From Lysobacterales bacterium (GTDB lineage: Bacteria; Pseudomonadota; Gammaproteobacteria; Xanthomonadales; SZUA-36): a stretch of DNA of 57,493 nt. The stretch spans positions 1 through 57,493 of the forward strand of contig JABDLD010000069.1 of NCBI GenBank assembly GCA_013001885.1, in the 5' to 3' direction. Both the position numbers and the translations under genes were made by a program. The notes under the pieces were generated by a model that worked only from the letters and a program-made list of their open reading frames with translations, was not told the DNA's origin and made no database searches. Below, in pieces: positions 1 to 57,493 of the stretch; the stretch's first letter is position 1, and each line of letters begins with the position of its first letter.

Positions 1-331
1 GTTCAGCGCCGGGCAGACCCACTTTGCTCAGCCCGGTCCGGAGAGGCGACTGTCCGGTGATGAAAGAGGAACGGCCGGCCGTGCAGCTCTGGTCGCCGTA
101 ATAATCGGTAAAACGCACGCCCTCGGCCGCGATCCGATCGATATTCGGGGTGCGGTATCCCATGGCGCCGTCGTTATATGCGCTGATGTTGTACACCCCG
201 ATGTCGTCGCCCCAGATGATCAGGATGTTGGGCTTGTCCTGCGCGTATCCGGCGCCGGTTAAGAGTAAACTCAACCCGGCAAGAAGTACCGCACCTTTGA
301 ATAACTTACTTAGTATTGATGGTCTGTTCAT
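1..331 (-). CDS. Sulfatase (arylsulfatase-like), C-terminus cut off by window edge
   Basis: Only the first 110 codons are present; the reading frame runs open off the left edge. The product begins with a hydrophobic signal peptide (about residues 11-30, ending GYAQ), so export is predicted. Then come the metal-binding stretch [10 protein letters not shown] (D42, D43) and the sulfatase signature CTAGR at residues 83-87, in which Cys83 would be converted to formylglycine. This combination is diagnostic of type I sulfatases, which hydrolyse sulfate esters. The substrate cannot be told from this fragment. The ATG at 331 has a GGGAG about 12 bases upstream, a rather long spacing. The gene follows the aidB-like gene by 50 bp on the same strand and may be cotranscribed with it. 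Confidence 0.88.
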
Positions 332-381
332 ATCTGCATTGAACTCCCTGGTTTCTGTATATTGAAAAAAGTGTACTCATT

Positions 382-2058
382 TTATGCAAGCTCCGGAAGC
401 GCCCGGTCGATAATGGCCCGGCATTCTGCGCCGCGGGGAAGCGTGCCGTAGAGCGAGTGGTTCGAATCCCCAAGCCGGGAAGCACAAAAAGCCGTTGCGA
501 CCTCAACGGTTGAATACTGGATCAACAGCGCAGCCTGAAGCATGACAGCCATTGATCCCAGGACGGACCGGCTGCGGAACTCCAGCGTTTCAGGATTCGC
601 CATTTGGTTTTTTAACCGAATCACCGCATCGTCAAAAAAATCGTTGCTGCCCGATGCACGGTCCAGCTCGGCAAAATAGACATCAGCCACTTCAGGCTCT
701 TTTTGCAATGCTCTCAGCAGATCCAGGCACTGTACGTTTCCACTGCCCTCCCAGATGGCATTCACCGGGGACTCCCGGAACAGGCGGGGCATGATGCTGT
801 CTTCCATCACCCCGCTGCCTCCGATGCACTCCATGGCCTCAAAGGCGTGACCCGGCGTGCGTTTGCAGATCCAGTACTTGCCCAGCACTGTACCCAAACG
901 GACCAGGCGCCTTTCATGCGCAGACCCTTCCCGTTCGTCCAGCGCCCGGGCGATGCGCAGGGTTAGAGCTGTCGCCGCCTCGCTTTCCAGTGCCAGGTCG
1001 GCCAACACGTTCTGCATCAACGTCTGCTCGATTAACGGTTTTCCAAAAGCCGCGCGCTGGCGAGAGTGATGAATGGCCTGCACCACGGCTTGCCGCATCC
1101 CTCCCGATGAGCCAATCATGCAGTCGAAACGTGTCATTGAAACCATATCGATGATGGTCCGCACGCCGCGGCCTTCCTCGCCGACCATAACCGCATATGC
1201 ACCGCGCAATTCGACCTCGCTGGATGCGTTGGCGACATTGCCCATTTTGTTTTTGAGTTTCTGAATCTGCATCGCGTTCAGTGTGCCGTCCGGGCGCCAG
1301 CGCGGCATGAAGAAACAGGAAAGCCCCGCTTCGCTTTGCGCCAGCACCAGGAACGCGTCACACATCGGGGCAGAAACAAAGTACTTGTGCCCAACCAGCC
1401 GGTATTCCTGGCCGGGGCCGGGTTCACCAACGGGATAGGCTCGCGTCGAGTTACTGCGCACGTCGGAGCCGCCCTGTTTTTCAGTCATGGCCATGCCCAT
1501 GGTTATACTCGACTTGTCCGCAATCGGCACATTGCGCGGGTCGTATTCATAGGACAGGATCTTTTCCGCGTATTCGGCGTATACGTCAGCCTGGTGCCTG
1601 AGAGCCGGTATGACGGCCGAGGTCATGGTCACGGGGCAGCCGTGGGCGGCCTCGACCTGGGACATCAGGTAGAATTTCGCGGCCCTTGCAACCTGGGCGC
1701 CGGCCCGGGGTTCAGTCCAGTGTGATGCATGCAGGCCATTCCCGAGGGAATACCGCATGAGTTCGTGATAGGCCGGGTGAAACCGGACCTCGTTGACGCG
1801 ATGGCCGTTACGATCGTGCGTGTGGAGCGCAGGCCTGCTCTCATTCGCCTGGAATCCCAGTTCAATGATCTCGGCCCTGCCCGTCAAGCGGCCAAATTCC
1901 TGGAGCTCAGGCTCGGCCCAGGCCGCTCCTTCCCGCTCCAAGCCTTCCAGCAAAGCCGCGTCCAGCCGGTAAACATTGTGATTTTCAAGAGGAGTCGGCT
2001 GGTTTTCTACGCAGTGCGTTTCGGCAAGCCATTCGCTATCAGAATTTTTTAAGGACAT
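382..2058 (-). CDS. aidB: AidB-like acyl-CoA dehydrogenase
   Basis: A 558-residue acyl-CoA dehydrogenase of the AidB branch; E. coli AidB is about 541 residues. It matches AidB along its length, including MTEKQGGSDV (191-200, flavin/substrate loop), MTRFDC (308-313) and IWEGSGN (435-441), whose Glu437 aligns with the catalytic base. In E. coli, AidB is induced by alkylation, binds DNA and has weak isovaleryl-CoA dehydrogenase activity. The family name does not fix the role here. Its position after an acyl-CoA ligase and a wax ester synthase/DGAT suggests oxidation of an acyl-CoA made by this locus (inference). It starts 54 bp after the acyltransferase gene, with an AGG-type ribosome-binding site before the ATG. 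Confidence 0.85.
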   Translation of the reverse strand: MSLKNSDSEWLAETHCVENQPTPLENHNVYRLDAALLEGLEREGAAWAEPELQEFGRLTGRAEIIELGFQANESRPALHTHDRNGHRVNEVRFHPAYHELMRYSLGNGLHASHWTEPRAGAQVARAAKFYLMSQVEAAHGCPVTMTSAVIPALRHQADVYAEYAEKILSYEYDPRNVPIADKSSITMGMAMTEKQGGSDVRSNSTRAYPVGEPGPGQEYRLVGHKYFVSAPMCDAFLVLAQSEAGLSCFFMPRWRPDGTLNAMQIQKLKNKMGNVANASSEVELRGAYAVMVGEEGRGVRTIIDMVSMTRFDCMIGSSGGMRQAVVQAIHHSRQRAAFGKPLIEQTLMQNVLADLALESEAATALTLRIARALDEREGSAHERRLVRLGTVLGKYWICKRTPGHAFEAMECIGGSGVMEDSIMPRLFRESPVNAIWEGSGNVQCLDLLRALQKEPEVADVYFAELDRASGSNDFFDDAVIRLKNQMANPETLEFRSRSVLGSMAVMLQAALLIQYSTVEVATAFCASRLGDSNHSLYGTLPRGAECRAIIDRALPELA

Positions 2059-2112
2059 TTCAAACCTGCATCTTGCAAGGGGAGCGAGCGGTCGGCAGCT
2101 CGAAAAGCCCGT

Positions 2113-4536
2113 TCATCCCAGGACCGGGAACTTGCGTTTCCTGGCCAGGCGCGTCATTCCGGCCTGGATGACCGATTCAATTTCTGTGTAAACCTTGCCA
2201 ACATATTCGTTGTCGTTTTCCAGATCAGGATCAGCGCCGAGGTGGATTGGCTCAAGTATTTCAGTCCGGATTTTCGCCGGCAGCGGTACGTGCTGAAACG
2301 GCGTCAGATGCAGCGTCACTCCGAATGGAATACTCAGCGTAATAGGAGCGACATCGCTGCGCATCCGCTTTTTCAAACCCAGGGCCTTGGCCAGCCCGCG
2401 GCCTTCTGAAAGGACAAACAGGGTGTCGTGCCCGCCGATCGTTGCCACCGGCACGATGGGGACACCCTCTCGAATCGCCAGCCGGATGAACCCCGTTCTG
2501 CCTCCCAGCACGGCGATATCGCGCTTATCCCACGAGCGGTATGCATCCACCTCGCCGCCGGGCCAGAGAATCACGTCGTCGCCCTTGCGGAAGGCGGCTC
2601 CGATGTTTTCCCGGCTCGGTGAGATCGTTCCCATGCGCTTGAAGTAGCTGCCCAGTCCGGGGGCGCTCATGAGCACGTCATGCGCGGTGCCGTGCAGACT
2701 TCTTTGTTCGCCGAAATGCCGCCACCAAGCCAATGCAACAGTCCAGGCGTCCATGGTAAGCGGCCCGCCCGAGTGGACTCCAATCAGCAGCGACGGAACC
2801 TCGGGAAGGCTTTCCCAGCCCGCGAATTCCAGGCGAAAATAGTAATCCATCAACGCGTTCCAGAGCGGGGCTTGCGCGTTCATCAGCTCCGGGTCCGGCC
2901 CGTCGAGCCCTTCCTTTTTTGAACGGCCTTTCCCGCTTGCGCCTTTCTGGAGCGATTGAGCCGCCTGGTTCAGCCGGTCGAAGGATTTCTGGAGTTCTGA
3001 CCATGCTTTTTTGCTGAGGTTGCCACCCGAGGCGAGTTTGTTGAGTGCTTCTATTGGTATGGCGCCCAGGGACGCGACCAGCTGCCCGAAATCACCGGGG
3101 CGGGAAGGTTTCTTGCCCGCTTTCTTCTTTGCCGCGGAGGACGTTGTGCTTTTTGCCGCCGAACTGAAAGACCGCTCCAGCCGTTTAAGCTCAGTTTCCA
3201 GGCCATCGGCCAGGCGCTGCGGATCCGGCAGTGCGTTCGGGCAGGACAACAGGCCGAAATCCAGCCGGTCGTCGTGACTCGTCACCGTGATGTTGAGTGC
3301 CTGACCGTCGATCAGCATGGAAAGAGGATACTGTTCCACGAGCATCGCGCCGTTGATATAACGCGGCTCCCGGGGTCCAGGCACATTCGAAATTACCAGG
3401 TTGGCAGCGGGCGGTAATCGATCGGCTACTCCCAGCGTCTGGGTCAGGACAACCAGCCCGCTCAGCAGTTGCGTGTAATTGTCCGACGCCCGGGCTGAAT
3501 GCCCGCTGAGTTCCTTCTTTGCTGCAGAAACGGACGACTTGATCACTTCCAGTCGTTCGCCGGAATCACGGATGTCGGTACCCAGTGAACACATCATTAC
3601 CGTGACCCGGTTTCCGGTTTCATTTTCCTCGGCTGAACGCAGGGAAACCGGCACCCAGGCTGTCAGGGGCCTGGCGGGCAGGGATTGGTTTTCAGTCAGG
3701 TAGTCGCGAAGTGCGCCGGCGCTCATGGCCAGCACAATGTCGTTGACTGTTGCACCCGAATTTCGGCCCAGCTTCTTGATGCGGGGCAGTAAAAAACTGG
3801 CCACTCCCAGCTTACGATCGGCCGTGATCGCTCTGCCCAGCGGAGTTTTTGGCGCCATGAAGGGCGCCTTGGCCGAACTTTCCGCCAGGTTCAGTACTTT
3901 TAATCCTTCGCGGGCGAGCGTAGCGGATAATTCGGGTACCGTTCGGATTTGATCTACCAGGCCCGCTGACACTTTACCCAGGCGGCCCAGCAGCCCGGTT
4001 TCAATCACTGGCGCCTTGCGCTTCAGGACCGGTTGCCAAAATGCGCGGGATGACTGAGCTTCTGGCGATGCCGACAATGACCCTACCAGGTGCTCCATGG
4101 TTGCGACTCCATCCAGTAGCGCATGGTGTACCTTGAAATAAATGGCCACACGCCGGCCTTTTATACCTTCGATCAGGTAGCATTCCCACAAAGGTTTTGA
4201 GCGATCCAGCTGTTTTGAATGGATGCGCGACACCATCTTCAGCATTTGATCAGTGGTGCCCGGTGCAGGTAACGCAGCGAAGCGGACATGGTCTTCGATA
4301 TCAAAGCCAGGATCTTCTATCCAGGAAGGTAAATCCAATCCTCCGCCCAGCCTGTAGTTAAATGGCGGATGCGCGGTACCGGCGTCCCGCAAACCCTGCA
4401 TGAACTCGTTCCAGAAATTCCTGCGATAGTACTTAGGAAGTTTGAACACCCACAGCCCGGCCACATGCGCCAGCTTGCTGGGCGTTTCGGTTTGCAGAAA
4501 CGCCCAGTCCACCGCACTCAGCCGCTGTTTCGCCAT
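2113..4536 (-). CDS. Wax ester synthase/DGAT fused to a lysophospholipid acyltransferase-like domain
   Basis: An 807-residue, apparently two-enzyme protein. Residues 1-455 form a complete WS/DGAT unit: the catalytic motif HHALLDG is at 137-143, and NVPGPREP near 384-391 is typical of the C-terminal half. Such enzymes transfer the acyl group of acyl-CoA to fatty alcohols or diacylglycerol. Residues 456-550 are a Lys/Ser/Ala-rich linker. Residues 555-800 resemble the MGAT/DGAT-like lysophospholipid acyltransferases, with HSGGPLTMD at 588-596 as acceptor-site motif and WPGGE at 658-662. Stand-alone bacterial WS/DGATs are usually 450-500 residues, so the second half is extra. The start codon directly abuts the fadD stop, implying translational coupling with the enzyme that makes its acyl-CoA. 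Domain calls are firm; that both domains act on one lipid is inference. Confidence 0.9.
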   Translation of the reverse strand: MAKQRLSAVDWAFLQTETPSKLAHVAGLWVFKLPKYYRRNFWNEFMQGLRDAGTAHPPFNYRLGGGLDLPSWIEDPGFDIEDHVRFAALPAPGTTDQMLKMVSRIHSKQLDRSKPLWECYLIEGIKGRRVAIYFKVHHALLDGVATMEHLVGSLSASPEAQSSRAFWQPVLKRKAPVIETGLLGRLGKVSAGLVDQIRTVPELSATLAREGLKVLNLAESSAKAPFMAPKTPLGRAITADRKLGVASFLLPRIKKLGRNSGATVNDIVLAMSAGALRDYLTENQSLPARPLTAWVPVSLRSAEENETGNRVTVMMCSLGTDIRDSGERLEVIKSSVSAAKKELSGHSARASDNYTQLLSGLVVLTQTLGVADRLPPAANLVISNVPGPREPRYINGAMLVEQYPLSMLIDGQALNITVTSHDDRLDFGLLSCPNALPDPQRLADGLETELKRLERSFSSAAKSTTSSAAKKKAGKKPSRPGDFGQLVASLGAIPIEALNKLASGGNLSKKAWSELQKSFDRLNQAAQSLQKGASGKGRSKKEGLDGPDPELMNAQAPLWNALMDYYFRLEFAGWESLPEVPSLLIGVHSGGPLTMDAWTVALAWWRHFGEQRSLHGTAHDVLMSAPGLGSYFKRMGTISPSRENIGAAFRKGDDVILWPGGEVDAYRSWDKRDIAVLGGRTGFIRLAIREGVPIVPVATIGGHDTLFVLSEGRGLAKALGLKKRMRSDVAPITLSIPFGVTLHLTPFQHVPLPAKIRTEILEPIHLGADPDLENDNEYVGKVYTEIESVIQAGMTRLARKRKFPVLG

Positions 4537-6162
4537 TTACTTCAACTCACGCCTCAGAATTTTCCCTACCGCGGATTTCGGCAATTCATCGATGAAAACC
4601 ACCTGCTTGGGTACCTTGTAGCCGGCGAGGCTCTGACGTAGATATTTTCGGACGTCGTCTTCGGTGATTGAATCGTCCGATTTGACCACAAACAGTTTGA
4701 CCGCTTCTCCTGTGGCTTCATTCGGCACACCGACGCAGGCTGATTCGATCACGCCGGGCATGGCAGCGACCTCTTCTTCAATCTCGTTGGGAAAAACATT
4801 GAAGCCAGAAACCAGGATCATGTCTTTCTTGCGGTCGACGATGCGGAAGTAGCCTTCCTCGTCCATCACGGCGATATCACCTGTTTTGAAGTAACCGTCT
4901 TCGGTCATCACCTCGGCAGTGGCTTCAGGTTGCCGCCAGTAGCCTTTCATGACCTGGGGTCCTTTGGCACACAACTCGCCGGACTCGCCCTGTGCCACCT
5001 CGTTGCCGTCATCATCGCGCAAAGAGATATCGGTGGAAGGGACGGGAACTCCGATACCCTGCCTGTATTCGGATTCGGTCAGTTGGTTCACTGTCAGAAT
5101 GGGAGAAGTTTCAGACAAACCGTAGCCTTCCTTGATGTATCGCCCGGTCAGGTCTTTCCATTTTTGTGAAATCGCCTGCTGCACCGGTGCGCCGCCGCCC
5201 ATGGAAATCTTGAGTCCTGAAAAATCAATGTCGCTGAAACCAGGCGTGTGCAGCAAGCCGACATACAGCGTGTTTACGCCGGTGAAAATACTGGGCTTTG
5301 CCGCAGCCCAGATCTTGACGAAAGACTCCATGTCGCGCGGGTTCGTCACCAGCACGTTGGTGCCGCCCAGCTTGAAGAAGGTCAGCGTGTTCACCATCAA
5401 CGCAAAGATGTGATACATGGGAATTGCGGTCAGGACAACTTCGCTACCCCTGTCGATCATTCCGCAGGACACGGACTCGAACTGGGCGATATTGGCCAGC
5501 AGGTTACCATGAGTCAGCATGGCGCCTTTCGACAGCCCGGTGGTGCCACCAGTGTATTGCAGGAACAACAGATCATCCTGCGCCATCCCGGGCTCCTGTA
5601 ACTCGAGGTCAGCTCCTTTCGCAACTGCATCCGTGAAGGCGGTCGTGCCCGTCAGCCGGCCATCAGCCGGCGGGGAAGGAAGCCCTTTGTTGACCAGGTC
5701 ATCGAGACCGAACAAGATCACGTTTTTCACCGGCGTCCGGGCAATCACCTCGGCCAGTGTCGGCGTTGATCCCGCAAAAATGATAATGGTGTCGACATCA
5801 GCGTCCTTGAGCTGGTGCTGTAATTCTCTGGGAGAATAGAGCGGATTGACGTTAACCTGAACGCCGCCTGCCCGGATGATGCCGAACATTCCCACCGCAA
5901 AGACCAGCGTGTTCGGCGCCATCATTGCAACACGGTCGCCCTTTTTCAGGCCAAGCTCATTCTGCAGATACGCGGCGAAATCCCTGGACAGCCGGTCGAC
6001 ATCCGCAAAAGTCATGCCGGTGCCAAAACTGCTGAACGCGGTCTTGTCGCCAAATTCTTCGACCGCTTTGTGAAACATTTCCGCAACCGAATTCACGCCG
6101 GACGGACTGATCTCGTTCGGTATACCTGCTGAATAACTTTTTTGCCAGATGCGTTCCGCCAT
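4537..6162 (-). CDS. fadD: Long-chain fatty acid-CoA ligase
   Basis: A 541-residue AMP-forming acyl-CoA synthetase that activates free fatty acids to acyl-CoA. The ATP loop YTGGTTGLSKG is at 203-213, followed by PMYHIFAL, GYGLSETSP and the hinge/FACS segment around GDIAVMDEEGYFRIVDRKKD; the C-terminal lysine is in SAVGKILRRELK. The start is set at the ATG at 6162, because GGGAGG lies six bases before it. An in-frame ATG at 6180 would place this ribosome-binding site inside the coding region. It is the first gene of the fadD - WS/DGAT fusion - aidB unit, with no spacer before the acyltransferase gene. Length and motifs match FadD; chain-length preference cannot be read from sequence. Confidence 0.93.
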   Translation of the reverse strand: MAERIWQKSYSAGIPNEISPSGVNSVAEMFHKAVEEFGDKTAFSSFGTGMTFADVDRLSRDFAAYLQNELGLKKGDRVAMMAPNTLVFAVGMFGIIRAGGVQVNVNPLYSPRELQHQLKDADVDTIIIFAGSTPTLAEVIARTPVKNVILFGLDDLVNKGLPSPPADGRLTGTTAFTDAVAKGADLELQEPGMAQDDLLFLQYTGGTTGLSKGAMLTHGNLLANIAQFESVSCGMIDRGSEVVLTAIPMYHIFALMVNTLTFFKLGGTNVLVTNPRDMESFVKIWAAAKPSIFTGVNTLYVGLLHTPGFSDIDFSGLKISMGGGAPVQQAISQKWKDLTGRYIKEGYGLSETSPILTVNQLTESEYRQGIGVPVPSTDISLRDDDGNEVAQGESGELCAKGPQVMKGYWRQPEATAEVMTEDGYFKTGDIAVMDEEGYFRIVDRKKDMILVSGFNVFPNEIEEEVAAMPGVIESACVGVPNEATGEAVKLFVVKSDDSITEDDVRKYLRQSLAGYKVPKQVVFIDELPKSAVGKILRRELK

Positions 6163-6204
6163 GAATTTCCTCCCATTCATGAAGTTAAAAGTAAGGGCCG
6201 TTCA

Positions 6205-6233
6205 ATTTAACAGTTAAAGTGCGCAATCACCAA
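6205..6233 (-). promoter_or_regulatory. Candidate sigma70 promoter with overlapping palindrome, fadD unit
   Basis: On the minus strand a TTGGTG box (6228-6233) and a TTAAAT box (6205-6210) are separated by 17 bases. The -10 box overlaps a perfect palindrome TTTAACAGTTAAA (6206-6218), a possible operator. The boxes lie between the terminator of the RND unit and the fadD ribosome-binding site, where a promoter is needed. The match to consensus is moderate. Confidence 0.4.
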
Positions 6234-6247
6234 GCAGGTTCCGAAAA

Positions 6248-6277
6248 AAAGCCGATGGCCGCACGGCCATCGGCTTT
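6248..6277 (-). terminator. Rho-independent terminator of the DUF1302-RND unit
   Basis: A perfect 13-bp stem (6248-6260 with 6265-6277) closes a four-base loop. On the minus strand it is followed by a run of seven T, a classical intrinsic terminator. It sits 24 bp after the RND gene stop and separates that unit from the fadD unit. Confidence 0.93.
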
Positions 6278-6301
6278 ATCCTTACCAGCACAGCTTTCTG
6301 A

Positions 6302-8743
6302 TCAGTGCACGGCTTCGCCGGACTCCAATTTCAGACGGCCCTCTTCCACCTCGTGCATCTGGTACTTCTTGGTCGGAATCAACAACCGTACCAGCGCCGG
6401 CAACAGGATCAGAGCGCCAAACATGTTCATGACGAACATGAATGTGAGCATCAGCCCCATGTCACCCTGGAACTTGATCGGCGACCAAAGCCAGGTGGCC
6501 ACGCCAATCGCAAGGGTGAGGCCGGTGAACGAAACCGCTTTGCCGGTGGTTTTCAGGGTTTCGAAATAGGCGTCATGCAACTTGAGTCCCTTGTAGAGAT
6601 AGGTCTCCAGCTTGCTGAAAATGTAGATGCCGTAGTCCACGCCGATACCGACGCCCAGCGCGATAACCGGCAGGGTAGCCACCTTCACGCCAATGCCCAG
6701 GAAGGTCATCAGGGCCTGTCCCAGAACCGAGGTCAGGGCCAGCGGCAGAACGATACAGAAGACCGCACGCGCGGACCGGAACGCCAGCAGGACCAGGAAC
6801 GACACGACGCCGTAGACCCAGGCCAGCATCTTGTACTGCGCTTTGCTGACCACATCGTTGGTTGCCGCCTCGATACCGGAGTTTCCCGCCGCCATGACGA
6901 AACGAACATTCCCGGTGTCATATTCCTGTTTGAATTTCTCGATAGCGGCGGTCACCGCCAGCAGGGTTTCCGCTTTGTGGTCCTTGAGGAAAATCATCAC
7001 CGGAACCAGGTTGCAATCCGCGTTCATCAAACCCGGAGGCATGGCCTTGCCGCTGACTGACCCGTTCAACACCCACTGGTTGCGCGTGATGGTGGCCCAC
7101 TTGGGGCTGCCCTCGTTATTGCCGGCAATGGCGCGTTTGGATGCATCAATCAGCGAAACCGCAGACTGCACGCCCGGGACATCGCTCATCACCCACTCGA
7201 ACAGATCCACCGCGGCATAGGTCTCATAAGTGACACACTGCATGTCTTCGGTCTGCACCATGACGACGAACACGTCCGTGCTGGCCGTATAATTTTCCAC
7301 GATGAACTTGTTGTCGAGGTTATAGCGCGAATCCGCGCGAAGTTCCGGCGCGCCGGCATCGAGATCACCGATTTTCAGATCCTTGCCGTACCACAGCCCA
7401 AAGGCGAATGCCGCAATCGCGAGCACAACCAGTGTTCTGGCGACCTTTGGATAGGTATAGATGGTCGAAAACTCGCACAGACGGTGGTAGATGCCGCTGT
7501 TCTCGAATTTTTTCATCCGGCGGATTGCCGTGACGCCCACGCCAAGGTAAGACATCAGCACCGGCAAGAGAATAAGGTTGGTCAGGATAACAACGAGCAC
7601 ACCGACACTGGCGGCAATGGCCAGGTCGTGGATCACCTGGATCTGGATCACCATGAGCGTCGCAAAACCGATGCCGTCGGAAACCAGCGCGGTCAGGCCC
7701 GGAACATAGAGCGTGCGGAATGCATAACGAGCCGACTCTTCGTTATCCCGGCCCTCGGACCGCCCGTGCATGATGGCATTGATCATCTGCACGCCGTGGC
7801 TGACGCCGATCGCAAAAACGAGGAAAGGGATCAGCATGGAGTAGGGGTCGAGTCCGTAACCGAGCACATTCAACAGGCCGACCTGCCAGGCCACTGCAAT
7901 CACCGAGCACAGGACGACTACGATCGAACTGCGGATACAGCGTGAGTAGATATAGAACAGGAGCAACGTGATGCCCAGTGCCAACAGGAAGAAAAACGCG
8001 ACTTGACCGGCCCCGTCAATCAAGTCTCCCATGACCTTGGCAAAGCCCGTCATGTGAATCTTGATGCGGTCAGTTTGATACTTGTCCCGCACCAGTTGTT
8101 CCAGCTTCTTCGAAATTTCCCCGAAGTTGAGCGCCTCGCCGGTTTCAGGATTGGTCTCCATCAATGGGGCCAGGATGATGGTTGAACGGAAATCATTGGC
8201 AACCAGGTCGCCGACCTGGCCGGACTTCATCACGTTGGCGCGAACCTGCTGCAGGCTGGCTTCCGAGCCGTCGTACTCGTCGGGCACGACCGTGCCGCCG
8301 GTGAAGCCTTCCTCGGTGACCTCACCCCATCGAACGTTCGGGGTCCACAGGGACTTGACTCCGGAGCGCGCCACACCGGGAATGAAGAACACTTCGTCGC
8401 TGATCTGTCGCAGCGTTTCCATGTACTCTTCGGTAAAGATGTCACCCTCTGTCGTCTCCACGGAAATGCGCACGGCATTACCGAGACCGGTCAACTCATC
8501 CTTTCGCTCCAGGTAGGCGGCGATGTACGGATGTTTGATAGGAACCATTTTCTCAAAGCTGGCATCGGGCCTGACCTTGATGGCAGCTGAGACCAGGTAT
8601 ACGGTCGCCAGCAGAAAAATCAGCAGAACCCAGAGCCTCTTGCCGAAAATGAATCGTTCTACGATCGACTCGGCTTCCAGGAACGCATGCTCTACTTCGT
8701 CAACAGCACCTTTAACGGCGTCTTTAATTTCGTGTTCGCTCAT
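6302..8743 (-). CDS. RND/MMPL-type transporter (COG1033-like exporter family)
   Basis: An 813-residue inner-membrane protein with the internal duplication of RND proteins. There is one transmembrane helix at 36-55, a large periplasmic loop to about 245, then helices at roughly 248-266, 270-290, 300-322, 347-366 and 374-400; the second half repeats this pattern. TM4 of the second half carries GVGIGVDYGIYIF, the Asp-containing proton-relay motif, while the equivalent first-half segment reads FAIGVSHGVQM without the Asp. This is the hopanoid/lipid-transporter-like branch rather than the AcrB multidrug branch. The start is placed at the ATG at 8743, ten bases after the upstream stop and preceded by GAGG; an upstream in-frame start at 8797 would overlap the previous gene. 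The neighbours suggest a hydrophobic substrate; direction of transport is unknown. Confidence 0.88.
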   Translation of the reverse strand: MSEHEIKDAVKGAVDEVEHAFLEAESIVERFIFGKRLWVLLIFLLATVYLVSAAIKVRPDASFEKMVPIKHPYIAAYLERKDELTGLGNAVRISVETTEGDIFTEEYMETLRQISDEVFFIPGVARSGVKSLWTPNVRWGEVTEEGFTGGTVVPDEYDGSEASLQQVRANVMKSGQVGDLVANDFRSTIILAPLMETNPETGEALNFGEISKKLEQLVRDKYQTDRIKIHMTGFAKVMGDLIDGAGQVAFFFLLALGITLLLFYIYSRCIRSSIVVVLCSVIAVAWQVGLLNVLGYGLDPYSMLIPFLVFAIGVSHGVQMINAIMHGRSEGRDNEESARYAFRTLYVPGLTALVSDGIGFATLMVIQIQVIHDLAIAASVGVLVVILTNLILLPVLMSYLGVGVTAIRRMKKFENSGIYHRLCEFSTIYTYPKVARTLVVLAIAAFAFGLWYGKDLKIGDLDAGAPELRADSRYNLDNKFIVENYTASTDVFVVMVQTEDMQCVTYETYAAVDLFEWVMSDVPGVQSAVSLIDASKRAIAGNNEGSPKWATITRNQWVLNGSVSGKAMPPGLMNADCNLVPVMIFLKDHKAETLLAVTAAIEKFKQEYDTGNVRFVMAAGNSGIEAATNDVVSKAQYKMLAWVYGVVSFLVLLAFRSARAVFCIVLPLALTSVLGQALMTFLGIGVKVATLPVIALGVGIGVDYGIYIFSKLETYLYKGLKLHDAYFETLKTTGKAVSFTGLTLAIGVATWLWSPIKFQGDMGLMLTFMFVMNMFGALILLPALVRLLIPTKKYQMHEVEEGRLKLESGEAVH

Positions 8744-8753
8744 CGCACCCGCC

Positions 8754-9944
8754 TCATTGCTTTGTGGAAGGGGATGCCACAGGCATTCCCGTTGCATCGG
8801 TTATCCTGAGCCCGCCCAGCCCGGCGAGCAGAACATTTCCGTCGGATTTCTGGACCAGGCCCGAAACGGTCCGGCGGTCACGATTTTTCGATGGCATGAA
8901 TTGCTGCTGTCCAGGTGCCCGTGTCATGATGACGCCGCCCTGCCCCGCCAGGAACACCGTTCCGTCGCGCAGCAGTATCCCGTTCATCAGTGTCACCGAT
9001 GTGCCTGAATCCAGCGACTCCCAGGTCTCCCCCCGGTCAACTGACCGGAACAGATTGCCGCGCAATCCGAAAGCCAGCAATTCATATCTATCCGACCCGT
9101 CCGGAACCACGACGATGCCGTAAAAAGAGCCTTCGTAACCCGGTTCAAGGCTGTCCCAACTCATCCCACCGTCACTGGACCGATAAATGTAGCCGGCTTC
9201 TCCCGCGATATAGAGGGTCCCATCAGGCGCCTGGGTAATTTGGTTCAGGTGAAATGCCTGGGCGTTGTCCATTCGGTCGGATACCAGGCTCCAGGTCCCG
9301 CCGCCGTCAACGGTGTGCAGCAACATGCCGTAAGAACCGACAACAAATCCTTCCTGCGCGTTGCGAAACCAGACGTCCAGCAACGGCCGAACCGGTCCTG
9401 CGGAGGTGTCGTCCATCGCGCCTTCCAGCATGAACTCTGCTTCTTCCAGCATGAACTCGGCGTCAGCCAGTTCGTCCTCGTCTGGCTCATCCTGTGATTG
9501 GAAGGCTTCCACTTCCTGACTAGCCTGTTCCACGATACGCTCGGCTACGGCTACGATCTGCTCATTGAGCTGATAGCCGTCAAGCTGCTTTTGCCAGGTT
9601 TTGCCGCCGTCGCCGGTGTGCAAAATCAATCCGTCGTGACCGACGGCCCAACCGGAATCAGGCGTTGGAAAATCGACTCCGGTCAACATCACCGATGAAG
9701 GCACAGCGGCCTGGGTCCAGGTCGCACCGCCGTCATCACTGACGATGATAACGCCGTGGGCACCAACCACCGCCAGGGCGTTGTCATCACGGCTGGAGAT
9801 ATCCAGCAGCAGCGTCTGGGTAGCGGCACCGCTTTGAACAGCCGGCATCTCCAGCAAATCAACCGCAAATGCCGGAGAAATGAATCCCGTGACCGCAATT
9901 GCCGTGAGCAAGAGCAGTCGCCTAAGGTAAATCGATTTTGTCAT
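8754..9944 (-). CDS. Secreted YCF48/BNR-repeat beta-propeller protein
   Basis: A 396-residue protein with a signal peptide (residues 1-27, cleavage after PAFA). At least five repeats carry the Asp-box pattern S/T-x-DGG-x-T/S-W (for example SDDGGATW, TGDGGKTW, TVDGGGTW, SSDGGMSW), the hallmark of BNR/YCF48 (HCF136-like) propellers. An acidic, helix-prone insertion (about 125-185) interrupts the propeller and holds a tandem heptad, DAEFMLE then EAEFMLE. Proteins of this type recur beside DUF1302, DUF1329 and RND genes and are presumed periplasmic or surface partners of the transporter; no enzymatic role is established. The start ATG follows DUF1329 by about 100 bp that hold a hairpin. Confidence 0.85.
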   Translation of the reverse strand: MTKSIYLRRLLLLTAIAVTGFISPAFAVDLLEMPAVQSGAATQTLLLDISSRDDNALAVVGAHGVIIVSDDGGATWTQAAVPSSVMLTGVDFPTPDSGWAVGHDGLILHTGDGGKTWQKQLDGYQLNEQIVAVAERIVEQASQEVEAFQSQDEPDEDELADAEFMLEEAEFMLEGAMDDTSAGPVRPLLDVWFRNAQEGFVVGSYGMLLHTVDGGGTWSLVSDRMDNAQAFHLNQITQAPDGTLYIAGEAGYIYRSSDGGMSWDSLEPGYEGSFYGIVVVPDGSDRYELLAFGLRGNLFRSVDRGETWESLDSGTSVTLMNGILLRDGTVFLAGQGGVIMTRAPGQQQFMPSKNRDRRTVSGLVQKSDGNVLLAGLGGLRITDATGMPVASPSTKQ

Positions 9945-10000
9945 TAGAAGATTCCGATGCAGTGGTTAGCGGATCGAATGTACAACATACACAGACAACA

Positions 10001-10035
10001 ATGCCAGAGGCCGGTGCATTACCGACCCCTGGCAT
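10001..10035. other. Intergenic hairpin between DUF1329 and propeller genes
   Basis: A 15-base arm (10001-10015) pairs with 10021-10035 around a five-base loop, with two non-Watson-Crick positions. No T-run follows on the minus strand, so it is not a standard terminator. It could protect the upstream DUF1302-DUF1329 mRNA or attenuate the downstream genes. Confidence 0.6.
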
Positions 10036-10046
10036 GAGTTCAGAAC

Positions 10047-11414
10047 TTAGCGTTTGCCGAGGCGTCTGAGTGCGCTCGTGTCGTAATCATCCCGCGACAT
10101 TTTCAGACCGAAAATGTACGGTTCTTTTTCCTCGTTGGTCAAGCCGAGAGTCAGGTAGCGCCCGTCGTTCAGGTCCATCAGCGTCTCGTTGGTAATCCAG
10201 GGAACATTGATGGTGTAATACTGGATGGCATGCGCTTCACCGATACGCCACAACTGCCCCTGGCCGTCATACTGGTCTTTCACCATGATCTGCCAGGAAT
10301 CTTCGTCGATGTAAAAGACGCGTTTGGCGTAGATATGCCTGGAACCTTCTTTCAGGGTCGCTTCGACTTCCCATACCCGGTGCAGCTCATAACGCGCGTA
10401 GTCCTGGTTCATGTGGCCCTTGTTATGCAACTGTTTGTAGGTCACGTCCGGTGAGTGCATCTTGTAGCTGTTGTAAGGAACGTACATTTCCTTCTTGCCC
10501 ACCAACTTCCAGTTGTAGCGGTCCGGAGCGCCGTTGAACATGTCGAAATCATCCGCTGTACGCGTTCCATCCGAACCCTGGCCGGGGCCGTCATAGGCAA
10601 CCTGCGGGGCGCGGCGCACACGGCGCTGACCGGCGTTGTACAGCCAGGCCCGGCGGGTGTCAGAAACCTGATCAACCGTCTCGTGCACCAACAGCACGGT
10701 GCCCGTCAACTGCGGTGGCGAGTGAATCGCGTAGGTGAAATAGATCAGCACATTACGGTCTTTCACCGGATCCTTGCCGCCTTCCAGGAAGTCAGGCCAC
10801 GTGAACGTATCGGTGATCTGTACCGGCACGTAAGCGCCGTTCCCCTGCACCGGCACCTGTACGTAGGTGCGTTGTGCCGACCCGCCCCGATAACGCGTCA
10901 GGTGGTTCCACAGCACCTCGTAAGCATTCTGCGGAATCGGGAATGCATGCGCCACTTCGAAGTTTACGGCGCCGTTACCGTCGTTGATCAGCTCGGCTTT
11001 GGCCCCGTTCTCCCGAATTTTGGCATAAACATCATCCGACATCGCGACTACACGATGGCTTGGGTAGACGTTCATCTTGTACGTATCGGGATATTTTTTG
11101 AACAGGGCAACCTGCCCCGGCGAAAGATTCGCTGCGTACTGATCAACATTGGCGGCCGTGATCGTGAACAGGATCGGGTCGCTTGGGAAAGGATCCGCCA
11201 GGTGCGGCGTACCCGTGTAGTTGGCAGGCGGCTCGGTCAATCCTCCGGTCCAGGCAGGGATCGTGCCCGCTTCATTGCCGGCCCTCACTGAACCCATCGG
11301 GGTCAGGTCGTTATCCAGGCGCGCCAGTTCCGATTCCGGAACCTTGGCGACCGCGGCGGTCACGCTCAGCGCCAGCGCTGCGCAGACCGCAGCTTTCATA
11401 TAAATGTGTTTCAT
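10047..11414 (-). CDS. DUF1329 family periplasmic protein
   Basis: A 455-residue protein with an N-terminal signal peptide (cleavage near AAVA, residue 23). The mature start KVPESELARLDNDLTPMGS and the segments AGTIPAWTGG and PYVPYNSY-like are typical of DUF1329 (outer-membrane lipoprotein-sorting-like) proteins. Members are thought to adopt a LolA/LolB-like open barrel that could carry a hydrophobic ligand through the periplasm; direct biochemistry is scarce. The start ATG at 11414 has AAGGAG nine bases upstream. It lies 30 bp after the DUF1302 gene, and the pair is almost always adjacent in other genomes. I infer a periplasmic shuttle between the DUF1302 barrel and the RND pump. Confidence 0.9.
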   Translation of the reverse strand: MKHIYMKAAVCAALALSVTAAVAKVPESELARLDNDLTPMGSVRAGNEAGTIPAWTGGLTEPPANYTGTPHLADPFPSDPILFTITAANVDQYAANLSPGQVALFKKYPDTYKMNVYPSHRVVAMSDDVYAKIRENGAKAELINDGNGAVNFEVAHAFPIPQNAYEVLWNHLTRYRGGSAQRTYVQVPVQGNGAYVPVQITDTFTWPDFLEGGKDPVKDRNVLIYFTYAIHSPPQLTGTVLLVHETVDQVSDTRRAWLYNAGQRRVRRAPQVAYDGPGQGSDGTRTADDFDMFNGAPDRYNWKLVGKKEMYVPYNSYKMHSPDVTYKQLHNKGHMNQDYARYELHRVWEVEATLKEGSRHIYAKRVFYIDEDSWQIMVKDQYDGQGQLWRIGEAHAIQYYTINVPWITNETLMDLNDGRYLTLGLTNEEKEPYIFGLKMSRDDYDTSALRRLGKR

Positions 11415-11444
11415 ATCCAGTAACTCCTTAAGCTGAATGCGTGA

Positions 11445-13268
11445 TCAGAAATCCATCGACACGGTGAATGAGAAGAAATCCCGATCGCTCTGGGTGTTGG
11501 CGACGCCGCCTGAGAACCAGGTATACGCGATACTGCCGCGATACTTGGTCAGGTAATTGGCGCCCAACGCCACGCTGAACGCCTTGCGTCCGTCCTGAAA
11601 TGACGGGGTTGGTGATGTGCCTTTCACATCATGCGCCCAGGCAATGCTCGGGGTCAGCTCGACACCGGCAAAGACGTTGGGATAATTGGCCGAGGCGCGG
11701 AACCGGTAACCCCAGGAATTGGAGGTGACGAAGCCGTCGTCATTGACGCCGCCCAGGTTGACCGGCGGTCCGAAAGACGGGTTACGTCCATAGGGCATGA
11801 CGCTGATATCCGGAAGATCGCTGACTCCGATCCAGGCTACTTCACCGACCAGGGACACGCGCTGCGCGCCCAGACCCTGCTCCCAGAAGTAGATGGCCGT
11901 CGCCTGCGCCTGGGTCACGTCAAATCGGTCCCAGCCCTGTGCGAGGCCATCACCCGTCGTTGCAAAGCTGAAAAACGCCTGGCATGCACGTGCGCCAAAC
12001 TGGCCGTAACTCGCGTACTCGACCGGTGTGCCACAAGCGGCGCCCTGCGAGGCCAGCACCCCTAGCCCGCCCAGTAGCTCCGTCGTTCCGTTAACGCCAA
12101 CCGGTAAATCCTTTTTATAACTGACTTCACCGGAAAGGGCCACGGTTCCCACGTTGGTCGCGAAGCTGACACCGTAAATATCGATGTCTTCCGGGTATTC
12201 AACCTGGTAGTAACTGGGGAAAGGACCGCCGCCAAGACCGTTGAGAAATATTGATCCGTCAAGGGCGGCCTGTAAGTTGTAACGCACATTCAGGACCGGA
12301 GTGCGATTGTGCAACCGCTGATAGTAAAGGCCGAATTCCGTGTCGATTGCATCAACGTAGTTGCGAACTGCGACACCAAACTGGCCGCTGTCACTGGCCT
12401 CGTTCACGAACGGGTCCTTTCTGACGTTGTTGATGTTCTGCAGCACGAATTCGGGCACCCCGATGTCTGGAGCCAGCAACTGGTTACAACCGGACGCCGC
12501 GAAGTCCACATCCGAGAAGTAAGTACCGCATCCGTCAATCACGGTTTCTTCCCACTGGAACTGGTAGAAAGCCTCGAGGCTCCAGCCACCACCCAGACCC
12601 AGGTTACCGTAGATAAGCGCAACCGGGAGCAGGCCTTCCTTGATCTCCGCTCCGGGTCGCCGGAACGCAGAAACATCGATAGGGTTCAACACGTTTACAC
12701 CCTGGATAAAGGTCGCTTCACCCCAGTTCACAACCTGTCGCCCTACCCGGACATCCAGCGGCATATTACCCAGATCGAAACTTCCATAGACAAACAGGTC
12801 GAGCAGACGGAGGCCTGAAAACCGAGCCCACTTATCGAAATCCGCGTCATCCAGCGTTTCGCCGACGACATAATTGTTGGGTGAGTGGCCATGCGGCCTG
12901 TCGCCCTTCATCAATTCAAAATCATACCAGTACTTGATGCGGGCGAATCCGCCGAACTGGCCATTGCTGATCTCGAACTCGGAAGTTCCCTTGATGATGT
13001 TCGAGAAAATATCGCCTTTCTCGAAGTTCAGGTTACCGTCATCCGTCAGGATAGCCGGGGCCGTTCCGCCGTTGCCTATTCCGATCAATGCGGGGTCGGG
13101 ATCTTCTCCTCGCCAGGAAATGCCGTAGCTGATCGTATTGTCCCAGCTTCCTGACCAGTCACCCCAGTCAAACTGAACGGCATGCGCCGGTGACGACAGC
13201 GCCAGTGCTGCTGCAATGGCGAGCGGGCAACCGCGCAGACTTATCTTTGTGCCTTGCCTTTTTCTCAT
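11445..13268 (-). CDS. DUF1302 family outer-membrane beta-barrel protein
   Basis: A 607-residue protein with a signal peptide (cleavage after SPAHA, about residue 31). The mature N-terminus VQFDWGDWSGSWDNTISYGISWR is characteristic of DUF1302, and the many alternating aromatic strands and the final strand ending SFTVSMDF indicate an outer-membrane barrel. The start is set at the ATG at 13268, because GGAGAG lies eight bases before it; an upstream in-frame start at 13289 would leave an unusual charged N-terminus. It is first in the four-gene envelope unit. A PsrA-like palindrome lies 18 bp upstream of the start, in the presumed leader. DUF1302 proteins are associated with uptake or export of hydrophobic compounds; the substrate is unknown. 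Confidence 0.9.
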   Translation of the reverse strand: MRKRQGTKISLRGCPLAIAAALALSSPAHAVQFDWGDWSGSWDNTISYGISWRGEDPDPALIGIGNGGTAPAILTDDGNLNFEKGDIFSNIIKGTSEFEISNGQFGGFARIKYWYDFELMKGDRPHGHSPNNYVVGETLDDADFDKWARFSGLRLLDLFVYGSFDLGNMPLDVRVGRQVVNWGEATFIQGVNVLNPIDVSAFRRPGAEIKEGLLPVALIYGNLGLGGGWSLEAFYQFQWEETVIDGCGTYFSDVDFAASGCNQLLAPDIGVPEFVLQNINNVRKDPFVNEASDSGQFGVAVRNYVDAIDTEFGLYYQRLHNRTPVLNVRYNLQAALDGSIFLNGLGGGPFPSYYQVEYPEDIDIYGVSFATNVGTVALSGEVSYKKDLPVGVNGTTELLGGLGVLASQGAACGTPVEYASYGQFGARACQAFFSFATTGDGLAQGWDRFDVTQAQATAIYFWEQGLGAQRVSLVGEVAWIGVSDLPDISVMPYGRNPSFGPPVNLGGVNDDGFVTSNSWGYRFRASANYPNVFAGVELTPSIAWAHDVKGTSPTPSFQDGRKAFSVALGANYLTKYRGSIAYTWFSGGVANTQSDRDFFSFTVSMDF

Positions 13269-13286
13269 AGTGGTCTCTCCTACAGA

Positions 13287-13299
13287 CAAACCTTGTTTG
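13287..13299. promoter_or_regulatory. PsrA-like operator (CAAAC-N3-GTTTG)
   Basis: The sequence CAAACCTTGTTTG is a perfect palindrome, extending one base further on each side (13286-13300). It fits the G/C-AAAC-N(2-4)-GTTT-G/C consensus of PsrA, the TetR-family fatty-acid-responsive regulator of Pseudomonas. It lies between the candidate DUF1302 promoter and the start codon, a good place for a repressor. No psrA gene is in this window. Confidence 0.55.
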
Positions 13300-13310
13300 T
13301 GCAGCCTACC

Positions 13311-13339
13311 ATCCTAATGAATTTATTAACTTATGAGAA
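13311..13339 (-). promoter_or_regulatory. Candidate promoter of the DUF1302 unit
   Basis: On the minus strand TTCTCA (13334-13339) and TAGGAT (13311-13316) are separated by 17 bases, each matching four of six consensus positions. The predicted transcript would begin just before the PsrA-like palindrome. The match is weak and is supported mainly by position. Confidence 0.28.
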
Positions 13340-13469
13340 GTAGCTTTTTCTGATTCTGGCAGGCCGACGCCACTCTTAATGACATAAATCAGATTGTTTC
13401 CTTCTCCGGATAACAGTCGTTGGAGGAAATATCAGCAGCAGTTTATTTGTTTTGTGTTAGCATTTTTTC

Positions 13470-14858
13470 ATGAGAAAACTCTCGGCACTGGACCTCGCGT
13501 TCTTCGTAGCGGAATCAGAAGGCAGCCCGAAACACGTTGCAGGTTTGATGCTGTGCAAGAAGCCAAAGGGAAGTCCCGCCAACTTCGGCCGGAAACTGAT
13601 CGAAGAACTCAAAACCCACCAGCAACTCACGGAACCCTTTAACCTGGTCATTCGTTTCTCCGGCCTCAAGGGACCGCGTTGGGAACTCTGCCAGGATTTC
13701 GATATCGATGAACATGTTTTCTACCACCGGTCCAAAAAAAAAGTCAGCTGGCTGCAAGCCAAGGAACAGGTCGCCCGGCTGCACGAGCCGTTGATGGACC
13801 GTTCAAAACCGCTGTGGGAATACCACCTGATCGACAATATCGAAGGCGCACGATTCGCCATTTATACGAAGGTTCATCATGCCTATGCTGACGGCATGAC
13901 CATGTCCCGTTGGCTCGACCGGTGCCTCAGCACCTCGCCGGACGACATGCGGGTGCAGCCGGCCTGGACCCTGCCGGCGCAGGAGAAGAAAACGACCAGG
14001 CAAAAGCCGTCCCTGTTGGCCGGAGGTTTGCGCAAACTGAACAGCCAGGCCTGGAGTCAACTGGTCACCACGGGCGGAATTGCCAAACTGGCGGCGCAAC
14101 AATACCTGGAGCGTTTGGGAATAACACATGATGCCGTTACGCTGGCGTTCAATGCCAGCGATGAAACCGCCCTGACCGGCAGTTCATCCGCCGGCCGCGG
14201 AATCGCGACGACGTGGATTGCCATGGAGCAGGTCAAGCGGGTCTGCAAGTTGACACGGTCGACACTGAACCACGTGGCGCTAAGCTGTATTGACGGCGCC
14301 CTGCATCGCTATCTGGATGAAATCGGCAGCCCTGTTGACCACCCCATCACCATCCAGATGCCGGTCAACCTGCGCTCCTCATATGACAATGAAGGCGCCG
14401 GAAACAAGCTGGGCGTTGCGCTGGTGCAGCTGGCTGAACCGACCGACGATCCGTACAAGCGGCACAACGAGGTAGGCCATTCGCTGCACCAGGTAAAACA
14501 GCACATCGAAAGTGTGCGCGGTGATTCGATGGAACAGTTCACCGTTTTGACCGCGCTAACCGGAGAGCTGATCGAAAAACTCCATTTAAGCAATCGCCTG
14601 CCGGCCAACGGCCACACCCTCGTTTCCAACCTGCCCGGCCCCCCGGATACGCGTTACCTTAAAGGCGCCCGGGTGGAACAAATGTATCCCTTCAGCCTGT
14701 TGGTGCCAGGCCTGCGAACGAACATCACATTATTCAGTTGCGGCGGAATCCTCAATATCGGCATCGTCGCGACCAAAGATCTCGAAAACCTCGACCAGTT
14801 GGCCCGGTTTATCAGGGAAGAGTTCGATTTTCTGGAGTCTGCTGTCCTCAACCCCTAA
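13470..14858 (+). CDS. Wax ester synthase/diacylglycerol acyltransferase (stand-alone paralogue)
   Basis: A 462-residue WS/DGAT, the usual length for the family. The N-terminus MRKLSALDLAFFVAES matches the family start, the catalytic HHAYADG is at 136-142 and NLPGPPDTRY near the C-terminus is the second conserved block. It should esterify acyl-CoA to a long-chain alcohol or diacylglycerol. It is divergent from the DUF1302 unit and is followed after 15 bp by a GMC oxidoreductase. The ATG at 13470 is the most upstream possible start, since an in-frame TAG lies four codons before it, but no good ribosome-binding site precedes it. A GGAGG near 13422 is about 40 bases too far away. It is a paralogue of the first half of the fusion at 2113-4536, and the divergence suggests different acceptors. 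Confidence 0.9.
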   Translation: MRKLSALDLAFFVAESEGSPKHVAGLMLCKKPKGSPANFGRKLIEELKTHQQLTEPFNLVIRFSGLKGPRWELCQDFDIDEHVFYHRSKKKVSWLQAKEQVARLHEPLMDRSKPLWEYHLIDNIEGARFAIYTKVHHAYADGMTMSRWLDRCLSTSPDDMRVQPAWTLPAQEKKTTRQKPSLLAGGLRKLNSQAWSQLVTTGGIAKLAAQQYLERLGITHDAVTLAFNASDETALTGSSSAGRGIATTWIAMEQVKRVCKLTRSTLNHVALSCIDGALHRYLDEIGSPVDHPITIQMPVNLRSSYDNEGAGNKLGVALVQLAEPTDDPYKRHNEVGHSLHQVKQHIESVRGDSMEQFTVLTALTGELIEKLHLSNRLPANGHTLVSNLPGPPDTRYLKGARVEQMYPFSLLVPGLRTNITLFSCGGILNIGIVATKDLENLDQLARFIREEFDFLESAVLNP

Positions 14859-14873
14859 AGCGGGTACTTTACG

Positions 14874-16481
14874 ATGCAAGATGAACATTTTGATTACATC
14901 ATCGTCGGCGGTGGCTCCGCCGGATGCGTACTGGCGAACAGACTGTCCGCTGAAGGCAATAACAAGGTCTGCCTGCTGGAAGCCGGGCCGGAAGACAAAA
15001 CGCTGTTCATTACGATTCCGGGAGCTTTCGCCTACTTCATGTTCACCAAAAAGTACAACTGGAGCTTCGACTCGGAGCCGGTTGGCGATATCAGAAAAGG
15101 TGAGCCGGTCTTTTGCCCGCAAGGAAAAGGCCTGGGAGGCGGTAGCGCCATCAATGCGATGATTTACATCCGCGGACATCGCGTCGATTACGATCACTGG
15201 GCGTCACTGGGTAACGAAGGCTGGGGATGGGAGGACCTGTTACCGTACTTCAAAAAGAACGAATGCAATGAGCGCGGCGGTGACGAGCTTCACGGCGATT
15301 CCGGACCACTTTATGTCTCCAATTGCCGTAACTACTACCCGATCAATGAGCGCTTTCTGCAGGCCGCCTCGGAGAGCGGATTTCCGTTGAACAACGACTT
15401 CAACGGCCCGGAGCAGGAAGGCGCGGGGCTCTACCAGTTCACGATCCGCGACGGCAAGAGATGCAGCGCTTCGCATGCCTATCTCAGGCCGGTGAGAACC
15501 CGCACGAACCTCTCGGTAGAGTGCCATGCGTTGGCCTCGAGGATTCTGTTAGAGGGCAATAAAGCCACGGGTGTCGAATACCGTCAAAAAGGCGAGATCC
15601 GGCGCATTTATGCAGATAAGGAAGTGATCGTCAGCGCTGGTGCCTACAACTCGCCGAAACTGCTGATGCTCTCGGGAATCGGTGGCGAGGATGCGCTGAC
15701 CTCTGCCGGAATCACTCCGTTTCATGTATTGCCGGGCGTGGGCGAAAACCTGCAGGAACACGTCGATTCCTGTGTCTTGCAGGAAAGCAGAAAATCGGAC
15801 GGGTTCCGGACATCCCTGGGCGGGCTGCTTAAAATGTGGCGGGAGCCCTTCCGTTACCTGTTCGGCAGGAAAGGTAAGCTCGAATCATCCATTACCCAGG
15901 CCGGCGCTTTCCTGAAAACGGCGCCGGACCTGCCGGCGCCGGATATCCAGCTGCACTTCCTGCCGCTGCTTTACGACGACAGCGGCCGCAACCTGAAACT
16001 GATGGCGCAAAGCGGCTATTCGTGCCATGTCTGCGTGCTGCGGCCGAAGAGCCGGGGACGCATGACATTGAGATCTGCGGACCCGGCGGAGCCGCCGCGC
16101 ATCGAGCTGAATTTCTTTGACCATCCGGACGACCGGAAAACCATGGCCAACGGAATCCGCGTCGCACGCAAGATTCTTTCGGCATCGAGTTTTGATGACT
16201 ATCGCGGCGCCGAAATGAACCCCGGGCCGGACGCGCAAAGCGACGATGAGATCCTGGCCCGCTGCAAGGAAAAGCTGGGGTTGGTCTATCACCCTGTGGG
16301 CACCTGCAAAATGGGCAACGACGAAATGGCCGTGGTGGACTCATCACTGCGGGTGCATGGGCTGGATGCTTTGCGCGTGGTCGATGCGTCGATCATGCCC
16401 ACCCTGATCGGCGGCAACACCAACGCACCTACAATGGTGATCGCCGAGAAAGCCGCTGACCTGATCCTCAAAGGTAAATAG
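14874..16481 (+). CDS. GMC family FAD-dependent alcohol oxidoreductase
   Basis: A 535-residue flavoprotein. The N-terminal FAD-binding fold carries IIVGGGSAGCVLANRLS (glycines 12, 14 and 17) followed by CLLEAG. The C-terminal VYHPVGTCKMG supplies the active-site His473, and IGGNTNAPTM supplies the partner Asn517. Family members include choline dehydrogenase and the alkanol dehydrogenase AlkJ; they oxidise primary alcohols to aldehydes. Coupling to a wax ester synthase gene 15 bp upstream suggests a long-chain alcohol substrate, for instance one released from or destined for wax esters (inference). No signal peptide or membrane helix is evident. Confidence 0.9.
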   Translation: MQDEHFDYIIVGGGSAGCVLANRLSAEGNNKVCLLEAGPEDKTLFITIPGAFAYFMFTKKYNWSFDSEPVGDIRKGEPVFCPQGKGLGGGSAINAMIYIRGHRVDYDHWASLGNEGWGWEDLLPYFKKNECNERGGDELHGDSGPLYVSNCRNYYPINERFLQAASESGFPLNNDFNGPEQEGAGLYQFTIRDGKRCSASHAYLRPVRTRTNLSVECHALASRILLEGNKATGVEYRQKGEIRRIYADKEVIVSAGAYNSPKLLMLSGIGGEDALTSAGITPFHVLPGVGENLQEHVDSCVLQESRKSDGFRTSLGGLLKMWREPFRYLFGRKGKLESSITQAGAFLKTAPDLPAPDIQLHFLPLLYDDSGRNLKLMAQSGYSCHVCVLRPKSRGRMTLRSADPAEPPRIELNFFDHPDDRKTMANGIRVARKILSASSFDDYRGAEMNPGPDAQSDDEILARCKEKLGLVYHPVGTCKMGNDEMAVVDSSLRVHGLDALRVVDASIMPTLIGGNTNAPTMVIAEKAADLILKGK

Positions 16482-16494
16482 CCGGAGCGGTCAC

Positions 16495-16629
16495 CTAATG
16501 CGAGGTGTGAAGCCGGGTACCTGGAGTCAGGACAATCGGCTGTCGGGAACAGCCGATTAGTGCACAGGGAGTCTCGAACGTGTCCTGACACCAGATACCC
16601 GGTTTCGCACCAGATTCGAAGCGCATTAG
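16495..16629. repeat. Nested palindromic element (REP/MITE-like)
   Basis: The ends CTAATGCG (16495-16502) and CGCATTAG (16622-16629) are inverted. Inside, a 31-base arm (16504-16534) pairs with 16581-16611 with only four mismatches. A further perfect hairpin sits within: AATCGGCTGT (16534-16543), loop CGGGA, ACAGCCGATT (16549-16558). The asymmetrical piece 16559-16580 carries no repeat. The element lies between the GMC stop and the pnp terminator. It resembles bacterial palindromic repeats of the REP/BIME or MITE kind, but no second copy or transposase occurs in this window. Confidence 0.7.
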
Positions 16630-16674
16630 CCAGAACGGACAGGAATTGAGTCGAGGATCGATTCGCTCATACAA

Positions 16675-16699
16675 AAACGGCGCTCAATGAGCGCCGTTT
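16675..16699 (-). terminator. Intrinsic terminator after pnp (possibly bidirectional)
   Basis: A perfect 10-bp stem AAACGGCGCT / AGCGCCGTTT surrounds a five-base loop. On the minus strand the stem runs into five T, ending the rpsO-pnp transcript 24 bp after the pnp stop. On the plus strand the tail is weaker, but it may also stop the GMC transcript. Confidence 0.88.
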
Positions 16700-16722
16700 C
16701 CATTTCTTACTGAAAGCGTGTT

Positions 16723-18816
16723 TCAGCTTTCTTCGTTGGCCGCCTTCATGCTAAGGCGTATACGGCCCTGCTTGTCGACCTCAAGGACTTTGACCTTAAC
16801 CATGTCGCCTTCCTTGACTACATCGGTCACGTTTTCCACACGCTCTTCTGAAAGCTGGGAAATATGAACCAGTCCGTCACGGCCGGGCGTCAATGAAACG
16901 AACGCGCCGAAATTCATGATCTTAATGACCTTGCCTTCGAAAATCTGTCCCGGCTCAACATCCGCCGTGATCTGCTCGATCCGCTTGCGGGCTTCGTCCG
17001 CTGCCTCTTTGTTGACCGAAGCAATGGTCACGGTGCCGTCATCGGCAATGTCGATGGTACATCCGGTTTCCTCGGTGATGGAACGGATGGTTACCCCGCC
17101 CTTTCCGATGACGTCGCGAATCTTGTCCGGGTGCACCTTGATGGTCATCAGGCGCGGAGCGTATTCGGACATTTCACTTCTTGGCTTGTTGATGACCTTG
17201 TTCATTTCACCGAGGATGAAGTTACGGCCGTCGCGGGCTTGCGACAACGCGATCTTCATGATCTCCTCGTTGATGCCCTCGATCTTGATATCCATCTGCA
17301 AAGCGGTGATGCCCTCTTCGCTGCCGGCCACCTTGAAATCCATGTCGCCGAGGTGATCCTCATCGCCCAGGATATCCGAGAGCACCGCAAAACGGTCGCC
17401 TTCCTTGATCAGGCCCATCGCAATACCGGCGACCGGCGCCTTGACCGGAACGCCTGCGTCCATCAGGGACAGGGAAGTACCGCATACAGAGGCCATCGAG
17501 CTTGAACCGTTCGATTCAGTAATTTCAGAAACCACCCGGATCACGTAGGGAAAATCTTCCATGGTTGGAAGCATGGCGGCTACACCACGGCGAGCCAGAC
17601 GGCCGTGGCCAATTTCCCGCCGCTTGGGTCCACTCATGAAGCCGGTCTCGCCGACGCAGAACGGAGGGAAGTTGTAGTGCAGCATGAACGGGTCTTTGTA
17701 TTCACCGGTCACTGCATCGATGATCTGAGAGTCACGCCCGGTTCCCAATGTCGTCGCAACAATGGCCTGGGTTTCACCACGGGTGAACAACGCCGAACCG
17801 TGTGCGCGCGGTAGCACGCCGCACTCCACGCTGATCGGGCGGACCGTACTCAGGTCACGGCCGTCAATACGCGGGGCGCCGGAAAGAATCCGTTCACGCA
17901 CCAGCGATTTTTCCAGCTTGGAGAAAGCACCCGAAACGTCGCCTGCCGACGGTGCGTTTTCGTCTTCTGCATCACACAGTGCGTCGACCACGGCTTTCTT
18001 GACTTCGCCGATCGCGTCATGGCGCTGCATCTTGTCTGCAATCGCATAAGCGTCCGTCAGCCCCTGCGTGGCCAGTTCGCCGACCTTGCCGGCCAATGAT
18101 TCATCGCTCGCGGGAGCTTCCCATTCCCAGGCGACAACACCGACTTCATCCGCGAGTTCACTGACTGCCTGAACCACGGCTTTTGAAGCTTCGTGGCCAA
18201 AGGTCACGGCGCCCAGCATGACGTCTTCCGACAACAACTTGGCTTCCGACTCAACCATCAACACGGCGCTTTCCGTGCCGGCAACCACCAGGTCCAGGTC
18301 AGATTCAAGTAACTGGGTGCTGGTGGGATTCAGCACGTAATTGCCGTCGATGTAACCCACGCGGGCTGCGCCGATGGGGCCGTTGAACGGCATGCCGGAC
18401 AGCGCCAGGGCCGCCGACGTTCCGATCAGGGCCGGAATATCGCCGCCAATATCAGGGTTGGAGGACATCAAGGTCGCGATTACCTGGACTTCGTTCATGA
18501 AGCCCTTGGGAAACAGGGGCCGGATCGGACGGTCAATCAACCGGCAGATCAGGGTTTCCTGCTCCGTGGGTCGGCCTTCACGCTTGAAGAAGCCGCCGGG
18601 AATGCGTCCCGCCGCGTAGAATTTTTCCTGGTAATTCACCGTCAGCGGGAAAAACGGCCGGCCTGGATCGGCCTCCTTGCGCCCGACAACGGTCACCATC
18701 ACCTTTGTATCACCCATTGACACCATCACGGAGCCGCCAGCCTGGCGGGCGATCTGCCCGGTTTCCAGCGTGACCTCGTGATCACCATATTTAAACGTCT
18801 TAGTCAGTTTTTGCAC
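16723..18816 (-). CDS. pnp: Polyribonucleotide nucleotidyltransferase
   Basis: A 697-residue PNPase, the phosphorolytic 3'-5' exoribonuclease of the RNA degradosome. The order is two RNase PH-like domains, with [17 protein letters not shown] at the start of the second and the active-site block around [23 protein letters not shown] domain (IRDVIGKGG) and an S1 domain ([16 protein letters not shown]) follow. The start codon is GTG at 18816, preceded by AGGA eight bases upstream; E. coli pnp also uses a non-ATG start. It lies 99 bp downstream of rpsO, the conserved arrangement in which PNPase autoregulates through the leader. A short inverted repeat (16710-16726) overlaps the stop codon. Confidence 0.97.
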
Positions 18817-18915
18817 TCTTCATTTCCTGTTTTCATTGTTAAAAGCCGTATATGCGAATGCTCCGGCAGACCGGTTGTCTACCAGAGCGAAGGCCGTGTC
18901 GTGATGCAGGGACGC

Positions 18916-19185
18916 TTAGCGTCGCAGGCCGAGACGCTTGATCAGGTCGCGGTAGCGCTCGATGTCCTTTTTCCTGAGGTAATCGAGCAGGCTGCGGCGC
19001 TGGTTCACCATGCGCAGCAAACCGCGCCGTGAATGATGATCGCCCTTGTGAGCCTTGAAATGGTCGGTGAGGTATTGGATACGACCCGTAAGCAGCGCTA
19101 CCTGGACTTCTGGAGACCCGGTATCACTTTCTGAACGAGCGTACTCGCTGACAATTTTTGCTTTTGCATCTGCATCAAAAGACAT
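18916..19185 (-). CDS. rpsO: 30S ribosomal protein S15
   Basis: An 89-residue S15, the standard length, which binds the central domain of 16S rRNA and helps form intersubunit bridges. The family core [16 protein letters not shown] and [12 protein letters not shown] is intact. The start is the ATG at 19185 with GGAGAAGG upstream; the frame continues upstream without a stop but is not protein-like. It is transcribed with pnp. S15 represses its own translation in E. coli, and the leader here is structured (19232-19248). A short palindrome, GACGCTAAGCGTC, spans the stop codon. Confidence 0.97.
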
Positions 19186-19231
19186 GGTTCCTTCTCCATA
19201 TCTAGAGCCGCAAAGCTTTTGTAAAAACCCG

Positions 19232-19248
19232 CCGGACAATGGGCCCGG
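19232..19248 (-). promoter_or_regulatory. Stem-loop in the rpsO leader
   Basis: A six-pair stem (one G-U) closes a five-base loop and, on the minus strand, is followed four bases later by TTTTT. It sits 47-63 bases before the S15 start codon. It could be an attenuator or part of an S15-binding leader structure. Confidence 0.4.
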
Positions 19249-19300
19249 TAGTTTAGGGTCTTTGCAAAAACTTCGAAGCCCCGTGGTTAATGAGCCGGCT

Positions 19301-19329
19301 ATGATATACCTATCATTGCAGTTAAACAA
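19301..19329 (-). promoter_or_regulatory. Sigma70-type promoter of rpsO-pnp
   Basis: On the minus strand TTGTTT (19324-19329) and TATCAT (19301-19306, five of six consensus bases) are 17 bases apart. It lies in the 227-bp gap between truB and rpsO, implying a leader of about 110 nt. Confidence 0.5.
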
Positions 19330-19412
19330 GCTCTGGAACAGTCGCCCGCCCTGTTTTGAGGATAGCACTTCTTTGCCTGCGGCAAAACCGCTCTATCCCC
19401 ATAACCGGGCTA

Positions 19413-20318
19413 CTATTGGAGGTTCATTACTCGTTTGGGTTTCAAGTGGTTTTCAGGGGTAATTTCACCCAGACCGAGCAGGTCATTTTTCGGGCCGTAA
19501 ACACGAACCGGGCCGGGTTCACAACCACTGGCTGTGACCGGATTGCCGTGGGTAAAACGATGGGCAAGTGTCTGGTCCAGCGTCACCAACGGCCAATCCG
19601 CCAGTCCTGCATCAACCGGCAACAGGCAGCTGTCGGTTTGCCCGGCCTCTGCCAACTGGGCCAGTTCATCCAGGCTGATCATGTCCTGTTCATGAAAGGG
19701 TTCCACTTCCAGCCGCCGCAATGCGCTGAGATGCGCGCAGGTGCCGAGTTTAGCTGCGATATCTTCCGCCAGGGTGCGGACATATGTTCCCTTGGAACAG
19801 CGGACCCTGAATTGCAGCAGGGGAGGTTCCCAACTGACCGACTCCAGGCCGTAAATCTCGACTGAACGTGCTTTCCTGTCCACTTCGACACCCGCACGCG
19901 CCAATTTGTACAGCCTCTGGCCCTCGTGTTTCAGGGCAGAATACATCGGCGGCACCTGTTCAAGCGTTCCGAGAAACGAATTAAGAATTTCATCGATTTT
20001 CGGCGCATCGAGTGCGGGCACGTCCATTTCCTGCAGAACTTCTCCCTCAATGTCACCGGTAGATGTAGATTGCCCCAGCAGAGCGGTGGCGAGATAGGTC
20101 TTGGATGAATCGAGCATGAAGCCGGCGGTCTTGCTGGCCTCTCCGAGACAGATGGGCAGCATTCCCGTCGCAAACGGATCCAGGCTCCCGGTATGGCCCG
20201 CTTTGCGGGCGCCGAAGATCCAGCGAACTTTCTGAACCGCCTGACTGGAAGAAAAACCCGCCGGCTTGTCGAGCAGGATGACGCCGTGGACGTCTCTGCC
20301 CTTGCGTCGGCGGCTCAT
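19413..20318 (-). CDS. truB: tRNA pseudouridine(55) synthase
   Basis: A 301-residue TruB, which makes pseudouridine 55 in the T-loop of most tRNAs. The motifs are GVILLDKPAGFSSSQAVQKVR at the N-terminus, HTGSLDPFATGMLPICLGEA with the catalytic Asp of GSLDP, and the C-terminal RCSKGTYVRTLAEDIA and LRRLEVEPF. The ATG overlaps the rbfA stop as ATGA, showing translational coupling in the rimP-nusA-infB-rbfA-truB operon. Downstream lies the rpsO promoter region. Confidence 0.97.
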   Translation of the reverse strand: MSRRRKGRDVHGVILLDKPAGFSSSQAVQKVRWIFGARKAGHTGSLDPFATGMLPICLGEASKTAGFMLDSSKTYLATALLGQSTSTGDIEGEVLQEMDVPALDAPKIDEILNSFLGTLEQVPPMYSALKHEGQRLYKLARAGVEVDRKARSVEIYGLESVSWEPPLLQFRVRCSKGTYVRTLAEDIAAKLGTCAHLSALRRLEVEPFHEQDMISLDELAQLAEAGQTDSCLLPVDAGLADWPLVTLDQTLAHRFTHGNPVTASGCEPGPVRVYGPKNDLLGLGEITPENHLKPKRVMNLQ

Positions 20319-20704
20319 TCTTCGGCGTCTTGTTCGGGTTCCCCGGATTCGCGGCGATCGGATGCGACAGCGGCATCGATCAGGTCGTCCATGTGCAGGC
20401 CGGTTTCGACCGAGGCGTCATGCGTGAAGTGCAGTTCCGGCACGGAGCGAATCCGCATCTCCTGGCCCAGTCGCGAGCGCAAATACCCGGCCGCCTTGTT
20501 CAGGGCCCTGATCGTGGATTCGGCTTTTTTCGCTTCAAACACAGTGACGTAGATTTTCGCGTGCGATATGTCACGCGAAACCTCGACATCCGACAGACCA
20601 ATAAACCCGACGTCCGGATCTTTGACTTCTTTCTGGATCAGCTGGGCCAGTTCCCTGCGCAGGGTACCGGCGACCCGTTCCGACCGTTTGAAATCCCGGG
20701 GCAT
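20315..20704 (-). CDS. rbfA: 30S ribosome-binding factor A
   Basis: A 129-residue RbfA, a KH-fold factor needed for late maturation of the 16S rRNA 5' end and for cold growth. The N-terminus RSERVAGTLRRELAQLIQKEVKDPDVG and the core SHAKIYVTVF are diagnostic. It lies 12 bp after infB and overlaps truB by four bases. The acidic C-terminal tail is common in the family. Confidence 0.96.
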   Translation of the reverse strand: MPRDFKRSERVAGTLRRELAQLIQKEVKDPDVGFIGLSDVEVSRDISHAKIYVTVFEAKKAESTIRALNKAAGYLRSRLGQEMRIRSVPELHFTHDASVETGLHMDDLIDAAVASDRRESGEPEQDAEE

Positions 20705-20716
20705 TCTTCAGTTTCC

Positions 20717-23254
20717 TCAGAGCGTCCTGGCGACTTCAATGCGCTCAAAGCACTCAATGTGGTCACCCGGTTTCACATCGTTGTACATCTTCACGCCAAT
20801 ACCGCACTCGGTTCCCGACTGAACTTCGTTGACGTTGTCCTTGAAACGGCGCAGAGATTCGAGTTCACCTTCGAAGATCACGACGTTGTCACGCAAAACG
20901 CGAATCGGGTTGTGGCGCTTGACGATGCCTTCCATCACCAGGCAGCCTGCAATGGCGCCCAGCTTTGAAGACCGGAACACATCCTTGACTTCCGCGAGAC
21001 CGACAATCTGCTCCTTGACCTCGGTTCCAAGCAGGCCGGATATCGCTTTTTTGACCTCATCGATAGCGTCATAGATCACGCTGTAATAATGCAGGTCCAG
21101 TTCGTGTTCCTGGATCACCTTTCTGGCGGTTGCGTCCGCACGCACATTGAACCCGATGATGATCGCATCGGAGGCCTGCGCCAGCGACGCATCATTTTCG
21201 GTAATTGCCCCCACTCCTGAGGCAACGATGTTGACTTTCACATCATCGTTGCTGAGCTTGGTCAGCGCATCGCGCAGCGCCTCGACGCTGCCCTGCACAT
21301 CGGCGCGAATCAACAGGTTAACGTTGGTCTGCTCTTCCTTGCCCATGCTGTCGAACAGGTTTTGCAGATTGGCCGCCTGCTGCCGCGCCAGGCGTCCTTC
21401 GCGCTGGCGATCCTGCCGCTGGGAAGCCGCCTCCCTGGCCTTGCGCTCATTGGCGACGGCCAGCATTTCGTCACCGGCCTGCGGTACGCCCGACAAGCCC
21501 TGAACGACTGCGGGCATGGACGGCCCGGCCTCTTCGATGGCCTCCCCGCTTTCGTCAAACATGGCGCGGACGCGCCCGAATTCCTGCCCGGCAAGAACCA
21601 TGTCGCCGCGCCTGAGCGTTCCAGTCTGGATCAACAGGGTCGCTATGGGGCCGCGTCCGCGGTCCAGGCTCGACTCGACCACAACACCTCTCGCCATTGC
21701 ATCAGGATTGGCGGTGAGTTCCATCACCTCGGCCTGCAGCAGTACATTTTCCAGCAGTGTATCGATGCCTTCGCCGGTCTTGGCCGAGACGTTGACGAAA
21801 ATGTCCTCTCCGCCCCAGTCTTCCGGAATGACTTCTTCCTTGGACAGCTCGGTTTTTACCCGGTCAAGGTCGGCGTCGGGCTTATCGATCTTGTTGATTG
21901 CGACAATGATCGGCGTTCCCGCCGCGCGGGAATGCTGGATGGCCTCCCGGGTCTGGGGCATCACGCCATCGTCTGCAGCGACCACCAGAATAACGATATC
22001 CGTCGCCTGTGCGCCACGCGCGCGCATCGCGGTAAAAGCGGCATGGCCCGGCGTATCCAGAAACGTGATGACTCCGCGTTCGGTCTTCACATGGTAAGCG
22101 CCAATATGCTGCGTGATACCGCCTGCTTCCGCGTCAGCCACATGCGAGTGCCGAATATAATCGAGCAAGGATGTCTTGCCGTGATCAACGTGCCCCATGA
22201 CCGTGACGACCGGTGGCCGAGCAACGGCGTCGCCCTCTGATTCCGTCTCTACAGCAATCAGCTCCCGCTCGATGTCTTTCTCTTCGGCAGCCTTGGCGCT
22301 ATGGCCCATCTCTTCGACCACGAGGATCGCAGTGTCCTGGTCCAGGCTTTGATTGATGGTCACCATGATGCCCATCTTCATCAAAACCTTGATGACTTCA
22401 CCCGCCTTGACAGCCATTGACTTGGCCAGGTCTGAAACCGTAATGGCTTCAGGAATTTCCACTTCGCGCATGACCGGCGCGGTCGGGCGCGAGAACCCGT
22501 GCTCCGAGGAAGCAGAGGAAGACGGGCGCGTTCGCACTCCCGGCTTACGGCGCCTGGCGGTGGCCCCTCCGGCCACATGCAGCTCTTTCCTGCCGTAGCG
22601 TGTTTTAGGCTTGCTTTTCTCCTGTTCCCTGCGGCGCTGTTCTTCGGCCAGTTTGCGGGCACGTTCCTCTTCGAGCTTGCGTTCTTCATCCTCGGCGCGG
22701 CGGCGGGCCTCATCCTGCTGGGCCTTTTCCTCCGCATCCTTTCGGGACTGTTCCTCAGCCGCTTTTCTGGCTTGCTCTTCAGCCTGAAGCCGGGCTTCCT
22801 CTTCCTGCTTCAGCCGGGCTTCTTCCGCCGCCTGCTTCAGGGCCTGCTCTTCTGCGGCCCGCTTGGCGCGTGACTCATCCAGCAGTTTCTGCGCTTCCTC
22901 ACGGTCTGCATCCGGGGTCCCCATTTGTTCCTGGACCACTTCCCGCTTGACGTAGGTACGGCGCTTGCGTACTTCGACGTTGACCGTTCGCGTCGCTGCG
23001 CGAGGGCCGGAGCCGGATACGCGCAACTCGCTGACCGTCTTACGCTTCAGGGTCACCTGGCGCGGCGCCGTTGCATCGCTTTCCACTTTTCCATGACTTG
23101 CGCGCAGATGGGCGAGCAATTTTTTCTTGTCATCGTTGGAAACCGCGTCATCACCACTACTGGCCTCGATGCCGGCGTCGTTAAGCTGGGTTAGCAGCTT
23201 TTCGCTGTCGACACCTAATACGTCGGCCAGTTGTGTAACGGTTACTTTGGACAT
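20717..23254 (-). CDS. infB: Translation initiation factor IF-2
   Basis: An 845-residue IF-2, the GTPase that brings initiator tRNA to the 30S subunit. The N-terminal domain begins [16 protein letters not shown] long charged region rich in Ala, Glu, Arg and Lys (about residues 115-220) forms the variable linker. The GTPase motifs [20 protein letters not shown] and NKIDKP are intact and the C-terminal domains complete the protein. The gene lies 36 bp after nusA. Its substrate, initiator tRNA, is encoded at the head of the same gene cluster. Confidence 0.97.
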
Positions 23255-23290
23255 ATGTTGCTCCTGAATATCTACTGATTCCCGGTTTGC

Positions 23291-24784
23291 TTAGGCTTCT
23301 TCGGCAAACCAGGGGGCACGCGCAGCCATAATCAGCGCTGCAGCGTCTTCTTCATTCATTTCATTGATTTCGATCAGTTCGTCAACCGACAGTTCAGCCA
23401 GGTCTTCCTGTGAGCGGACGCCTTTTTCAGCCAGCCGGAAGGCCAACCGTTCCGTCATCCCCTCGAGCTCCATCAAGTCTTCTTCCGGAGCGTTCTCATC
23501 GAGGTCTTCTTCCTTGGCGATGAGCTGGGTCAGCAGGGCATCCCGTGCACGGCGCCGGATTTCCGTGACAATCTCTTCATCAAATTCTGCAATTTCAAGC
23601 AGCTCGGATTCCGGTACGTACGCGACTTCCTCAATGTTGCTGAAGCCCTCGGCCACCAGGATATTGGCGACGTCCTCGCCTACATCCAGCTTTTTCATGA
23701 AACGCTCCAGGATCTTGTGCGCTTCCTCTTCACCTTTCTGTTCCGCCTGCTCCACCGTGAGAACGTTCAGCTCCCACCCGCTCAGCTCACTCGCCAACCG
23801 GACATTCTGCCCGCCGCGACCAATGGCCTGTGACAGGTTGGATTCCTCGACGGCAATATCCATCGCCTGGTTTTCCTCGTCCACGACAATCGCAGCCACC
23901 TCGGCCGGCGCCATCGCATTGATGACGAATTGCGCAGGGTTGTCGTCCCACAAAATGATGTCAATCCGCTCGCCTGCCAGCTCATTGGAAACGGCCTGCA
24001 CACGTGAACCACGCATGCCGACGCAGGCGCCGATCGGATCGGTGCGTTTGTCATTGGACCGCACCGCAATCTTGGCTCTGCGCCCCGGGTCGCGTGCACC
24101 ACCCATAATGGACAGCAGGTCCTGGCCGATTTCCGGCACCTCCAGTTCAAAAAGCGCCACCAGAAATTCAACAATGGTGCGACTGGCGAACAGCTGGGGG
24201 CCGCGGGGTTCTGTTCTGACTTCGTAAAGGTAGGCGCGCAGGCGGTCGCCCGGGCGTACCGATTCACCCGGAATCATATTGCGTTGGGAGATAAATGCCT
24301 CGGCATTCCCGCCCAGGTCAAGATAGACATTGCCGCGCTCGACCCGTTTCACGATGCCGTTGATCAATTCGCCGGCCCGGCTCTCGTATTCCTCGACGAC
24401 CTGGGCCCGCTCAGCTTCGCGGACACGCTGGACAATGACCTGCTTGGCGGTCTGTGCTGCGATTCTCCCGAAATTCGCGTTTTCCATGGGCTCTTCGATG
24501 AACCCGCCGACCTCTACCTCCGGGTCGGTCTCGAGTGCGTCTTTCAGGAACACCTGGGCGTCCTCGATCTCCATCTCGGCGTCGTCTTCGATAACTTCCC
24601 AGCGCCGGAACGTTTCATAATCTCCCGTTGCACGGTCAATCGTGACGCGGATATCGCGCTCTTCTTCATTGAGCTTGCGCGCGGCCGAGGCCAAAGCGGC
24701 CTCCAGCGCCCCAAAAATAACGTCCTTGCTTACGCCTTTCTCATTGGAAACGGCATCCACAACCAGCAGGATTTCTTTGCTCAT
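23291..24784 (-). CDS. nusA: Transcription termination/antitermination factor NusA
   Basis: A 497-residue NusA, which binds RNA polymerase and modulates pausing, termination and antitermination. An N-terminal polymerase-binding domain is followed by S1 (about 135-200), two KH domains (including [22 protein letters not shown] and [15 protein letters not shown]) and two acidic C-terminal repeats, as in E. coli and other gammaproteobacteria. The ATG overlaps the rimP stop as ATGA, so the two are coupled. Confidence 0.97.
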
Positions 24785-25260
24785 CGAGCTTCTCTCTGTG
24801 AAAATAGTTTGTCGTAATCGGGAACCAGGCGCGCTTTGGCGATGTTATTCATCTCCAGTGACACTTCTGATTCATCCACTTCAATCGTTACCCGGTCCCC
24901 CTCGGCGCCGAGAATTGTACCCTTGAACTTGCGCTGCCCGTCCTGGGGAGCAAACAGCGTAATTTTGGCAACTTCCCCGGCAAACTGCCTGAAATGCTCC
25001 GGTGTAAATAAAGGCCGGTCCAGTCCCGGCGAGGAGATCTCGAGGTTGTAATGCCCCGGAATGGGGTCTTCCACGTCCAGCAGTGCCGCCACTTCCCGGC
25101 TGACTTTCTCGCAGTCCTCCACCGCGATGCCGTCTGTGCTGTCTATGTAAACTGCCACCACCGGATTTTTCGTATTGCTTCCGTGCTCCAGGCCGACAAA
25201 TTCGTAGCCCAGGTCTTCGACCAGGGGCTGTATCAGGTGAGTCAGCTTGACAGATTTCAA
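24781..25260 (-). CDS. rimP: Ribosome maturation factor RimP
   Basis: A 159-residue RimP, needed for 30S subunit assembly around S12. [39 protein letters not shown] and the C-terminal Sm-like domain are typical. The start codon is TTG at 25260, with GGAG six bases upstream; no ATG lies near. It is the first protein gene after the initiator tRNA, as in the metY-rimP-nusA-infB operon of E. coli, and is separated from the tRNA by a terminator-like hairpin. Confidence 0.95.
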
Positions 25261-25347
25261 CCTTGTCTCCGTTTCAACAATGCCCGGTTAATCCATCGGG
25301 CAGAAAAAAAGGGCTCGCCGGCCCCAATTCTTGACTGAACCAATAAA

Positions 25348-25367
25348 AAGGCCCCTGCTGGGGCCTT
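25348..25367 (-). terminator. Terminator/attenuator between initiator tRNA and rimP
   Basis: An eight-base stem AAGGCCCC / GGGGCCTT with a four-base loop is followed on the minus strand by a T-rich tail. It starts 13 bp after the tRNA 3' end. Partial read-through would let the tRNA promoter drive rimP-nusA-infB. Confidence 0.85.
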
Positions 25368-25379
25368 CTCAATGGGACT

Positions 25380-25456
25380 TGGTAGCGGGGGCAGGATTCG
25401 AACCTGCGACCTTCGGGTTATGAGCCCGACGAGCTGCCAGACTGCTCCACCCCGCA
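25380..25456 (-). tRNA. Initiator tRNA-fMet (CAU)
   Basis: A 77-nt tRNA with encoded CCA. The anticodon loop CTCATAA sits on a TCGGG/CCCGA stem whose three consecutive G-C pairs are the hallmark of initiators. The first pair is unpaired (T1 opposite T72), also an initiator feature; E. coli has C1-A72 instead. The T-loop is GCAGG-TTCGAAT-CCTGC. It corresponds in position to E. coli metY. Confidence 0.97.
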
Positions 25457-25470
25457 TCAGCAAGTGGGGG

Positions 25471-25499
25471 ATGATATAGACTCCCCCGATCGAATTCAA
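25471..25499 (-). promoter_or_regulatory. Sigma70 promoter of the initiator tRNA
   Basis: TTGAAT (25494-25499) and TATCAT (25471-25476) are spaced by exactly 17 bases and precede the tRNA by about 15 bases. The -35 box overlaps the end of nuoN. The discriminator is C-rich (CCCCC), a feature of promoters under stringent control. Confidence 0.75.
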
Positions 25500-26941
25500 G
25501 CCCCGAATGAGGCCATACACACCGCAATCAGGGAACTGGAGAAAATTCCCAGTCCAATCATCATTATACCATTCAGAGATATTGCTGCACGGAAATCAAC
25601 CGGCGCGTCAATCTCGGCCTCGGTCAGCGGCTCGTCGAAGTACATCAGCTTTACGACCCGGAGGTAGTAAAAGGCGCCGACCACGGAAAAAATAACCGCG
25701 ATAATGGCGAGCCACATCAATCCGGCATCCAGCGCCGCCTTGATCACCATCCACTTGGCGAAGAAGCCGACAAAAACGGGTACGCCCGCCATTGAGAACA
25801 TGACCATCGCCATGATTGCCGCGTACCAGCTGTTTCGCTGGTTCAGACCTTTGAAATCATCCAGTTTTTCCGCTTCCACGCCACGGGCGGACAACAGGAT
25901 CACCATGCCGAAGCCGGCAGCAGACATCAGCGAATAGACGATCACGTAAAACATGCCTGCGCCGTAACCCATCGCCGTGCCCGGCAACAGCCCCATCAAG
26001 ACGAAGCCCATGTGGGAAATGGTCGAATACGCCAGCATTCTCTTGATGTTGGTCTGGGCGATAGCGGCTACGTTGCCCAGGATGATCGAGAGTACCGCGA
26101 GAATACTGAGCATTTGCGACCAGTCGGCCTGCATGTCCACCAGGCCGGTTTGCAACAGGCGGATCGCCATCGCGAAAGCCGCCATCTTGGGAACCGAAGA
26201 GATAAACAACGTGGTGACCACCGGCGCGCCCTGGTAAACGTCAGGAATCCACATGTGAAACGGAACCACGCCCAGTTTGAACGCCAGGCCGACAACCAGG
26301 AAGACCAATCCGAACACCAGCAGCGGATCATCGCTTCCAACCGACCTGACCGCTTGCGCCACCTGCCCGAGATCCATCGTGCCGGTTGCCCCGTAGATCA
26401 TCGACATGCCATAGAGCAGCATGCCCGATGCCATCGAACCGAGCACGAAGTACTTTATCGCTGCTTCGGAACCGAGCCGTGAATCGCGGTCGAACGCGAC
26501 CAGTGCATAGGAGGAAAGGGAGATCAGCTCCAGTCCGAGGTAAATCATTACCAGGCTGTTGGCCGAAATCAGCAACATCACGCCTAACAGCGCAAATAAT
26601 GAGAGCGTATAGAAGTCAGCACGGAACATCCGGAACTGCCGCAGACAGAATTTGGCATAGGTATAGACGATTGCCAGGATCAGGAAGCTGAACAGCTTCA
26701 ACACGTCGCCCATGGTATCGCGGATATAGGAACCGTTGAATGCAAAGGCCTCTCGCACGCCATCTGCAGCGTAATCTGCGCGCAAGGTAATGATCGCCGC
26801 AAAGACCAGTGTGAGGATCGCCAGCATGTGAATGATGCCTCGGCGCTCTTCGCCGAGGTATAGATCCACGATCAGAATCACGCAAGCCATGACCATAACC
26901 CAGAGTTCCGGGGCCGCCAGTAACATGTTCGTACTATTCAT
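25496..26941 (-). CDS. nuoN: NADH-quinone oxidoreductase subunit N
   Basis: A 481-residue antiporter-like membrane subunit of complex I, last gene of the nuo operon. It has about 14 hydrophobic helices. YLGLELISLSSYALVAF carries the conserved TM5 glutamate and LAFKLGVVPFHMWIPDVYQGAP carries the TM7 lysine used in proton pumping. The start is set at the ATG at 26941, nine bases after GAGGGG; an in-frame GTG two codons earlier has too short a spacing. Its last codons contain the -35 box of the following tRNA promoter. Confidence 0.96.
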   Translation of the reverse strand: MNSTNMLLAAPELWVMVMACVILIVDLYLGEERRGIIHMLAILTLVFAAIITLRADYAADGVREAFAFNGSYIRDTMGDVLKLFSFLILAIVYTYAKFCLRQFRMFRADFYTLSLFALLGVMLLISANSLVMIYLGLELISLSSYALVAFDRDSRLGSEAAIKYFVLGSMASGMLLYGMSMIYGATGTMDLGQVAQAVRSVGSDDPLLVFGLVFLVVGLAFKLGVVPFHMWIPDVYQGAPVVTTLFISSVPKMAAFAMAIRLLQTGLVDMQADWSQMLSILAVLSIILGNVAAIAQTNIKRMLAYSTISHMGFVLMGLLPGTAMGYGAGMFYVIVYSLMSAAGFGMVILLSARGVEAEKLDDFKGLNQRNSWYAAIMAMVMFSMAGVPVFVGFFAKWMVIKAALDAGLMWLAIIAVIFSVVGAFYYLRVVKLMYFDEPLTEAEIDAPVDFRAAISLNGIMMIGLGIFSSSLIAVCMASFGA

Positions 26942-26954
26942 ATCCACGAGCCCC

Positions 26955-28484
26955 TCAGATTCCGGCTACTGAAAACTTCGGTTGTTGAATGTGCTGCAGC
27001 AGCTGTTCAACCGACGCATGCATCAGGTCGACCAAAGGTGCGGGCCAGAGCCCAACCGCCAATACGGCAACCGCGATCAGCCCAAGCACCAGTGCTTCTC
27101 GAGCATTGATGTCCTCAAGCTGCTCTACGTTTCGGTTGGCCACCTCGCCAAAGATCACGCGTTTCACCAGCCACAGGCTATAGGCAGCCCCGAGGATCAG
27201 GGTCATCGCGGCCAAAAAGGCGTACCAGAAATTGGCCTGGAAAGCCGCCAGAATCACCATGAATTCGCCAACGAAACCACTGGTTCCAGGCAAGCCCGAG
27301 TTAGCCATGAAAAACAGCACGGCCAGCGCCGCGAACCAGGGCATGGTGTTGGCGACCCCGCCGTAGTCGGCGATCATCCGGCTGTGCAGCCGGTCGTAAA
27401 GCACGCCAACGCAAAGGAACAGTGCGCCTGAAACAAAGCCATGCGAGATCATCTGCACCATGGCGCCCTCGACGCCGAGCGCTGCTCCCCGCCCGCTTTC
27501 CGTGTTCTGAAACACGGCGAACGCGATGAACAGGCCAAGAGTGACGAAACCCATGTGTGAGATGGACGAATAGGCGATGAGCTTCTTCATGTCCTGCTGC
27601 ACCAGCGCAACGAACCCGATGTACACCACGGCGATCAGGGAAAGCGTGATGATCAGCCAGTCCAGCGCAGCGGATGCATCCGGAGTGATGGGCAGGCTAA
27701 ACCGGATGAAACCGTATCCGCCGATTTTCAACATGATCGCAGCCAGCACCACCGAACCGCCGGTTGGTGCTTCAACGTGAGCGTCCGGCAACCATGTGTG
27801 CACCGGCCACATCGGAATTTTCACCGAAAACGCGGCGAGGAAACCGAGAAACAGCCATTTCTGCACCGCCAGGGTGAGGGGGAACTGGTGCCAGTCCAGA
27901 ATCGACCAGCTGCCGGATTCCGAGTACAGGTAAATCAGCCCGATCAACATGAACACGGAACCCAGAAAAGTATAGAGGAAGAACTTGATCGTCGCGTAAA
28001 CCCTGCGTGGACCACCCCAAATACCTATTACGATAAACATCGGAATCAGCATGGCTTCGAAAAAGACGTAGAAAAGCAAGGCGTCCAGCGCAGAAAAAAC
28101 GCCGATCATCAGGCCTTCCATGATCAGGAACGCCGCCATGTATTGATTCACTTTTTGCTGGATGCTCTCCCAGCCCGCGATCACCACGATGAAGCCAAAA
28201 AAGGTCGTCAACAGGATCAGCGGAACTGAAAACCCATCAACGCCAAGACGGTAGAAAATATCGAACGTTTCGATCCACGGTTTGAGTTCGACAAATTGCA
28301 TCGCCGCGGTGGAATTGTCGAAAGCCGAGTACAGCACGATGCTCAGGACAAAGGTCAGCAGCGAAACAGCCAGCGCCATCAGGCGGGCCAGCGTCGCACG
28401 CTGCTCGCCGATCGCCATGATAGCCACTCCGCCTAAAATCGGCAGCCAGATCAGAACACTCAGGATGGGCCAGTTAAGTGACAT
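26955..28484 (-). CDS. nuoM: NADH-quinone oxidoreductase subunit M
   Basis: A 509-residue antiporter-like subunit of the complex I membrane arm. Glu143 in FFEAMLIPMF and Lys222 in SVKIPMWPVHTWLPDAH are the conserved charged residues of the proton channel. The length matches E. coli NuoM (509). It lies 16 bp after nuoL, in the usual order L-M-N. Confidence 0.97.
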   Translation of the reverse strand: MSLNWPILSVLIWLPILGGVAIMAIGEQRATLARLMALAVSLLTFVLSIVLYSAFDNSTAAMQFVELKPWIETFDIFYRLGVDGFSVPLILLTTFFGFIVVIAGWESIQQKVNQYMAAFLIMEGLMIGVFSALDALLFYVFFEAMLIPMFIVIGIWGGPRRVYATIKFFLYTFLGSVFMLIGLIYLYSESGSWSILDWHQFPLTLAVQKWLFLGFLAAFSVKIPMWPVHTWLPDAHVEAPTGGSVVLAAIMLKIGGYGFIRFSLPITPDASAALDWLIITLSLIAVVYIGFVALVQQDMKKLIAYSSISHMGFVTLGLFIAFAVFQNTESGRGAALGVEGAMVQMISHGFVSGALFLCVGVLYDRLHSRMIADYGGVANTMPWFAALAVLFFMANSGLPGTSGFVGEFMVILAAFQANFWYAFLAAMTLILGAAYSLWLVKRVIFGEVANRNVEQLEDINAREALVLGLIAVAVLAVGLWPAPLVDLMHASVEQLLQHIQQPKFSVAGI

Positions 28485-28500
28485 TATTTTTTTCGCCCCT

Positions 28501-30495
28501 CTACTTCAGCATTACCCAGATTGCGATCATGCCGATCAAGCCTACAATCATCGCAAAGGCATATTGGAACAGGAAGCCGCTCTGCCAGAGCCGGATCCTT
28601 TCGGAGATAGTCCCCACAAGGCGCGCAGAGCCGTTGACCAGGACTCCGTCGATCAGGCCTGCATCCGCTTTCTTCCACAGGCCATTGCCAATATTGATGA
28701 CCCTGCGGACGAACACACTCTGATAAAACTCGTCCACGTAGAATTTGTTTTCGAGAATCCGGTGCAGCCTGGGCATTTTTTGCTGCAACTGATCCGCCAT
28801 TGAAGGCCTGACCTGGTAGATGAAAGTAGCCAGCACAAAACCGCCGATCATCAGCCAGAAGGGCGCCGTGCCCAGAGCATGGGTCACCATGGCAACCGGG
28901 CCGTGAAAGTGGCTACCCACTTCGGCAACAGCGTCGTTTTGCGGTAAAACCATGATCGCATCGGAAAGCCAGCCGCCGAACAACACGGGTTCGATGGTCA
29001 TGTAGCCGATTACTATGGACGGGATGGCCAACAGGATCAGGGGGACGGTGACCACCAGCGGAGATTCTTTCGGAGCATGCTGCAGAATGCCGTCAGGCGG
29101 GTGATCCCCCGCACCGACATCAACCCGGTAACGCGGCTGCCCGTGGAATGTCAGGTACAACAGGCGGAAACTGTAGAAAGATGTGATCAGCACGCCCAGC
29201 AGTACAGCCCAGTAGGCCACGTCTGACCCGAACCGGGTCGATGCATGAACCGCTTCGATGATCGAATCCTTGGAATAGAAACCGGACATGAACGGAAAAC
29301 CGATCAGCGCCAGCGTTCCGATCCAGGCGGTAATCCAGGTTATCGGCATCTGTTTTCTCAAACCGCCCATGAAACGCATGTCCTGCTGATGATGCAGCGC
29401 GATGATCACCGAGCCGGCGCCCAGGAACAGCAGCGCCTTGAAAAACGCGTGGGTCATCAGGTGGAATATGGCCGCAGAGTAGGCCGACACGCCAAGGGCA
29501 ACGGTCATGTAACCCAGCTGGGACAGCGTCGAATAAGCGATAACCCGCTTGATGTCGTTTTGAACAATGCCCACCAGGCCCATGCTGAAAGCGGTTACGG
29601 CGCCGATCAGCATCACGAAGCTGAGCGCTGCATCGCTCAATTCAAACAGCGGCGACATGCGGGCCACCATGAAGATACCGGCGGTGACCATGGTCGCGGC
29701 GTGGATCAGGGCCGAAATCGGCGTGGGGCCTTCCATCGAGTCAGGCAGCCACACGTGCAGCGGCGCCTGTGCCGATTTGCCCATGGCGCCGATAAACAGG
29801 CAGATGCAGATCACCGTGATCCACTGCCACTCAAATCCGGCCACGATGGAAACGGTCTCACCGCTGATGCTGCCGGCCTGGCCGAACACCTCGGAATAAT
29901 CCATTGATCCGAAGCAGTAAAGAATCGCAGCGATCCCCAGCAAAAACCCGAAGTCGCCCACACGGTTTACCAGGAATGCCTTGAGCCCTGCAGCAACAGC
30001 CGATTCCCTCTTGAACCAGAAACCGATCAGCAGATAGGACACCAGTCCCACGGCCTCCCAGCCGAAAAACAGCTGCAGGAAATTATTCGACATCACCAGC
30101 ATCAGCATGGAAAAAGTAAACAGGGCGATGTAGCTGAAGAAGCGCTGATAGCCCGGATCTTCCGCCATGTATCCAATCGTGTAGATATGAACCATGAACG
30201 ACACGAAAGTCACCACGGTCATCATCAATGCACTCAGGTGATCAATCAGAAAGCCGACCTCGAACCGGATCCCGTCCGACACCATCCAGGTATAAACACT
30301 GTAATTCAGGGTTTCCAGGTTGCCGAACACCTGCAGGTACAACACATAGGCCGACAGAAAGAAAGAAACTCCGACACCCAGTATGGCGACCCAATGAGAT
30401 CCGGCCCTGCCCACCTGGTTCCTGAATAGGCCGGCGACTGCAGCCGCCGCCAGCGGCAACAGGGGAATCAACAGCAATATCGTTTTAAGTGACAT
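28501..30495 (-). CDS. nuoL: NADH-quinone oxidoreductase subunit L
   Basis: A 664-residue distal antiporter-like subunit of complex I. Glu147 (FFGWEAVGLVSYLLIGFW) and Lys240 (GAMGKSAQAPLHVWLPDSM) are the conserved channel residues. The C-terminal extension beyond about residue 500 corresponds to the long lateral helix that runs along NuoM and NuoN. The start lies one base after the nuoK stop. Confidence 0.97.
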   Translation of the reverse strand: MSLKTILLLIPLLPLAAAAVAGLFRNQVGRAGSHWVAILGVGVSFFLSAYVLYLQVFGNLETLNYSVYTWMVSDGIRFEVGFLIDHLSALMMTVVTFVSFMVHIYTIGYMAEDPGYQRFFSYIALFTFSMLMLVMSNNFLQLFFGWEAVGLVSYLLIGFWFKRESAVAAGLKAFLVNRVGDFGFLLGIAAILYCFGSMDYSEVFGQAGSISGETVSIVAGFEWQWITVICICLFIGAMGKSAQAPLHVWLPDSMEGPTPISALIHAATMVTAGIFMVARMSPLFELSDAALSFVMLIGAVTAFSMGLVGIVQNDIKRVIAYSTLSQLGYMTVALGVSAYSAAIFHLMTHAFFKALLFLGAGSVIIALHHQQDMRFMGGLRKQMPITWITAWIGTLALIGFPFMSGFYSKDSIIEAVHASTRFGSDVAYWAVLLGVLITSFYSFRLLYLTFHGQPRYRVDVGAGDHPPDGILQHAPKESPLVVTVPLILLAIPSIVIGYMTIEPVLFGGWLSDAIMVLPQNDAVAEVGSHFHGPVAMVTHALGTAPFWLMIGGFVLATFIYQVRPSMADQLQQKMPRLHRILENKFYVDEFYQSVFVRRVINIGNGLWKKADAGLIDGVLVNGSARLVGTISERIRLWQSGFLFQYAFAMIVGLIGMIAIWVMLK

Positions 30496-30496
30496 A

Positions 30497-30802
30497 TCAG
30501 CCCTTCAGATCATCCAGTTCAGTCACATTTATTGTCTGGCGGTTGCGGAACAGCACCACGAGAATCGCCAGGCCGATCGCCGCTTCTGCCGCCGCTACGG
30601 TCAGGATGAAGAACACGAAAACCTGGCCGTCCAGATTGCCCAGGAAACGGGAAAAAGCAACGAAATTCATATTGACCGCCAACAGCATGAGTTCGATACA
30701 CATCAGCAGGATGATCACGTTTTTACGGTTCAGAAAAATTCCGGTAACGCTCAGGCTGAACAGTATCGCGCCCAGTGTCAGGAAGTGTGTGAGTGTCAGC
30801 AT
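30497..30802 (-). CDS. nuoK: NADH-quinone oxidoreductase subunit K
   Basis: A 101-residue subunit with three transmembrane helices. The conserved glutamate is in [20 protein letters not shown]. It belongs to the proton path between the quinone site and the antiporter subunits. The length is typical and it is 10 bp after nuoJ. Confidence 0.96.
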
Positions 30803-30812
30803 GTTGTTATCC

Positions 30813-31427
30813 TCAGCTTCCCTGCCTGGGTTCCGGTTTCATTTTCACCAGGCGGACGCGTTCGTCCCGCTCGACCCGGACCTGATGGGAGGGGTTCTGG
30901 CGATGACCGCCCGCGCGATGGCGCAGCGTCAAGGCGACGGCTGCAATGATCGCGACCAGTAGAATCACACCGGCCACTTCGAACGCCAGCAAATAATTGG
31001 TGAATAACCATTCACCCACCGCCTTGGTGTTGCTGTATTCCTCCGGATTAGGCGCCGGCAACGGATAAGCACCCGCCTCGAACCTGCCCTTCGACCAGAT
31101 CAACACCAACAACTCCGCAGCCATCAGCGCAGCCACCAGGATGCCTACCGGCAAGTACCGGATGAATCCTTCCTTCAGCGGCGCGACGTTAATGTCCAGC
31201 ATCATCACAACGAACAGGAACAGCACCATAACGGCGCCGACATAGACCACGATCAGGATAATGGCGAGGAACTCAGCTTCCAGCAGCATCCAGATAGCCG
31301 ATGCGCTGAAAAAGGTCAGCACCAGGCAAAGGGCCGCGTAGACCGGGTTGCGCACAGTGATAACTCCAACGGCGCCTGCCAGCATCACCAGAGAGAACGC
31401 ATAAAACACTATTTCATAAATCGGCAT
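30813..31427 (-). CDS. nuoJ: NADH-quinone oxidoreductase subunit J
   Basis: A 204-residue membrane subunit with five predicted helices. [19 protein letters not shown] is the conserved TM3 segment, with the pi-bulge tyrosine seen in NuoJ proteins. The hydrophilic, Arg-rich C-terminal tail (about 170-204) is specific to this protein. The start ATG has GGAG upstream. Confidence 0.95.
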
Positions 31428-31441
31428 CTGTTCTGCTCCGC

Positions 31442-31930
31442 TCAGCGATAGGCCGCGTCCTGCCGGCGATTGTCCGCGATGCTCTCTTCGAAGCGATCGC
31501 CGATAGCCAGCAGTTTGTCCTTGGTCATGATGTGCTCACCGCGATTTTCGAAGTGATACTCGAGGATGTCCGTTTCCACGATTGAATCGACCGGGCATGA
31601 CTCCTCGCAGAATCCGCAGTAGATGCACTTGAAAAGGTCAATGTCGTAACGTGTCGTGCGCCGCGTACCGTCATCTCTCTGGGTAGAATCGATGGTTATG
31701 GCCAGCGCAGGACAAACCGCCTCGCACAGCTTGCATGCAATGCAGCGCTCTTCACCATTGGGATAACGCCTGAGCGCATGTAATCCCCGGAAACGGTTGG
31801 ATTTCGGAGTTTTCTCTTCCGGGTAATTGATCGTGAATTTCGGCCTGAAGAAATACTTCAACGTCAGCAACAGGCCCTGCCCGAGTTCAATCAGCAGCAG
31901 GCTCTTGAAGTACCGGCTAATCGCGTTCAT
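31442..31930 (-). CDS. nuoI: NADH-quinone oxidoreductase subunit I
   Basis: A 162-residue iron-sulfur subunit. It carries two four-cysteine motifs, [12 protein letters not shown] and [12 protein letters not shown], for the [4Fe-4S] clusters N6a and N6b that pass electrons towards NuoB and quinone. An amphipathic N-terminus anchors it to the membrane arm. It starts two bases after nuoH. Confidence 0.97.
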
Positions 31931-31932
31931 TT

Positions 31933-32970
31933 TCAGCTACCCCTCACAACCAGGCCAAATACGGAAATCACGGCGGCAACCATCACCCAGAAGATCGTTA
32001 TGGGAATAAATACCTTCCATCCCAGCCGCATGATCTGGTCGTACCGGTAACGCGGGAAAGTGGCGCGAACCCAGAGGAACACAAACATGAAGAACGACGT
32101 CTTCAGCAGGAACCAGACGATGCTTCCCTCGCCCAGAAACGTATTGCCGAGGAGCGGGACATTCTCAAACGGTGACAGCCATCCGCCCGTGAACAACAGT
32201 GCCGTCAGGGCGGAAATCAGGATCATGTTGGCGTATTCGGCCAGGAAAAACACGGCGAAACCGGAACCGGCGTATTCAACGTGAAATCCGGCGACGATTT
32301 CCGACTCGCCTTCAGCCACGTCAAACGGAGCCCGGTTGGTCTCCGCCAGGCCCGAAATAATATAGATCATGAACAGCGGCAGCAGCGGCAGCCAGAACCA
32401 GTCGAATATACCACCCTGCTGCGCCAGCACGATTTCACTCAGATTCAGCGTGCCGGCCATGATCAGCACGCCGACCAGGGCAAAGCCCATGGAAATCTCG
32501 TAGGACACCATCTGGGCAGTCGAGCGCAATGCACCGAGGAACGCATACTTGGAATTGGAGGCCCAACCGGCAATGATCAGCCCGTAGACTCCCAGCGAAG
32601 ACATCGCAATGATGTACAGCAGGCCGGCGTTGACGTTGGCGATTACCGCCCAGTCGTCAAACGGGACGACCACCCAGGCCGCGAAGGCGGGCGCGAGGGA
32701 CAATACGGGCGCCAGAATGAACAAAAACTTGTTGGCGTTTTCCGGCAGGATAATTTCTTTCAACAGCAGTTTGAAGACATCCGCAAACGGCTGCGCCAGG
32801 CCCAGCGGCCCGATCCGGTTTGGCCCCCTGCGGATCTGCATGTAGCCGATGACCTTTCGTTCCATGTAGGTGTAATACGCCACGGTCAGGATCAATGGCA
32901 CCACGATGGCCAGGATCTTGAGCACCAGGAAAAGCAGGTAGATCAATTGATCCAGCAATGTTTCAGGCAT
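31933..32970 (-). CDS. nuoH: NADH-quinone oxidoreductase subunit H
   Basis: A 345-residue membrane subunit forming part of the quinone chamber. [20 protein letters not shown] and [20 protein letters not shown] are near-universal family blocks; the latter supplies the acidic residues that link quinone reduction to proton movement. The start overlaps the nuoG stop by one base. Confidence 0.97.
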
Positions 32971-35369
32971 CAGGCCACCTCCACGGTAAGTGGCGCGACT
33001 GCAGGACCAAGTTCTCGCGTGGAACAGGTAGCGCTGCGCAGCCAGGCCCCTCCGGGCGGCACACGGGCCGTCACCTTTACCTCGAGTTCTGCGCTGTGGT
33101 CACCCTGCCGCACCCGAGCCATGGCGCCGTCGTCCAGCCCAATGCGGCCGGCATCCTCAGGATTGAGGCCAAGAAACATGTTGTTGGCTTGTTCGGTTTG
33201 CTGCAGCGGTTCCGAACGCCGGCACAGCGGGTCAATCGAGTACATCGGCAATTCACCGATACGGTAAAGCCCCTCCTGGTAAGCCGGCGCCTGCAGCGTC
33301 ACGCCACCATCAGGTGTGTCTGCCGACTCCACCTCCGATTGCATATCGGCCATCACGTCATCGATGCGCACTTGCTGGAACCCTTCCAGGCCCATCTCGC
33401 CGCCGAGCCGGCGCAGTATTTTCCAGCCGGGTCGGGCATCTCCAGGGGCTTTTCCTGCCGCCTTGAAGTTCATGCCGGCTCCGTCCAGGTTTACCAGGCT
33501 CCCTTCGGATTCGGCCAGCGGCGCCAGCGGTAGAATCACGCTGGAAATCTCGCGCAGGCTGTCGGTCGCGTGGCTTACAACGGAAATCACGGATTCGGCC
33601 TTTTGCAGGGCGCTCATCACCCGGGCCGGGTTATCGATATCGTATTCAGGTTCGATGCCCCAGAGCACGTAACACTTCCGGGGATCTTCCAGCATTTGTG
33701 AAACATTCAGGCCAGCGGCGGCTTCGCTACCTCCCGGGCCGCGGTTCGGCAATGCACCTGCCAGCCGGGCGCCGGCAGCGTTGCCGCCGTGGGACAGCGT
33801 ATTCAGTGCCGAGCCGGTAGCTTCGGCAACGTAAGCACTCAGCGCGCGAAGCCAGGAAGCATCCGGGTGCATCAAGGCAAACTGACCCAGCAGAACCAGC
33901 CCGCCACTGGCCTGTTGCAGCCTGCCGGCCAGCGCCTCGTGTCTTTCCTGGCCGGCAGCGCCGTCCAGAACGCTGCGCAGGAACCCGGGGGCCGACACGC
34001 CGCTGCTCTTCTCCACCGCTGCAGCCAGGGCCGCAAGTTCGCTGACCATGAACTGCGGAGCGACGATCGCGTCGAGGCTGGTATCGAAAGTGAATTCCCA
34101 GTTCAGCGGGTTGACCAGGGATATCTTCGCGCCCTTTCTCCAGGCCTGGCGGACCCGGTGACCGATCAGTGGCGCCTCTTCACGCGGATTACTGCCAACC
34201 AGCAATATCGCGTCGCTGCGCTCAATACCGGCAATTTTTTTCGCGAAGGGAGCACCGGCAACCGGCGCCGCATCGTCCGTGAAATCCTGCTGGCGCAGCC
34301 GGTGATCTATATTGTTGCAGCCGGACCGACGCAACAGGCGCTGAGCCAGGAAATACTCTTCGGTGGATGCTGAAGGGGACATCAGCATGCCGACCTGTTC
34401 CGCGCCGTGGGTTTCGATTGCGTCCCTGAGAATCCTGGCGACGGTTGCCGCAGCCTCGTCCCAGGACACGGACTTCCATTCGCCATTTTGTTTGACTTGC
34501 GGCGCGGTCACGCGGTCGTCCGAATAGAGGCCGATATGACTGTAACGGTCGCGGTCGCTCAACCAGGATTCGTTGGTTGCCTCGTTTTCACGCGGCACAG
34601 TACGCAGAATCTCGCCGCGGCGGACATGATGGAACAGGCAGGAACCCACCCCGTCGTGCGCCGCCAGTGAAGGCCTGGCCATCAGTTCCCAGGCCCGCGC
34701 CTGGAAGCGGAAGGGCTTATTGGTCAACGCGCCTACCGGGCAGATATCGATCACGTTTCCGGACAATTCGGAATTGATGCTGTTCTGCACGCAAGTGCCG
34801 ATTTCCAGCCGGTCGCCGCGGCCGGCGCCGCCCATTTCGCTGGTGCCCGCGATTTCTTCGAGAAAGCGGACGCAGCGTGTGCAATGGATGCAGCGCGTCA
34901 TTTCGGTTTGTACCAGAGGACCTACATCCTTGTCTTTGACCACGCGCTTGCGTTCAGTGAACCGCGAAACCGAACGCCCGTAACCCATGGCCTGGTCCTG
35001 CAGTTCACATTCGCCGCCCTGGTCACAAATCGGACAATCCAACGGATGGTTGATCAGCAGAAATTCCATCACGCCATGCTGGGCGTCCATCGCGCGGCGG
35101 GACTCGGTGTAGACCTTCATTCCTTCCATGACCGGCGTTGCGCAGGCGGGCACAGGCTTGGGCATTTTTTCCACGTCCACCAGACACATGCGGCAATTGG
35201 CTGCAATGCTGAGTTTGGGGTGGTAACAAAAACGGGGTATCTCGATGCCGGCCTTGTCCGTTGCCTCAATGATCATCGAACCCTTCGGGGCCTCGAGCGG
35301 GATGCCGTTGACCTCAATGTTGACCATATCCACGGCCTGTTCCACTGCTTGTTCGATCTCGGCGCTCAT
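32970..35369 (-). CDS. nuoG: NADH-quinone oxidoreductase subunit G
   Basis: A 799-residue iron-sulfur subunit; E. coli NuoG is about 100 residues longer. The N-terminal [2Fe-2S] motif is in [20 protein letters not shown], with the next cluster ligands in [18 protein letters not shown] and [10 protein letters not shown]. The region that carries cluster N7 in E. coli and Thermus reads [12 protein letters not shown] then WLSDRDRY, leaving only one of four cysteines, so N7 is absent, as in mitochondrial-type complexes. A molybdopterin-oxidoreductase-like domain follows. The start overlaps the nuoF stop by four bases. Confidence 0.96.
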
Positions 35370-36661
35370 GCAGCCAACCCCTGTTGCCCTTCGACCATGG
35401 AGCGGCCGTTCTTGACGTAATAGTCGAATTCATCCCAGTAATGCCTCAGGAAACCCTGCACAGGCCAGGCCGCTGCTTCGCCGAATGCGCAAATGGTATG
35501 CCCTTCGATCTGCCCGGCGGCCGACCGCAACAGTTCCAGATCGCCTTCACGGCCCTTGCCCGCAACGATCCGCTTGAGCATCCGGTGCATCCAACCGGTC
35601 CCCTCCCGGCACGGCGTGCACTGGCCGCAGGATTCCATGTGATAAAACTGCGCGATGCGTTCACAGGCCCTGACCATGCAGGTCGTGTCGTCCATCACGA
35701 TGACGGCGCCGGACCCGAGGCCCGAACCCGCCTTGCTCAGCGAGTCGAAATCCATGTCGCAGGCCATGATCATTTCAGCCGGCAAGACAGGCATGGACGA
35801 ACCACCGGGAATGACCGCCTTCAACTCGCGCCCGGGGCGCATGCCTCCGGCCATTTCCAGCAGTTCGGAAAACGGCGTTCCCAACGGAACTTCGTAATTG
35901 CCGGGCCTGGCGACGTGGCCGGACACGGAAAAACATTTCGGACCGCCGTTATTAGGCCTGCCGATGTTCAAAAACCAGGCGGCTCCGTTACGCATGATGG
36001 CCGGCACGGAAGCCAGGGTTTCAGTGTTGTTGATGGTGCTGGGCTGACCGTACAGGCCGAAATTGGCCGGAAACGGCGGCTTGAAGCGGGGCTGGCCTTT
36101 TTTGCCTTCCAGCGACTCCATCAGAGCCGTCTCTTCACCACAGATATAGGCGCCGGCTCCCAGAGCCGAGTAAATATTCATATCAATGCCGGAACCGCCA
36201 ATGTTCTCGCCCAGCAAACCGGCTTCGTACGCTTCTTTCAGGGCCTGCTCGAAACGCTCGAACGGCTCATGGTGAAATTCGCCGCGAAGGTAGTTATAAC
36301 CGACCGTTGCGCCCATCGCATAGCCGGCGATAGCCATACCCTCGATGACTGAATGCGGGTTGAAACGCAGGATATCGCGATCGTGGCAGGTACCCGGCTC
36401 CGACTCGTCCGAGTTGCAAAGAATATACTTTTGCATCGGAGCGGACCTGGGCATGAAGCTCCACTTCAGACCGGTTGGGAAACCGGCCCCTCCGCGGCCG
36501 CGCAAGGCAGATTCCTTGACCGCGTCGATTATGTCCTCCTGCGCGGTTTTTTCTTCCAGAATTTTGCGCCACGCCTGGTAGCCGTCTGCAGCAAGGTAGC
36601 TTTCCATCGACCAGGGCTGGTCGGCTTCCAAAGTGGTGAATACGACGTTGTGTTTGGCCAT
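35366..36661 (-). CDS. nuoF: NADH-quinone oxidoreductase subunit F
   Basis: A 431-residue peripheral subunit where NADH reduces FMN. The nucleotide and flavin segment [17 protein letters not shown] and the [4Fe-4S] motif [15 protein letters not shown], with a fourth cysteine in [12 protein letters not shown], are intact. Electrons pass from here to the NuoG clusters. It is 6 bp after nuoE and overlaps nuoG. Confidence 0.97.
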
Positions 36662-36667
36662 GCTGTC

Positions 36668-37144
36668 TTACTCCAACCCGTCCAGGACCGCATCCAGTTT
36701 CTGTAAATCGAGATTTTCGTGGTAATGTCCGTCAATCACGGCCATTGGAGCGCCGCAGCAGCCCGCCAGACATTCCTCCTCCCGGACCAGCGTCACGCGC
36801 CCGTCTTCTGTCGTCTCGCCCAGCTTGACACCCAGTTTTTCCTCGGCGCGCGCAACGATGTCGTCCGCGCCGTTGAGCCAGCACGAAATGTTGGTGCAGA
36901 TATGGACCTTGTGACGGCCCACCGGATCACTGAAAAACATCGAGTAAAAAGAGACGACTTCGTGCGCCCACACCGGGGGCAGTTCCAGGTAATCCGCTAC
37001 TGCCTCGGTCAGTTCCGGCGAAATCCAGCCGCCGTTTTGTTCCTGTGCGGCCATCAGGGACTGAATCAATGCAGAACGCTTTTTGTCCTGAGGGAACTTG
37101 GAGACCCAGTGGTCGATAATGTTACGTGTTTCTTCTGTCAGCAT
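36668..37144 (-). CDS. nuoE: NADH-quinone oxidoreductase subunit E
   Basis: A 158-residue thioredoxin-fold subunit with one [2Fe-2S] cluster. The ligands are the pairs in CTNISC and CLAGC. The start is set at the ATG at 37144, one base from the nuoD stop. Codons further upstream in this frame lie inside nuoD and do not resemble NuoE. It partners NuoF and NuoG in the NADH-oxidising module. Confidence 0.96.
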   Translation of the reverse strand: MLTEETRNIIDHWVSKFPQDKKRSALIQSLMAAQEQNGGWISPELTEAVADYLELPPVWAHEVVSFYSMFFSDPVGRHKVHICTNISCWLNGADDIVARAEEKLGVKLGETTEDGRVTLVREEECLAGCCGAPMAVIDGHYHENLDLQKLDAVLDGLE

Positions 37145-37145
37145 G

Positions 37146-38399
37146 TCAGCGGTCCACTTCTCCAAACACCAGGTCCAGCGTACTGATGATGGCGACGGTA
37201 TCCGCCAGCATGTGTCCGCGGGCCATTTCATTCATTCCTGACAGGTGGGCAAACCCCGGCGCCCGGAAATGCGCTCTGAACGGCTTGTTCGCACCGTCTG
37301 AAACCAGGTAACAGCCAAACTCACCTTTCGGCGCTTCAACCGCAGCATAGGTTTCGCCGGCCGGAACGCAAAAACCCTCCGTAAAGAGTTTAAAATGGTG
37401 AATCAGGGCTTCCATATCGTCTTTCATTTCTTCGCGTGTCGGCGGAATGACCTTGAAGTTCTTGAGCATCACCTGCCCCGGATTTTTCTTCAGCCAGTCT
37501 ACGCACTGCAGGATGATGCGGGCGGACTGGCGCATTTCTTCAACGCGCACCAGGTAGCGGTCGTAGCAGTCGCCGCCGACGCCAACCGGCACATCAAAAT
37601 CGACCTGATCATACCTGGCGTAGGGCTGCTTCTTGCGCAGATCCCACTCAATGCCGGAACCGCGCAACATAACGCCGGAGCAGCCCAGCTGCAGCGCTTT
37701 CTCCGGGGACACAACGCCGATACCCACGGTGCGCTGCTTCCATATCCTGTTATTGGTCAGAAGCGTCTCGTACTCGTCGATCTTGCTCGGCACATCCGCT
37801 GCAAACGCCTCGATGAAATCGAGTAAAGAGCCTTCCCGCCACTCGTTCCGGCGTTTGAGATCCTTACCCTTGGTCCAGCGCGACTCCTTATACGGGGCGA
37901 TGCTGTCCGGCAGGTCGCGGTATACACCGCCGGGCCGGTAGTAAGCGGCGTGCATGCGCGCGCCCGATACCGCTTCATACATGTCCATTACCATTTCCCG
38001 TTCGCGGAAGGCGTACAGGAACACCGTCATTGCACCGAGGTCGATGCCACAGGAGGCAATCCACAGCAAATGATTGGAAAAGCGCGTGATTTCATCGAAC
38101 ATCGTGCGAATCCACTGGGCACGCGGAGGCGGTTCGATGCCCAGCAGTTCCTCGATGGCGCGGACGTAAGCATGCTCGTTGCACATCATCGACATGTAGT
38201 CCAGGCGGTCGAGATAGCCGATGGACTGATTGAAAGGTTTGCTCTCGGCAAGTTTTTCGGTCGCGCGGTGCAGCAAGCCGACGTGGGGATCTGCCCGGAC
38301 GACGGTTTCGCCGTCCATTTCCAGCACCAGGCGCAGTACGCCGTGGGCCGCCGGATGCTGGGGGCCGAAATTCATCGTGTAATTGCGTATTTCAGCCAT
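37146..38399 (-). CDS. nuoD: NADH-quinone oxidoreductase subunit D
   Basis: A 417-residue subunit related to [NiFe]-hydrogenase large subunits. It lines the quinone site with Nuo[23 protein letters not shown] at the N-terminus contains the quinone-binding histidine and [19 protein letters not shown] the C-terminal block. The start ATG at 38399 is one base from the nuoC stop; a longer upstream reading of this frame lies within nuoC. nuoC and nuoD are separate here, unlike the fused E. coli gene. Confidence 0.97.
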
Positions 38400-38400
38400 T

Positions 38401-39171
38401 TCAGTCTTCCTTCTCGCCGGCCGCCGATCCATTGACGGCGGCTTCCCCGGCCGCAGCCTCAGCCGCCTGGTCCAACTCATCCGTCTTGTAACGTGAGTCG
38501 TCTCTCAACACACGCGGAACTCCGACCCGGGGTTCGATTTCCACCGGCTCGTAAACCACGCGTTTCTTCTGCGGATCGTATCGAACGGCCACATTGCCGA
38601 TCAGCGGGAAATCCTTGCGGAATGGATGCCCGGTAAAACCGTAATCCGTCATGATCCTGCGGAGGTCGGGATGGCCCTCGAAAACGACCCCGAACAGGTC
38701 GAACGTCTCACGTTCATACCAGTTCGCCGAACTCCAGATGTCAACCAGTGAAGGCACGATGGGCATGCCCTCGTCCGGTGCATAGCAACGAATTCTCAAG
38801 CGGCGGTTGTGCTTGAAGGAAAGCAGATGAGCAACGACTCCAAAACGCTGTTCCAGGTCCTCCGCTTCGGGCCGGTCTGCCCAGTTGAAGCGGCCGGGAC
38901 CCTGGCCTTCAACGCCACGGTTGAAGCCTTCCGACGAAGCGTCATCGGTTTCCCATTCGGACTGTCCATAACTCAGATAATCGACACCGCACAGGTCGGT
39001 CAGCTGTTCGAAGCTGAACTCCTCTTCATCGCGCAGGGACCGGCACACCTCAAGCCAGGCACTGGTATCGACTTCCACGGTAAGAATGCCTTTCGTGGAA
39101 GCACCAATTGAAATCCGGTCTCCGAACCGGTCACTGAGTAGTTCCGAAATGGGTTTTGCTGGTTCGCTCAT
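38401..39171 (-). CDS. nuoC: NADH-quinone oxidoreductase subunit C
   Basis: A 256-residue peripheral-arm subunit. [23 protein letters not shown] and [15 protein letters not shown] form the family signature. The C-terminal tail after about residue 225 is Ala/Glu-rich ([17 protein letters not shown]) and looks like a disordered extension. The start follows nuoB by 4 bp. Confidence 0.96.
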
Positions 39172-39175
39172 GCCC

Positions 39176-39709
39176 TCACCTGGCGATCGTCGATTCGCGG
39201 CGAATTTTCGCCTGCAACTGGAGGATTCCGTAAATCAGGGCCTCCGCGGTCGGGGGACAACCGGGTACGTAAACGTCAACCGGCACAACCCGGTCGCAAC
39301 CACGGGTGACCGAGTAGGCATAGTGGTAGTAGCCGCCGCCGTTGGCGCAAGAGCCCATGGATATCACCCACCTCGGGTTGGGCATCTGGTCATAAACCTT
39401 GCGAAATGCCGGGGCCATCTTGTTGGTGAGCGTGCCGGCCACGATCATCACGTCTGACTGCCTCGGGCTGGGCCGAAAAATAACCCCGAACCGGTCGAGG
39501 TCATAGCGCGCCGCACCAGCCTGCATCATCTCCACCGCGCAACAGGCAAGGCCAAAGGTCATTGGCCACATCGAACCGGTTCTGGCCCAATTGAGCAGCG
39601 CATCGAGGGAAGTGGTCACCATGCCTCGGTCAAGCAGGGGGTTGGCGTCGGCGCTCGGGCGAAGAATATCGTCAACCGAGTCCAACGGGACGGGATTGTT
39701 CATTCCCAT
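39176..39709 (-). CDS. nuoB: NADH-quinone oxidoreductase subunit B
   Basis: A 177-residue subunit holding cluster N2, the terminal [4Fe-4S] centre. The ligands are the tandem cysteines of LACCAVEMM, then [10 protein letters not shown] and VPGCPP. GGAG seven bases before the ATG at 39709 supports this start; a second ATG lies two codons later. It overlaps nuoA by ten bases. Confidence 0.97.
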
Positions 39710-40068
39710 TCCAGTGCTCCTTTCTTCCAGACGAAGAAGAATCCGATGATGAGTTCAAGGACGAAGATGGTCATGGCGGCCAGGCCGAAAACACCCAGCT
39801 TGTCCAGGACCAGGGCCCAGGGTATGAAAAAGGCAATTTCAAGATCAAAAATGATGAAAAGGATTGCGACGAGGTAATAACGGACGTCAAATTTCGAGCG
39901 GGTGTCTTCGAATGCCTCGAAGCCGCACTCGTAAGGTGAAGATTTTTCGCTGTTTGGCTGACTGTGCCCCAGCAATGCACCGAGTATTCCACCCGTCGCA
40001 ATCAGGATGGCGCCCAGTACGACAGAAATTGCGAGAAATACCAGAACCGGAAAATATTCTGCGAGCAT
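39700..40068 (-). CDS. nuoA: NADH-quinone oxidoreductase subunit A
   Basis: A 122-residue membrane subunit with three helices. [21 protein letters not shown] and [15 protein letters not shown] are diagnostic, including the conserved Cys loop near the quinone site. It is the first gene of the 14-gene operon. No terminator separates it from tRNA-Leu 28 bp upstream, so the operon may be read from the tpiA promoter or from an unseen internal promoter. Confidence 0.97.
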
Positions 40069-40096
40069 GCTCGTCTCTCTTATTGATGGTCTCTAA

Positions 40097-40181
40097 TGGT
40101 GCCCAAGGCCGGACTCGAACCGGCACGGCTGTCGCCACTACCCCCTCAAGATAGCGTGTCTACCAATTCCACCACTTGGGC
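40097..40181 (-). tRNA. tRNA-Leu (GAG)
   Basis: An 85-nt class II tRNA with a long variable arm and encoded CCA. The acceptor GCCCAAG/CTTGGGC and the T-arm GCCGG-TTCGAGT-CCGGC are fully paired. The anticodon loop TTGAGGG gives GAG, reading CUC/CUU leucine codons. It follows secG, as leuU does in E. coli. Confidence 0.97.
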
Positions 40182-40198
40182 CCGTACTTCACCCGGAC

Positions 40199-40669
40199 TC
40201 AGCTTCCGCCGTCGCCCGAACCCGAACTATCTTCTTCGCTGTCTGCCGCCGGAACCTCATCGGTTGCCGCATCGGTTTCCAGCGCCGGCAGGTCATCACT
40301 TGCCGAGTCGAAAGAGGGTACATCGGTAATCAATGGCTCATCCGATGTAATAGAAACTTCACCTGGCTGCTGGCTATCCTCAACAACCGGGGACTCCTGC
40401 ACGGAACTGACAACGCCGAGGTCGTTTTCCGGCACGGCGGACATCCTGGAAACCATGACAGCCATCGTCAGACTGATAGCGCAGAACAGGGTGGCCAGCA
40501 CCCAGGTTGATCGGGTCAGGAAGTTGCCGGCGCCCCTGGCGCCAAAAACCGTGCCGGATGCTCCACTGCCGAAAGCAGCGCCAGCGGTGGCGCCCTGGCC
40601 TTTCTGGATCAGCACGAAGCCTACGAGCGCAAGCGCGATCAAAACGTGAAAAATGTTTAATACCTGCAT
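40199..40669 (-). CDS. secG: Protein-export membrane protein SecG
   Basis: A 156-residue accessory subunit of the SecYEG translocon. Two transmembrane helices (about 3-20 and 55-75) flank the conserved loop LIQKGQGATAGAAFGSGAS and GTVFGARGAGNFLTR. E. coli SecG is 110 residues. The extra length is a tail from residue 76 to the end with no Lys or Arg, rich in Asp, Glu and Ser. It is 24 bp downstream of tpiA and 17 bp upstream of tRNA-Leu. Confidence 0.95.
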   Translation of the reverse strand: MQVLNIFHVLIALALVGFVLIQKGQGATAGAAFGSGASGTVFGARGAGNFLTRSTWVLATLFCAISLTMAVMVSRMSAVPENDLGVVSSVQESPVVEDSQQPGEVSITSDEPLITDVPSFDSASDDLPALETDAATDEVPAADSEEDSSGSGDGGS

Positions 40670-40693
40670 AACAAATCCGATTCTCGGGGAAAA

Positions 40694-41446
40694 TCAGTCG
40701 ACAGCGTCGCGTATGGCGAGGAAGTCCGCGACCTTCAGCGAAGCTCCTCCGACCAGCCCGCCATCTATGTCTTCCCGGGCAAATAAATCGGCGGCATTGG
40801 TACCGTTCACGCTGCCGCCGTACAAAATACGTAATTGACCGGCGATTATATCATCCTGAGAAACAAATTTGTCACGTATAAACGCATGAACCGCCTGAGC
40901 CTGATCCGGAGACGCCGTCTTACCGGTTCCGATCGCCCAAACCGGCTCATAAGCCACGATCGCCCGCCTGAACCCCTCTATCCCGCAGCGGTTCAAAACT
41001 GCATCAAGCTGCCGCGCCACCACCGTTTCGGTCGTGCCGTTCTCACGCTCTTCAAGCGTCTCCCCAACGCAAAGAACCGGCACGAGCCCTGCCGCCAGCG
41101 CCGCCTCGAAGCGCTCGGCCACATCTTCATCGGATTCGGCGTAGATCGTGCGGCGTTCAGAATGCCCAACCAGCACCATGCTGCATCCGAAATCCAGCAG
41201 CATTCCAGCGGACACTTCTCCGGTATGTGCGCCCTGCGCCGCCGGGTTCAGGGTCTGGCCGCCCCAGAATATTGAACTGCCTGTGAGCAGGCGTTGTGTT
41301 TCGGCCAGGTAGGGGAAGGGCGGAAAAACAGCCATATCCGCGTTGCCAGCTTTGTTCGTACCGTCCAACAGACCTGAGAGGAGTTCCTGCACCATGGCGC
41401 GGGATCCGTGCATTTTCCAATTTCCAGCAACGAGAATTTTGCGCAT
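40694..41446 (-). CDS. tpiA: Triose-phosphate isomerase
   Basis: A 250-residue TIM-barrel enzyme that interconverts dihydroxyacetone phosphate and glyceraldehyde-3-phosphate. The catalytic residues are in GNWKMHG (Lys12), VLVGHSERR (His) and AYEPVWAIGTG (Glu), with the phosphate-binding LYGGSVNG near the end. AAGGA before the ATG supports the start. A strong promoter lies upstream, and the gene leads a probable tpiA-secG-tRNA-Leu-nuo transcript. Confidence 0.97.
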   Translation of the reverse strand: MRKILVAGNWKMHGSRAMVQELLSGLLDGTNKAGNADMAVFPPFPYLAETQRLLTGSSIFWGGQTLNPAAQGAHTGEVSAGMLLDFGCSMVLVGHSERRTIYAESDEDVAERFEAALAAGLVPVLCVGETLEERENGTTETVVARQLDAVLNRCGIEGFRRAIVAYEPVWAIGTGKTASPDQAQAVHAFIRDKFVSQDDIIAGQLRILYGGSVNGTNAADLFAREDIDGGLVGGASLKVADFLAIRDAVD

Positions 41447-41483
41447 GGTTCATCCTTTTGAGGTAAGTGGGTAAGCGGGCGCT

Positions 41484-41512
41484 AGAATAACCACGCACCA
41501 TGAATATCTCAA
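41484..41512 (-). promoter_or_regulatory. Sigma70 promoter of tpiA
   Basis: TTGAGA (41507-41512) and TATTCT (41484-41489) are separated by 17 bases on the minus strand. The expected start point lies about 30 bases before the tpiA ATG. This is one of the best promoter matches in the window. Confidence 0.7.
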
Positions 41513-41578
41513 GGTAAGCAACCGGAAAATTTGACGCCGGTCATGCAAAATCCGATGGGAGCGCAATCGCCGGGGTGG

Positions 41579-42370
41579 CTAAAATTTTCCCAGTTGGTCG
41601 AAAAAGCCGATTTCTTCAGCTGTTTGCCGTCCGATTCGGCATTGTTCCAGCGAATCGGGCATGACCGAGGAATAGGAATTGATTGGAATTCTCCCGCCCA
41701 TGATCTCGGCATGTTGTTGCGGAAACAGGGGTCTTTGGTTTGGCTTCGCGTAACCCTGAGGAAAAATGGGTTCGCCGTTGGATAGGATGTACTTGTCCGT
41801 GGCGCCCAGCACGTGCAGCAGTTCGTGCGTAAACACGACCAGGTTGGTCGATTCGGTCGTCTTCCGGGCATAGGCTCTCACAATGCCGTAGCGTCCTTTC
41901 CGCATCCCGACAGAAATACCCGACTCGCCGTTCCCGTTCAGGCTCCGATACAGCACGAACATCTGGATGTCGGGCGAGACCAGGTCGTTCTCCAGGTCTT
42001 TCATCCACGCCCACCAGCGCATCTTCAGGCTCCACCAGCCAACAGCTGCCGGCTCGAACTGTGCCGGAAGTGGCGGCGGCAATTCTCGCCCGGGTGCGGC
42101 AAGCTGGAAGCGAAATGCAGGGGTTACCCTGAAGCCGTAGGGTTGCGACTCACGCTCCATGAACTGGTTTACGTCGGCAAAATCCTCGAGCTCGACTTCC
42201 TCGACGAACCGCAGCGTATCGGGGTCATCGTCTGCGGCGATGGGAAAAATCGTTACCAGGATGGGTCGTTCCCACGCGGCCATGGACCGTTCCGTCATCC
42301 ATGTGCTGACCAGTATTACGAACAGGATACTGAGCAGAAAGACGACCCGGATTAATTTGAAAACACTCAA
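41579..42370 (-). CDS. Membrane-anchored metzincin-like zinc protease, unnamed family
   Basis: A 263-residue protein that I do not recognise as a named family. One N-terminal hydrophobic segment (about 7-24) would anchor it in the inner membrane with the rest in the periplasm. HELLHVLGATDKY (182-194) fits the extended zinc motif HExxHxxGxxD, with His182, His186 and Asp192 as ligands and Glu183 as base, as in Asp-type metzincins such as snapalysin. SSVMPDS (Met237) could be the Met-turn. The start is a TTG that overlaps the pmbA stop (TTGA). The next ATG would remove the membrane segment, so the TTG is preferred. The coupling to pmbA (tldE) links it to peptide or protein quality control, which is inference. 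Confidence 0.7.
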   Translation of the reverse strand: MSVFKLIRVVFLLSILFVILVSTWMTERSMAAWERPILVTIFPIAADDDPDTLRFVEEVELEDFADVNQFMERESQPYGFRVTPAFRFQLAAPGRELPPPLPAQFEPAAVGWWSLKMRWWAWMKDLENDLVSPDIQMFVLYRSLNGNGESGISVGMRKGRYGIVRAYARKTTESTNLVVFTHELLHVLGATDKYILSNGEPIFPQGYAKPNQRPLFPQQHAEIMGGRIPINSYSSVMPDSLEQCRIGRQTAEEIGFFDQLGKF

Positions 42371-43728
42371 GAGCCGGCCACCATCATGGTGCTGATCAGT
42401 ACGGAACCACTGTGAATGTTACTGCGCGTATCGATGTCTTTTCCCGCAGCGATGACATTCATAAAAATGTCCTTCAGATTTCCGGCGATGGTCACCTCTT
42501 CAATCGGACAGCTGATCTCGCCGTTTTCGACCAAAAAACCCGATGCCCCCCTGGAATAGTCGCCGGTCACCATGCTGACCCCCTGGCCCATGACCTCGGT
42601 GACATAAAAGCCATTGCGCATGTGGCTCAACAGGTCTACGCAGCCTTCACCGCCGGGCTGCAACAGCAGGTTGCGCACTCCGCCCGCGTTTCCAGTCGTT
42701 TCCAGGCCGAGCCGGTTGGCGGAATAATTCGAAAGCACGTAGCCGGTCAACGTGCCTTCATCAACCAGTCGCCTTTCCGTGGTCGCCACCCCTTCGGAAT
42801 CGAACGAGGCACTCGCAGCGCCGCGCAGCAACCGGGGCCGCTCCAGGATGTTCAGCCACGGAGGAAAAATCATATCACCGGCGCGATCCTTCAAAAATGA
42901 AGCGTTACGGTACAGGGCTGAGCCCGAAACGGCGCCCACCAGGTGCCCCAGCAATCCTTTTGCGACATCAGGTGCGAACAGGACCGGCATTTCGGCTGTG
43001 GCCAGCTGGCGCGCACCCAGCCTGCGAATGGTGCGGCGCGCCGCCTCCGTTCCTGTCGCTTCGGGCGTCTCCAGATCGCTGAAACAGCGCCGGCTGTCAT
43101 AGCTGTAGTCACGCTGCATGCTGTCGCCCTCACCCGCCAGCAGCACGCAGGACTGGCTGAAGCGAGTGCCGGCGCTGCGGCCGACAAACCCGTTGGAGTT
43201 TCCGTATACACCCAGACCCAGGCCGGCGTCGAACGATGCCCCCTCGGAATTGGTGATTTTGTCTTCCTGCCGGCCCGCAGCCTCACAGGCCTGGGCGCGG
43301 TCGATGGCGGCGCGAGCATCCATCTCAACCGGGTGCCACAAATCCAAATCCGGAAAATCGGTTGCCAACCTCGCAGGATCGGCCAGCCCGTTCGCCGGGT
43401 CTTCCTGCGTAAAGCGTGCGATATCGATTGCATACCGGACACAGTCCTCGATCGATGCCCTGCTCAGGTCGGCACTGTTGGCGTTGCCTTTGCGCTTTCC
43501 GATAAGCACGGAGACTGCGATACCGCGGTCTTGCATACGCTCAAGGGTCTCGACCTCGCCAAGCCGGGCAGTAACCGACAGGCCCTGGCTGGAGTGGGCG
43601 CTGACCTCTGCTTCATCCGCACCGGCTTTGCCCGCGAGTTTCAAAGCTTCGCGAACATGCGACTCCAGCACGTCAAGCTCGGCTTCACGGCTGAGCCCCG
43701 GCTGCGTTACCATGGATCGATCAGACAT
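42367..43728 (-). CDS. pmbA: Metalloprotease-associated protein PmbA/TldE
   Basis: A 453-residue PmbA (TldE), the non-catalytic partner of TldD. The TldD/E heterodimer degrades unfolded peptides and matures microcin B17 in E. coli. It lacks the HExxxH motif, as expected, and has the family segments ARLGEVETLERMQDRGIAVSVLIGKRKG and GDYSRGASGFLVENGEI. AAGGGGG precedes the ATG. It overlaps the zinc protease gene by four bases and is divergent from darP, the same pairing as in E. coli (yjgA/pmbA). Confidence 0.96.
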   Translation of the reverse strand: MSDRSMVTQPGLSREAELDVLESHVREALKLAGKAGADEAEVSAHSSQGLSVTARLGEVETLERMQDRGIAVSVLIGKRKGNANSADLSRASIEDCVRYAIDIARFTQEDPANGLADPARLATDFPDLDLWHPVEMDARAAIDRAQACEAAGRQEDKITNSEGASFDAGLGLGVYGNSNGFVGRSAGTRFSQSCVLLAGEGDSMQRDYSYDSRRCFSDLETPEATGTEAARRTIRRLGARQLATAEMPVLFAPDVAKGLLGHLVGAVSGSALYRNASFLKDRAGDMIFPPWLNILERPRLLRGAASASFDSEGVATTERRLVDEGTLTGYVLSNYSANRLGLETTGNAGGVRNLLLQPGGEGCVDLLSHMRNGFYVTEVMGQGVSMVTGDYSRGASGFLVENGEISCPIEEVTIAGNLKDIFMNVIAAGKDIDTRSNIHSGSVLISTMMVAGS

Positions 43729-43766
43729 CCAAACCCCCTTACAGAATGGGAATATTCGTTGAGAAC

Positions 43767-44318
43767 ATGATGAAAGACAAGGAAAATCTTTCCGAAGACC
43801 TCCCGTTGGTCAGTAAAAGCCAGCGCCGCCGCGAGGCGCTCGAACTGAAATCCCTTGCGTTGGAGTTGATCAAGCTGAGTCAGGCCAGGCTGAATCGCGT
43901 GCCGCTGGATGCATCGGTTCGCGAAGCGATTGGGGACGCCCGGCGTATCAAGTCGAACGTCGCCCGGAAACGCCAGATGCAGTACGTGGCAAAACTGCTG
44001 CGCCGCGGAGATCCGGAACCGATTTTCGAGGCGCTCGAAGCCTTTGAGAGCGAGGCCAGGAAACTCACTGGACGCCAGCACCGCTCTGAGGCCTGGCGCG
44101 ACTTTCTCCTCGACACCGGCGACCAGGCCGTTGGCGCGCTGGTCGGGAAGCGGGACGATACGGATACGCAGGCTATCAGGCAATTGATCAGAAACGCAAA
44201 ACGGGAATTACAAAAAGGCAAGCCGCCGGCTTCGGCCCGCGCGTTGTTCCGCGAATTGCGCGTGATGGATGAAAGGCAACCGCTGCCGCCGCTGGACCCA
44301 CAGGATCGCGGCGAATAG
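43767..44318 (+). CDS. darP: Ribosome biogenesis factor DarP (YjgA)
   Basis: A DUF615 protein of about 183 residues that associates with late pre-50S particles in E. coli. KSQRRREALELKSLALELIKLS, ARRIKSNVARKRQMQYVAKLLR and the C-terminal LFRELRVM are conserved. The start is uncertain: ATGs occur at 43746, 43767 and 43770, and 43767 is chosen because GAGA precedes it. It is divergent from pmbA (about 40 bp) and converges on tldD with only 12 bp between stops and no visible terminator. Confidence 0.9.
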   Translation: MMKDKENLSEDLPLVSKSQRRREALELKSLALELIKLSQARLNRVPLDASVREAIGDARRIKSNVARKRQMQYVAKLLRRGDPEPIFEALEAFESEARKLTGRQHRSEAWRDFLLDTGDQAVGALVGKRDDTDTQAIRQLIRNAKRELQKGKPPASARALFRELRVMDERQPLPPLDPQDRGE

Positions 44319-44330
44319 CCACGGCCGGGG

Positions 44331-45776
44331 TCACGAGCCATCGGTGCCGCCCACCGTCAAGCCGTCTATACGCAGTGTCGGCTGGCCCACACCCACCGGC
44401 AGACTCTGGCCGTCTTTACCACAGACGCCGACGCCCGAATCCAGCTTCAGGTCATTCCCGACCATCGATACGCGGTTCATCACGTCAGGGCCGTTGCCAA
44501 TGAGGGTCGCGCCTTTCACCGGCCGCGTCACCCGTCCGTTTTCGATCAGGTAGGCCTCGCTCGCGGAAAAAACAAACCGTCCGGAAGTGATGTCAACCTG
44601 CCCCCCCGCAAAATTTGCTGCAAACAGGCCACGGTCGACAGAAGCAATAATTTCTTCCGGCGGAAAATCGCCCGCCAGCATGAAAGTGTTGGTCATGCGC
44701 GGCATGGGCAGGTGCGCAAATGACTCGCGTCGGCCGTTGCCGGTCGGGGCGGTATTCATCAGCCCGGCGTTGAGTTTGTCCTGCATGTAATTTTTCAGGA
44801 TGCCGTTCTCGATCAGAACATTTTGCTGCGTGGGTGTCCCCTCGTCGTCTACAGCCAGCGAACCGCGGCGCTTTGCCAGCGTCCCGTCGTCCACGACCGT
44901 GACTCCGGCCGATGCGACTTTTTCCCCCATCCTTCCGCTGTAGGCCGAGGTTCCCTTGCGGTTGAAGTCCCCTTCCAGTCCGTGCCCAACCGCCTCGTGC
45001 AACAGGACTCCCGGCCAACCCGGGCCCAGCACCACGGTCATCGTCCCGGCTGGCGCGGCTTCTGCCTCCAGGTTTACCAGGGCCTGGCGCACCGCCTCGT
45101 CGGCCATATCCCGCCAACGGCCGTCGTCCAGCAGCGTCCGGTAGGTGAAACGCCCGCCGCCGCCGTCACTGCCCTGCTCGCGCCTGCCTTCCTGCTCGGC
45201 AATGACACTCACGCTCAGCCGGACCAGCGGCCTGATGTCCGCCGCCAGCGTGCCGTCAGTCGCGGCAACCAGAATCGTTTCATGCGTTGCCGAAAGCGAA
45301 ACAATCACCTGACTGACGCGAGGATCCCTGGATCGGGCATAGGCGTCCACCTGGCGCAAAAGGTCTACTTTGTCAGCCGCTCCCATCGACTGCATCGGAT
45401 CTTCGATTCCATAAAGCACCGGCTGAGCCTGGCTTTTCCATGCCTGGACCTGTCCTTTGCTGCCCTGGCGCGCAATGGCCCTGGCTGCTCCGGAAGCCTG
45501 TAAAAGAGATGGCATGATGATTTCATCAGCGTACGCGAAGCCGGTCTTGTCTCCTGAAACGGCGCGAATACCAACGCCCTGTTCGATCGAATGATTGCCG
45601 GAGCGAACCAGCCCGTCTTCAAGGACCCATGATTCATGACGGGAGGACTGGAAATAGATATCTCCCGAATCGACAGCCGGTCCCATCAGGTCATTAAGGA
45701 CCTTTTCAAGTTGGCGGTGATCCAGCCCGCCCGGTTCGAGCAACTGCTGCTCCGCCAGTTTAAGCCTGTCGCTCAT
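44331..45776 (-). CDS. tldD: Metalloprotease TldD
   Basis: A 481-residue TldD, the catalytic subunit of the TldD/TldE protease. HEAVGH (260-265) in [14 protein letters not shown] supplies two zinc ligands and the base, and the cysteine in [10 protein letters not shown] near the C-terminus the third. The start is set at the ATG at 45776 with AAAGGAG upstream; an in-frame start 54 bases earlier would overlap yhdP and add an Arg-rich leader. It follows yhdP by 13 bp, the same order as E. coli yhdP-tldD. Its partner pmbA lies just beyond darP. Confidence 0.97.
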
Positions 45777-45789
45777 ATACCTGACTCCT

Positions 45790-48700
45790 TTATTCCTTTG
45801 GCGGCGCCGGCGGCTCGACCCTATCGACATCTACAGTCTCGAAAACCGGATTATCCCAATCGCCCGTGATGGCATACTGTACCTGCGAGGCCTCGGCGAT
45901 CTCGCCTTGCAGCAGTCCCTGCAACGCCAATCCGGCGGCTGCGCCCACTGGCCCGCCGGCCAGAGCGCCAATGATCGGAAGCGTGTTTCCAAGGCCGGGC
46001 CTGATGGTCAACAACTGATCGTATGTTTGATCTACCAGGTTGGTGCTGCCGCTAACCAGAATGTTGGCCGCGGATGATTTCAACATCATATCATCCGTCG
46101 TCGCGGTACCGTTTTCCAACTGGAATGTGCCGGTCGCCTGATCGAAAGAGAAACCGGCGTCGAACACATCGCGGAAATCAAGCGACAGCCTTTTTGGCAG
46201 AGCCTGAAAACTCAACAGCCCGAGCAGCCTTCCGCCGCCTGCGCTCGCCTCTGTAATATTGCCATCGGTGACATCGAATTCAATCCTGCCGTTCAAACGC
46301 GACAACGCAAAGGCGGCCGGTGATCCAGGCCACCATGCGCTGAAAGAAACCTGCGTCTGGCCGCCCTGCATGGAAGAACTGATGTCCATCGTTGTCAGAA
46401 ATTCCCCAAGCGATTCCGAGGTCATGTTGATGTCGAAATCCGATCTCTGGCCCTGTTCACCGAGTGACCAGTCTCCCCTGGCCTGCACGGAAAGCTGGCT
46501 CGAAGCGGCGTCGACTTTTTCAAAATGGAAGCCGTCGGCGGTGGGATAGGCTTCCACCCGGGTTTCACCCAACTCCACACCGGAGTATTTGAACGACCGC
46601 GCATAAAGATGTAAAGCCGGGAGATCCGCCGGATTCGTTTCCGTATCGACGCCGCTCGACACGGGATCGCCCAGCGCCAGCCGGTCGAATTCCGCCGTCA
46701 GGCTGCTCATCCCGCTTTCCCCGGTCGTAAACCTTACCGACCCATCGAGTTCAGTGGCGCTGAACTCTGCCTTTACGTCCGTCTCCAGTACGTCAAAAGA
46801 CATTTCAACATCGTCAAAATAGCGATCGAGGAACAGCATTTTACCGGCTCGTATGGCGCCTCGTTCCAACTCGAGCCCGCCCATACCCTCGCCTTCGGCC
46901 GCACTGTCGACTATCAAGTCGACCCAACCATCCAGGTCGAATACCTCCGTACTGCCCTCAATCCGGATCAGTCCCTCGGGCGGCATTTCCGGCAGGCCTG
47001 CCCCCAGGCGAATTACCGAACGCAGCGGCGACCGCGCATCGCCGGACAGGTCAAATCTCAACGTGGCGCGGTTGACGAACTCTACGTCAAGCAGCTGAAC
47101 ATCACCGGAAATCGGAAATCTGAACTCCAGCGGCCAACGCTCACCGGCCGGTTTATGCAACGGATCCGGGAAATTCAGTTCGACGCCAGCCAGTGCTGAC
47201 CGGACGCTAAGCAACGTCAGGTTTTCCGCTGAACCGGCTGACGGCGCAACCGTCAGCGAGGCGTTCCAGAGACACTCGCCGTCCACTTTAGCCAGATCCG
47301 GGTAGCCGTCCAGAAGGAACCCGGGAATCACGTCCCGGACACCAAAGAGCCCGGTCAAATCAGCCCGAAATTTTTCTTCGTTTCCGGTACCGGCCGCGAG
47401 GTCCAGGCGGGCCGGGTAGCCTCGAAACCTGACATCCAGCGCATTTGCGGTAAAACCTGTTGCATCGTAATGCAAATCTCCGGAAATATTTTCCAGCGTG
47501 ATATCCGATACAGGGTCCGAGAAAAAACCGTCGGGAACAGAAACTTTTCCGTCAAGCACAAGAGGGTCCTCGCTGGTACTGATCGGAACGGTCATCGAGC
47601 CCGAGGTCCTTGCTGCTCCAGAGAAGGTAAATTCCGAAAGATCCGTGTTGATCGTTTCCCGCAGCGGTGTTTGCTGAATTAAGCTCAGGATCTGGGGCAA
47701 GCCCGTGTCGGCGCTGTAGTCCAGTTCCAGCACAGCCGACTTCAGTTCAGCGATTCTTCCATTGACGGACTGAACCTCGGCGCCCCCGATATCGCCTATG
47801 CTGCCGGACACTGTCAGGGACGGACCCAGAAACCGCGCTCTGGCCTGCAGGCCGGCCGCTTCGGGCCAGCCATCCAGGTAGTTCAAACGCCCGTTGGCAA
47901 TGTCTGCCATGGCCTCGAACCTACCTTTTCCTTCGCGGAACGGCCAGTCATCCATGTCACCATGAATCTGAAACCTTCCGTCCACCAGGTCTCCCCCAAC
48001 AAGTCCCTTCCGCAACCACGCTTTTACCTTGTCCTTAAACAAAGCTTCCGGCAAGTACAGGCCAAGCCGGTCGATTCTCCCGCGCATCAATTTCACGTTG
48101 ACATCGACTCTCGGCTTGCCTTCATCACTGGCAAATACAAGGTTGCCGCCAACGGCCAGATCGTCATTTTCAAGCCGGCAACCGTTGATTCCGGTTTGCC
48201 AGCCATCCCCCCACTTGAGGTCAACAACACACTGCGGCATGGAGAACCGAACCGGTTCACGAAACATGCGCGGCCAGTCTGCATCCAGCTGTTCGCTGCT
48301 GACTGCGACGATCCCTGCGCCTTTGCGCAGGGAGACCTGGGCCTGCAGCCCGCGCAGATCAGGCCAGCGGCCCCAGTCCAGCACGCTGGCGTCTGATAGC
48401 GAACCTTCAGCCATTATCAGCCGCCAGTCGGAATCCAGGATCAGGTCCAGGTCCTGTACGTTGCCGGCCGCTGCTCCAGGAAGAAAAGCAGGCCATGGCG
48501 TGCCGTAGATCGCCATAATGTCCCGCGCCAGGGTCAACGGCACATCGAGCGGCAGTTGGTCAGCGCTGATCCAGAGCCCAACCCCGGCACTTTTATCCCG
48601 AGCCACAGCCAGGCGGGGCGTCGTCCAGGACTGTCTGCCATCGTCAAATAAAAGATCGGCCAGGTCCAGGCTCCACTGAGCTTTGTCCTTCATCTGCCAA

Positions 48701-49647
48701 CGAAACCGGGAGTTGATGCGATCAAGCTGCAGGTCCTGGTATTCGTTAACCAACGTAGCCTCGGTGAGGTCGAAGACCCCTTTGATCAGGTGGCCGTCCT
48801 GTCGCGACCACTCACCCCAAAACTCCGCCGTCAGCCAGCCACTGAGCGGTATGAAAGAATTTTTGGGTAACCGTCCCTGGAAAGCAGCGAGCATAAGCTC
48901 GCGGGCCGTGGCCTGCCAGTCAAAACTGACCATCTTCTGATCTTCGCCGATGTTCAAAAGCATCGTCGCGTCGACTTCTCCGTATTCCAGCCCGCTGCGG
49001 GCGTCAAAGAAACTAGCCTGGATTTCAGTCGCAAGTTCGTCTCCTTTCATGCGCAAAGCGCCCTGGATTCCCGAGAAGCCCAGCAGGATGCCGTGCTTTT
49101 CATCCTGGTACAAAAGGCTGGAATCCTGCAGGATGACCTCGCCGACCCGGGCAAGTTCTTTCAATGCGGAGCCCTGCGTATTTCCGCCCCGGCCGCTGAC
49201 GCCAAACCCGGAAAGCTCGAACCGGCCGTCGGTCGTGTGGCGCAGCTCGAAGTCCGCGCCGATGATGCGGAAATTGTACAGCGCGCGGTTTGGCAATAGC
49301 AGGTTGAATAAACTCAGATCGAGTGCTGCCGACTCGATCGCCACCGCCCCCACCTGACTCTCCATTCCGCCCTCAACGGATTCGGGAGTCGTGGGCGGCA
49401 TCAGCTTCATACCCTGCAGGGACAGTCGCGGGCCAAACGCCGTCCACTCGCCTTTGAAGCTTTCCAGCTTGACCGGCCGCCCAAACTCTGCCGACAGCCA
49501 ACTTTCCAGTCGCGGTTGATAACGGTCACTGTAGGGCATCAGCAGTTTGCCGACACCAACGCCGACAGCCGCTAGGATCACCAGTATTGAAAAGGCAGTC
49601 CAGAGAAGGGTCTTGGCCCGCCTGAAAATAGTCTTCAGCGCAGTCAT
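45790..49647 (-). CDS. yhdP: YhdP family AsmA-like envelope protein
   Basis: A 1285-residue protein with one N-terminal transmembrane helix (about 13-33) and a very long beta-rich periplasmic part. [24 protein letters not shown] near the N-terminus and the C-terminal [28 protein letters not shown] block are typical of YhdP (TIGR02099-type). In E. coli, YhdP, TamB and YdbH form redundant bridge-like routes for phospholipids to the outer membrane. The gene is 8 bp after rng and before tldD. Confidence 0.95.
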
Positions 49648-49655
49648 TTCAGAAC

Positions 49656-51125
49656 TCAGAGCAGGACCACATCATACTGGTCCTGCGCATATTGATCCTC
49701 TCGCTGAAAACGGATCGATTTACCAATGAGTTCCTCCAATTCCGCGACCGTCGCTGACTGCTCGTCCAGAATTCGTTCCACTACCCTGGAGGATGCAACC
49801 ACCATCAACTTGCTGGCTTCGAACTGGCGGCTGGAGCGCATGATCTCCCTGAAAATCTCGAGGCAGACTGTTTCGGTGCTTTTAATTGTTCCGCGGCCGT
49901 CGCAGTAGGGACAGGGCACGCAAAGCCTTCTCTCGAGACTTTCCGTGGTGCGTTTTCGGGTCATCTCAATCAGGCCCAGGGTCGAGATCTCGGTCAGCGT
50001 GGTCTTGGCATGATCCCTGGCGAGCGCCCGCTCGAAAGAGCTTAAAAGCTGCCGGCGATGCTCCTCGTCGTTCATGTCGATGTAATCGATGATGATGATC
50101 CCGCCCAGGTTTCGCAGGCGCAGCTGACGGCCAATGGCCTGGGCGGCTTCCAGGTTGGTTTTGTAAATCGTTTCCTCGAGATTGCGGTAGCCGACGAATC
50201 CCCCCGTGTTGACATCAATTGTGGTCATTGCCTCGGTCTGGTCAAACACCAGGTACCCGCCGGACTTAAGCGGCACCGTCGGTTTAAGAGCGTTCTCGAT
50301 CTCGTCCTCGACCCCAAAAAGATCGAATATCGGGCGTTCCGCCGTATACTCCTCGATACGATCCAGCCAGTCCGGCACGAACCGCCGGGCAAAATCCGTT
50401 ATTTTTTCAAACGCAGGCGTGGAGTCAATCCGCACACGGTCAACGTCTTCGTGCATCATGTCCCTGAGCGCGCGCAGAGACAGCGAGAGGTCCTCAAAAA
50501 CACAACTCGCCGGCTCGGCGGTCACAGACCGGTCCCTGATCGCCTGCCACACTTTTCCGAGGTAGACCATGTCCGCAGACAGCGCAAAATCATTTACGCC
50601 TTCGGCGTTTGTTCTGACGATATACCCGTGACTGTCGGCGTCGCTTCGGAGCGTTCGCACCAGGTCTTTCAGGCGGCTGCGCTCTGCCTCCTCTTCGATG
50701 CGAGCTGAAATGCCGATGACGTCGCTGTCGGGCAGCAGCACCAGGAACCGCGACGGGATACTGATATTGGTCGTCAGTCGCGCGCCTTTTGAGCCCAGCG
50801 GGTCCTTGATAACCTGAACCGTCACCTCGTCATCCTGACGCAAAAGATCCTGAATCTGCGGCTCGTCGGGGGGGCTGTCTCCTACCGCAAGCGGGTCCTG
50901 GCGAACCATGTCGCGGGCATGAAGAAACGCGGTTCGTTCCAGCCCGATTTCGATGAATGCGGCCTGCAGTCCCGGCAGGACGCGGGAAACCTGGCCCCTG
51001 TAAATATTGCCGATGTAACCCGTCTGACTTGCGCGCTCCAGCCACACTTCCTGCAGCATGCCGTTTTCGACCAGCGCAACCCGGGTCTCCGAGGGAGTCG
51101 AGTTAATCAGAATTTCTTCGCTCAC
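49656..51125 (-). CDS. rng: Ribonuclease G
   Basis: A 489-residue RNase G, an endoribonuclease that matures the 5' end of 16S rRNA. The N-terminal S1 domain (NIYRGQVSRVLPGLQAAFIEIG) is followed by the catalytic domain with the two metal-binding aspartates in TTIDVNTGGF and IIIDYIDM, and the zinc link CPYCDGRG. The start codon is GTG at 51125 with AAGG upstream. It lies 27 bp after maf. Confidence 0.97.
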   Translation of the reverse strand: MSEEILINSTPSETRVALVENGMLQEVWLERASQTGYIGNIYRGQVSRVLPGLQAAFIEIGLERTAFLHARDMVRQDPLAVGDSPPDEPQIQDLLRQDDEVTVQVIKDPLGSKGARLTTNISIPSRFLVLLPDSDVIGISARIEEEAERSRLKDLVRTLRSDADSHGYIVRTNAEGVNDFALSADMVYLGKVWQAIRDRSVTAEPASCVFEDLSLSLRALRDMMHEDVDRVRIDSTPAFEKITDFARRFVPDWLDRIEEYTAERPIFDLFGVEDEIENALKPTVPLKSGGYLVFDQTEAMTTIDVNTGGFVGYRNLEETIYKTNLEAAQAIGRQLRLRNLGGIIIIDYIDMNDEEHRRQLLSSFERALARDHAKTTLTEISTLGLIEMTRKRTTESLERRLCVPCPYCDGRGTIKSTETVCLEIFREIMRSSRQFEASKLMVVASSRVVERILDEQSATVAELEELIGKSIRFQREDQYAQDQYDVVLL

Positions 51126-51152
51126 GCTCGAATCACCTTGACAGAATTCATC

Positions 51153-51740
51153 TTAGAATAGCACCTGGGCACGCTGCAGTAATTGCGCAGTCTCATACAA
51201 CGGCAAACCCATCACACCGTAAAAACTCCCCTCGATCCGGGAAATTTTTTCCGCGGCCTTGCCCTGGACTCCATAGGCGCCTGCCTTGTCCATGGGATCG
51301 CCGGTGTCAATATAGGATTCAATCCACTCCGGATCCAGCGCCGCGAACGTGACCTTGCTGATGTTCAGGGCCTGGTGAATTTTCTCAGCGCTCTCCGCGA
51401 CAACGACCGCAGAAAAAACCTGGTGTGTCCTTCCCGAGAGACCGCCCAGCATTTCCCTCGCCTGTCGCCGGTCCGCCGGCTTGCCAAGAATCCTCCCATC
51501 CAGGATGACCGCAGTGTCAGACCCGAGCACCGGCAACTCGTTTCCTTCTGCTCGCATCACTGCCAGCGCCTTCTCCCGCGCCATCCTGAGTACGAAATCG
51601 GTGGGCTTTTCGTGTTGCAGCGGGATTTCCTCGATGTCCGCCGCAACCACGCGAAATTCGACACCTATCTGGCACAGCAATTCCCGCCGCCGGGGCGAGG
51701 CGGATGCAAGCACGATTTGCGGTTGCTCGGAGTGGCTCAT
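51153..51740 (-). CDS. maf: Maf nucleotide pyrophosphatase (YhdE type)
   Basis: A 195-residue Maf/YhdE, which hydrolyses dTTP, UTP and modified nucleotides to monophosphates. SASPRRRELL and GSDTAVILDGRILGKP are the substrate and metal motifs. The adjacency to rng matches E. coli yhdE-rng and supports the YhdE subfamily. The ATG at 51740 is chosen; a TTG at 51758 overlapping the rlmH stop is possible and would add six residues. Confidence 0.93.
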   Translation of the reverse strand: MSHSEQPQIVLASASPRRRELLCQIGVEFRVVAADIEEIPLQHEKPTDFVLRMAREKALAVMRAEGNELPVLGSDTAVILDGRILGKPADRRQAREMLGGLSGRTHQVFSAVVVAESAEKIHQALNISKVTFAALDPEWIESYIDTGDPMDKAGAYGVQGKAAEKISRIEGSFYGVMGLPLYETAQLLQRAQVLF

Positions 51741-51754
51741 GGCGGGTTCGCTGC

Positions 51755-52225
51755 TCAACTTCGATGATAGGGGTGGTTCTGAGTCACGGTCCAGGCGCGG
51801 TAAAGCTGCTCGGCCAGAATGGCCCGCACCAGCGGATGTGGCAGGGTCAGGCGCCCGAGGGACCAGGTTTCATGGGCCTCAGTTTTACAAGTATCCGGCA
51901 GTCCGTCCGGCCCGCCAACCAGGAAACAGACACCCCGTTCTTCACGCATCCAGTGCTCCAATTTTTCAGCCAACTCGAGCGTAGACCACTGCCTGCCTTT
52001 TTCATCCAGGGCAATCAATCGGTGACCGGATGGCACTGCCGCCAGCAGCGCATCGCCCTCTGCCTGCCGCAAGGACTCGATATCCGCATTTCGCGACCTT
52101 TTGCCTAGCGGAATTTCCTTCAGTTGCAGTGACATTCCGCGTCCGAACCGCCTGGCATATTCTTTCCAGGCAGTCTGAACCCAAACGGGCATTCGCTGGC
52201 CCACAGCGGCTACGGTCAGATTCAT
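51755..52225 (-). CDS. rlmH: 23S rRNA (pseudouridine1915-N3)-methyltransferase
   Basis: A 156-residue SPOUT methyltransferase that methylates pseudouridine 1915 in helix 69 on the 70S ribosome. LDEKGRQWSTLELAEKL, CFLVGGPDGLP (knot/SAM site) and HPLVRAILAEQLYRAW are conserved. The start is the ATG at 52225, which gives the family length. No clear ribosome-binding site precedes it; coupling with rsfS, 16 bp upstream, may be needed. Confidence 0.95.
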   Translation of the reverse strand: MNLTVAAVGQRMPVWVQTAWKEYARRFGRGMSLQLKEIPLGKRSRNADIESLRQAEGDALLAAVPSGHRLIALDEKGRQWSTLELAEKLEHWMREERGVCFLVGGPDGLPDTCKTEAHETWSLGRLTLPHPLVRAILAEQLYRAWTVTQNHPYHRS

Positions 52226-52241
52226 TGGGGGGTGACGCGAT

Positions 52242-52625
52242 TCAGGCGGATCGGCTGGCGCCGCCTCGCTGCTGACTGCTGGCTTCCCAGAGTTTTTCAA
52301 GGTTATAGAAAGCACGGGTCTGAGGCAGCATGATGTGAACAATCACGTCGTTCAAGTCCACCAGCACCCACTCGCCCTCTTTTTCCCCTTCGATGCCCAA
52401 TGGGGGGTGGCCTTTTGCCTTCGCGTTCATCAACAATTTTTCGGCCATCGATTTGACATGCCGCGTGGAATTGCCGCTGGCTACCACGAACAGATCCGTC
52501 AACGGGTTGTGCCCGGCGACATTGACTTCCTGAATATCGATGGCTTTTAGGTCTTCGAGAACGGAGATCACAAGATCTCGGAGTTGATTGGTTGTGAACG
52601 ATTCGTCAGCGGTTTTATGGGTCAA
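52242..52625 (-). CDS. rsfS: Ribosomal silencing factor RsfS
   Basis: A 127-residue RsfS, which binds L14 and blocks subunit joining when nutrients run out. LKAIDIQEVNV, DLFVVASGNSTRHVKSMAE and WVLVDLNDVIVHIMLP are diagnostic. The start codon appears to be TTG at 52625, with AGGTG seven bases upstream and no ATG nearby. The nadD-rsfS-rlmH order is conserved. Confidence 0.95.
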   Translation of the reverse strand: MTHKTADESFTTNQLRDLVISVLEDLKAIDIQEVNVAGHNPLTDLFVVASGNSTRHVKSMAEKLLMNAKAKGHPPLGIEGEKEGEWVLVDLNDVIVHIMLPQTRAFYNLEKLWEASSQQRGGASRSA

Positions 52626-52656
52626 ATGTAATCACCTGGATTAAGAACCTTAGATT

Positions 52657-53334
52657 TTAGCCTTTCGGGGCCTGAGCCGCAAAATAAAGAGCATTTTTCC
52701 GGATGTATTCGATAACCGGGTCCGGCAACAAGAATCGCGGCGACCGGCCGGCTGAGAACTGTTTTCGAATACCGGTCGCAGAAATGGCCAGCTGGGTCAC
52801 GGCCAGTGGCAAAACCCGTCCGGCCGGGCATTCATGCAGCTGCCCCACCTCGCCGGTAAGCCGGCGCTCAATAATTTTCCTGAGCTCACCTTTCCAGCCA
52901 ATTCGGGACTCGGGGCGGCGCATGATCGCGAGGTGTGCAAGGCTGAATAGTGTTCTCCACTCAAACCACTGGTCCAGATCGTTGGCCGCATCCTGGCCGA
53001 TCACCAGGATCAGCGGTTTATCTCCCGACTCCCGCCGGATTTCCCGCAGAGTATCCACCATGTAAGACTTGCCGGGCCGCCTGATCTCCCGGTCGTCAAC
53101 ACTGAACCCGGGGTAAGCCTCAACTGCCAGTTGCAACATGGCGAGGCGGTGCGGCGCGGACGCACCGGTGAATGTTCGCAGGGCCGGGGTTCCAGCGGGA
53201 AGCAGGCGAAAATCATCCAGGCCAAGCGTTTCCCGGGCTTCCAGTGCTGCGCGTAAATGACCGTAGTGCACCGGATCAAAGGTGCCTCCAAACAAGCCGA
53301 TGGCTGCGCGTGATTTCGTGGCGGAGGCGGTCAT
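52657..53334 (-). CDS. nadD: Nicotinate-nucleotide adenylyltransferase
   Basis: A 225-residue NadD that makes deamido-NAD from nicotinate mononucleotide and ATP. GLFGGTFDPVHYGHLRAA is the nucleotide-binding signature, and the second one is near the C-terminus in AISATGIRKQFSAG. It lies 9 bp after holA. AGGA precedes the ATG. Confidence 0.96.
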   Translation of the reverse strand: MTASATKSRAAIGLFGGTFDPVHYGHLRAALEARETLGLDDFRLLPAGTPALRTFTGASAPHRLAMLQLAVEAYPGFSVDDREIRRPGKSYMVDTLREIRRESGDKPLILVIGQDAANDLDQWFEWRTLFSLAHLAIMRRPESRIGWKGELRKIIERRLTGEVGQLHECPAGRVLPLAVTQLAISATGIRKQFSAGRSPRFLLPDPVIEYIRKNALYFAAQAPKG

Positions 53335-53343
53335 TTTTGTGTC

Positions 53344-54366
53344 CTAATCCAGACTGACGGCGCCTGGATCACAAAGATGCCAGAGAAGACGGTCCAGCGT
53401 CTGCCAGGGATCCCCCGGTGCACGGCCCTTGCTTTGCCGGTCGATCAGGGTCAGGGCCCTGAACGACTCTCCAAAATCGTATTCCGACAGCTGGTTGACT
53501 GCCCTGCGAATAGGGCCCTGCCGCGCCGGCCAGATACGCAGGCGTCCAAAAACGGCGGATTCACTTTCACCCGAGCGCGCCGCGACCCGCACCGTATCGG
53601 CCAGCGTGAGTTCACGGTGCAGGGCACCGCTGACGGCCTGGATCGCGACATTGGTCCGTTTCAGACCGGATGCTACACGCAGGCATTCATCCAACCGGCC
53701 CTGCAGGGCGCACTCTACCAGCCGGAATGCATCAAACCGCGAGCTGTTTGCCACGGCGCGGGTCACGTCCTCGGCAGTCACTTTTGCGCCCTGCTCCAGT
53801 AGCAGCAGCTTGTCGATTTCTTGCTGTGCAGCCAGCAAATTGCCTTCCACCAGGTCGGCAAGCATTTCGATGGCGCCGGCTTCCGGTTTCAGTCCCGCAG
53901 CCATCATGCGTCCCTTGATCCAGCGCGGCAGTTCGTGGGGTTTTATCGGCCAGATTTCGACCAGTACGCCGGCACGCGCCAGCACAGAAGCCCATTTTGA
54001 CTTGCGCAGGGATGTGTCCCAGTGACCGCAGGAAACCAGCAACAGTACATCCGGATCGGCCGCTTCGGCCATTTCGATCAGAGCTTTTGACCCATCCCGG
54101 CCCGGCCTTCCGGTGGGCAAGCGAATGTCGACAATCTTCTGGCTAGAGAACAGCGACAGCGAGGCCGCATCCTCGGCAAGCAGATCCCAGTCAAATTTCT
54201 GCGAGACCTCGTGAACCGTCCGCTCGGCGAAGCCTTCCTGCTGTGCAGCGCGGATCACCTGGTCGCGGCACTCCTGGACCAGCAGGGGTTCTGCGCCCGC
54301 AATCAGGTAGACACGCCCCACTGACCGGGCGAGATGCGCCGGAAGTTGATCGGCTTTAACGGTCAT
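53344..54366 (-). CDS. holA: DNA polymerase III subunit delta
   Basis: A 340-residue HolA, the clamp-loader subunit that opens the beta clamp. The N-terminal AAA-like domain (VYLIAGAEPLLVQECRDQV), the clamp-binding wedge around SLSLFSSQKIVDIRLP and the helical C-terminal domain are all present. The length equals the family norm. It follows lptE by 6 bp, the order leuS-lptE-holA-nadD being conserved. Confidence 0.96.
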   Translation of the reverse strand: MTVKADQLPAHLARSVGRVYLIAGAEPLLVQECRDQVIRAAQQEGFAERTVHEVSQKFDWDLLAEDAASLSLFSSQKIVDIRLPTGRPGRDGSKALIEMAEAADPDVLLLVSCGHWDTSLRKSKWASVLARAGVLVEIWPIKPHELPRWIKGRMMAAGLKPEAGAIEMLADLVEGNLLAAQQEIDKLLLLEQGAKVTAEDVTRAVANSSRFDAFRLVECALQGRLDECLRVASGLKRTNVAIQAVSGALHRELTLADTVRVAARSGESESAVFGRLRIWPARQGPIRRAVNQLSEYDFGESFRALTLIDRQSKGRAPGDPWQTLDRLLWHLCDPGAVSLD

Positions 54367-54372
54367 CAGCGA

Positions 54373-54873
54373 TTAGCCGGAACTGACCGGCACGGCCTCC
54401 AGGCGGGCAATAAGTAATCGGGACAGCGTTTCTGCCAGTTCGTTTTCCAGGTACTCCTGTTCCCTGGAACCGGCAAGAATCCGTTGTTCGTCAAAACTGA
54501 CCTCCCGCGCTTGCCTCAGGTTTTGCCAGCCAATCAGCTCCTGCCCCTGTGCGTCCAGCAAGCGGAAACGGACGGTGTAACTGATTCGGTATTCCCGGAC
54601 GCGCGCATTGTCGCCGATGGTCAAAACGTCGGTGGCGACGTTGTTGACCGGGATTTCAAGCACAGCGGTGGCCTCTTCGGCGCCGACAAACTGAACGCCG
54701 TTCTGTTCGAGCATCGCACGCACTTTTCGGCCCAGGGTGCTGTATTCATTATCAATCAGCATTTGCGTCTTCGCCATCTGCGAAGGCAATTCGACGCCGG
54801 TCCGTAACTGGAAGCCACAACCGGCGGCAAGCAGCACGACGCTCAAAAATCCGGCCAACAAGCGAAGAGACAT
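54373..54873 (-). CDS. lptE: LPS-assembly lipoprotein LptE
   Basis: An outer-membrane lipoprotein of about 166 residues that plugs the LptD barrel for LPS export. The signal peptide ends with the lipobox LAAGC and is followed by GFQLRTGVELPSQM, as in LptE. The ATG at 54873 is chosen because GTGGTGGG lies at a workable distance. A TTG at 54882, overlapping the leuS stop, would add three residues. Confidence 0.93.
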   Translation of the reverse strand: MSLRLLAGFLSVVLLAAGCGFQLRTGVELPSQMAKTQMLIDNEYSTLGRKVRAMLEQNGVQFVGAEEATAVLEIPVNNVATDVLTIGDNARVREYRISYTVRFRLLDAQGQELIGWQNLRQAREVSFDEQRILAGSREQEYLENELAETLSRLLIARLEAVPVSSG

Positions 54874-54878
54874 CAGCT

Positions 54879-57488
54879 TCAACCCACCACGATATTCAGC
54901 AAACGATCCGGTATGTGTATCACCTTACGAACGGCTTTACCATCGATATGACGATGCACGTTCTCAATCGCCATGGCCTGTTCCATCGCCTGCTCCTGCG
55001 TGGCGCCGGGCTCCAGTTCCAGCCGGGCGCGCAACTTGCCGTTGATTTGCACCACCAGCGTGACCTGAGTCCGCTCTCTGGCTGCTTCGTCCGCAACGGG
55101 CCATTCCGCCTCGCACACCGGGCCCTGCCCTCCCAGCAAGCCCCAGAGTTGCTCGCAGATGTGCGGCGTAATCGGAGCCATCAACCGGACAATATTGGCC
55201 CAGGCTTCCTGCACCACGGCCCTGGATTGTCCGTCGGCGGTTTTGAATTTCGCAAGATGGTTGGTCAACTCCATCACGGCGGCAATTGCCGTGTTGAAGG
55301 TGTAACGCCGGCTGATGTCATCACCGACCTTGGCAATCGTGTCGTGTAAAAGACGCCGCATTTCTTTCTGGCGGTTGTCCAGCGCAGCAGGCTCGAGTTC
55401 CTCGCAGGGACCGCCGTCAACGTGATTCATGACCTGCGACCAAACCCTTCTCAGGAACCGCGACGCGCCCTCAACCCCGGAATCGGACCATTCCAGCGAC
55501 TGGTGCGGCGGAGAATCCGATACCGAAAACAGCCGCACCGTGTCGGCGCCGTAGCGGTCCATCAAACGTTCCGGGTCGACACCATTATTTTTTGATTTGG
55601 ACATTTTTTCGGTGCCGCCAAATTCGACCGGCAACCCATCATCATGCAATGTTGCACCCGTCGGTCGGCCTTTCGAGTCCCGATCAACATCGATTTCGGA
55701 TGCATTGATCCAGTGAATCCGGCCGTCTGCTTCCTCGCGGTAATAGGTGTCCGCAACCACCATGCCCTGGCACAGCAACCGCGTGGCGGGCTCATCCGAA
55801 TCGACCATGCCGGCGTCCCGCATCAGCTTGTGATAGAAACGGAAATACATCAGGTGCAAAATGGCGTGCTCGATACCGCCAATGTACTGATCGACCGGCA
55901 ACCAGTACCTGGCGCGTTCATCCAGCTGGCTGTCCGCATCGGGGCAGCAATAGCGGGCGTAATACCAGGAAGACTCCATGAAGGTGTCAAACGTGTCGGT
56001 TTCTCGCTCGGCTGGCTCGCCGCACTCCGGGCAGGTCGTTTTACGCCATTCGGGATCGGCTTTGATCGGCGACTGGACGCCCATGAATGAGACGTCCTCG
56101 GGCAACACCACGGGCAACTGGTCTTCCGGCACCGGCACGGCGCCACAGCTCTTGCAGTAGATTACCGGAATGGGGCAACCCCAGTAACGCTGCCTGCTCA
56201 CGCCCCAGTCGCGCAGGCGGTAATTGACCTTGCGTTCACCCAGGCCCTCTGCTTCCAGCCAGCAGATCGCTTTCTCCTTGGCTTCGGCAACGTCCATGCC
56301 GTTCAGCCATTCGCTGTTGATGGCGGGCCCTTCCTGGGTGTACGCCTCGCCTTCCCAGCCTTCCGGCGTTGCCACGGTCCGGATGATGGGAAGACCGTGG
56401 CTGACGGCGAAATCCCAGTCGCGCTGATCCTGCCCCGGAACCGCCATAATCGCGCCGGTCCCGTAACCCATCAACACGTAATCCGCAAGGTACAGCGGAA
56501 CCGGCTTGCGGGTGAACGGGTTATACAGGTAGGCCCCGGTAAACACACCGCGCTTCTCCAAACCGCCGCCCACCGCAAGGCGGTCTTCCTCGGTTGCCCT
56601 GCCGGCCTGTTCCACAAATACCGCGACCGCCTCGGCACATTCAGCCGTCGTGATCTCAGCCACCAGCGGATGCTCCGGTGCCAGCACGGCATAGGTCATT
56701 CCAAACGAGGTGTCGGGTCGCGTCGTGAACACCCGGACACCCCGGTCTTGCGGATCAAACTCGCCGTCCCCGGAGCACAGCTTCATTTCGAACTCGGCGC
56801 CTTCGGAACGTCCTATCCAGTTCCGCTGCATGGTCTTGACCGCATCAGGCCAGCCCTCGAGGTCATCCAGACCCAGTAGCAGTTCTTCCGCAAAATCGGT
56901 GATCTTCAGAAACCACTGGGGAATCGACTTGCGCTCGACAACGGCGCCAGAGCGCCAGCCTTTGCCGTCGACCACCTGCTCGTTCGCCAGCACGGTCTGG
57001 TCCACCGGATCCCAATTGACCTCGGAATCCTTGCGGTAGGCCAGGCCCTTGCGCATCAGGCGCGTGAACATTTGCTGCTCCCAGCGGTAATAATCCGGTT
57101 TGCAGGTTGTTACTTCGCGGGACCAGTCATAGGCGAACCCCAGGCGCTTGAACTTTTCGCGCATGTTTTCGATGTTGGCGTAGGTCCAGATGGCAGGGGC
57201 CGTATTGTTCCTGATGGCCGCATTCTCGGCAGGCAGGCCAAAAGCGTCCCAGCCCATGGGCTGCAAAACGTTGCGGCCGCACATCCGGTGATATCGGCTG
57301 ATCACATCGCCGATGGTATAGTTCCTGACGTGCCCCATATGCAGCGCACCGGAAGGGTAAGGCAGCATGGAAAGACAGTAGAATTTTTCCTTTTCCGGGT
57401 CTTCCGTCACGCGAAACACATGGTCGCGTTCCCATTGTTGTTGGATTTCTGGTTCAATTTCCCCGGGATTGTAGGGCGTCGTTGCCAT
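54879..57488 (-). CDS. leuS: Leucyl-tRNA synthetase
   Basis: An 869-residue class I synthetase, complete, starting six bases from the window edge. PSGALHMGHVRNYTIGD and KMSKSKNNG are the active-site motifs. The editing domain has FTTRPDTSFG. Its second block reads VPGQDQRDWDFA where E. coli has a His in place of the first Gln. Two CxxC pairs (YCKSCG, CPECG) may bind zinc. It heads the leuS-lptE-holA-nadD-rsfS-rlmH-maf-rng-yhdP-tldD run. Its own promoter lies outside the window. Confidence 0.98.
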   Translation of the reverse strand: MATTPYNPGEIEPEIQQQWERDHVFRVTEDPEKEKFYCLSMLPYPSGALHMGHVRNYTIGDVISRYHRMCGRNVLQPMGWDAFGLPAENAAIRNNTAPAIWTYANIENMREKFKRLGFAYDWSREVTTCKPDYYRWEQQMFTRLMRKGLAYRKDSEVNWDPVDQTVLANEQVVDGKGWRSGAVVERKSIPQWFLKITDFAEELLLGLDDLEGWPDAVKTMQRNWIGRSEGAEFEMKLCSGDGEFDPQDRGVRVFTTRPDTSFGMTYAVLAPEHPLVAEITTAECAEAVAVFVEQAGRATEEDRLAVGGGLEKRGVFTGAYLYNPFTRKPVPLYLADYVLMGYGTGAIMAVPGQDQRDWDFAVSHGLPIIRTVATPEGWEGEAYTQEGPAINSEWLNGMDVAEAKEKAICWLEAEGLGERKVNYRLRDWGVSRQRYWGCPIPVIYCKSCGAVPVPEDQLPVVLPEDVSFMGVQSPIKADPEWRKTTCPECGEPAERETDTFDTFMESSWYYARYCCPDADSQLDERARYWLPVDQYIGGIEHAILHLMYFRFYHKLMRDAGMVDSDEPATRLLCQGMVVADTYYREEADGRIHWINASEIDVDRDSKGRPTGATLHDDGLPVEFGGTEKMSKSKNNGVDPERLMDRYGADTVRLFSVSDSPPHQSLEWSDSGVEGASRFLRRVWSQVMNHVDGGPCEELEPAALDNRQKEMRRLLHDTIAKVGDDISRRYTFNTAIAAVMELTNHLAKFKTADGQSRAVVQEAWANIVRLMAPITPHICEQLWGLLGGQGPVCEAEWPVADEAARERTQVTLVVQINGKLRARLELEPGATQEQAMEQAMAIENVHRHIDGKAVRKVIHIPDRLLNIVVG

Positions 57489-57493
57489 ATAAT

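Follow-up and report, generated by a model that had tools for sequence, protein, structure and literature searches.

The four-gene envelope conduit considered here is of a type that has already been described. Its closest counterpart is AmeABCD of Castellaniella defragrans 65Phen, in which genes for DUF1302, DUF1329, COG4447/YCF48 and RND proteins follow one another in the same order as in our locus but lie in a monoterpene island rather than beside FadD, WS/DGAT, GMC and sulfatase genes (PMC6394551). The relevant passages of that report describe lower monoterpene tolerance and a higher net influx of Nile Red after deletion of the system, which its authors read as efflux, and state that the RND protein HpnN moves hopanoids from the inner membrane to the periplasm. 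Betaproteobacterial relatives of the conduit lie in aromatic-catabolic regulons and are interpreted, in the section that treats them, as possible solvent-stress genes (PMC6449761). DUF1302 and DUF1329 genes of P. putida are reported as essential for Tween 20 metabolism, and PP_0765, PP_0766, PP_2018 and PP_2019 (DUF1302, DUF1329, a periplasmic protein and a transporter, as in our locus) were modelled as a transport complex; unlike our genes, they fall into two separate loci by gene number, and WS/DGAT goes unmentioned in the passages concerned (PMC10866462). The 'nanopod' of Delftia Cs1-4 likewise ties DUF1302/DUF1329 to hydrophobic substrates (PMC3110197), and the ORM2 benzene cluster joins DUF1329, YCF48, MMPL and porin-like genes with a hydrophobic substrate (PMC13101534); in both, unlike here, these are aromatic hydrocarbons, and the pertinent passages mention no acyl-CoA or wax genes. 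For the enzymes, the closest precedent is the slf operon of Psychrobacter plasmid pP62BP1, an alkyl-sulfate pathway to which the authors, in the part describing it, assign no transport step (PMC3346939).

The locus lies at one end of a 57,493-nucleotide stretch of DNA from a Lysobacterales bacterium, hereafter the window. The initial annotation had named nine genes in it, all of which Pfam searches place where it put them, with scores above gathering for the named domains. The features, including one gene beyond those nine, are as follows.

2-331, minus strand: sulfatase, N-terminal 110 residues, cut by the contig end (PF00884, 4.9e-11)
382-2058, minus strand: AidB-like acyl-CoA dehydrogenase (AidB_N, 3.3e-59)
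2113-4536, minus strand: fused WS/DGAT and LPLAT/DAGAT-type acyltransferase (WS_DGAT_cat, 6.2e-64; DAGAT, 1.5e-8)
4537-6180, minus strand: FadD-like long-chain acyl-CoA ligase (AMP-binding, 1.4e-88)
about 6251-6274, minus strand: intrinsic terminator stem between the RND and fadD units
6302-8797, minus strand: RND/MMPL inner-membrane transporter, AmeD-like (MMPL, 1e-28; Patched SSD)
8754-9944, minus strand: YCF48-type propeller, secreted, AmeC-like (PSII_BNR, 2.3e-30; signal-like N-terminus)
10001-10035, minus strand: 15-pair hairpin with no U run between the DUF1329 and YCF48 genes (z -5.46)
10047-11414, minus strand: DUF1329 periplasmic LolA-like protein, AmeB-like (PF07044, 6.9e-150)
11445-13289, minus strand: DUF1302 outer-membrane barrel, AmeA-like (PF06980, 4.3e-171)
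13470-14858, plus strand: second WS/DGAT, divergent (WS_DGAT_cat, 2.4e-45; HHAYADG motif)
14874-16481, plus strand: GMC oxidoreductase, alcohol dehydrogenase/oxidase type (GMC_oxred_N/C)

The minus-strand genes had been divided into one unit and then a next, and this division is supported by the 121-bp gap between the RND gene and fadD, which holds a hairpin of 13 pairs (fold -26 kcal/mol, z -5.15) with a U run after it on the coding strand. This combination indicates a strong intrinsic terminator, in keeping with two separate units. The terminator is absent from the output of the consensus terminator scan, and the related locus L034 has a hairpin with no U run in the same gap. The YCF48 gene overlaps the start of the RND gene, fadD abuts the fused acyltransferase gene, and the sulfatase gene lies on the same strand 50 bp past the dehydrogenase gene. 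On one side the island is bordered by pnp-rpsO-truB-infB-nusA. The promoter scan was uninformative (5 sigma-70-like sites observed versus 7.4 expected). In five of the seven type-I loci seen (the window, G001, G003, G022 and L086, but not G009 or L052), the DUF1302 gene has a WS/DGAT gene running divergently from it, and this conservation argues that the arrangement is not due to chance.

The conduit proteins are 614, 455, 396 and 831 residues long, compared with 605, 451, 316 and 787 given for AmeABCD in the passages cited above (PMC6394551), the likeness being one of gene type, order and length rather than of sequence alignment. As modelled (pLDDT 84.1), the DUF1302 protein is an OprD/Occ-like barrel that matches OccK2 (Z 23.3, 3.3 A over 311 residues). 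The Occ/OprD fold is that of uptake channels. A DUF1302 profile search against PDB sequences gave no match up to E 1, and FadL-type barrels were not among the 50 matches listed in the fold searches, which excludes nothing. The model of the DUF1329 protein (pLDDT 88.8) is LolA-like in fold, with LolA3, DUF1329 4z48 and 3bk5 as its best PDB matches. The models and fold searches recover both the outer-membrane barrel and the LolA-like periplasmic protein by which an AmeABCD-type system is recognized. The RND protein has 12 hydrophobic segments, is weakly similar to HpnN, and has its best NCBIfam match in TIGR00921 (HAE3) at 140 bits, below the cut-off of 352.

Among the enzymes, the ligase matches PRK08974 (FadD) best in NCBIfam, at 690 bits under a cut-off of 884, and is FadD-like rather than an equivalog; the AidB-like dehydrogenase reaches 541.2 bits with NF008594 against a cut-off of 545. 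By Pfam, the fused acyltransferase consists of WS_DGAT_cat and WS_DGAT_C followed by a C-terminal DAGAT/PlsC-type acyltransferase domain; it contains the stretches HHALLDG and HSGGPLTMD and scores above cut-off with TIGR02946 (435 bits), whereas the second WS/DGAT falls slightly below it (307.3 versus 309.95 bits). Both copies have HHxxxDG in the WS_DGAT_cat domain. When 276 class genomes were searched (at most three candidates scored per genome, E 1e-50 cut), no match apart from the window's own extended into the C-terminal domain, so the WS/DGAT-LPLAT fusion looks local to the family. The closest PDB entry to the GMC protein is choline dehydrogenase 9lq0, followed by a chloramphenicol-inactivating oxidoreductase and then alcohol oxidases. 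A Photobacterium GMC protein is 58% identical, and the 31.6 kb around its gene contain no conduit gene. The island holds no aldehyde dehydrogenase (ALDH) or AraC gene by Pfam or by similarity to alteromonad proteins, and no lipid-backbone biosynthesis gene by Pfam; the ALDH of this genome nearest to the alteromonad one lies outside the island, at C95 (41% identity).

The tenth gene, overlooked by the initial annotation, encodes a secreted sulfatase at 2-331 on the minus strand and is truncated by the contig end. Its product has a signal-like N-terminus and the formylglycine-type motif CTAGR....TG, the rule for formylglycine sulfatases being C-x-(P/A)-x-R. For FGE-sulfatase (PF03781) the genome gives four matches above cut-off, spread over three contigs; two of the four are adjacent pieces on C78. 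In L034 and L048, full-length homologues of the sulfatase lie directly 3' of the fused acyltransferase gene, with no AidB-like dehydrogenase gene in between. Like slf, as the relevant passages describe it, the window brings together a sulfatase, a GMC dehydrogenase and a fatty-acyl-CoA ligase, and the proposed chemistry is the same; slf has an MBL alkyl sulfatase (PF14863), ALDH and AraC and no transporter (PMC3346939), whereas the window has a PF00884 sulfatase, of a different class from SlfS, together with WS/DGATs and a conduit, and no adjacent ALDH or AraC gene. The PF14863 gene of this genome sits elsewhere, at C7. In plasmid searches with the ALDH and DUF1302 proteins, pP62BP1 was not among the matches listed. 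At E 1e-90, 17 of 369 class genomes contain a member of the window's sulfatase family, and 18 further homologue loci (two from this genome, several on short contigs) have conduit genes in none and ALDH in one; being widespread and having other neighbours, this sulfatase was rejected as an exclusive conduit partner. Nine further alkyl sulfatase loci (two short), with FadD, GMC or ALDH in none and, in one, a distant DUF1302 up to about 4 kb away, do not support alkyl sulfatase as a general partner.

To place the conduit among its relatives, we used a DUF1329 tree of 109 rows, in which the window falls within a clade of 22. FadD lies within 10 kb of DUF1329 at 11 of the 22 clade loci versus 2/87 outside it (11/17 versus 2/71 for loci of at least 14 kb, so that it is missing from 6 of these 17). 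The same distance takes in GMC at 6/22 clade loci, WS/DGAT at 5/22, ALDH at 5/22 and secreted alkyl sulfatase at 4/22 (three named alteromonad genera and one MAG), each against 0/87 outside. The counts cover loci L031-L149, with 60 DUF1329 places sampled from a longer listing; same-contig duplicates (L051, L053, L054 and L089), DUF1329 hits of <33% identity or with no more than 250 aligned query residues, and loci whose contig has no DUF1329 were left out. Identity thresholds were 38% for FadD, 40% for GMC and 35% for ALDH, several loci are short contigs, and many were picked by similarity to the query. Because the thresholds and the clade were set after seeing the data, the tree included, Fisher statistics are descriptive. 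G236 has two alkyl-sulfatase-like matches within 3-5 kb of DUF1329 genes; the one stretch examined there is interrupted by multiple transposase copies and was left uncounted. This genome also has a second cassette type, which relatives carry beside Lipase_bact_N lipases.

Individual loci show how the conduit and the enzymes combine. The full set of conduit, fadD and fused WS/DGAT is found in the window and G009, which lacks the second WS/DGAT, and probably in G003, where it is split over two contigs. L107, from another family and outside the clade, has fadD as the very next gene after RND; L117, from a third family and inside the clade, has a WS/DGAT gene with HHATIDG in that place, and its operon continues into HMG-CoA reductase and a DUF2505 gene. 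The alteromonad loci L062 (Ningiella ruwaisensis) and L068 (Pseudoalteromonas prydzensis DSM 14232) run GMC-fadD-ALDH-RND-YCF48, then AraC, then DUF1302-DUF1329-alkyl sulfatase, and L067 has the same gene set in a different order; all five slf gene types, as given in the passages on that operon, recur in these three conduit relatives, by family only. The L052 contig stops within DUF1329, ahead of the place where fadD could follow. G022 retains conduit and WS/DGAT with different genes downstream and no fadD in the 15.8 kb seen; its sulfatase, 78% identical to that of G009, lies beside an AidB-like dehydrogenase, AraC, two GMC genes and an ALDH gene.

The initial annotation had proposed that both units form a single pathway, an idea that was to fail if they co-occurred in close relatives only, and had suggested a neighbourhood search. 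The loci described above confine the full set to close relatives, so by this standard the full claim rests on them, and the terminator splits the units. The association of the clade with acyl activation and alcohol oxidation nevertheless extends beyond close relatives, and conduit with fadD and conduit with WS/DGAT recur in other families. Its remark that the joining of conduit and synthesis genes was the least described aspect was fair: judged by titles and the starts of abstracts, searches of an open-access library listed no paper in which this conduit is joined to WS/DGAT. The parts are known; what is new is their combination, and possibly a link to sulfate-ester breakdown.

At a probability of roughly 0.45, our main reading is that this is a two-unit island for the use of hydrophobic long-chain substrates (an alcohol, ester or sulfate ester), whose product WS/DGAT would store. 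The AmeABCD-type conduit would handle a long-chain alcohol, its ester or its sulfate ester across the envelope, with the OprD-like DUF1302 barrel, the LolA-like DUF1329 shuttle, YCF48 as an assembly protein and RND as the motor. The secreted sulfatase would release the free alcohol, the GMC enzyme would oxidize it to the aldehyde, and an aldehyde dehydrogenase encoded outside the island would yield the acid. FadD would then form acyl-CoA, the AidB-like dehydrogenase may catalyze the first step of beta-oxidation, and the two WS/DGATs would join acyl-CoA to alcohol or diacylglycerol, trapping it in the form of wax ester or triacylglycerol. We infer the substrate, the inward direction, every reaction and the joint action of both units from gene families, motifs, fold models and clade-specific neighbours. 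Gene content, order and conservation are observed, as are the clade-specific association, the two DUF model folds and the motifs. Further support comes from the alteromonad clusters with the slf enzyme set, the L107 and L117 junctions, the G022 sulfatase neighbourhood, the P. putida Tween 20 passages, and the FGE-sulfatase and ALDH genes of this genome. The reading is weakened by the terminator, the lack of ALDH and AraC in the island, a sulfatase class unlike SlfS, further sulfatase and alkyl sulfatase loci mostly free of conduit genes, the full set in close relatives only, the clade loci that lack FadD, the gaps in G022 and G009, the AmeABCD deletion phenotype read as efflux, and the way clade and loci were chosen.

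That phenotype, in a system whose four genes match ours in type and order, would suit another reading, in which the conduit expels toxic alcohols, aldehydes or fatty acids while neighbouring enzymes detoxify or store the remainder. We consider this possible but improbable: the solvent-stress interpretation of the betaproteobacterial relatives and the reported hopanoid transfer by the weakly similar HpnN point towards it, whereas the Tween 20 requirement in P. putida, the Occ/OprD-like barrel model, and clade partners that are catabolic enzymes and secreted hydrolases argue against it. It is unlikely that conduit and acyltransferase/FadD genes were simply co-inherited, with no joint action, by vertical descent between pnp and a glutamate dehydrogenase gene. 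The terminator and the restriction of the full set to close relatives are consistent with such neighbours, and pnp (86% identical) beside GMC in L086, together with glutamate dehydrogenase on the far side of the sulfatase gene in both L034 and L048, indicates a locus inherited as a block; yet FadD, GMC and WS/DGAT recur near the conduit clade in other taxa, and G022 keeps conduit and WS/DGAT over a changed set of downstream genes.

Export of a lipid to the outer membrane is exemplified by aryl-polyene systems, and a LolA-like DUF1329, a Patched domain in RND and the L117 operon running on into HMG-CoA reductase and DUF2505 would fit export, in the manner of HpnN or aryl-polyene systems, of a neutral or terpenoid lipid made by the cell itself, with WS/DGAT producing the cargo. 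As the island lacks genes for building a lipid backbone and the clade partners are mainly degradative, we regard such export as very unlikely. Choline-sulfate use by sulfatase and choline dehydrogenase, which is scarcely credible, was rejected on family cut-offs: the GMC protein passes the broad PRK02106 model (624 versus 605 bits) and has choline dehydrogenase as top PDB match, but it scores 541 bits versus 732 for betA (TIGR01810), the G009 sulfatase scores 85 versus 433 for choline-sulfatase (TIGR03417), and no ALDH is adjacent.

Returning to use of long-chain substrates, a more specific and doubtful version is that this conduit subfamily provides the slf-type envelope step for long-chain alcohols derived from alkyl sulfates or esters, here feeding wax ester synthases directly, which would turn scavenged alcohols into a wax store. 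Elsewhere in this bacterial family, sister conduits go with Lipase_bact_N (VolA-type) lipases, and on this view each conduit would have a secreted hydrolase of its own to match. How very hydrophobic molecules pass the Gram-negative envelope is poorly resolved, FadL substrates excepted. The DUF1302/DUF1329/YCF48/RND conduit occurs with monoterpenes, aromatics and detergents, and its substrate logic has been unclear. In the pattern seen here, one conduit clade goes with sulfatases and with enzymes of alcohol oxidation and acyl activation, and others go with secreted lipases. This yields a testable rule, that the cargo can be predicted from the secreted hydrolase encoded alongside, and makes the conduit, in marine species that are named, a candidate for the transport step in alkyl-sulfate use of the slf type.

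Using Pfam, we confirmed every gene that the initial annotation had named in the island and added one, a sulfatase gene, that it had overlooked.

Genes of the island (2-16481)
331-2, minus strand: PF00884 sulfatase, N-terminal part with a signal-like N-terminus, truncated at the contig end
2058-382, minus strand: AidB-like acyl-CoA dehydrogenase
4536-2113, minus strand: WS/DGAT fused to a DAGAT/PlsC-type acyltransferase
6180-4537, minus strand: FadD-like ligase
8797-6302, minus strand: RND/MMPL
9944-8754, minus strand: YCF48
11414-10047, minus strand: DUF1329
13289-11445, minus strand: DUF1302
13470-14858, plus strand: second WS/DGAT, divergent from the conduit
14874-16481, plus strand: GMC oxidoreductase, divergent from the conduit

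The window spans positions 1-57493 of contig C67 (the genome totals 3.3 Mb in 96 contigs) and continues to the right of the island with pnp, rpsO, truB, infB, nusA, rimP and nuo genes. Ordinary housekeeping genes fill 40694-57488 (triosephosphate isomerase, two PmbA/TldD genes, YhdP, RNase E/G, Maf, SPOUT methyltransferase, DNA polymerase III delta and leucyl-tRNA synthetase).

Both window WS/DGATs keep HHxxxDG, the partner domain of the fused gene contains an HSGGPLTMD stretch, and the sulfatase has a CTAGR....TG motif; the genome also contains FGE-sulfatase-domain genes and seven WS/DGAT matches. The acyltransferase fusion (2113-4536) is also found in relative G009 and, in part, in G003, and no further match reaching its second domain was found in 276 genomes of the class. 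The DUF1302 model (40-row alignment, pLDDT 84.1) resembles OprD/Occ channels (OccK2: Z 23.3, 3.3 A, 311 residues), and the DUF1329 model (37 rows, pLDDT 88.8) matches LolA3, a DUF1329 protein of solved structure and members of the LolA superfamily. We counted 12 hydrophobic segments in the RND protein, whose PDB matches, all weak, are mostly MmpL3/4/5, Patched and HpnN.

The 121-bp gap 3' of the RND gene can fold into a hairpin of 13 pairs (stem ~6251-6274, z -5.15) that carries a U run on the coding strand, and fadD and the fused acyltransferase gene directly abut. Given these features, we interpret the fadD, acyltransferase, dehydrogenase and sulfatase genes as most likely transcribed separately from the conduit genes. 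The same gap in G009 has a strong hairpin without a U run. Another hairpin without a U run (15 pairs, 10001-10035, z -5.46) lies between DUF1329 and YCF48 and perhaps uncouples DUF1302/DUF1329 expression from that of YCF48/RND; the two pairs are separated in some relatives.

The family search found a DUF1302 match in 29 of 39 genomes, the window's own included. Window-like (type-I) cassettes occur in G009, G001, G003 and G022 (DUF1302 62-85% identical), and a collection scan, with public names spanning Lysobacterales, Xanthomonadales, Oceanospirillales, Chromatiales and unplaced gammaproteobacterial MAGs, added loci L052 and L086; contig identity was verified for four pairs. Five of the seven type-I loci have the divergent WS/DGAT, and GMC was seen in five (window, G001, G003, G009, L086), the G022 contig stopping before it. 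At L052, whose contig ends within DUF1329, genes for an acyl-CoA ligase, an acyl-CoA dehydrogenase, DUF1214/DUF1254 and DUF1295/PEMT (L052:1996-9747) stand upstream of DUF1302 in place of WS/DGAT and GMC.

In G009, the conduit is followed by fadD, the fused acyltransferase and the sulfatase, and a separate short contig of G003 bears the latter two. The sulfatase after the fused gene is conserved in two relatives. Because a glutamate dehydrogenase gene lies past it (L034, the G009 locus, and L048) and GMC adjoins pnp (86% identical) in L086, gene order indicates that the island has been inherited at a fixed position. In G022 the conduit comes with WS/DGAT, and the visible stretch contains no fadD; the contig also encodes, ~30 kb off, a sulfatase with 78% identity to the G009 protein, next to an AidB-like dehydrogenase, an AraC regulator, two GMC genes and an ALDH. 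A further WS/DGAT gene in G022 is divergent from a further sulfatase gene (L153:2629-5870).

The genome's other conduit, on contig C41, has a DUF1302 35% identical to the window's, and about 24 of 39 genomes have this type, judged by similar identity. A secreted Lipase_bact_N-type (VolA-type) lipase adjoins DUF1302 in 11 of 12 such loci fetched with wider stretches (L036-L047; three lipases examined by Pfam), the exception being C41 itself, truncated at its contig end. No FadD or WS/DGAT was found within these 12 stretches.

The initial annotation had joined conduit and lipid synthesis in a single pathway. Among 60 DUF1329 places fetched from the 276 class genomes with up to 10 kb each side, 34 had all four conduit genes, two had FadD at 38% identity or more (L095, L107) and one had WS/DGAT (L117). 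The association recurs in other families, with fadD directly after RND in L107 and a WS/DGAT (HHATIDG) directly after RND in L117, but the full combination was seen only in the window, G009 and probably G003. In L117, HMG-CoA reductase and DUF2505 genes follow the WS/DGAT (all three in 14030-17144), a possible terpenoid link. At three loci from marine Gammaproteobacteria (L055, L059, L060), both a lipoxygenase gene and fadD lie no more than 10 kb from DUF1302/DUF1329, which hints at a role in using polyunsaturated fatty acids.

In a DUF1329 tree of 109 rows, the window falls inside a five-row type-I set (SH-aLRT 100), nested with alteromonad and L117 groups in a 22-row clade (SH-aLRT 93) that leaves L095 and L107 outside; a 27-row set has SH-aLRT 99. 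Within 10 kb of DUF1329, clade rows compared with the 87 others had FadD in 11/22 versus 2/87, GMC in 6/22 versus 0/87, WS/DGAT and ALDH each in 5/22 versus 0/87, alkyl sulfatase in 4/22 versus 0/87, lipoxygenase in 3/22 versus 0/87 and the Lipase_bact_N-type lipase in 0/22 versus 19/87, in a sample of related rows, partly found by similarity to the window, with the clade picked post hoc. As parsimony requires 8 changes for FadD, 5 for GMC, 3 for WS/DGAT and 6 for the lipase, more than a single ancestral event underlies these associations.

The alteromonads Ningiella (L062), Pseudoalteromonas prydzensis (L068) and Paraglaciecola (L067) carry GMC, fadD, ALDH, RND, YCF48, AraC, DUF1302 and DUF1329, completed by a secreted alkyl sulfatase, with the RND pair on its opposite side in L067. 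A MAG locus (L069) has DUF1302/DUF1329 with alkyl sulfatase, GMC, fadD and AraC, and no RND or ALDH in its stretch. The slf operon of Psychrobacter plasmid pP62BP1, proposed to convert alkyl sulfates to acyl-CoA, encodes the same enzyme families (secreted alkyl sulfatase, GMC, ALDH and acyl-CoA ligase), and its scheme draws alcohol transport as a step without an assigned protein (PMC3346939); the conduit is the alteromonad addition. The window appears to be a variant: its sulfatase belongs to a different class, GMC and FadD are present, and its WS/DGATs could store the product. The closest ALDH kin in its genome lies on C95, where a sulfatase 57-58% identical to that of G009 is ~4 kb away. The window's sulfatase family is common, with varied neighbors, and alkyl sulfatases elsewhere mostly do not adjoin a conduit.

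As to the direction of transport, AmeABCD, a conduit of the same composition and order, has been interpreted as efflux (PMC6394551), while homologs in P. putida are reportedly essential to Tween 20 metabolism (PMC10866462). From the slf-like enzyme families beside the conduit and the variant set in the window, we favor a conduit that would carry long-chain alcohols or their esters, serving both catabolism and storage.
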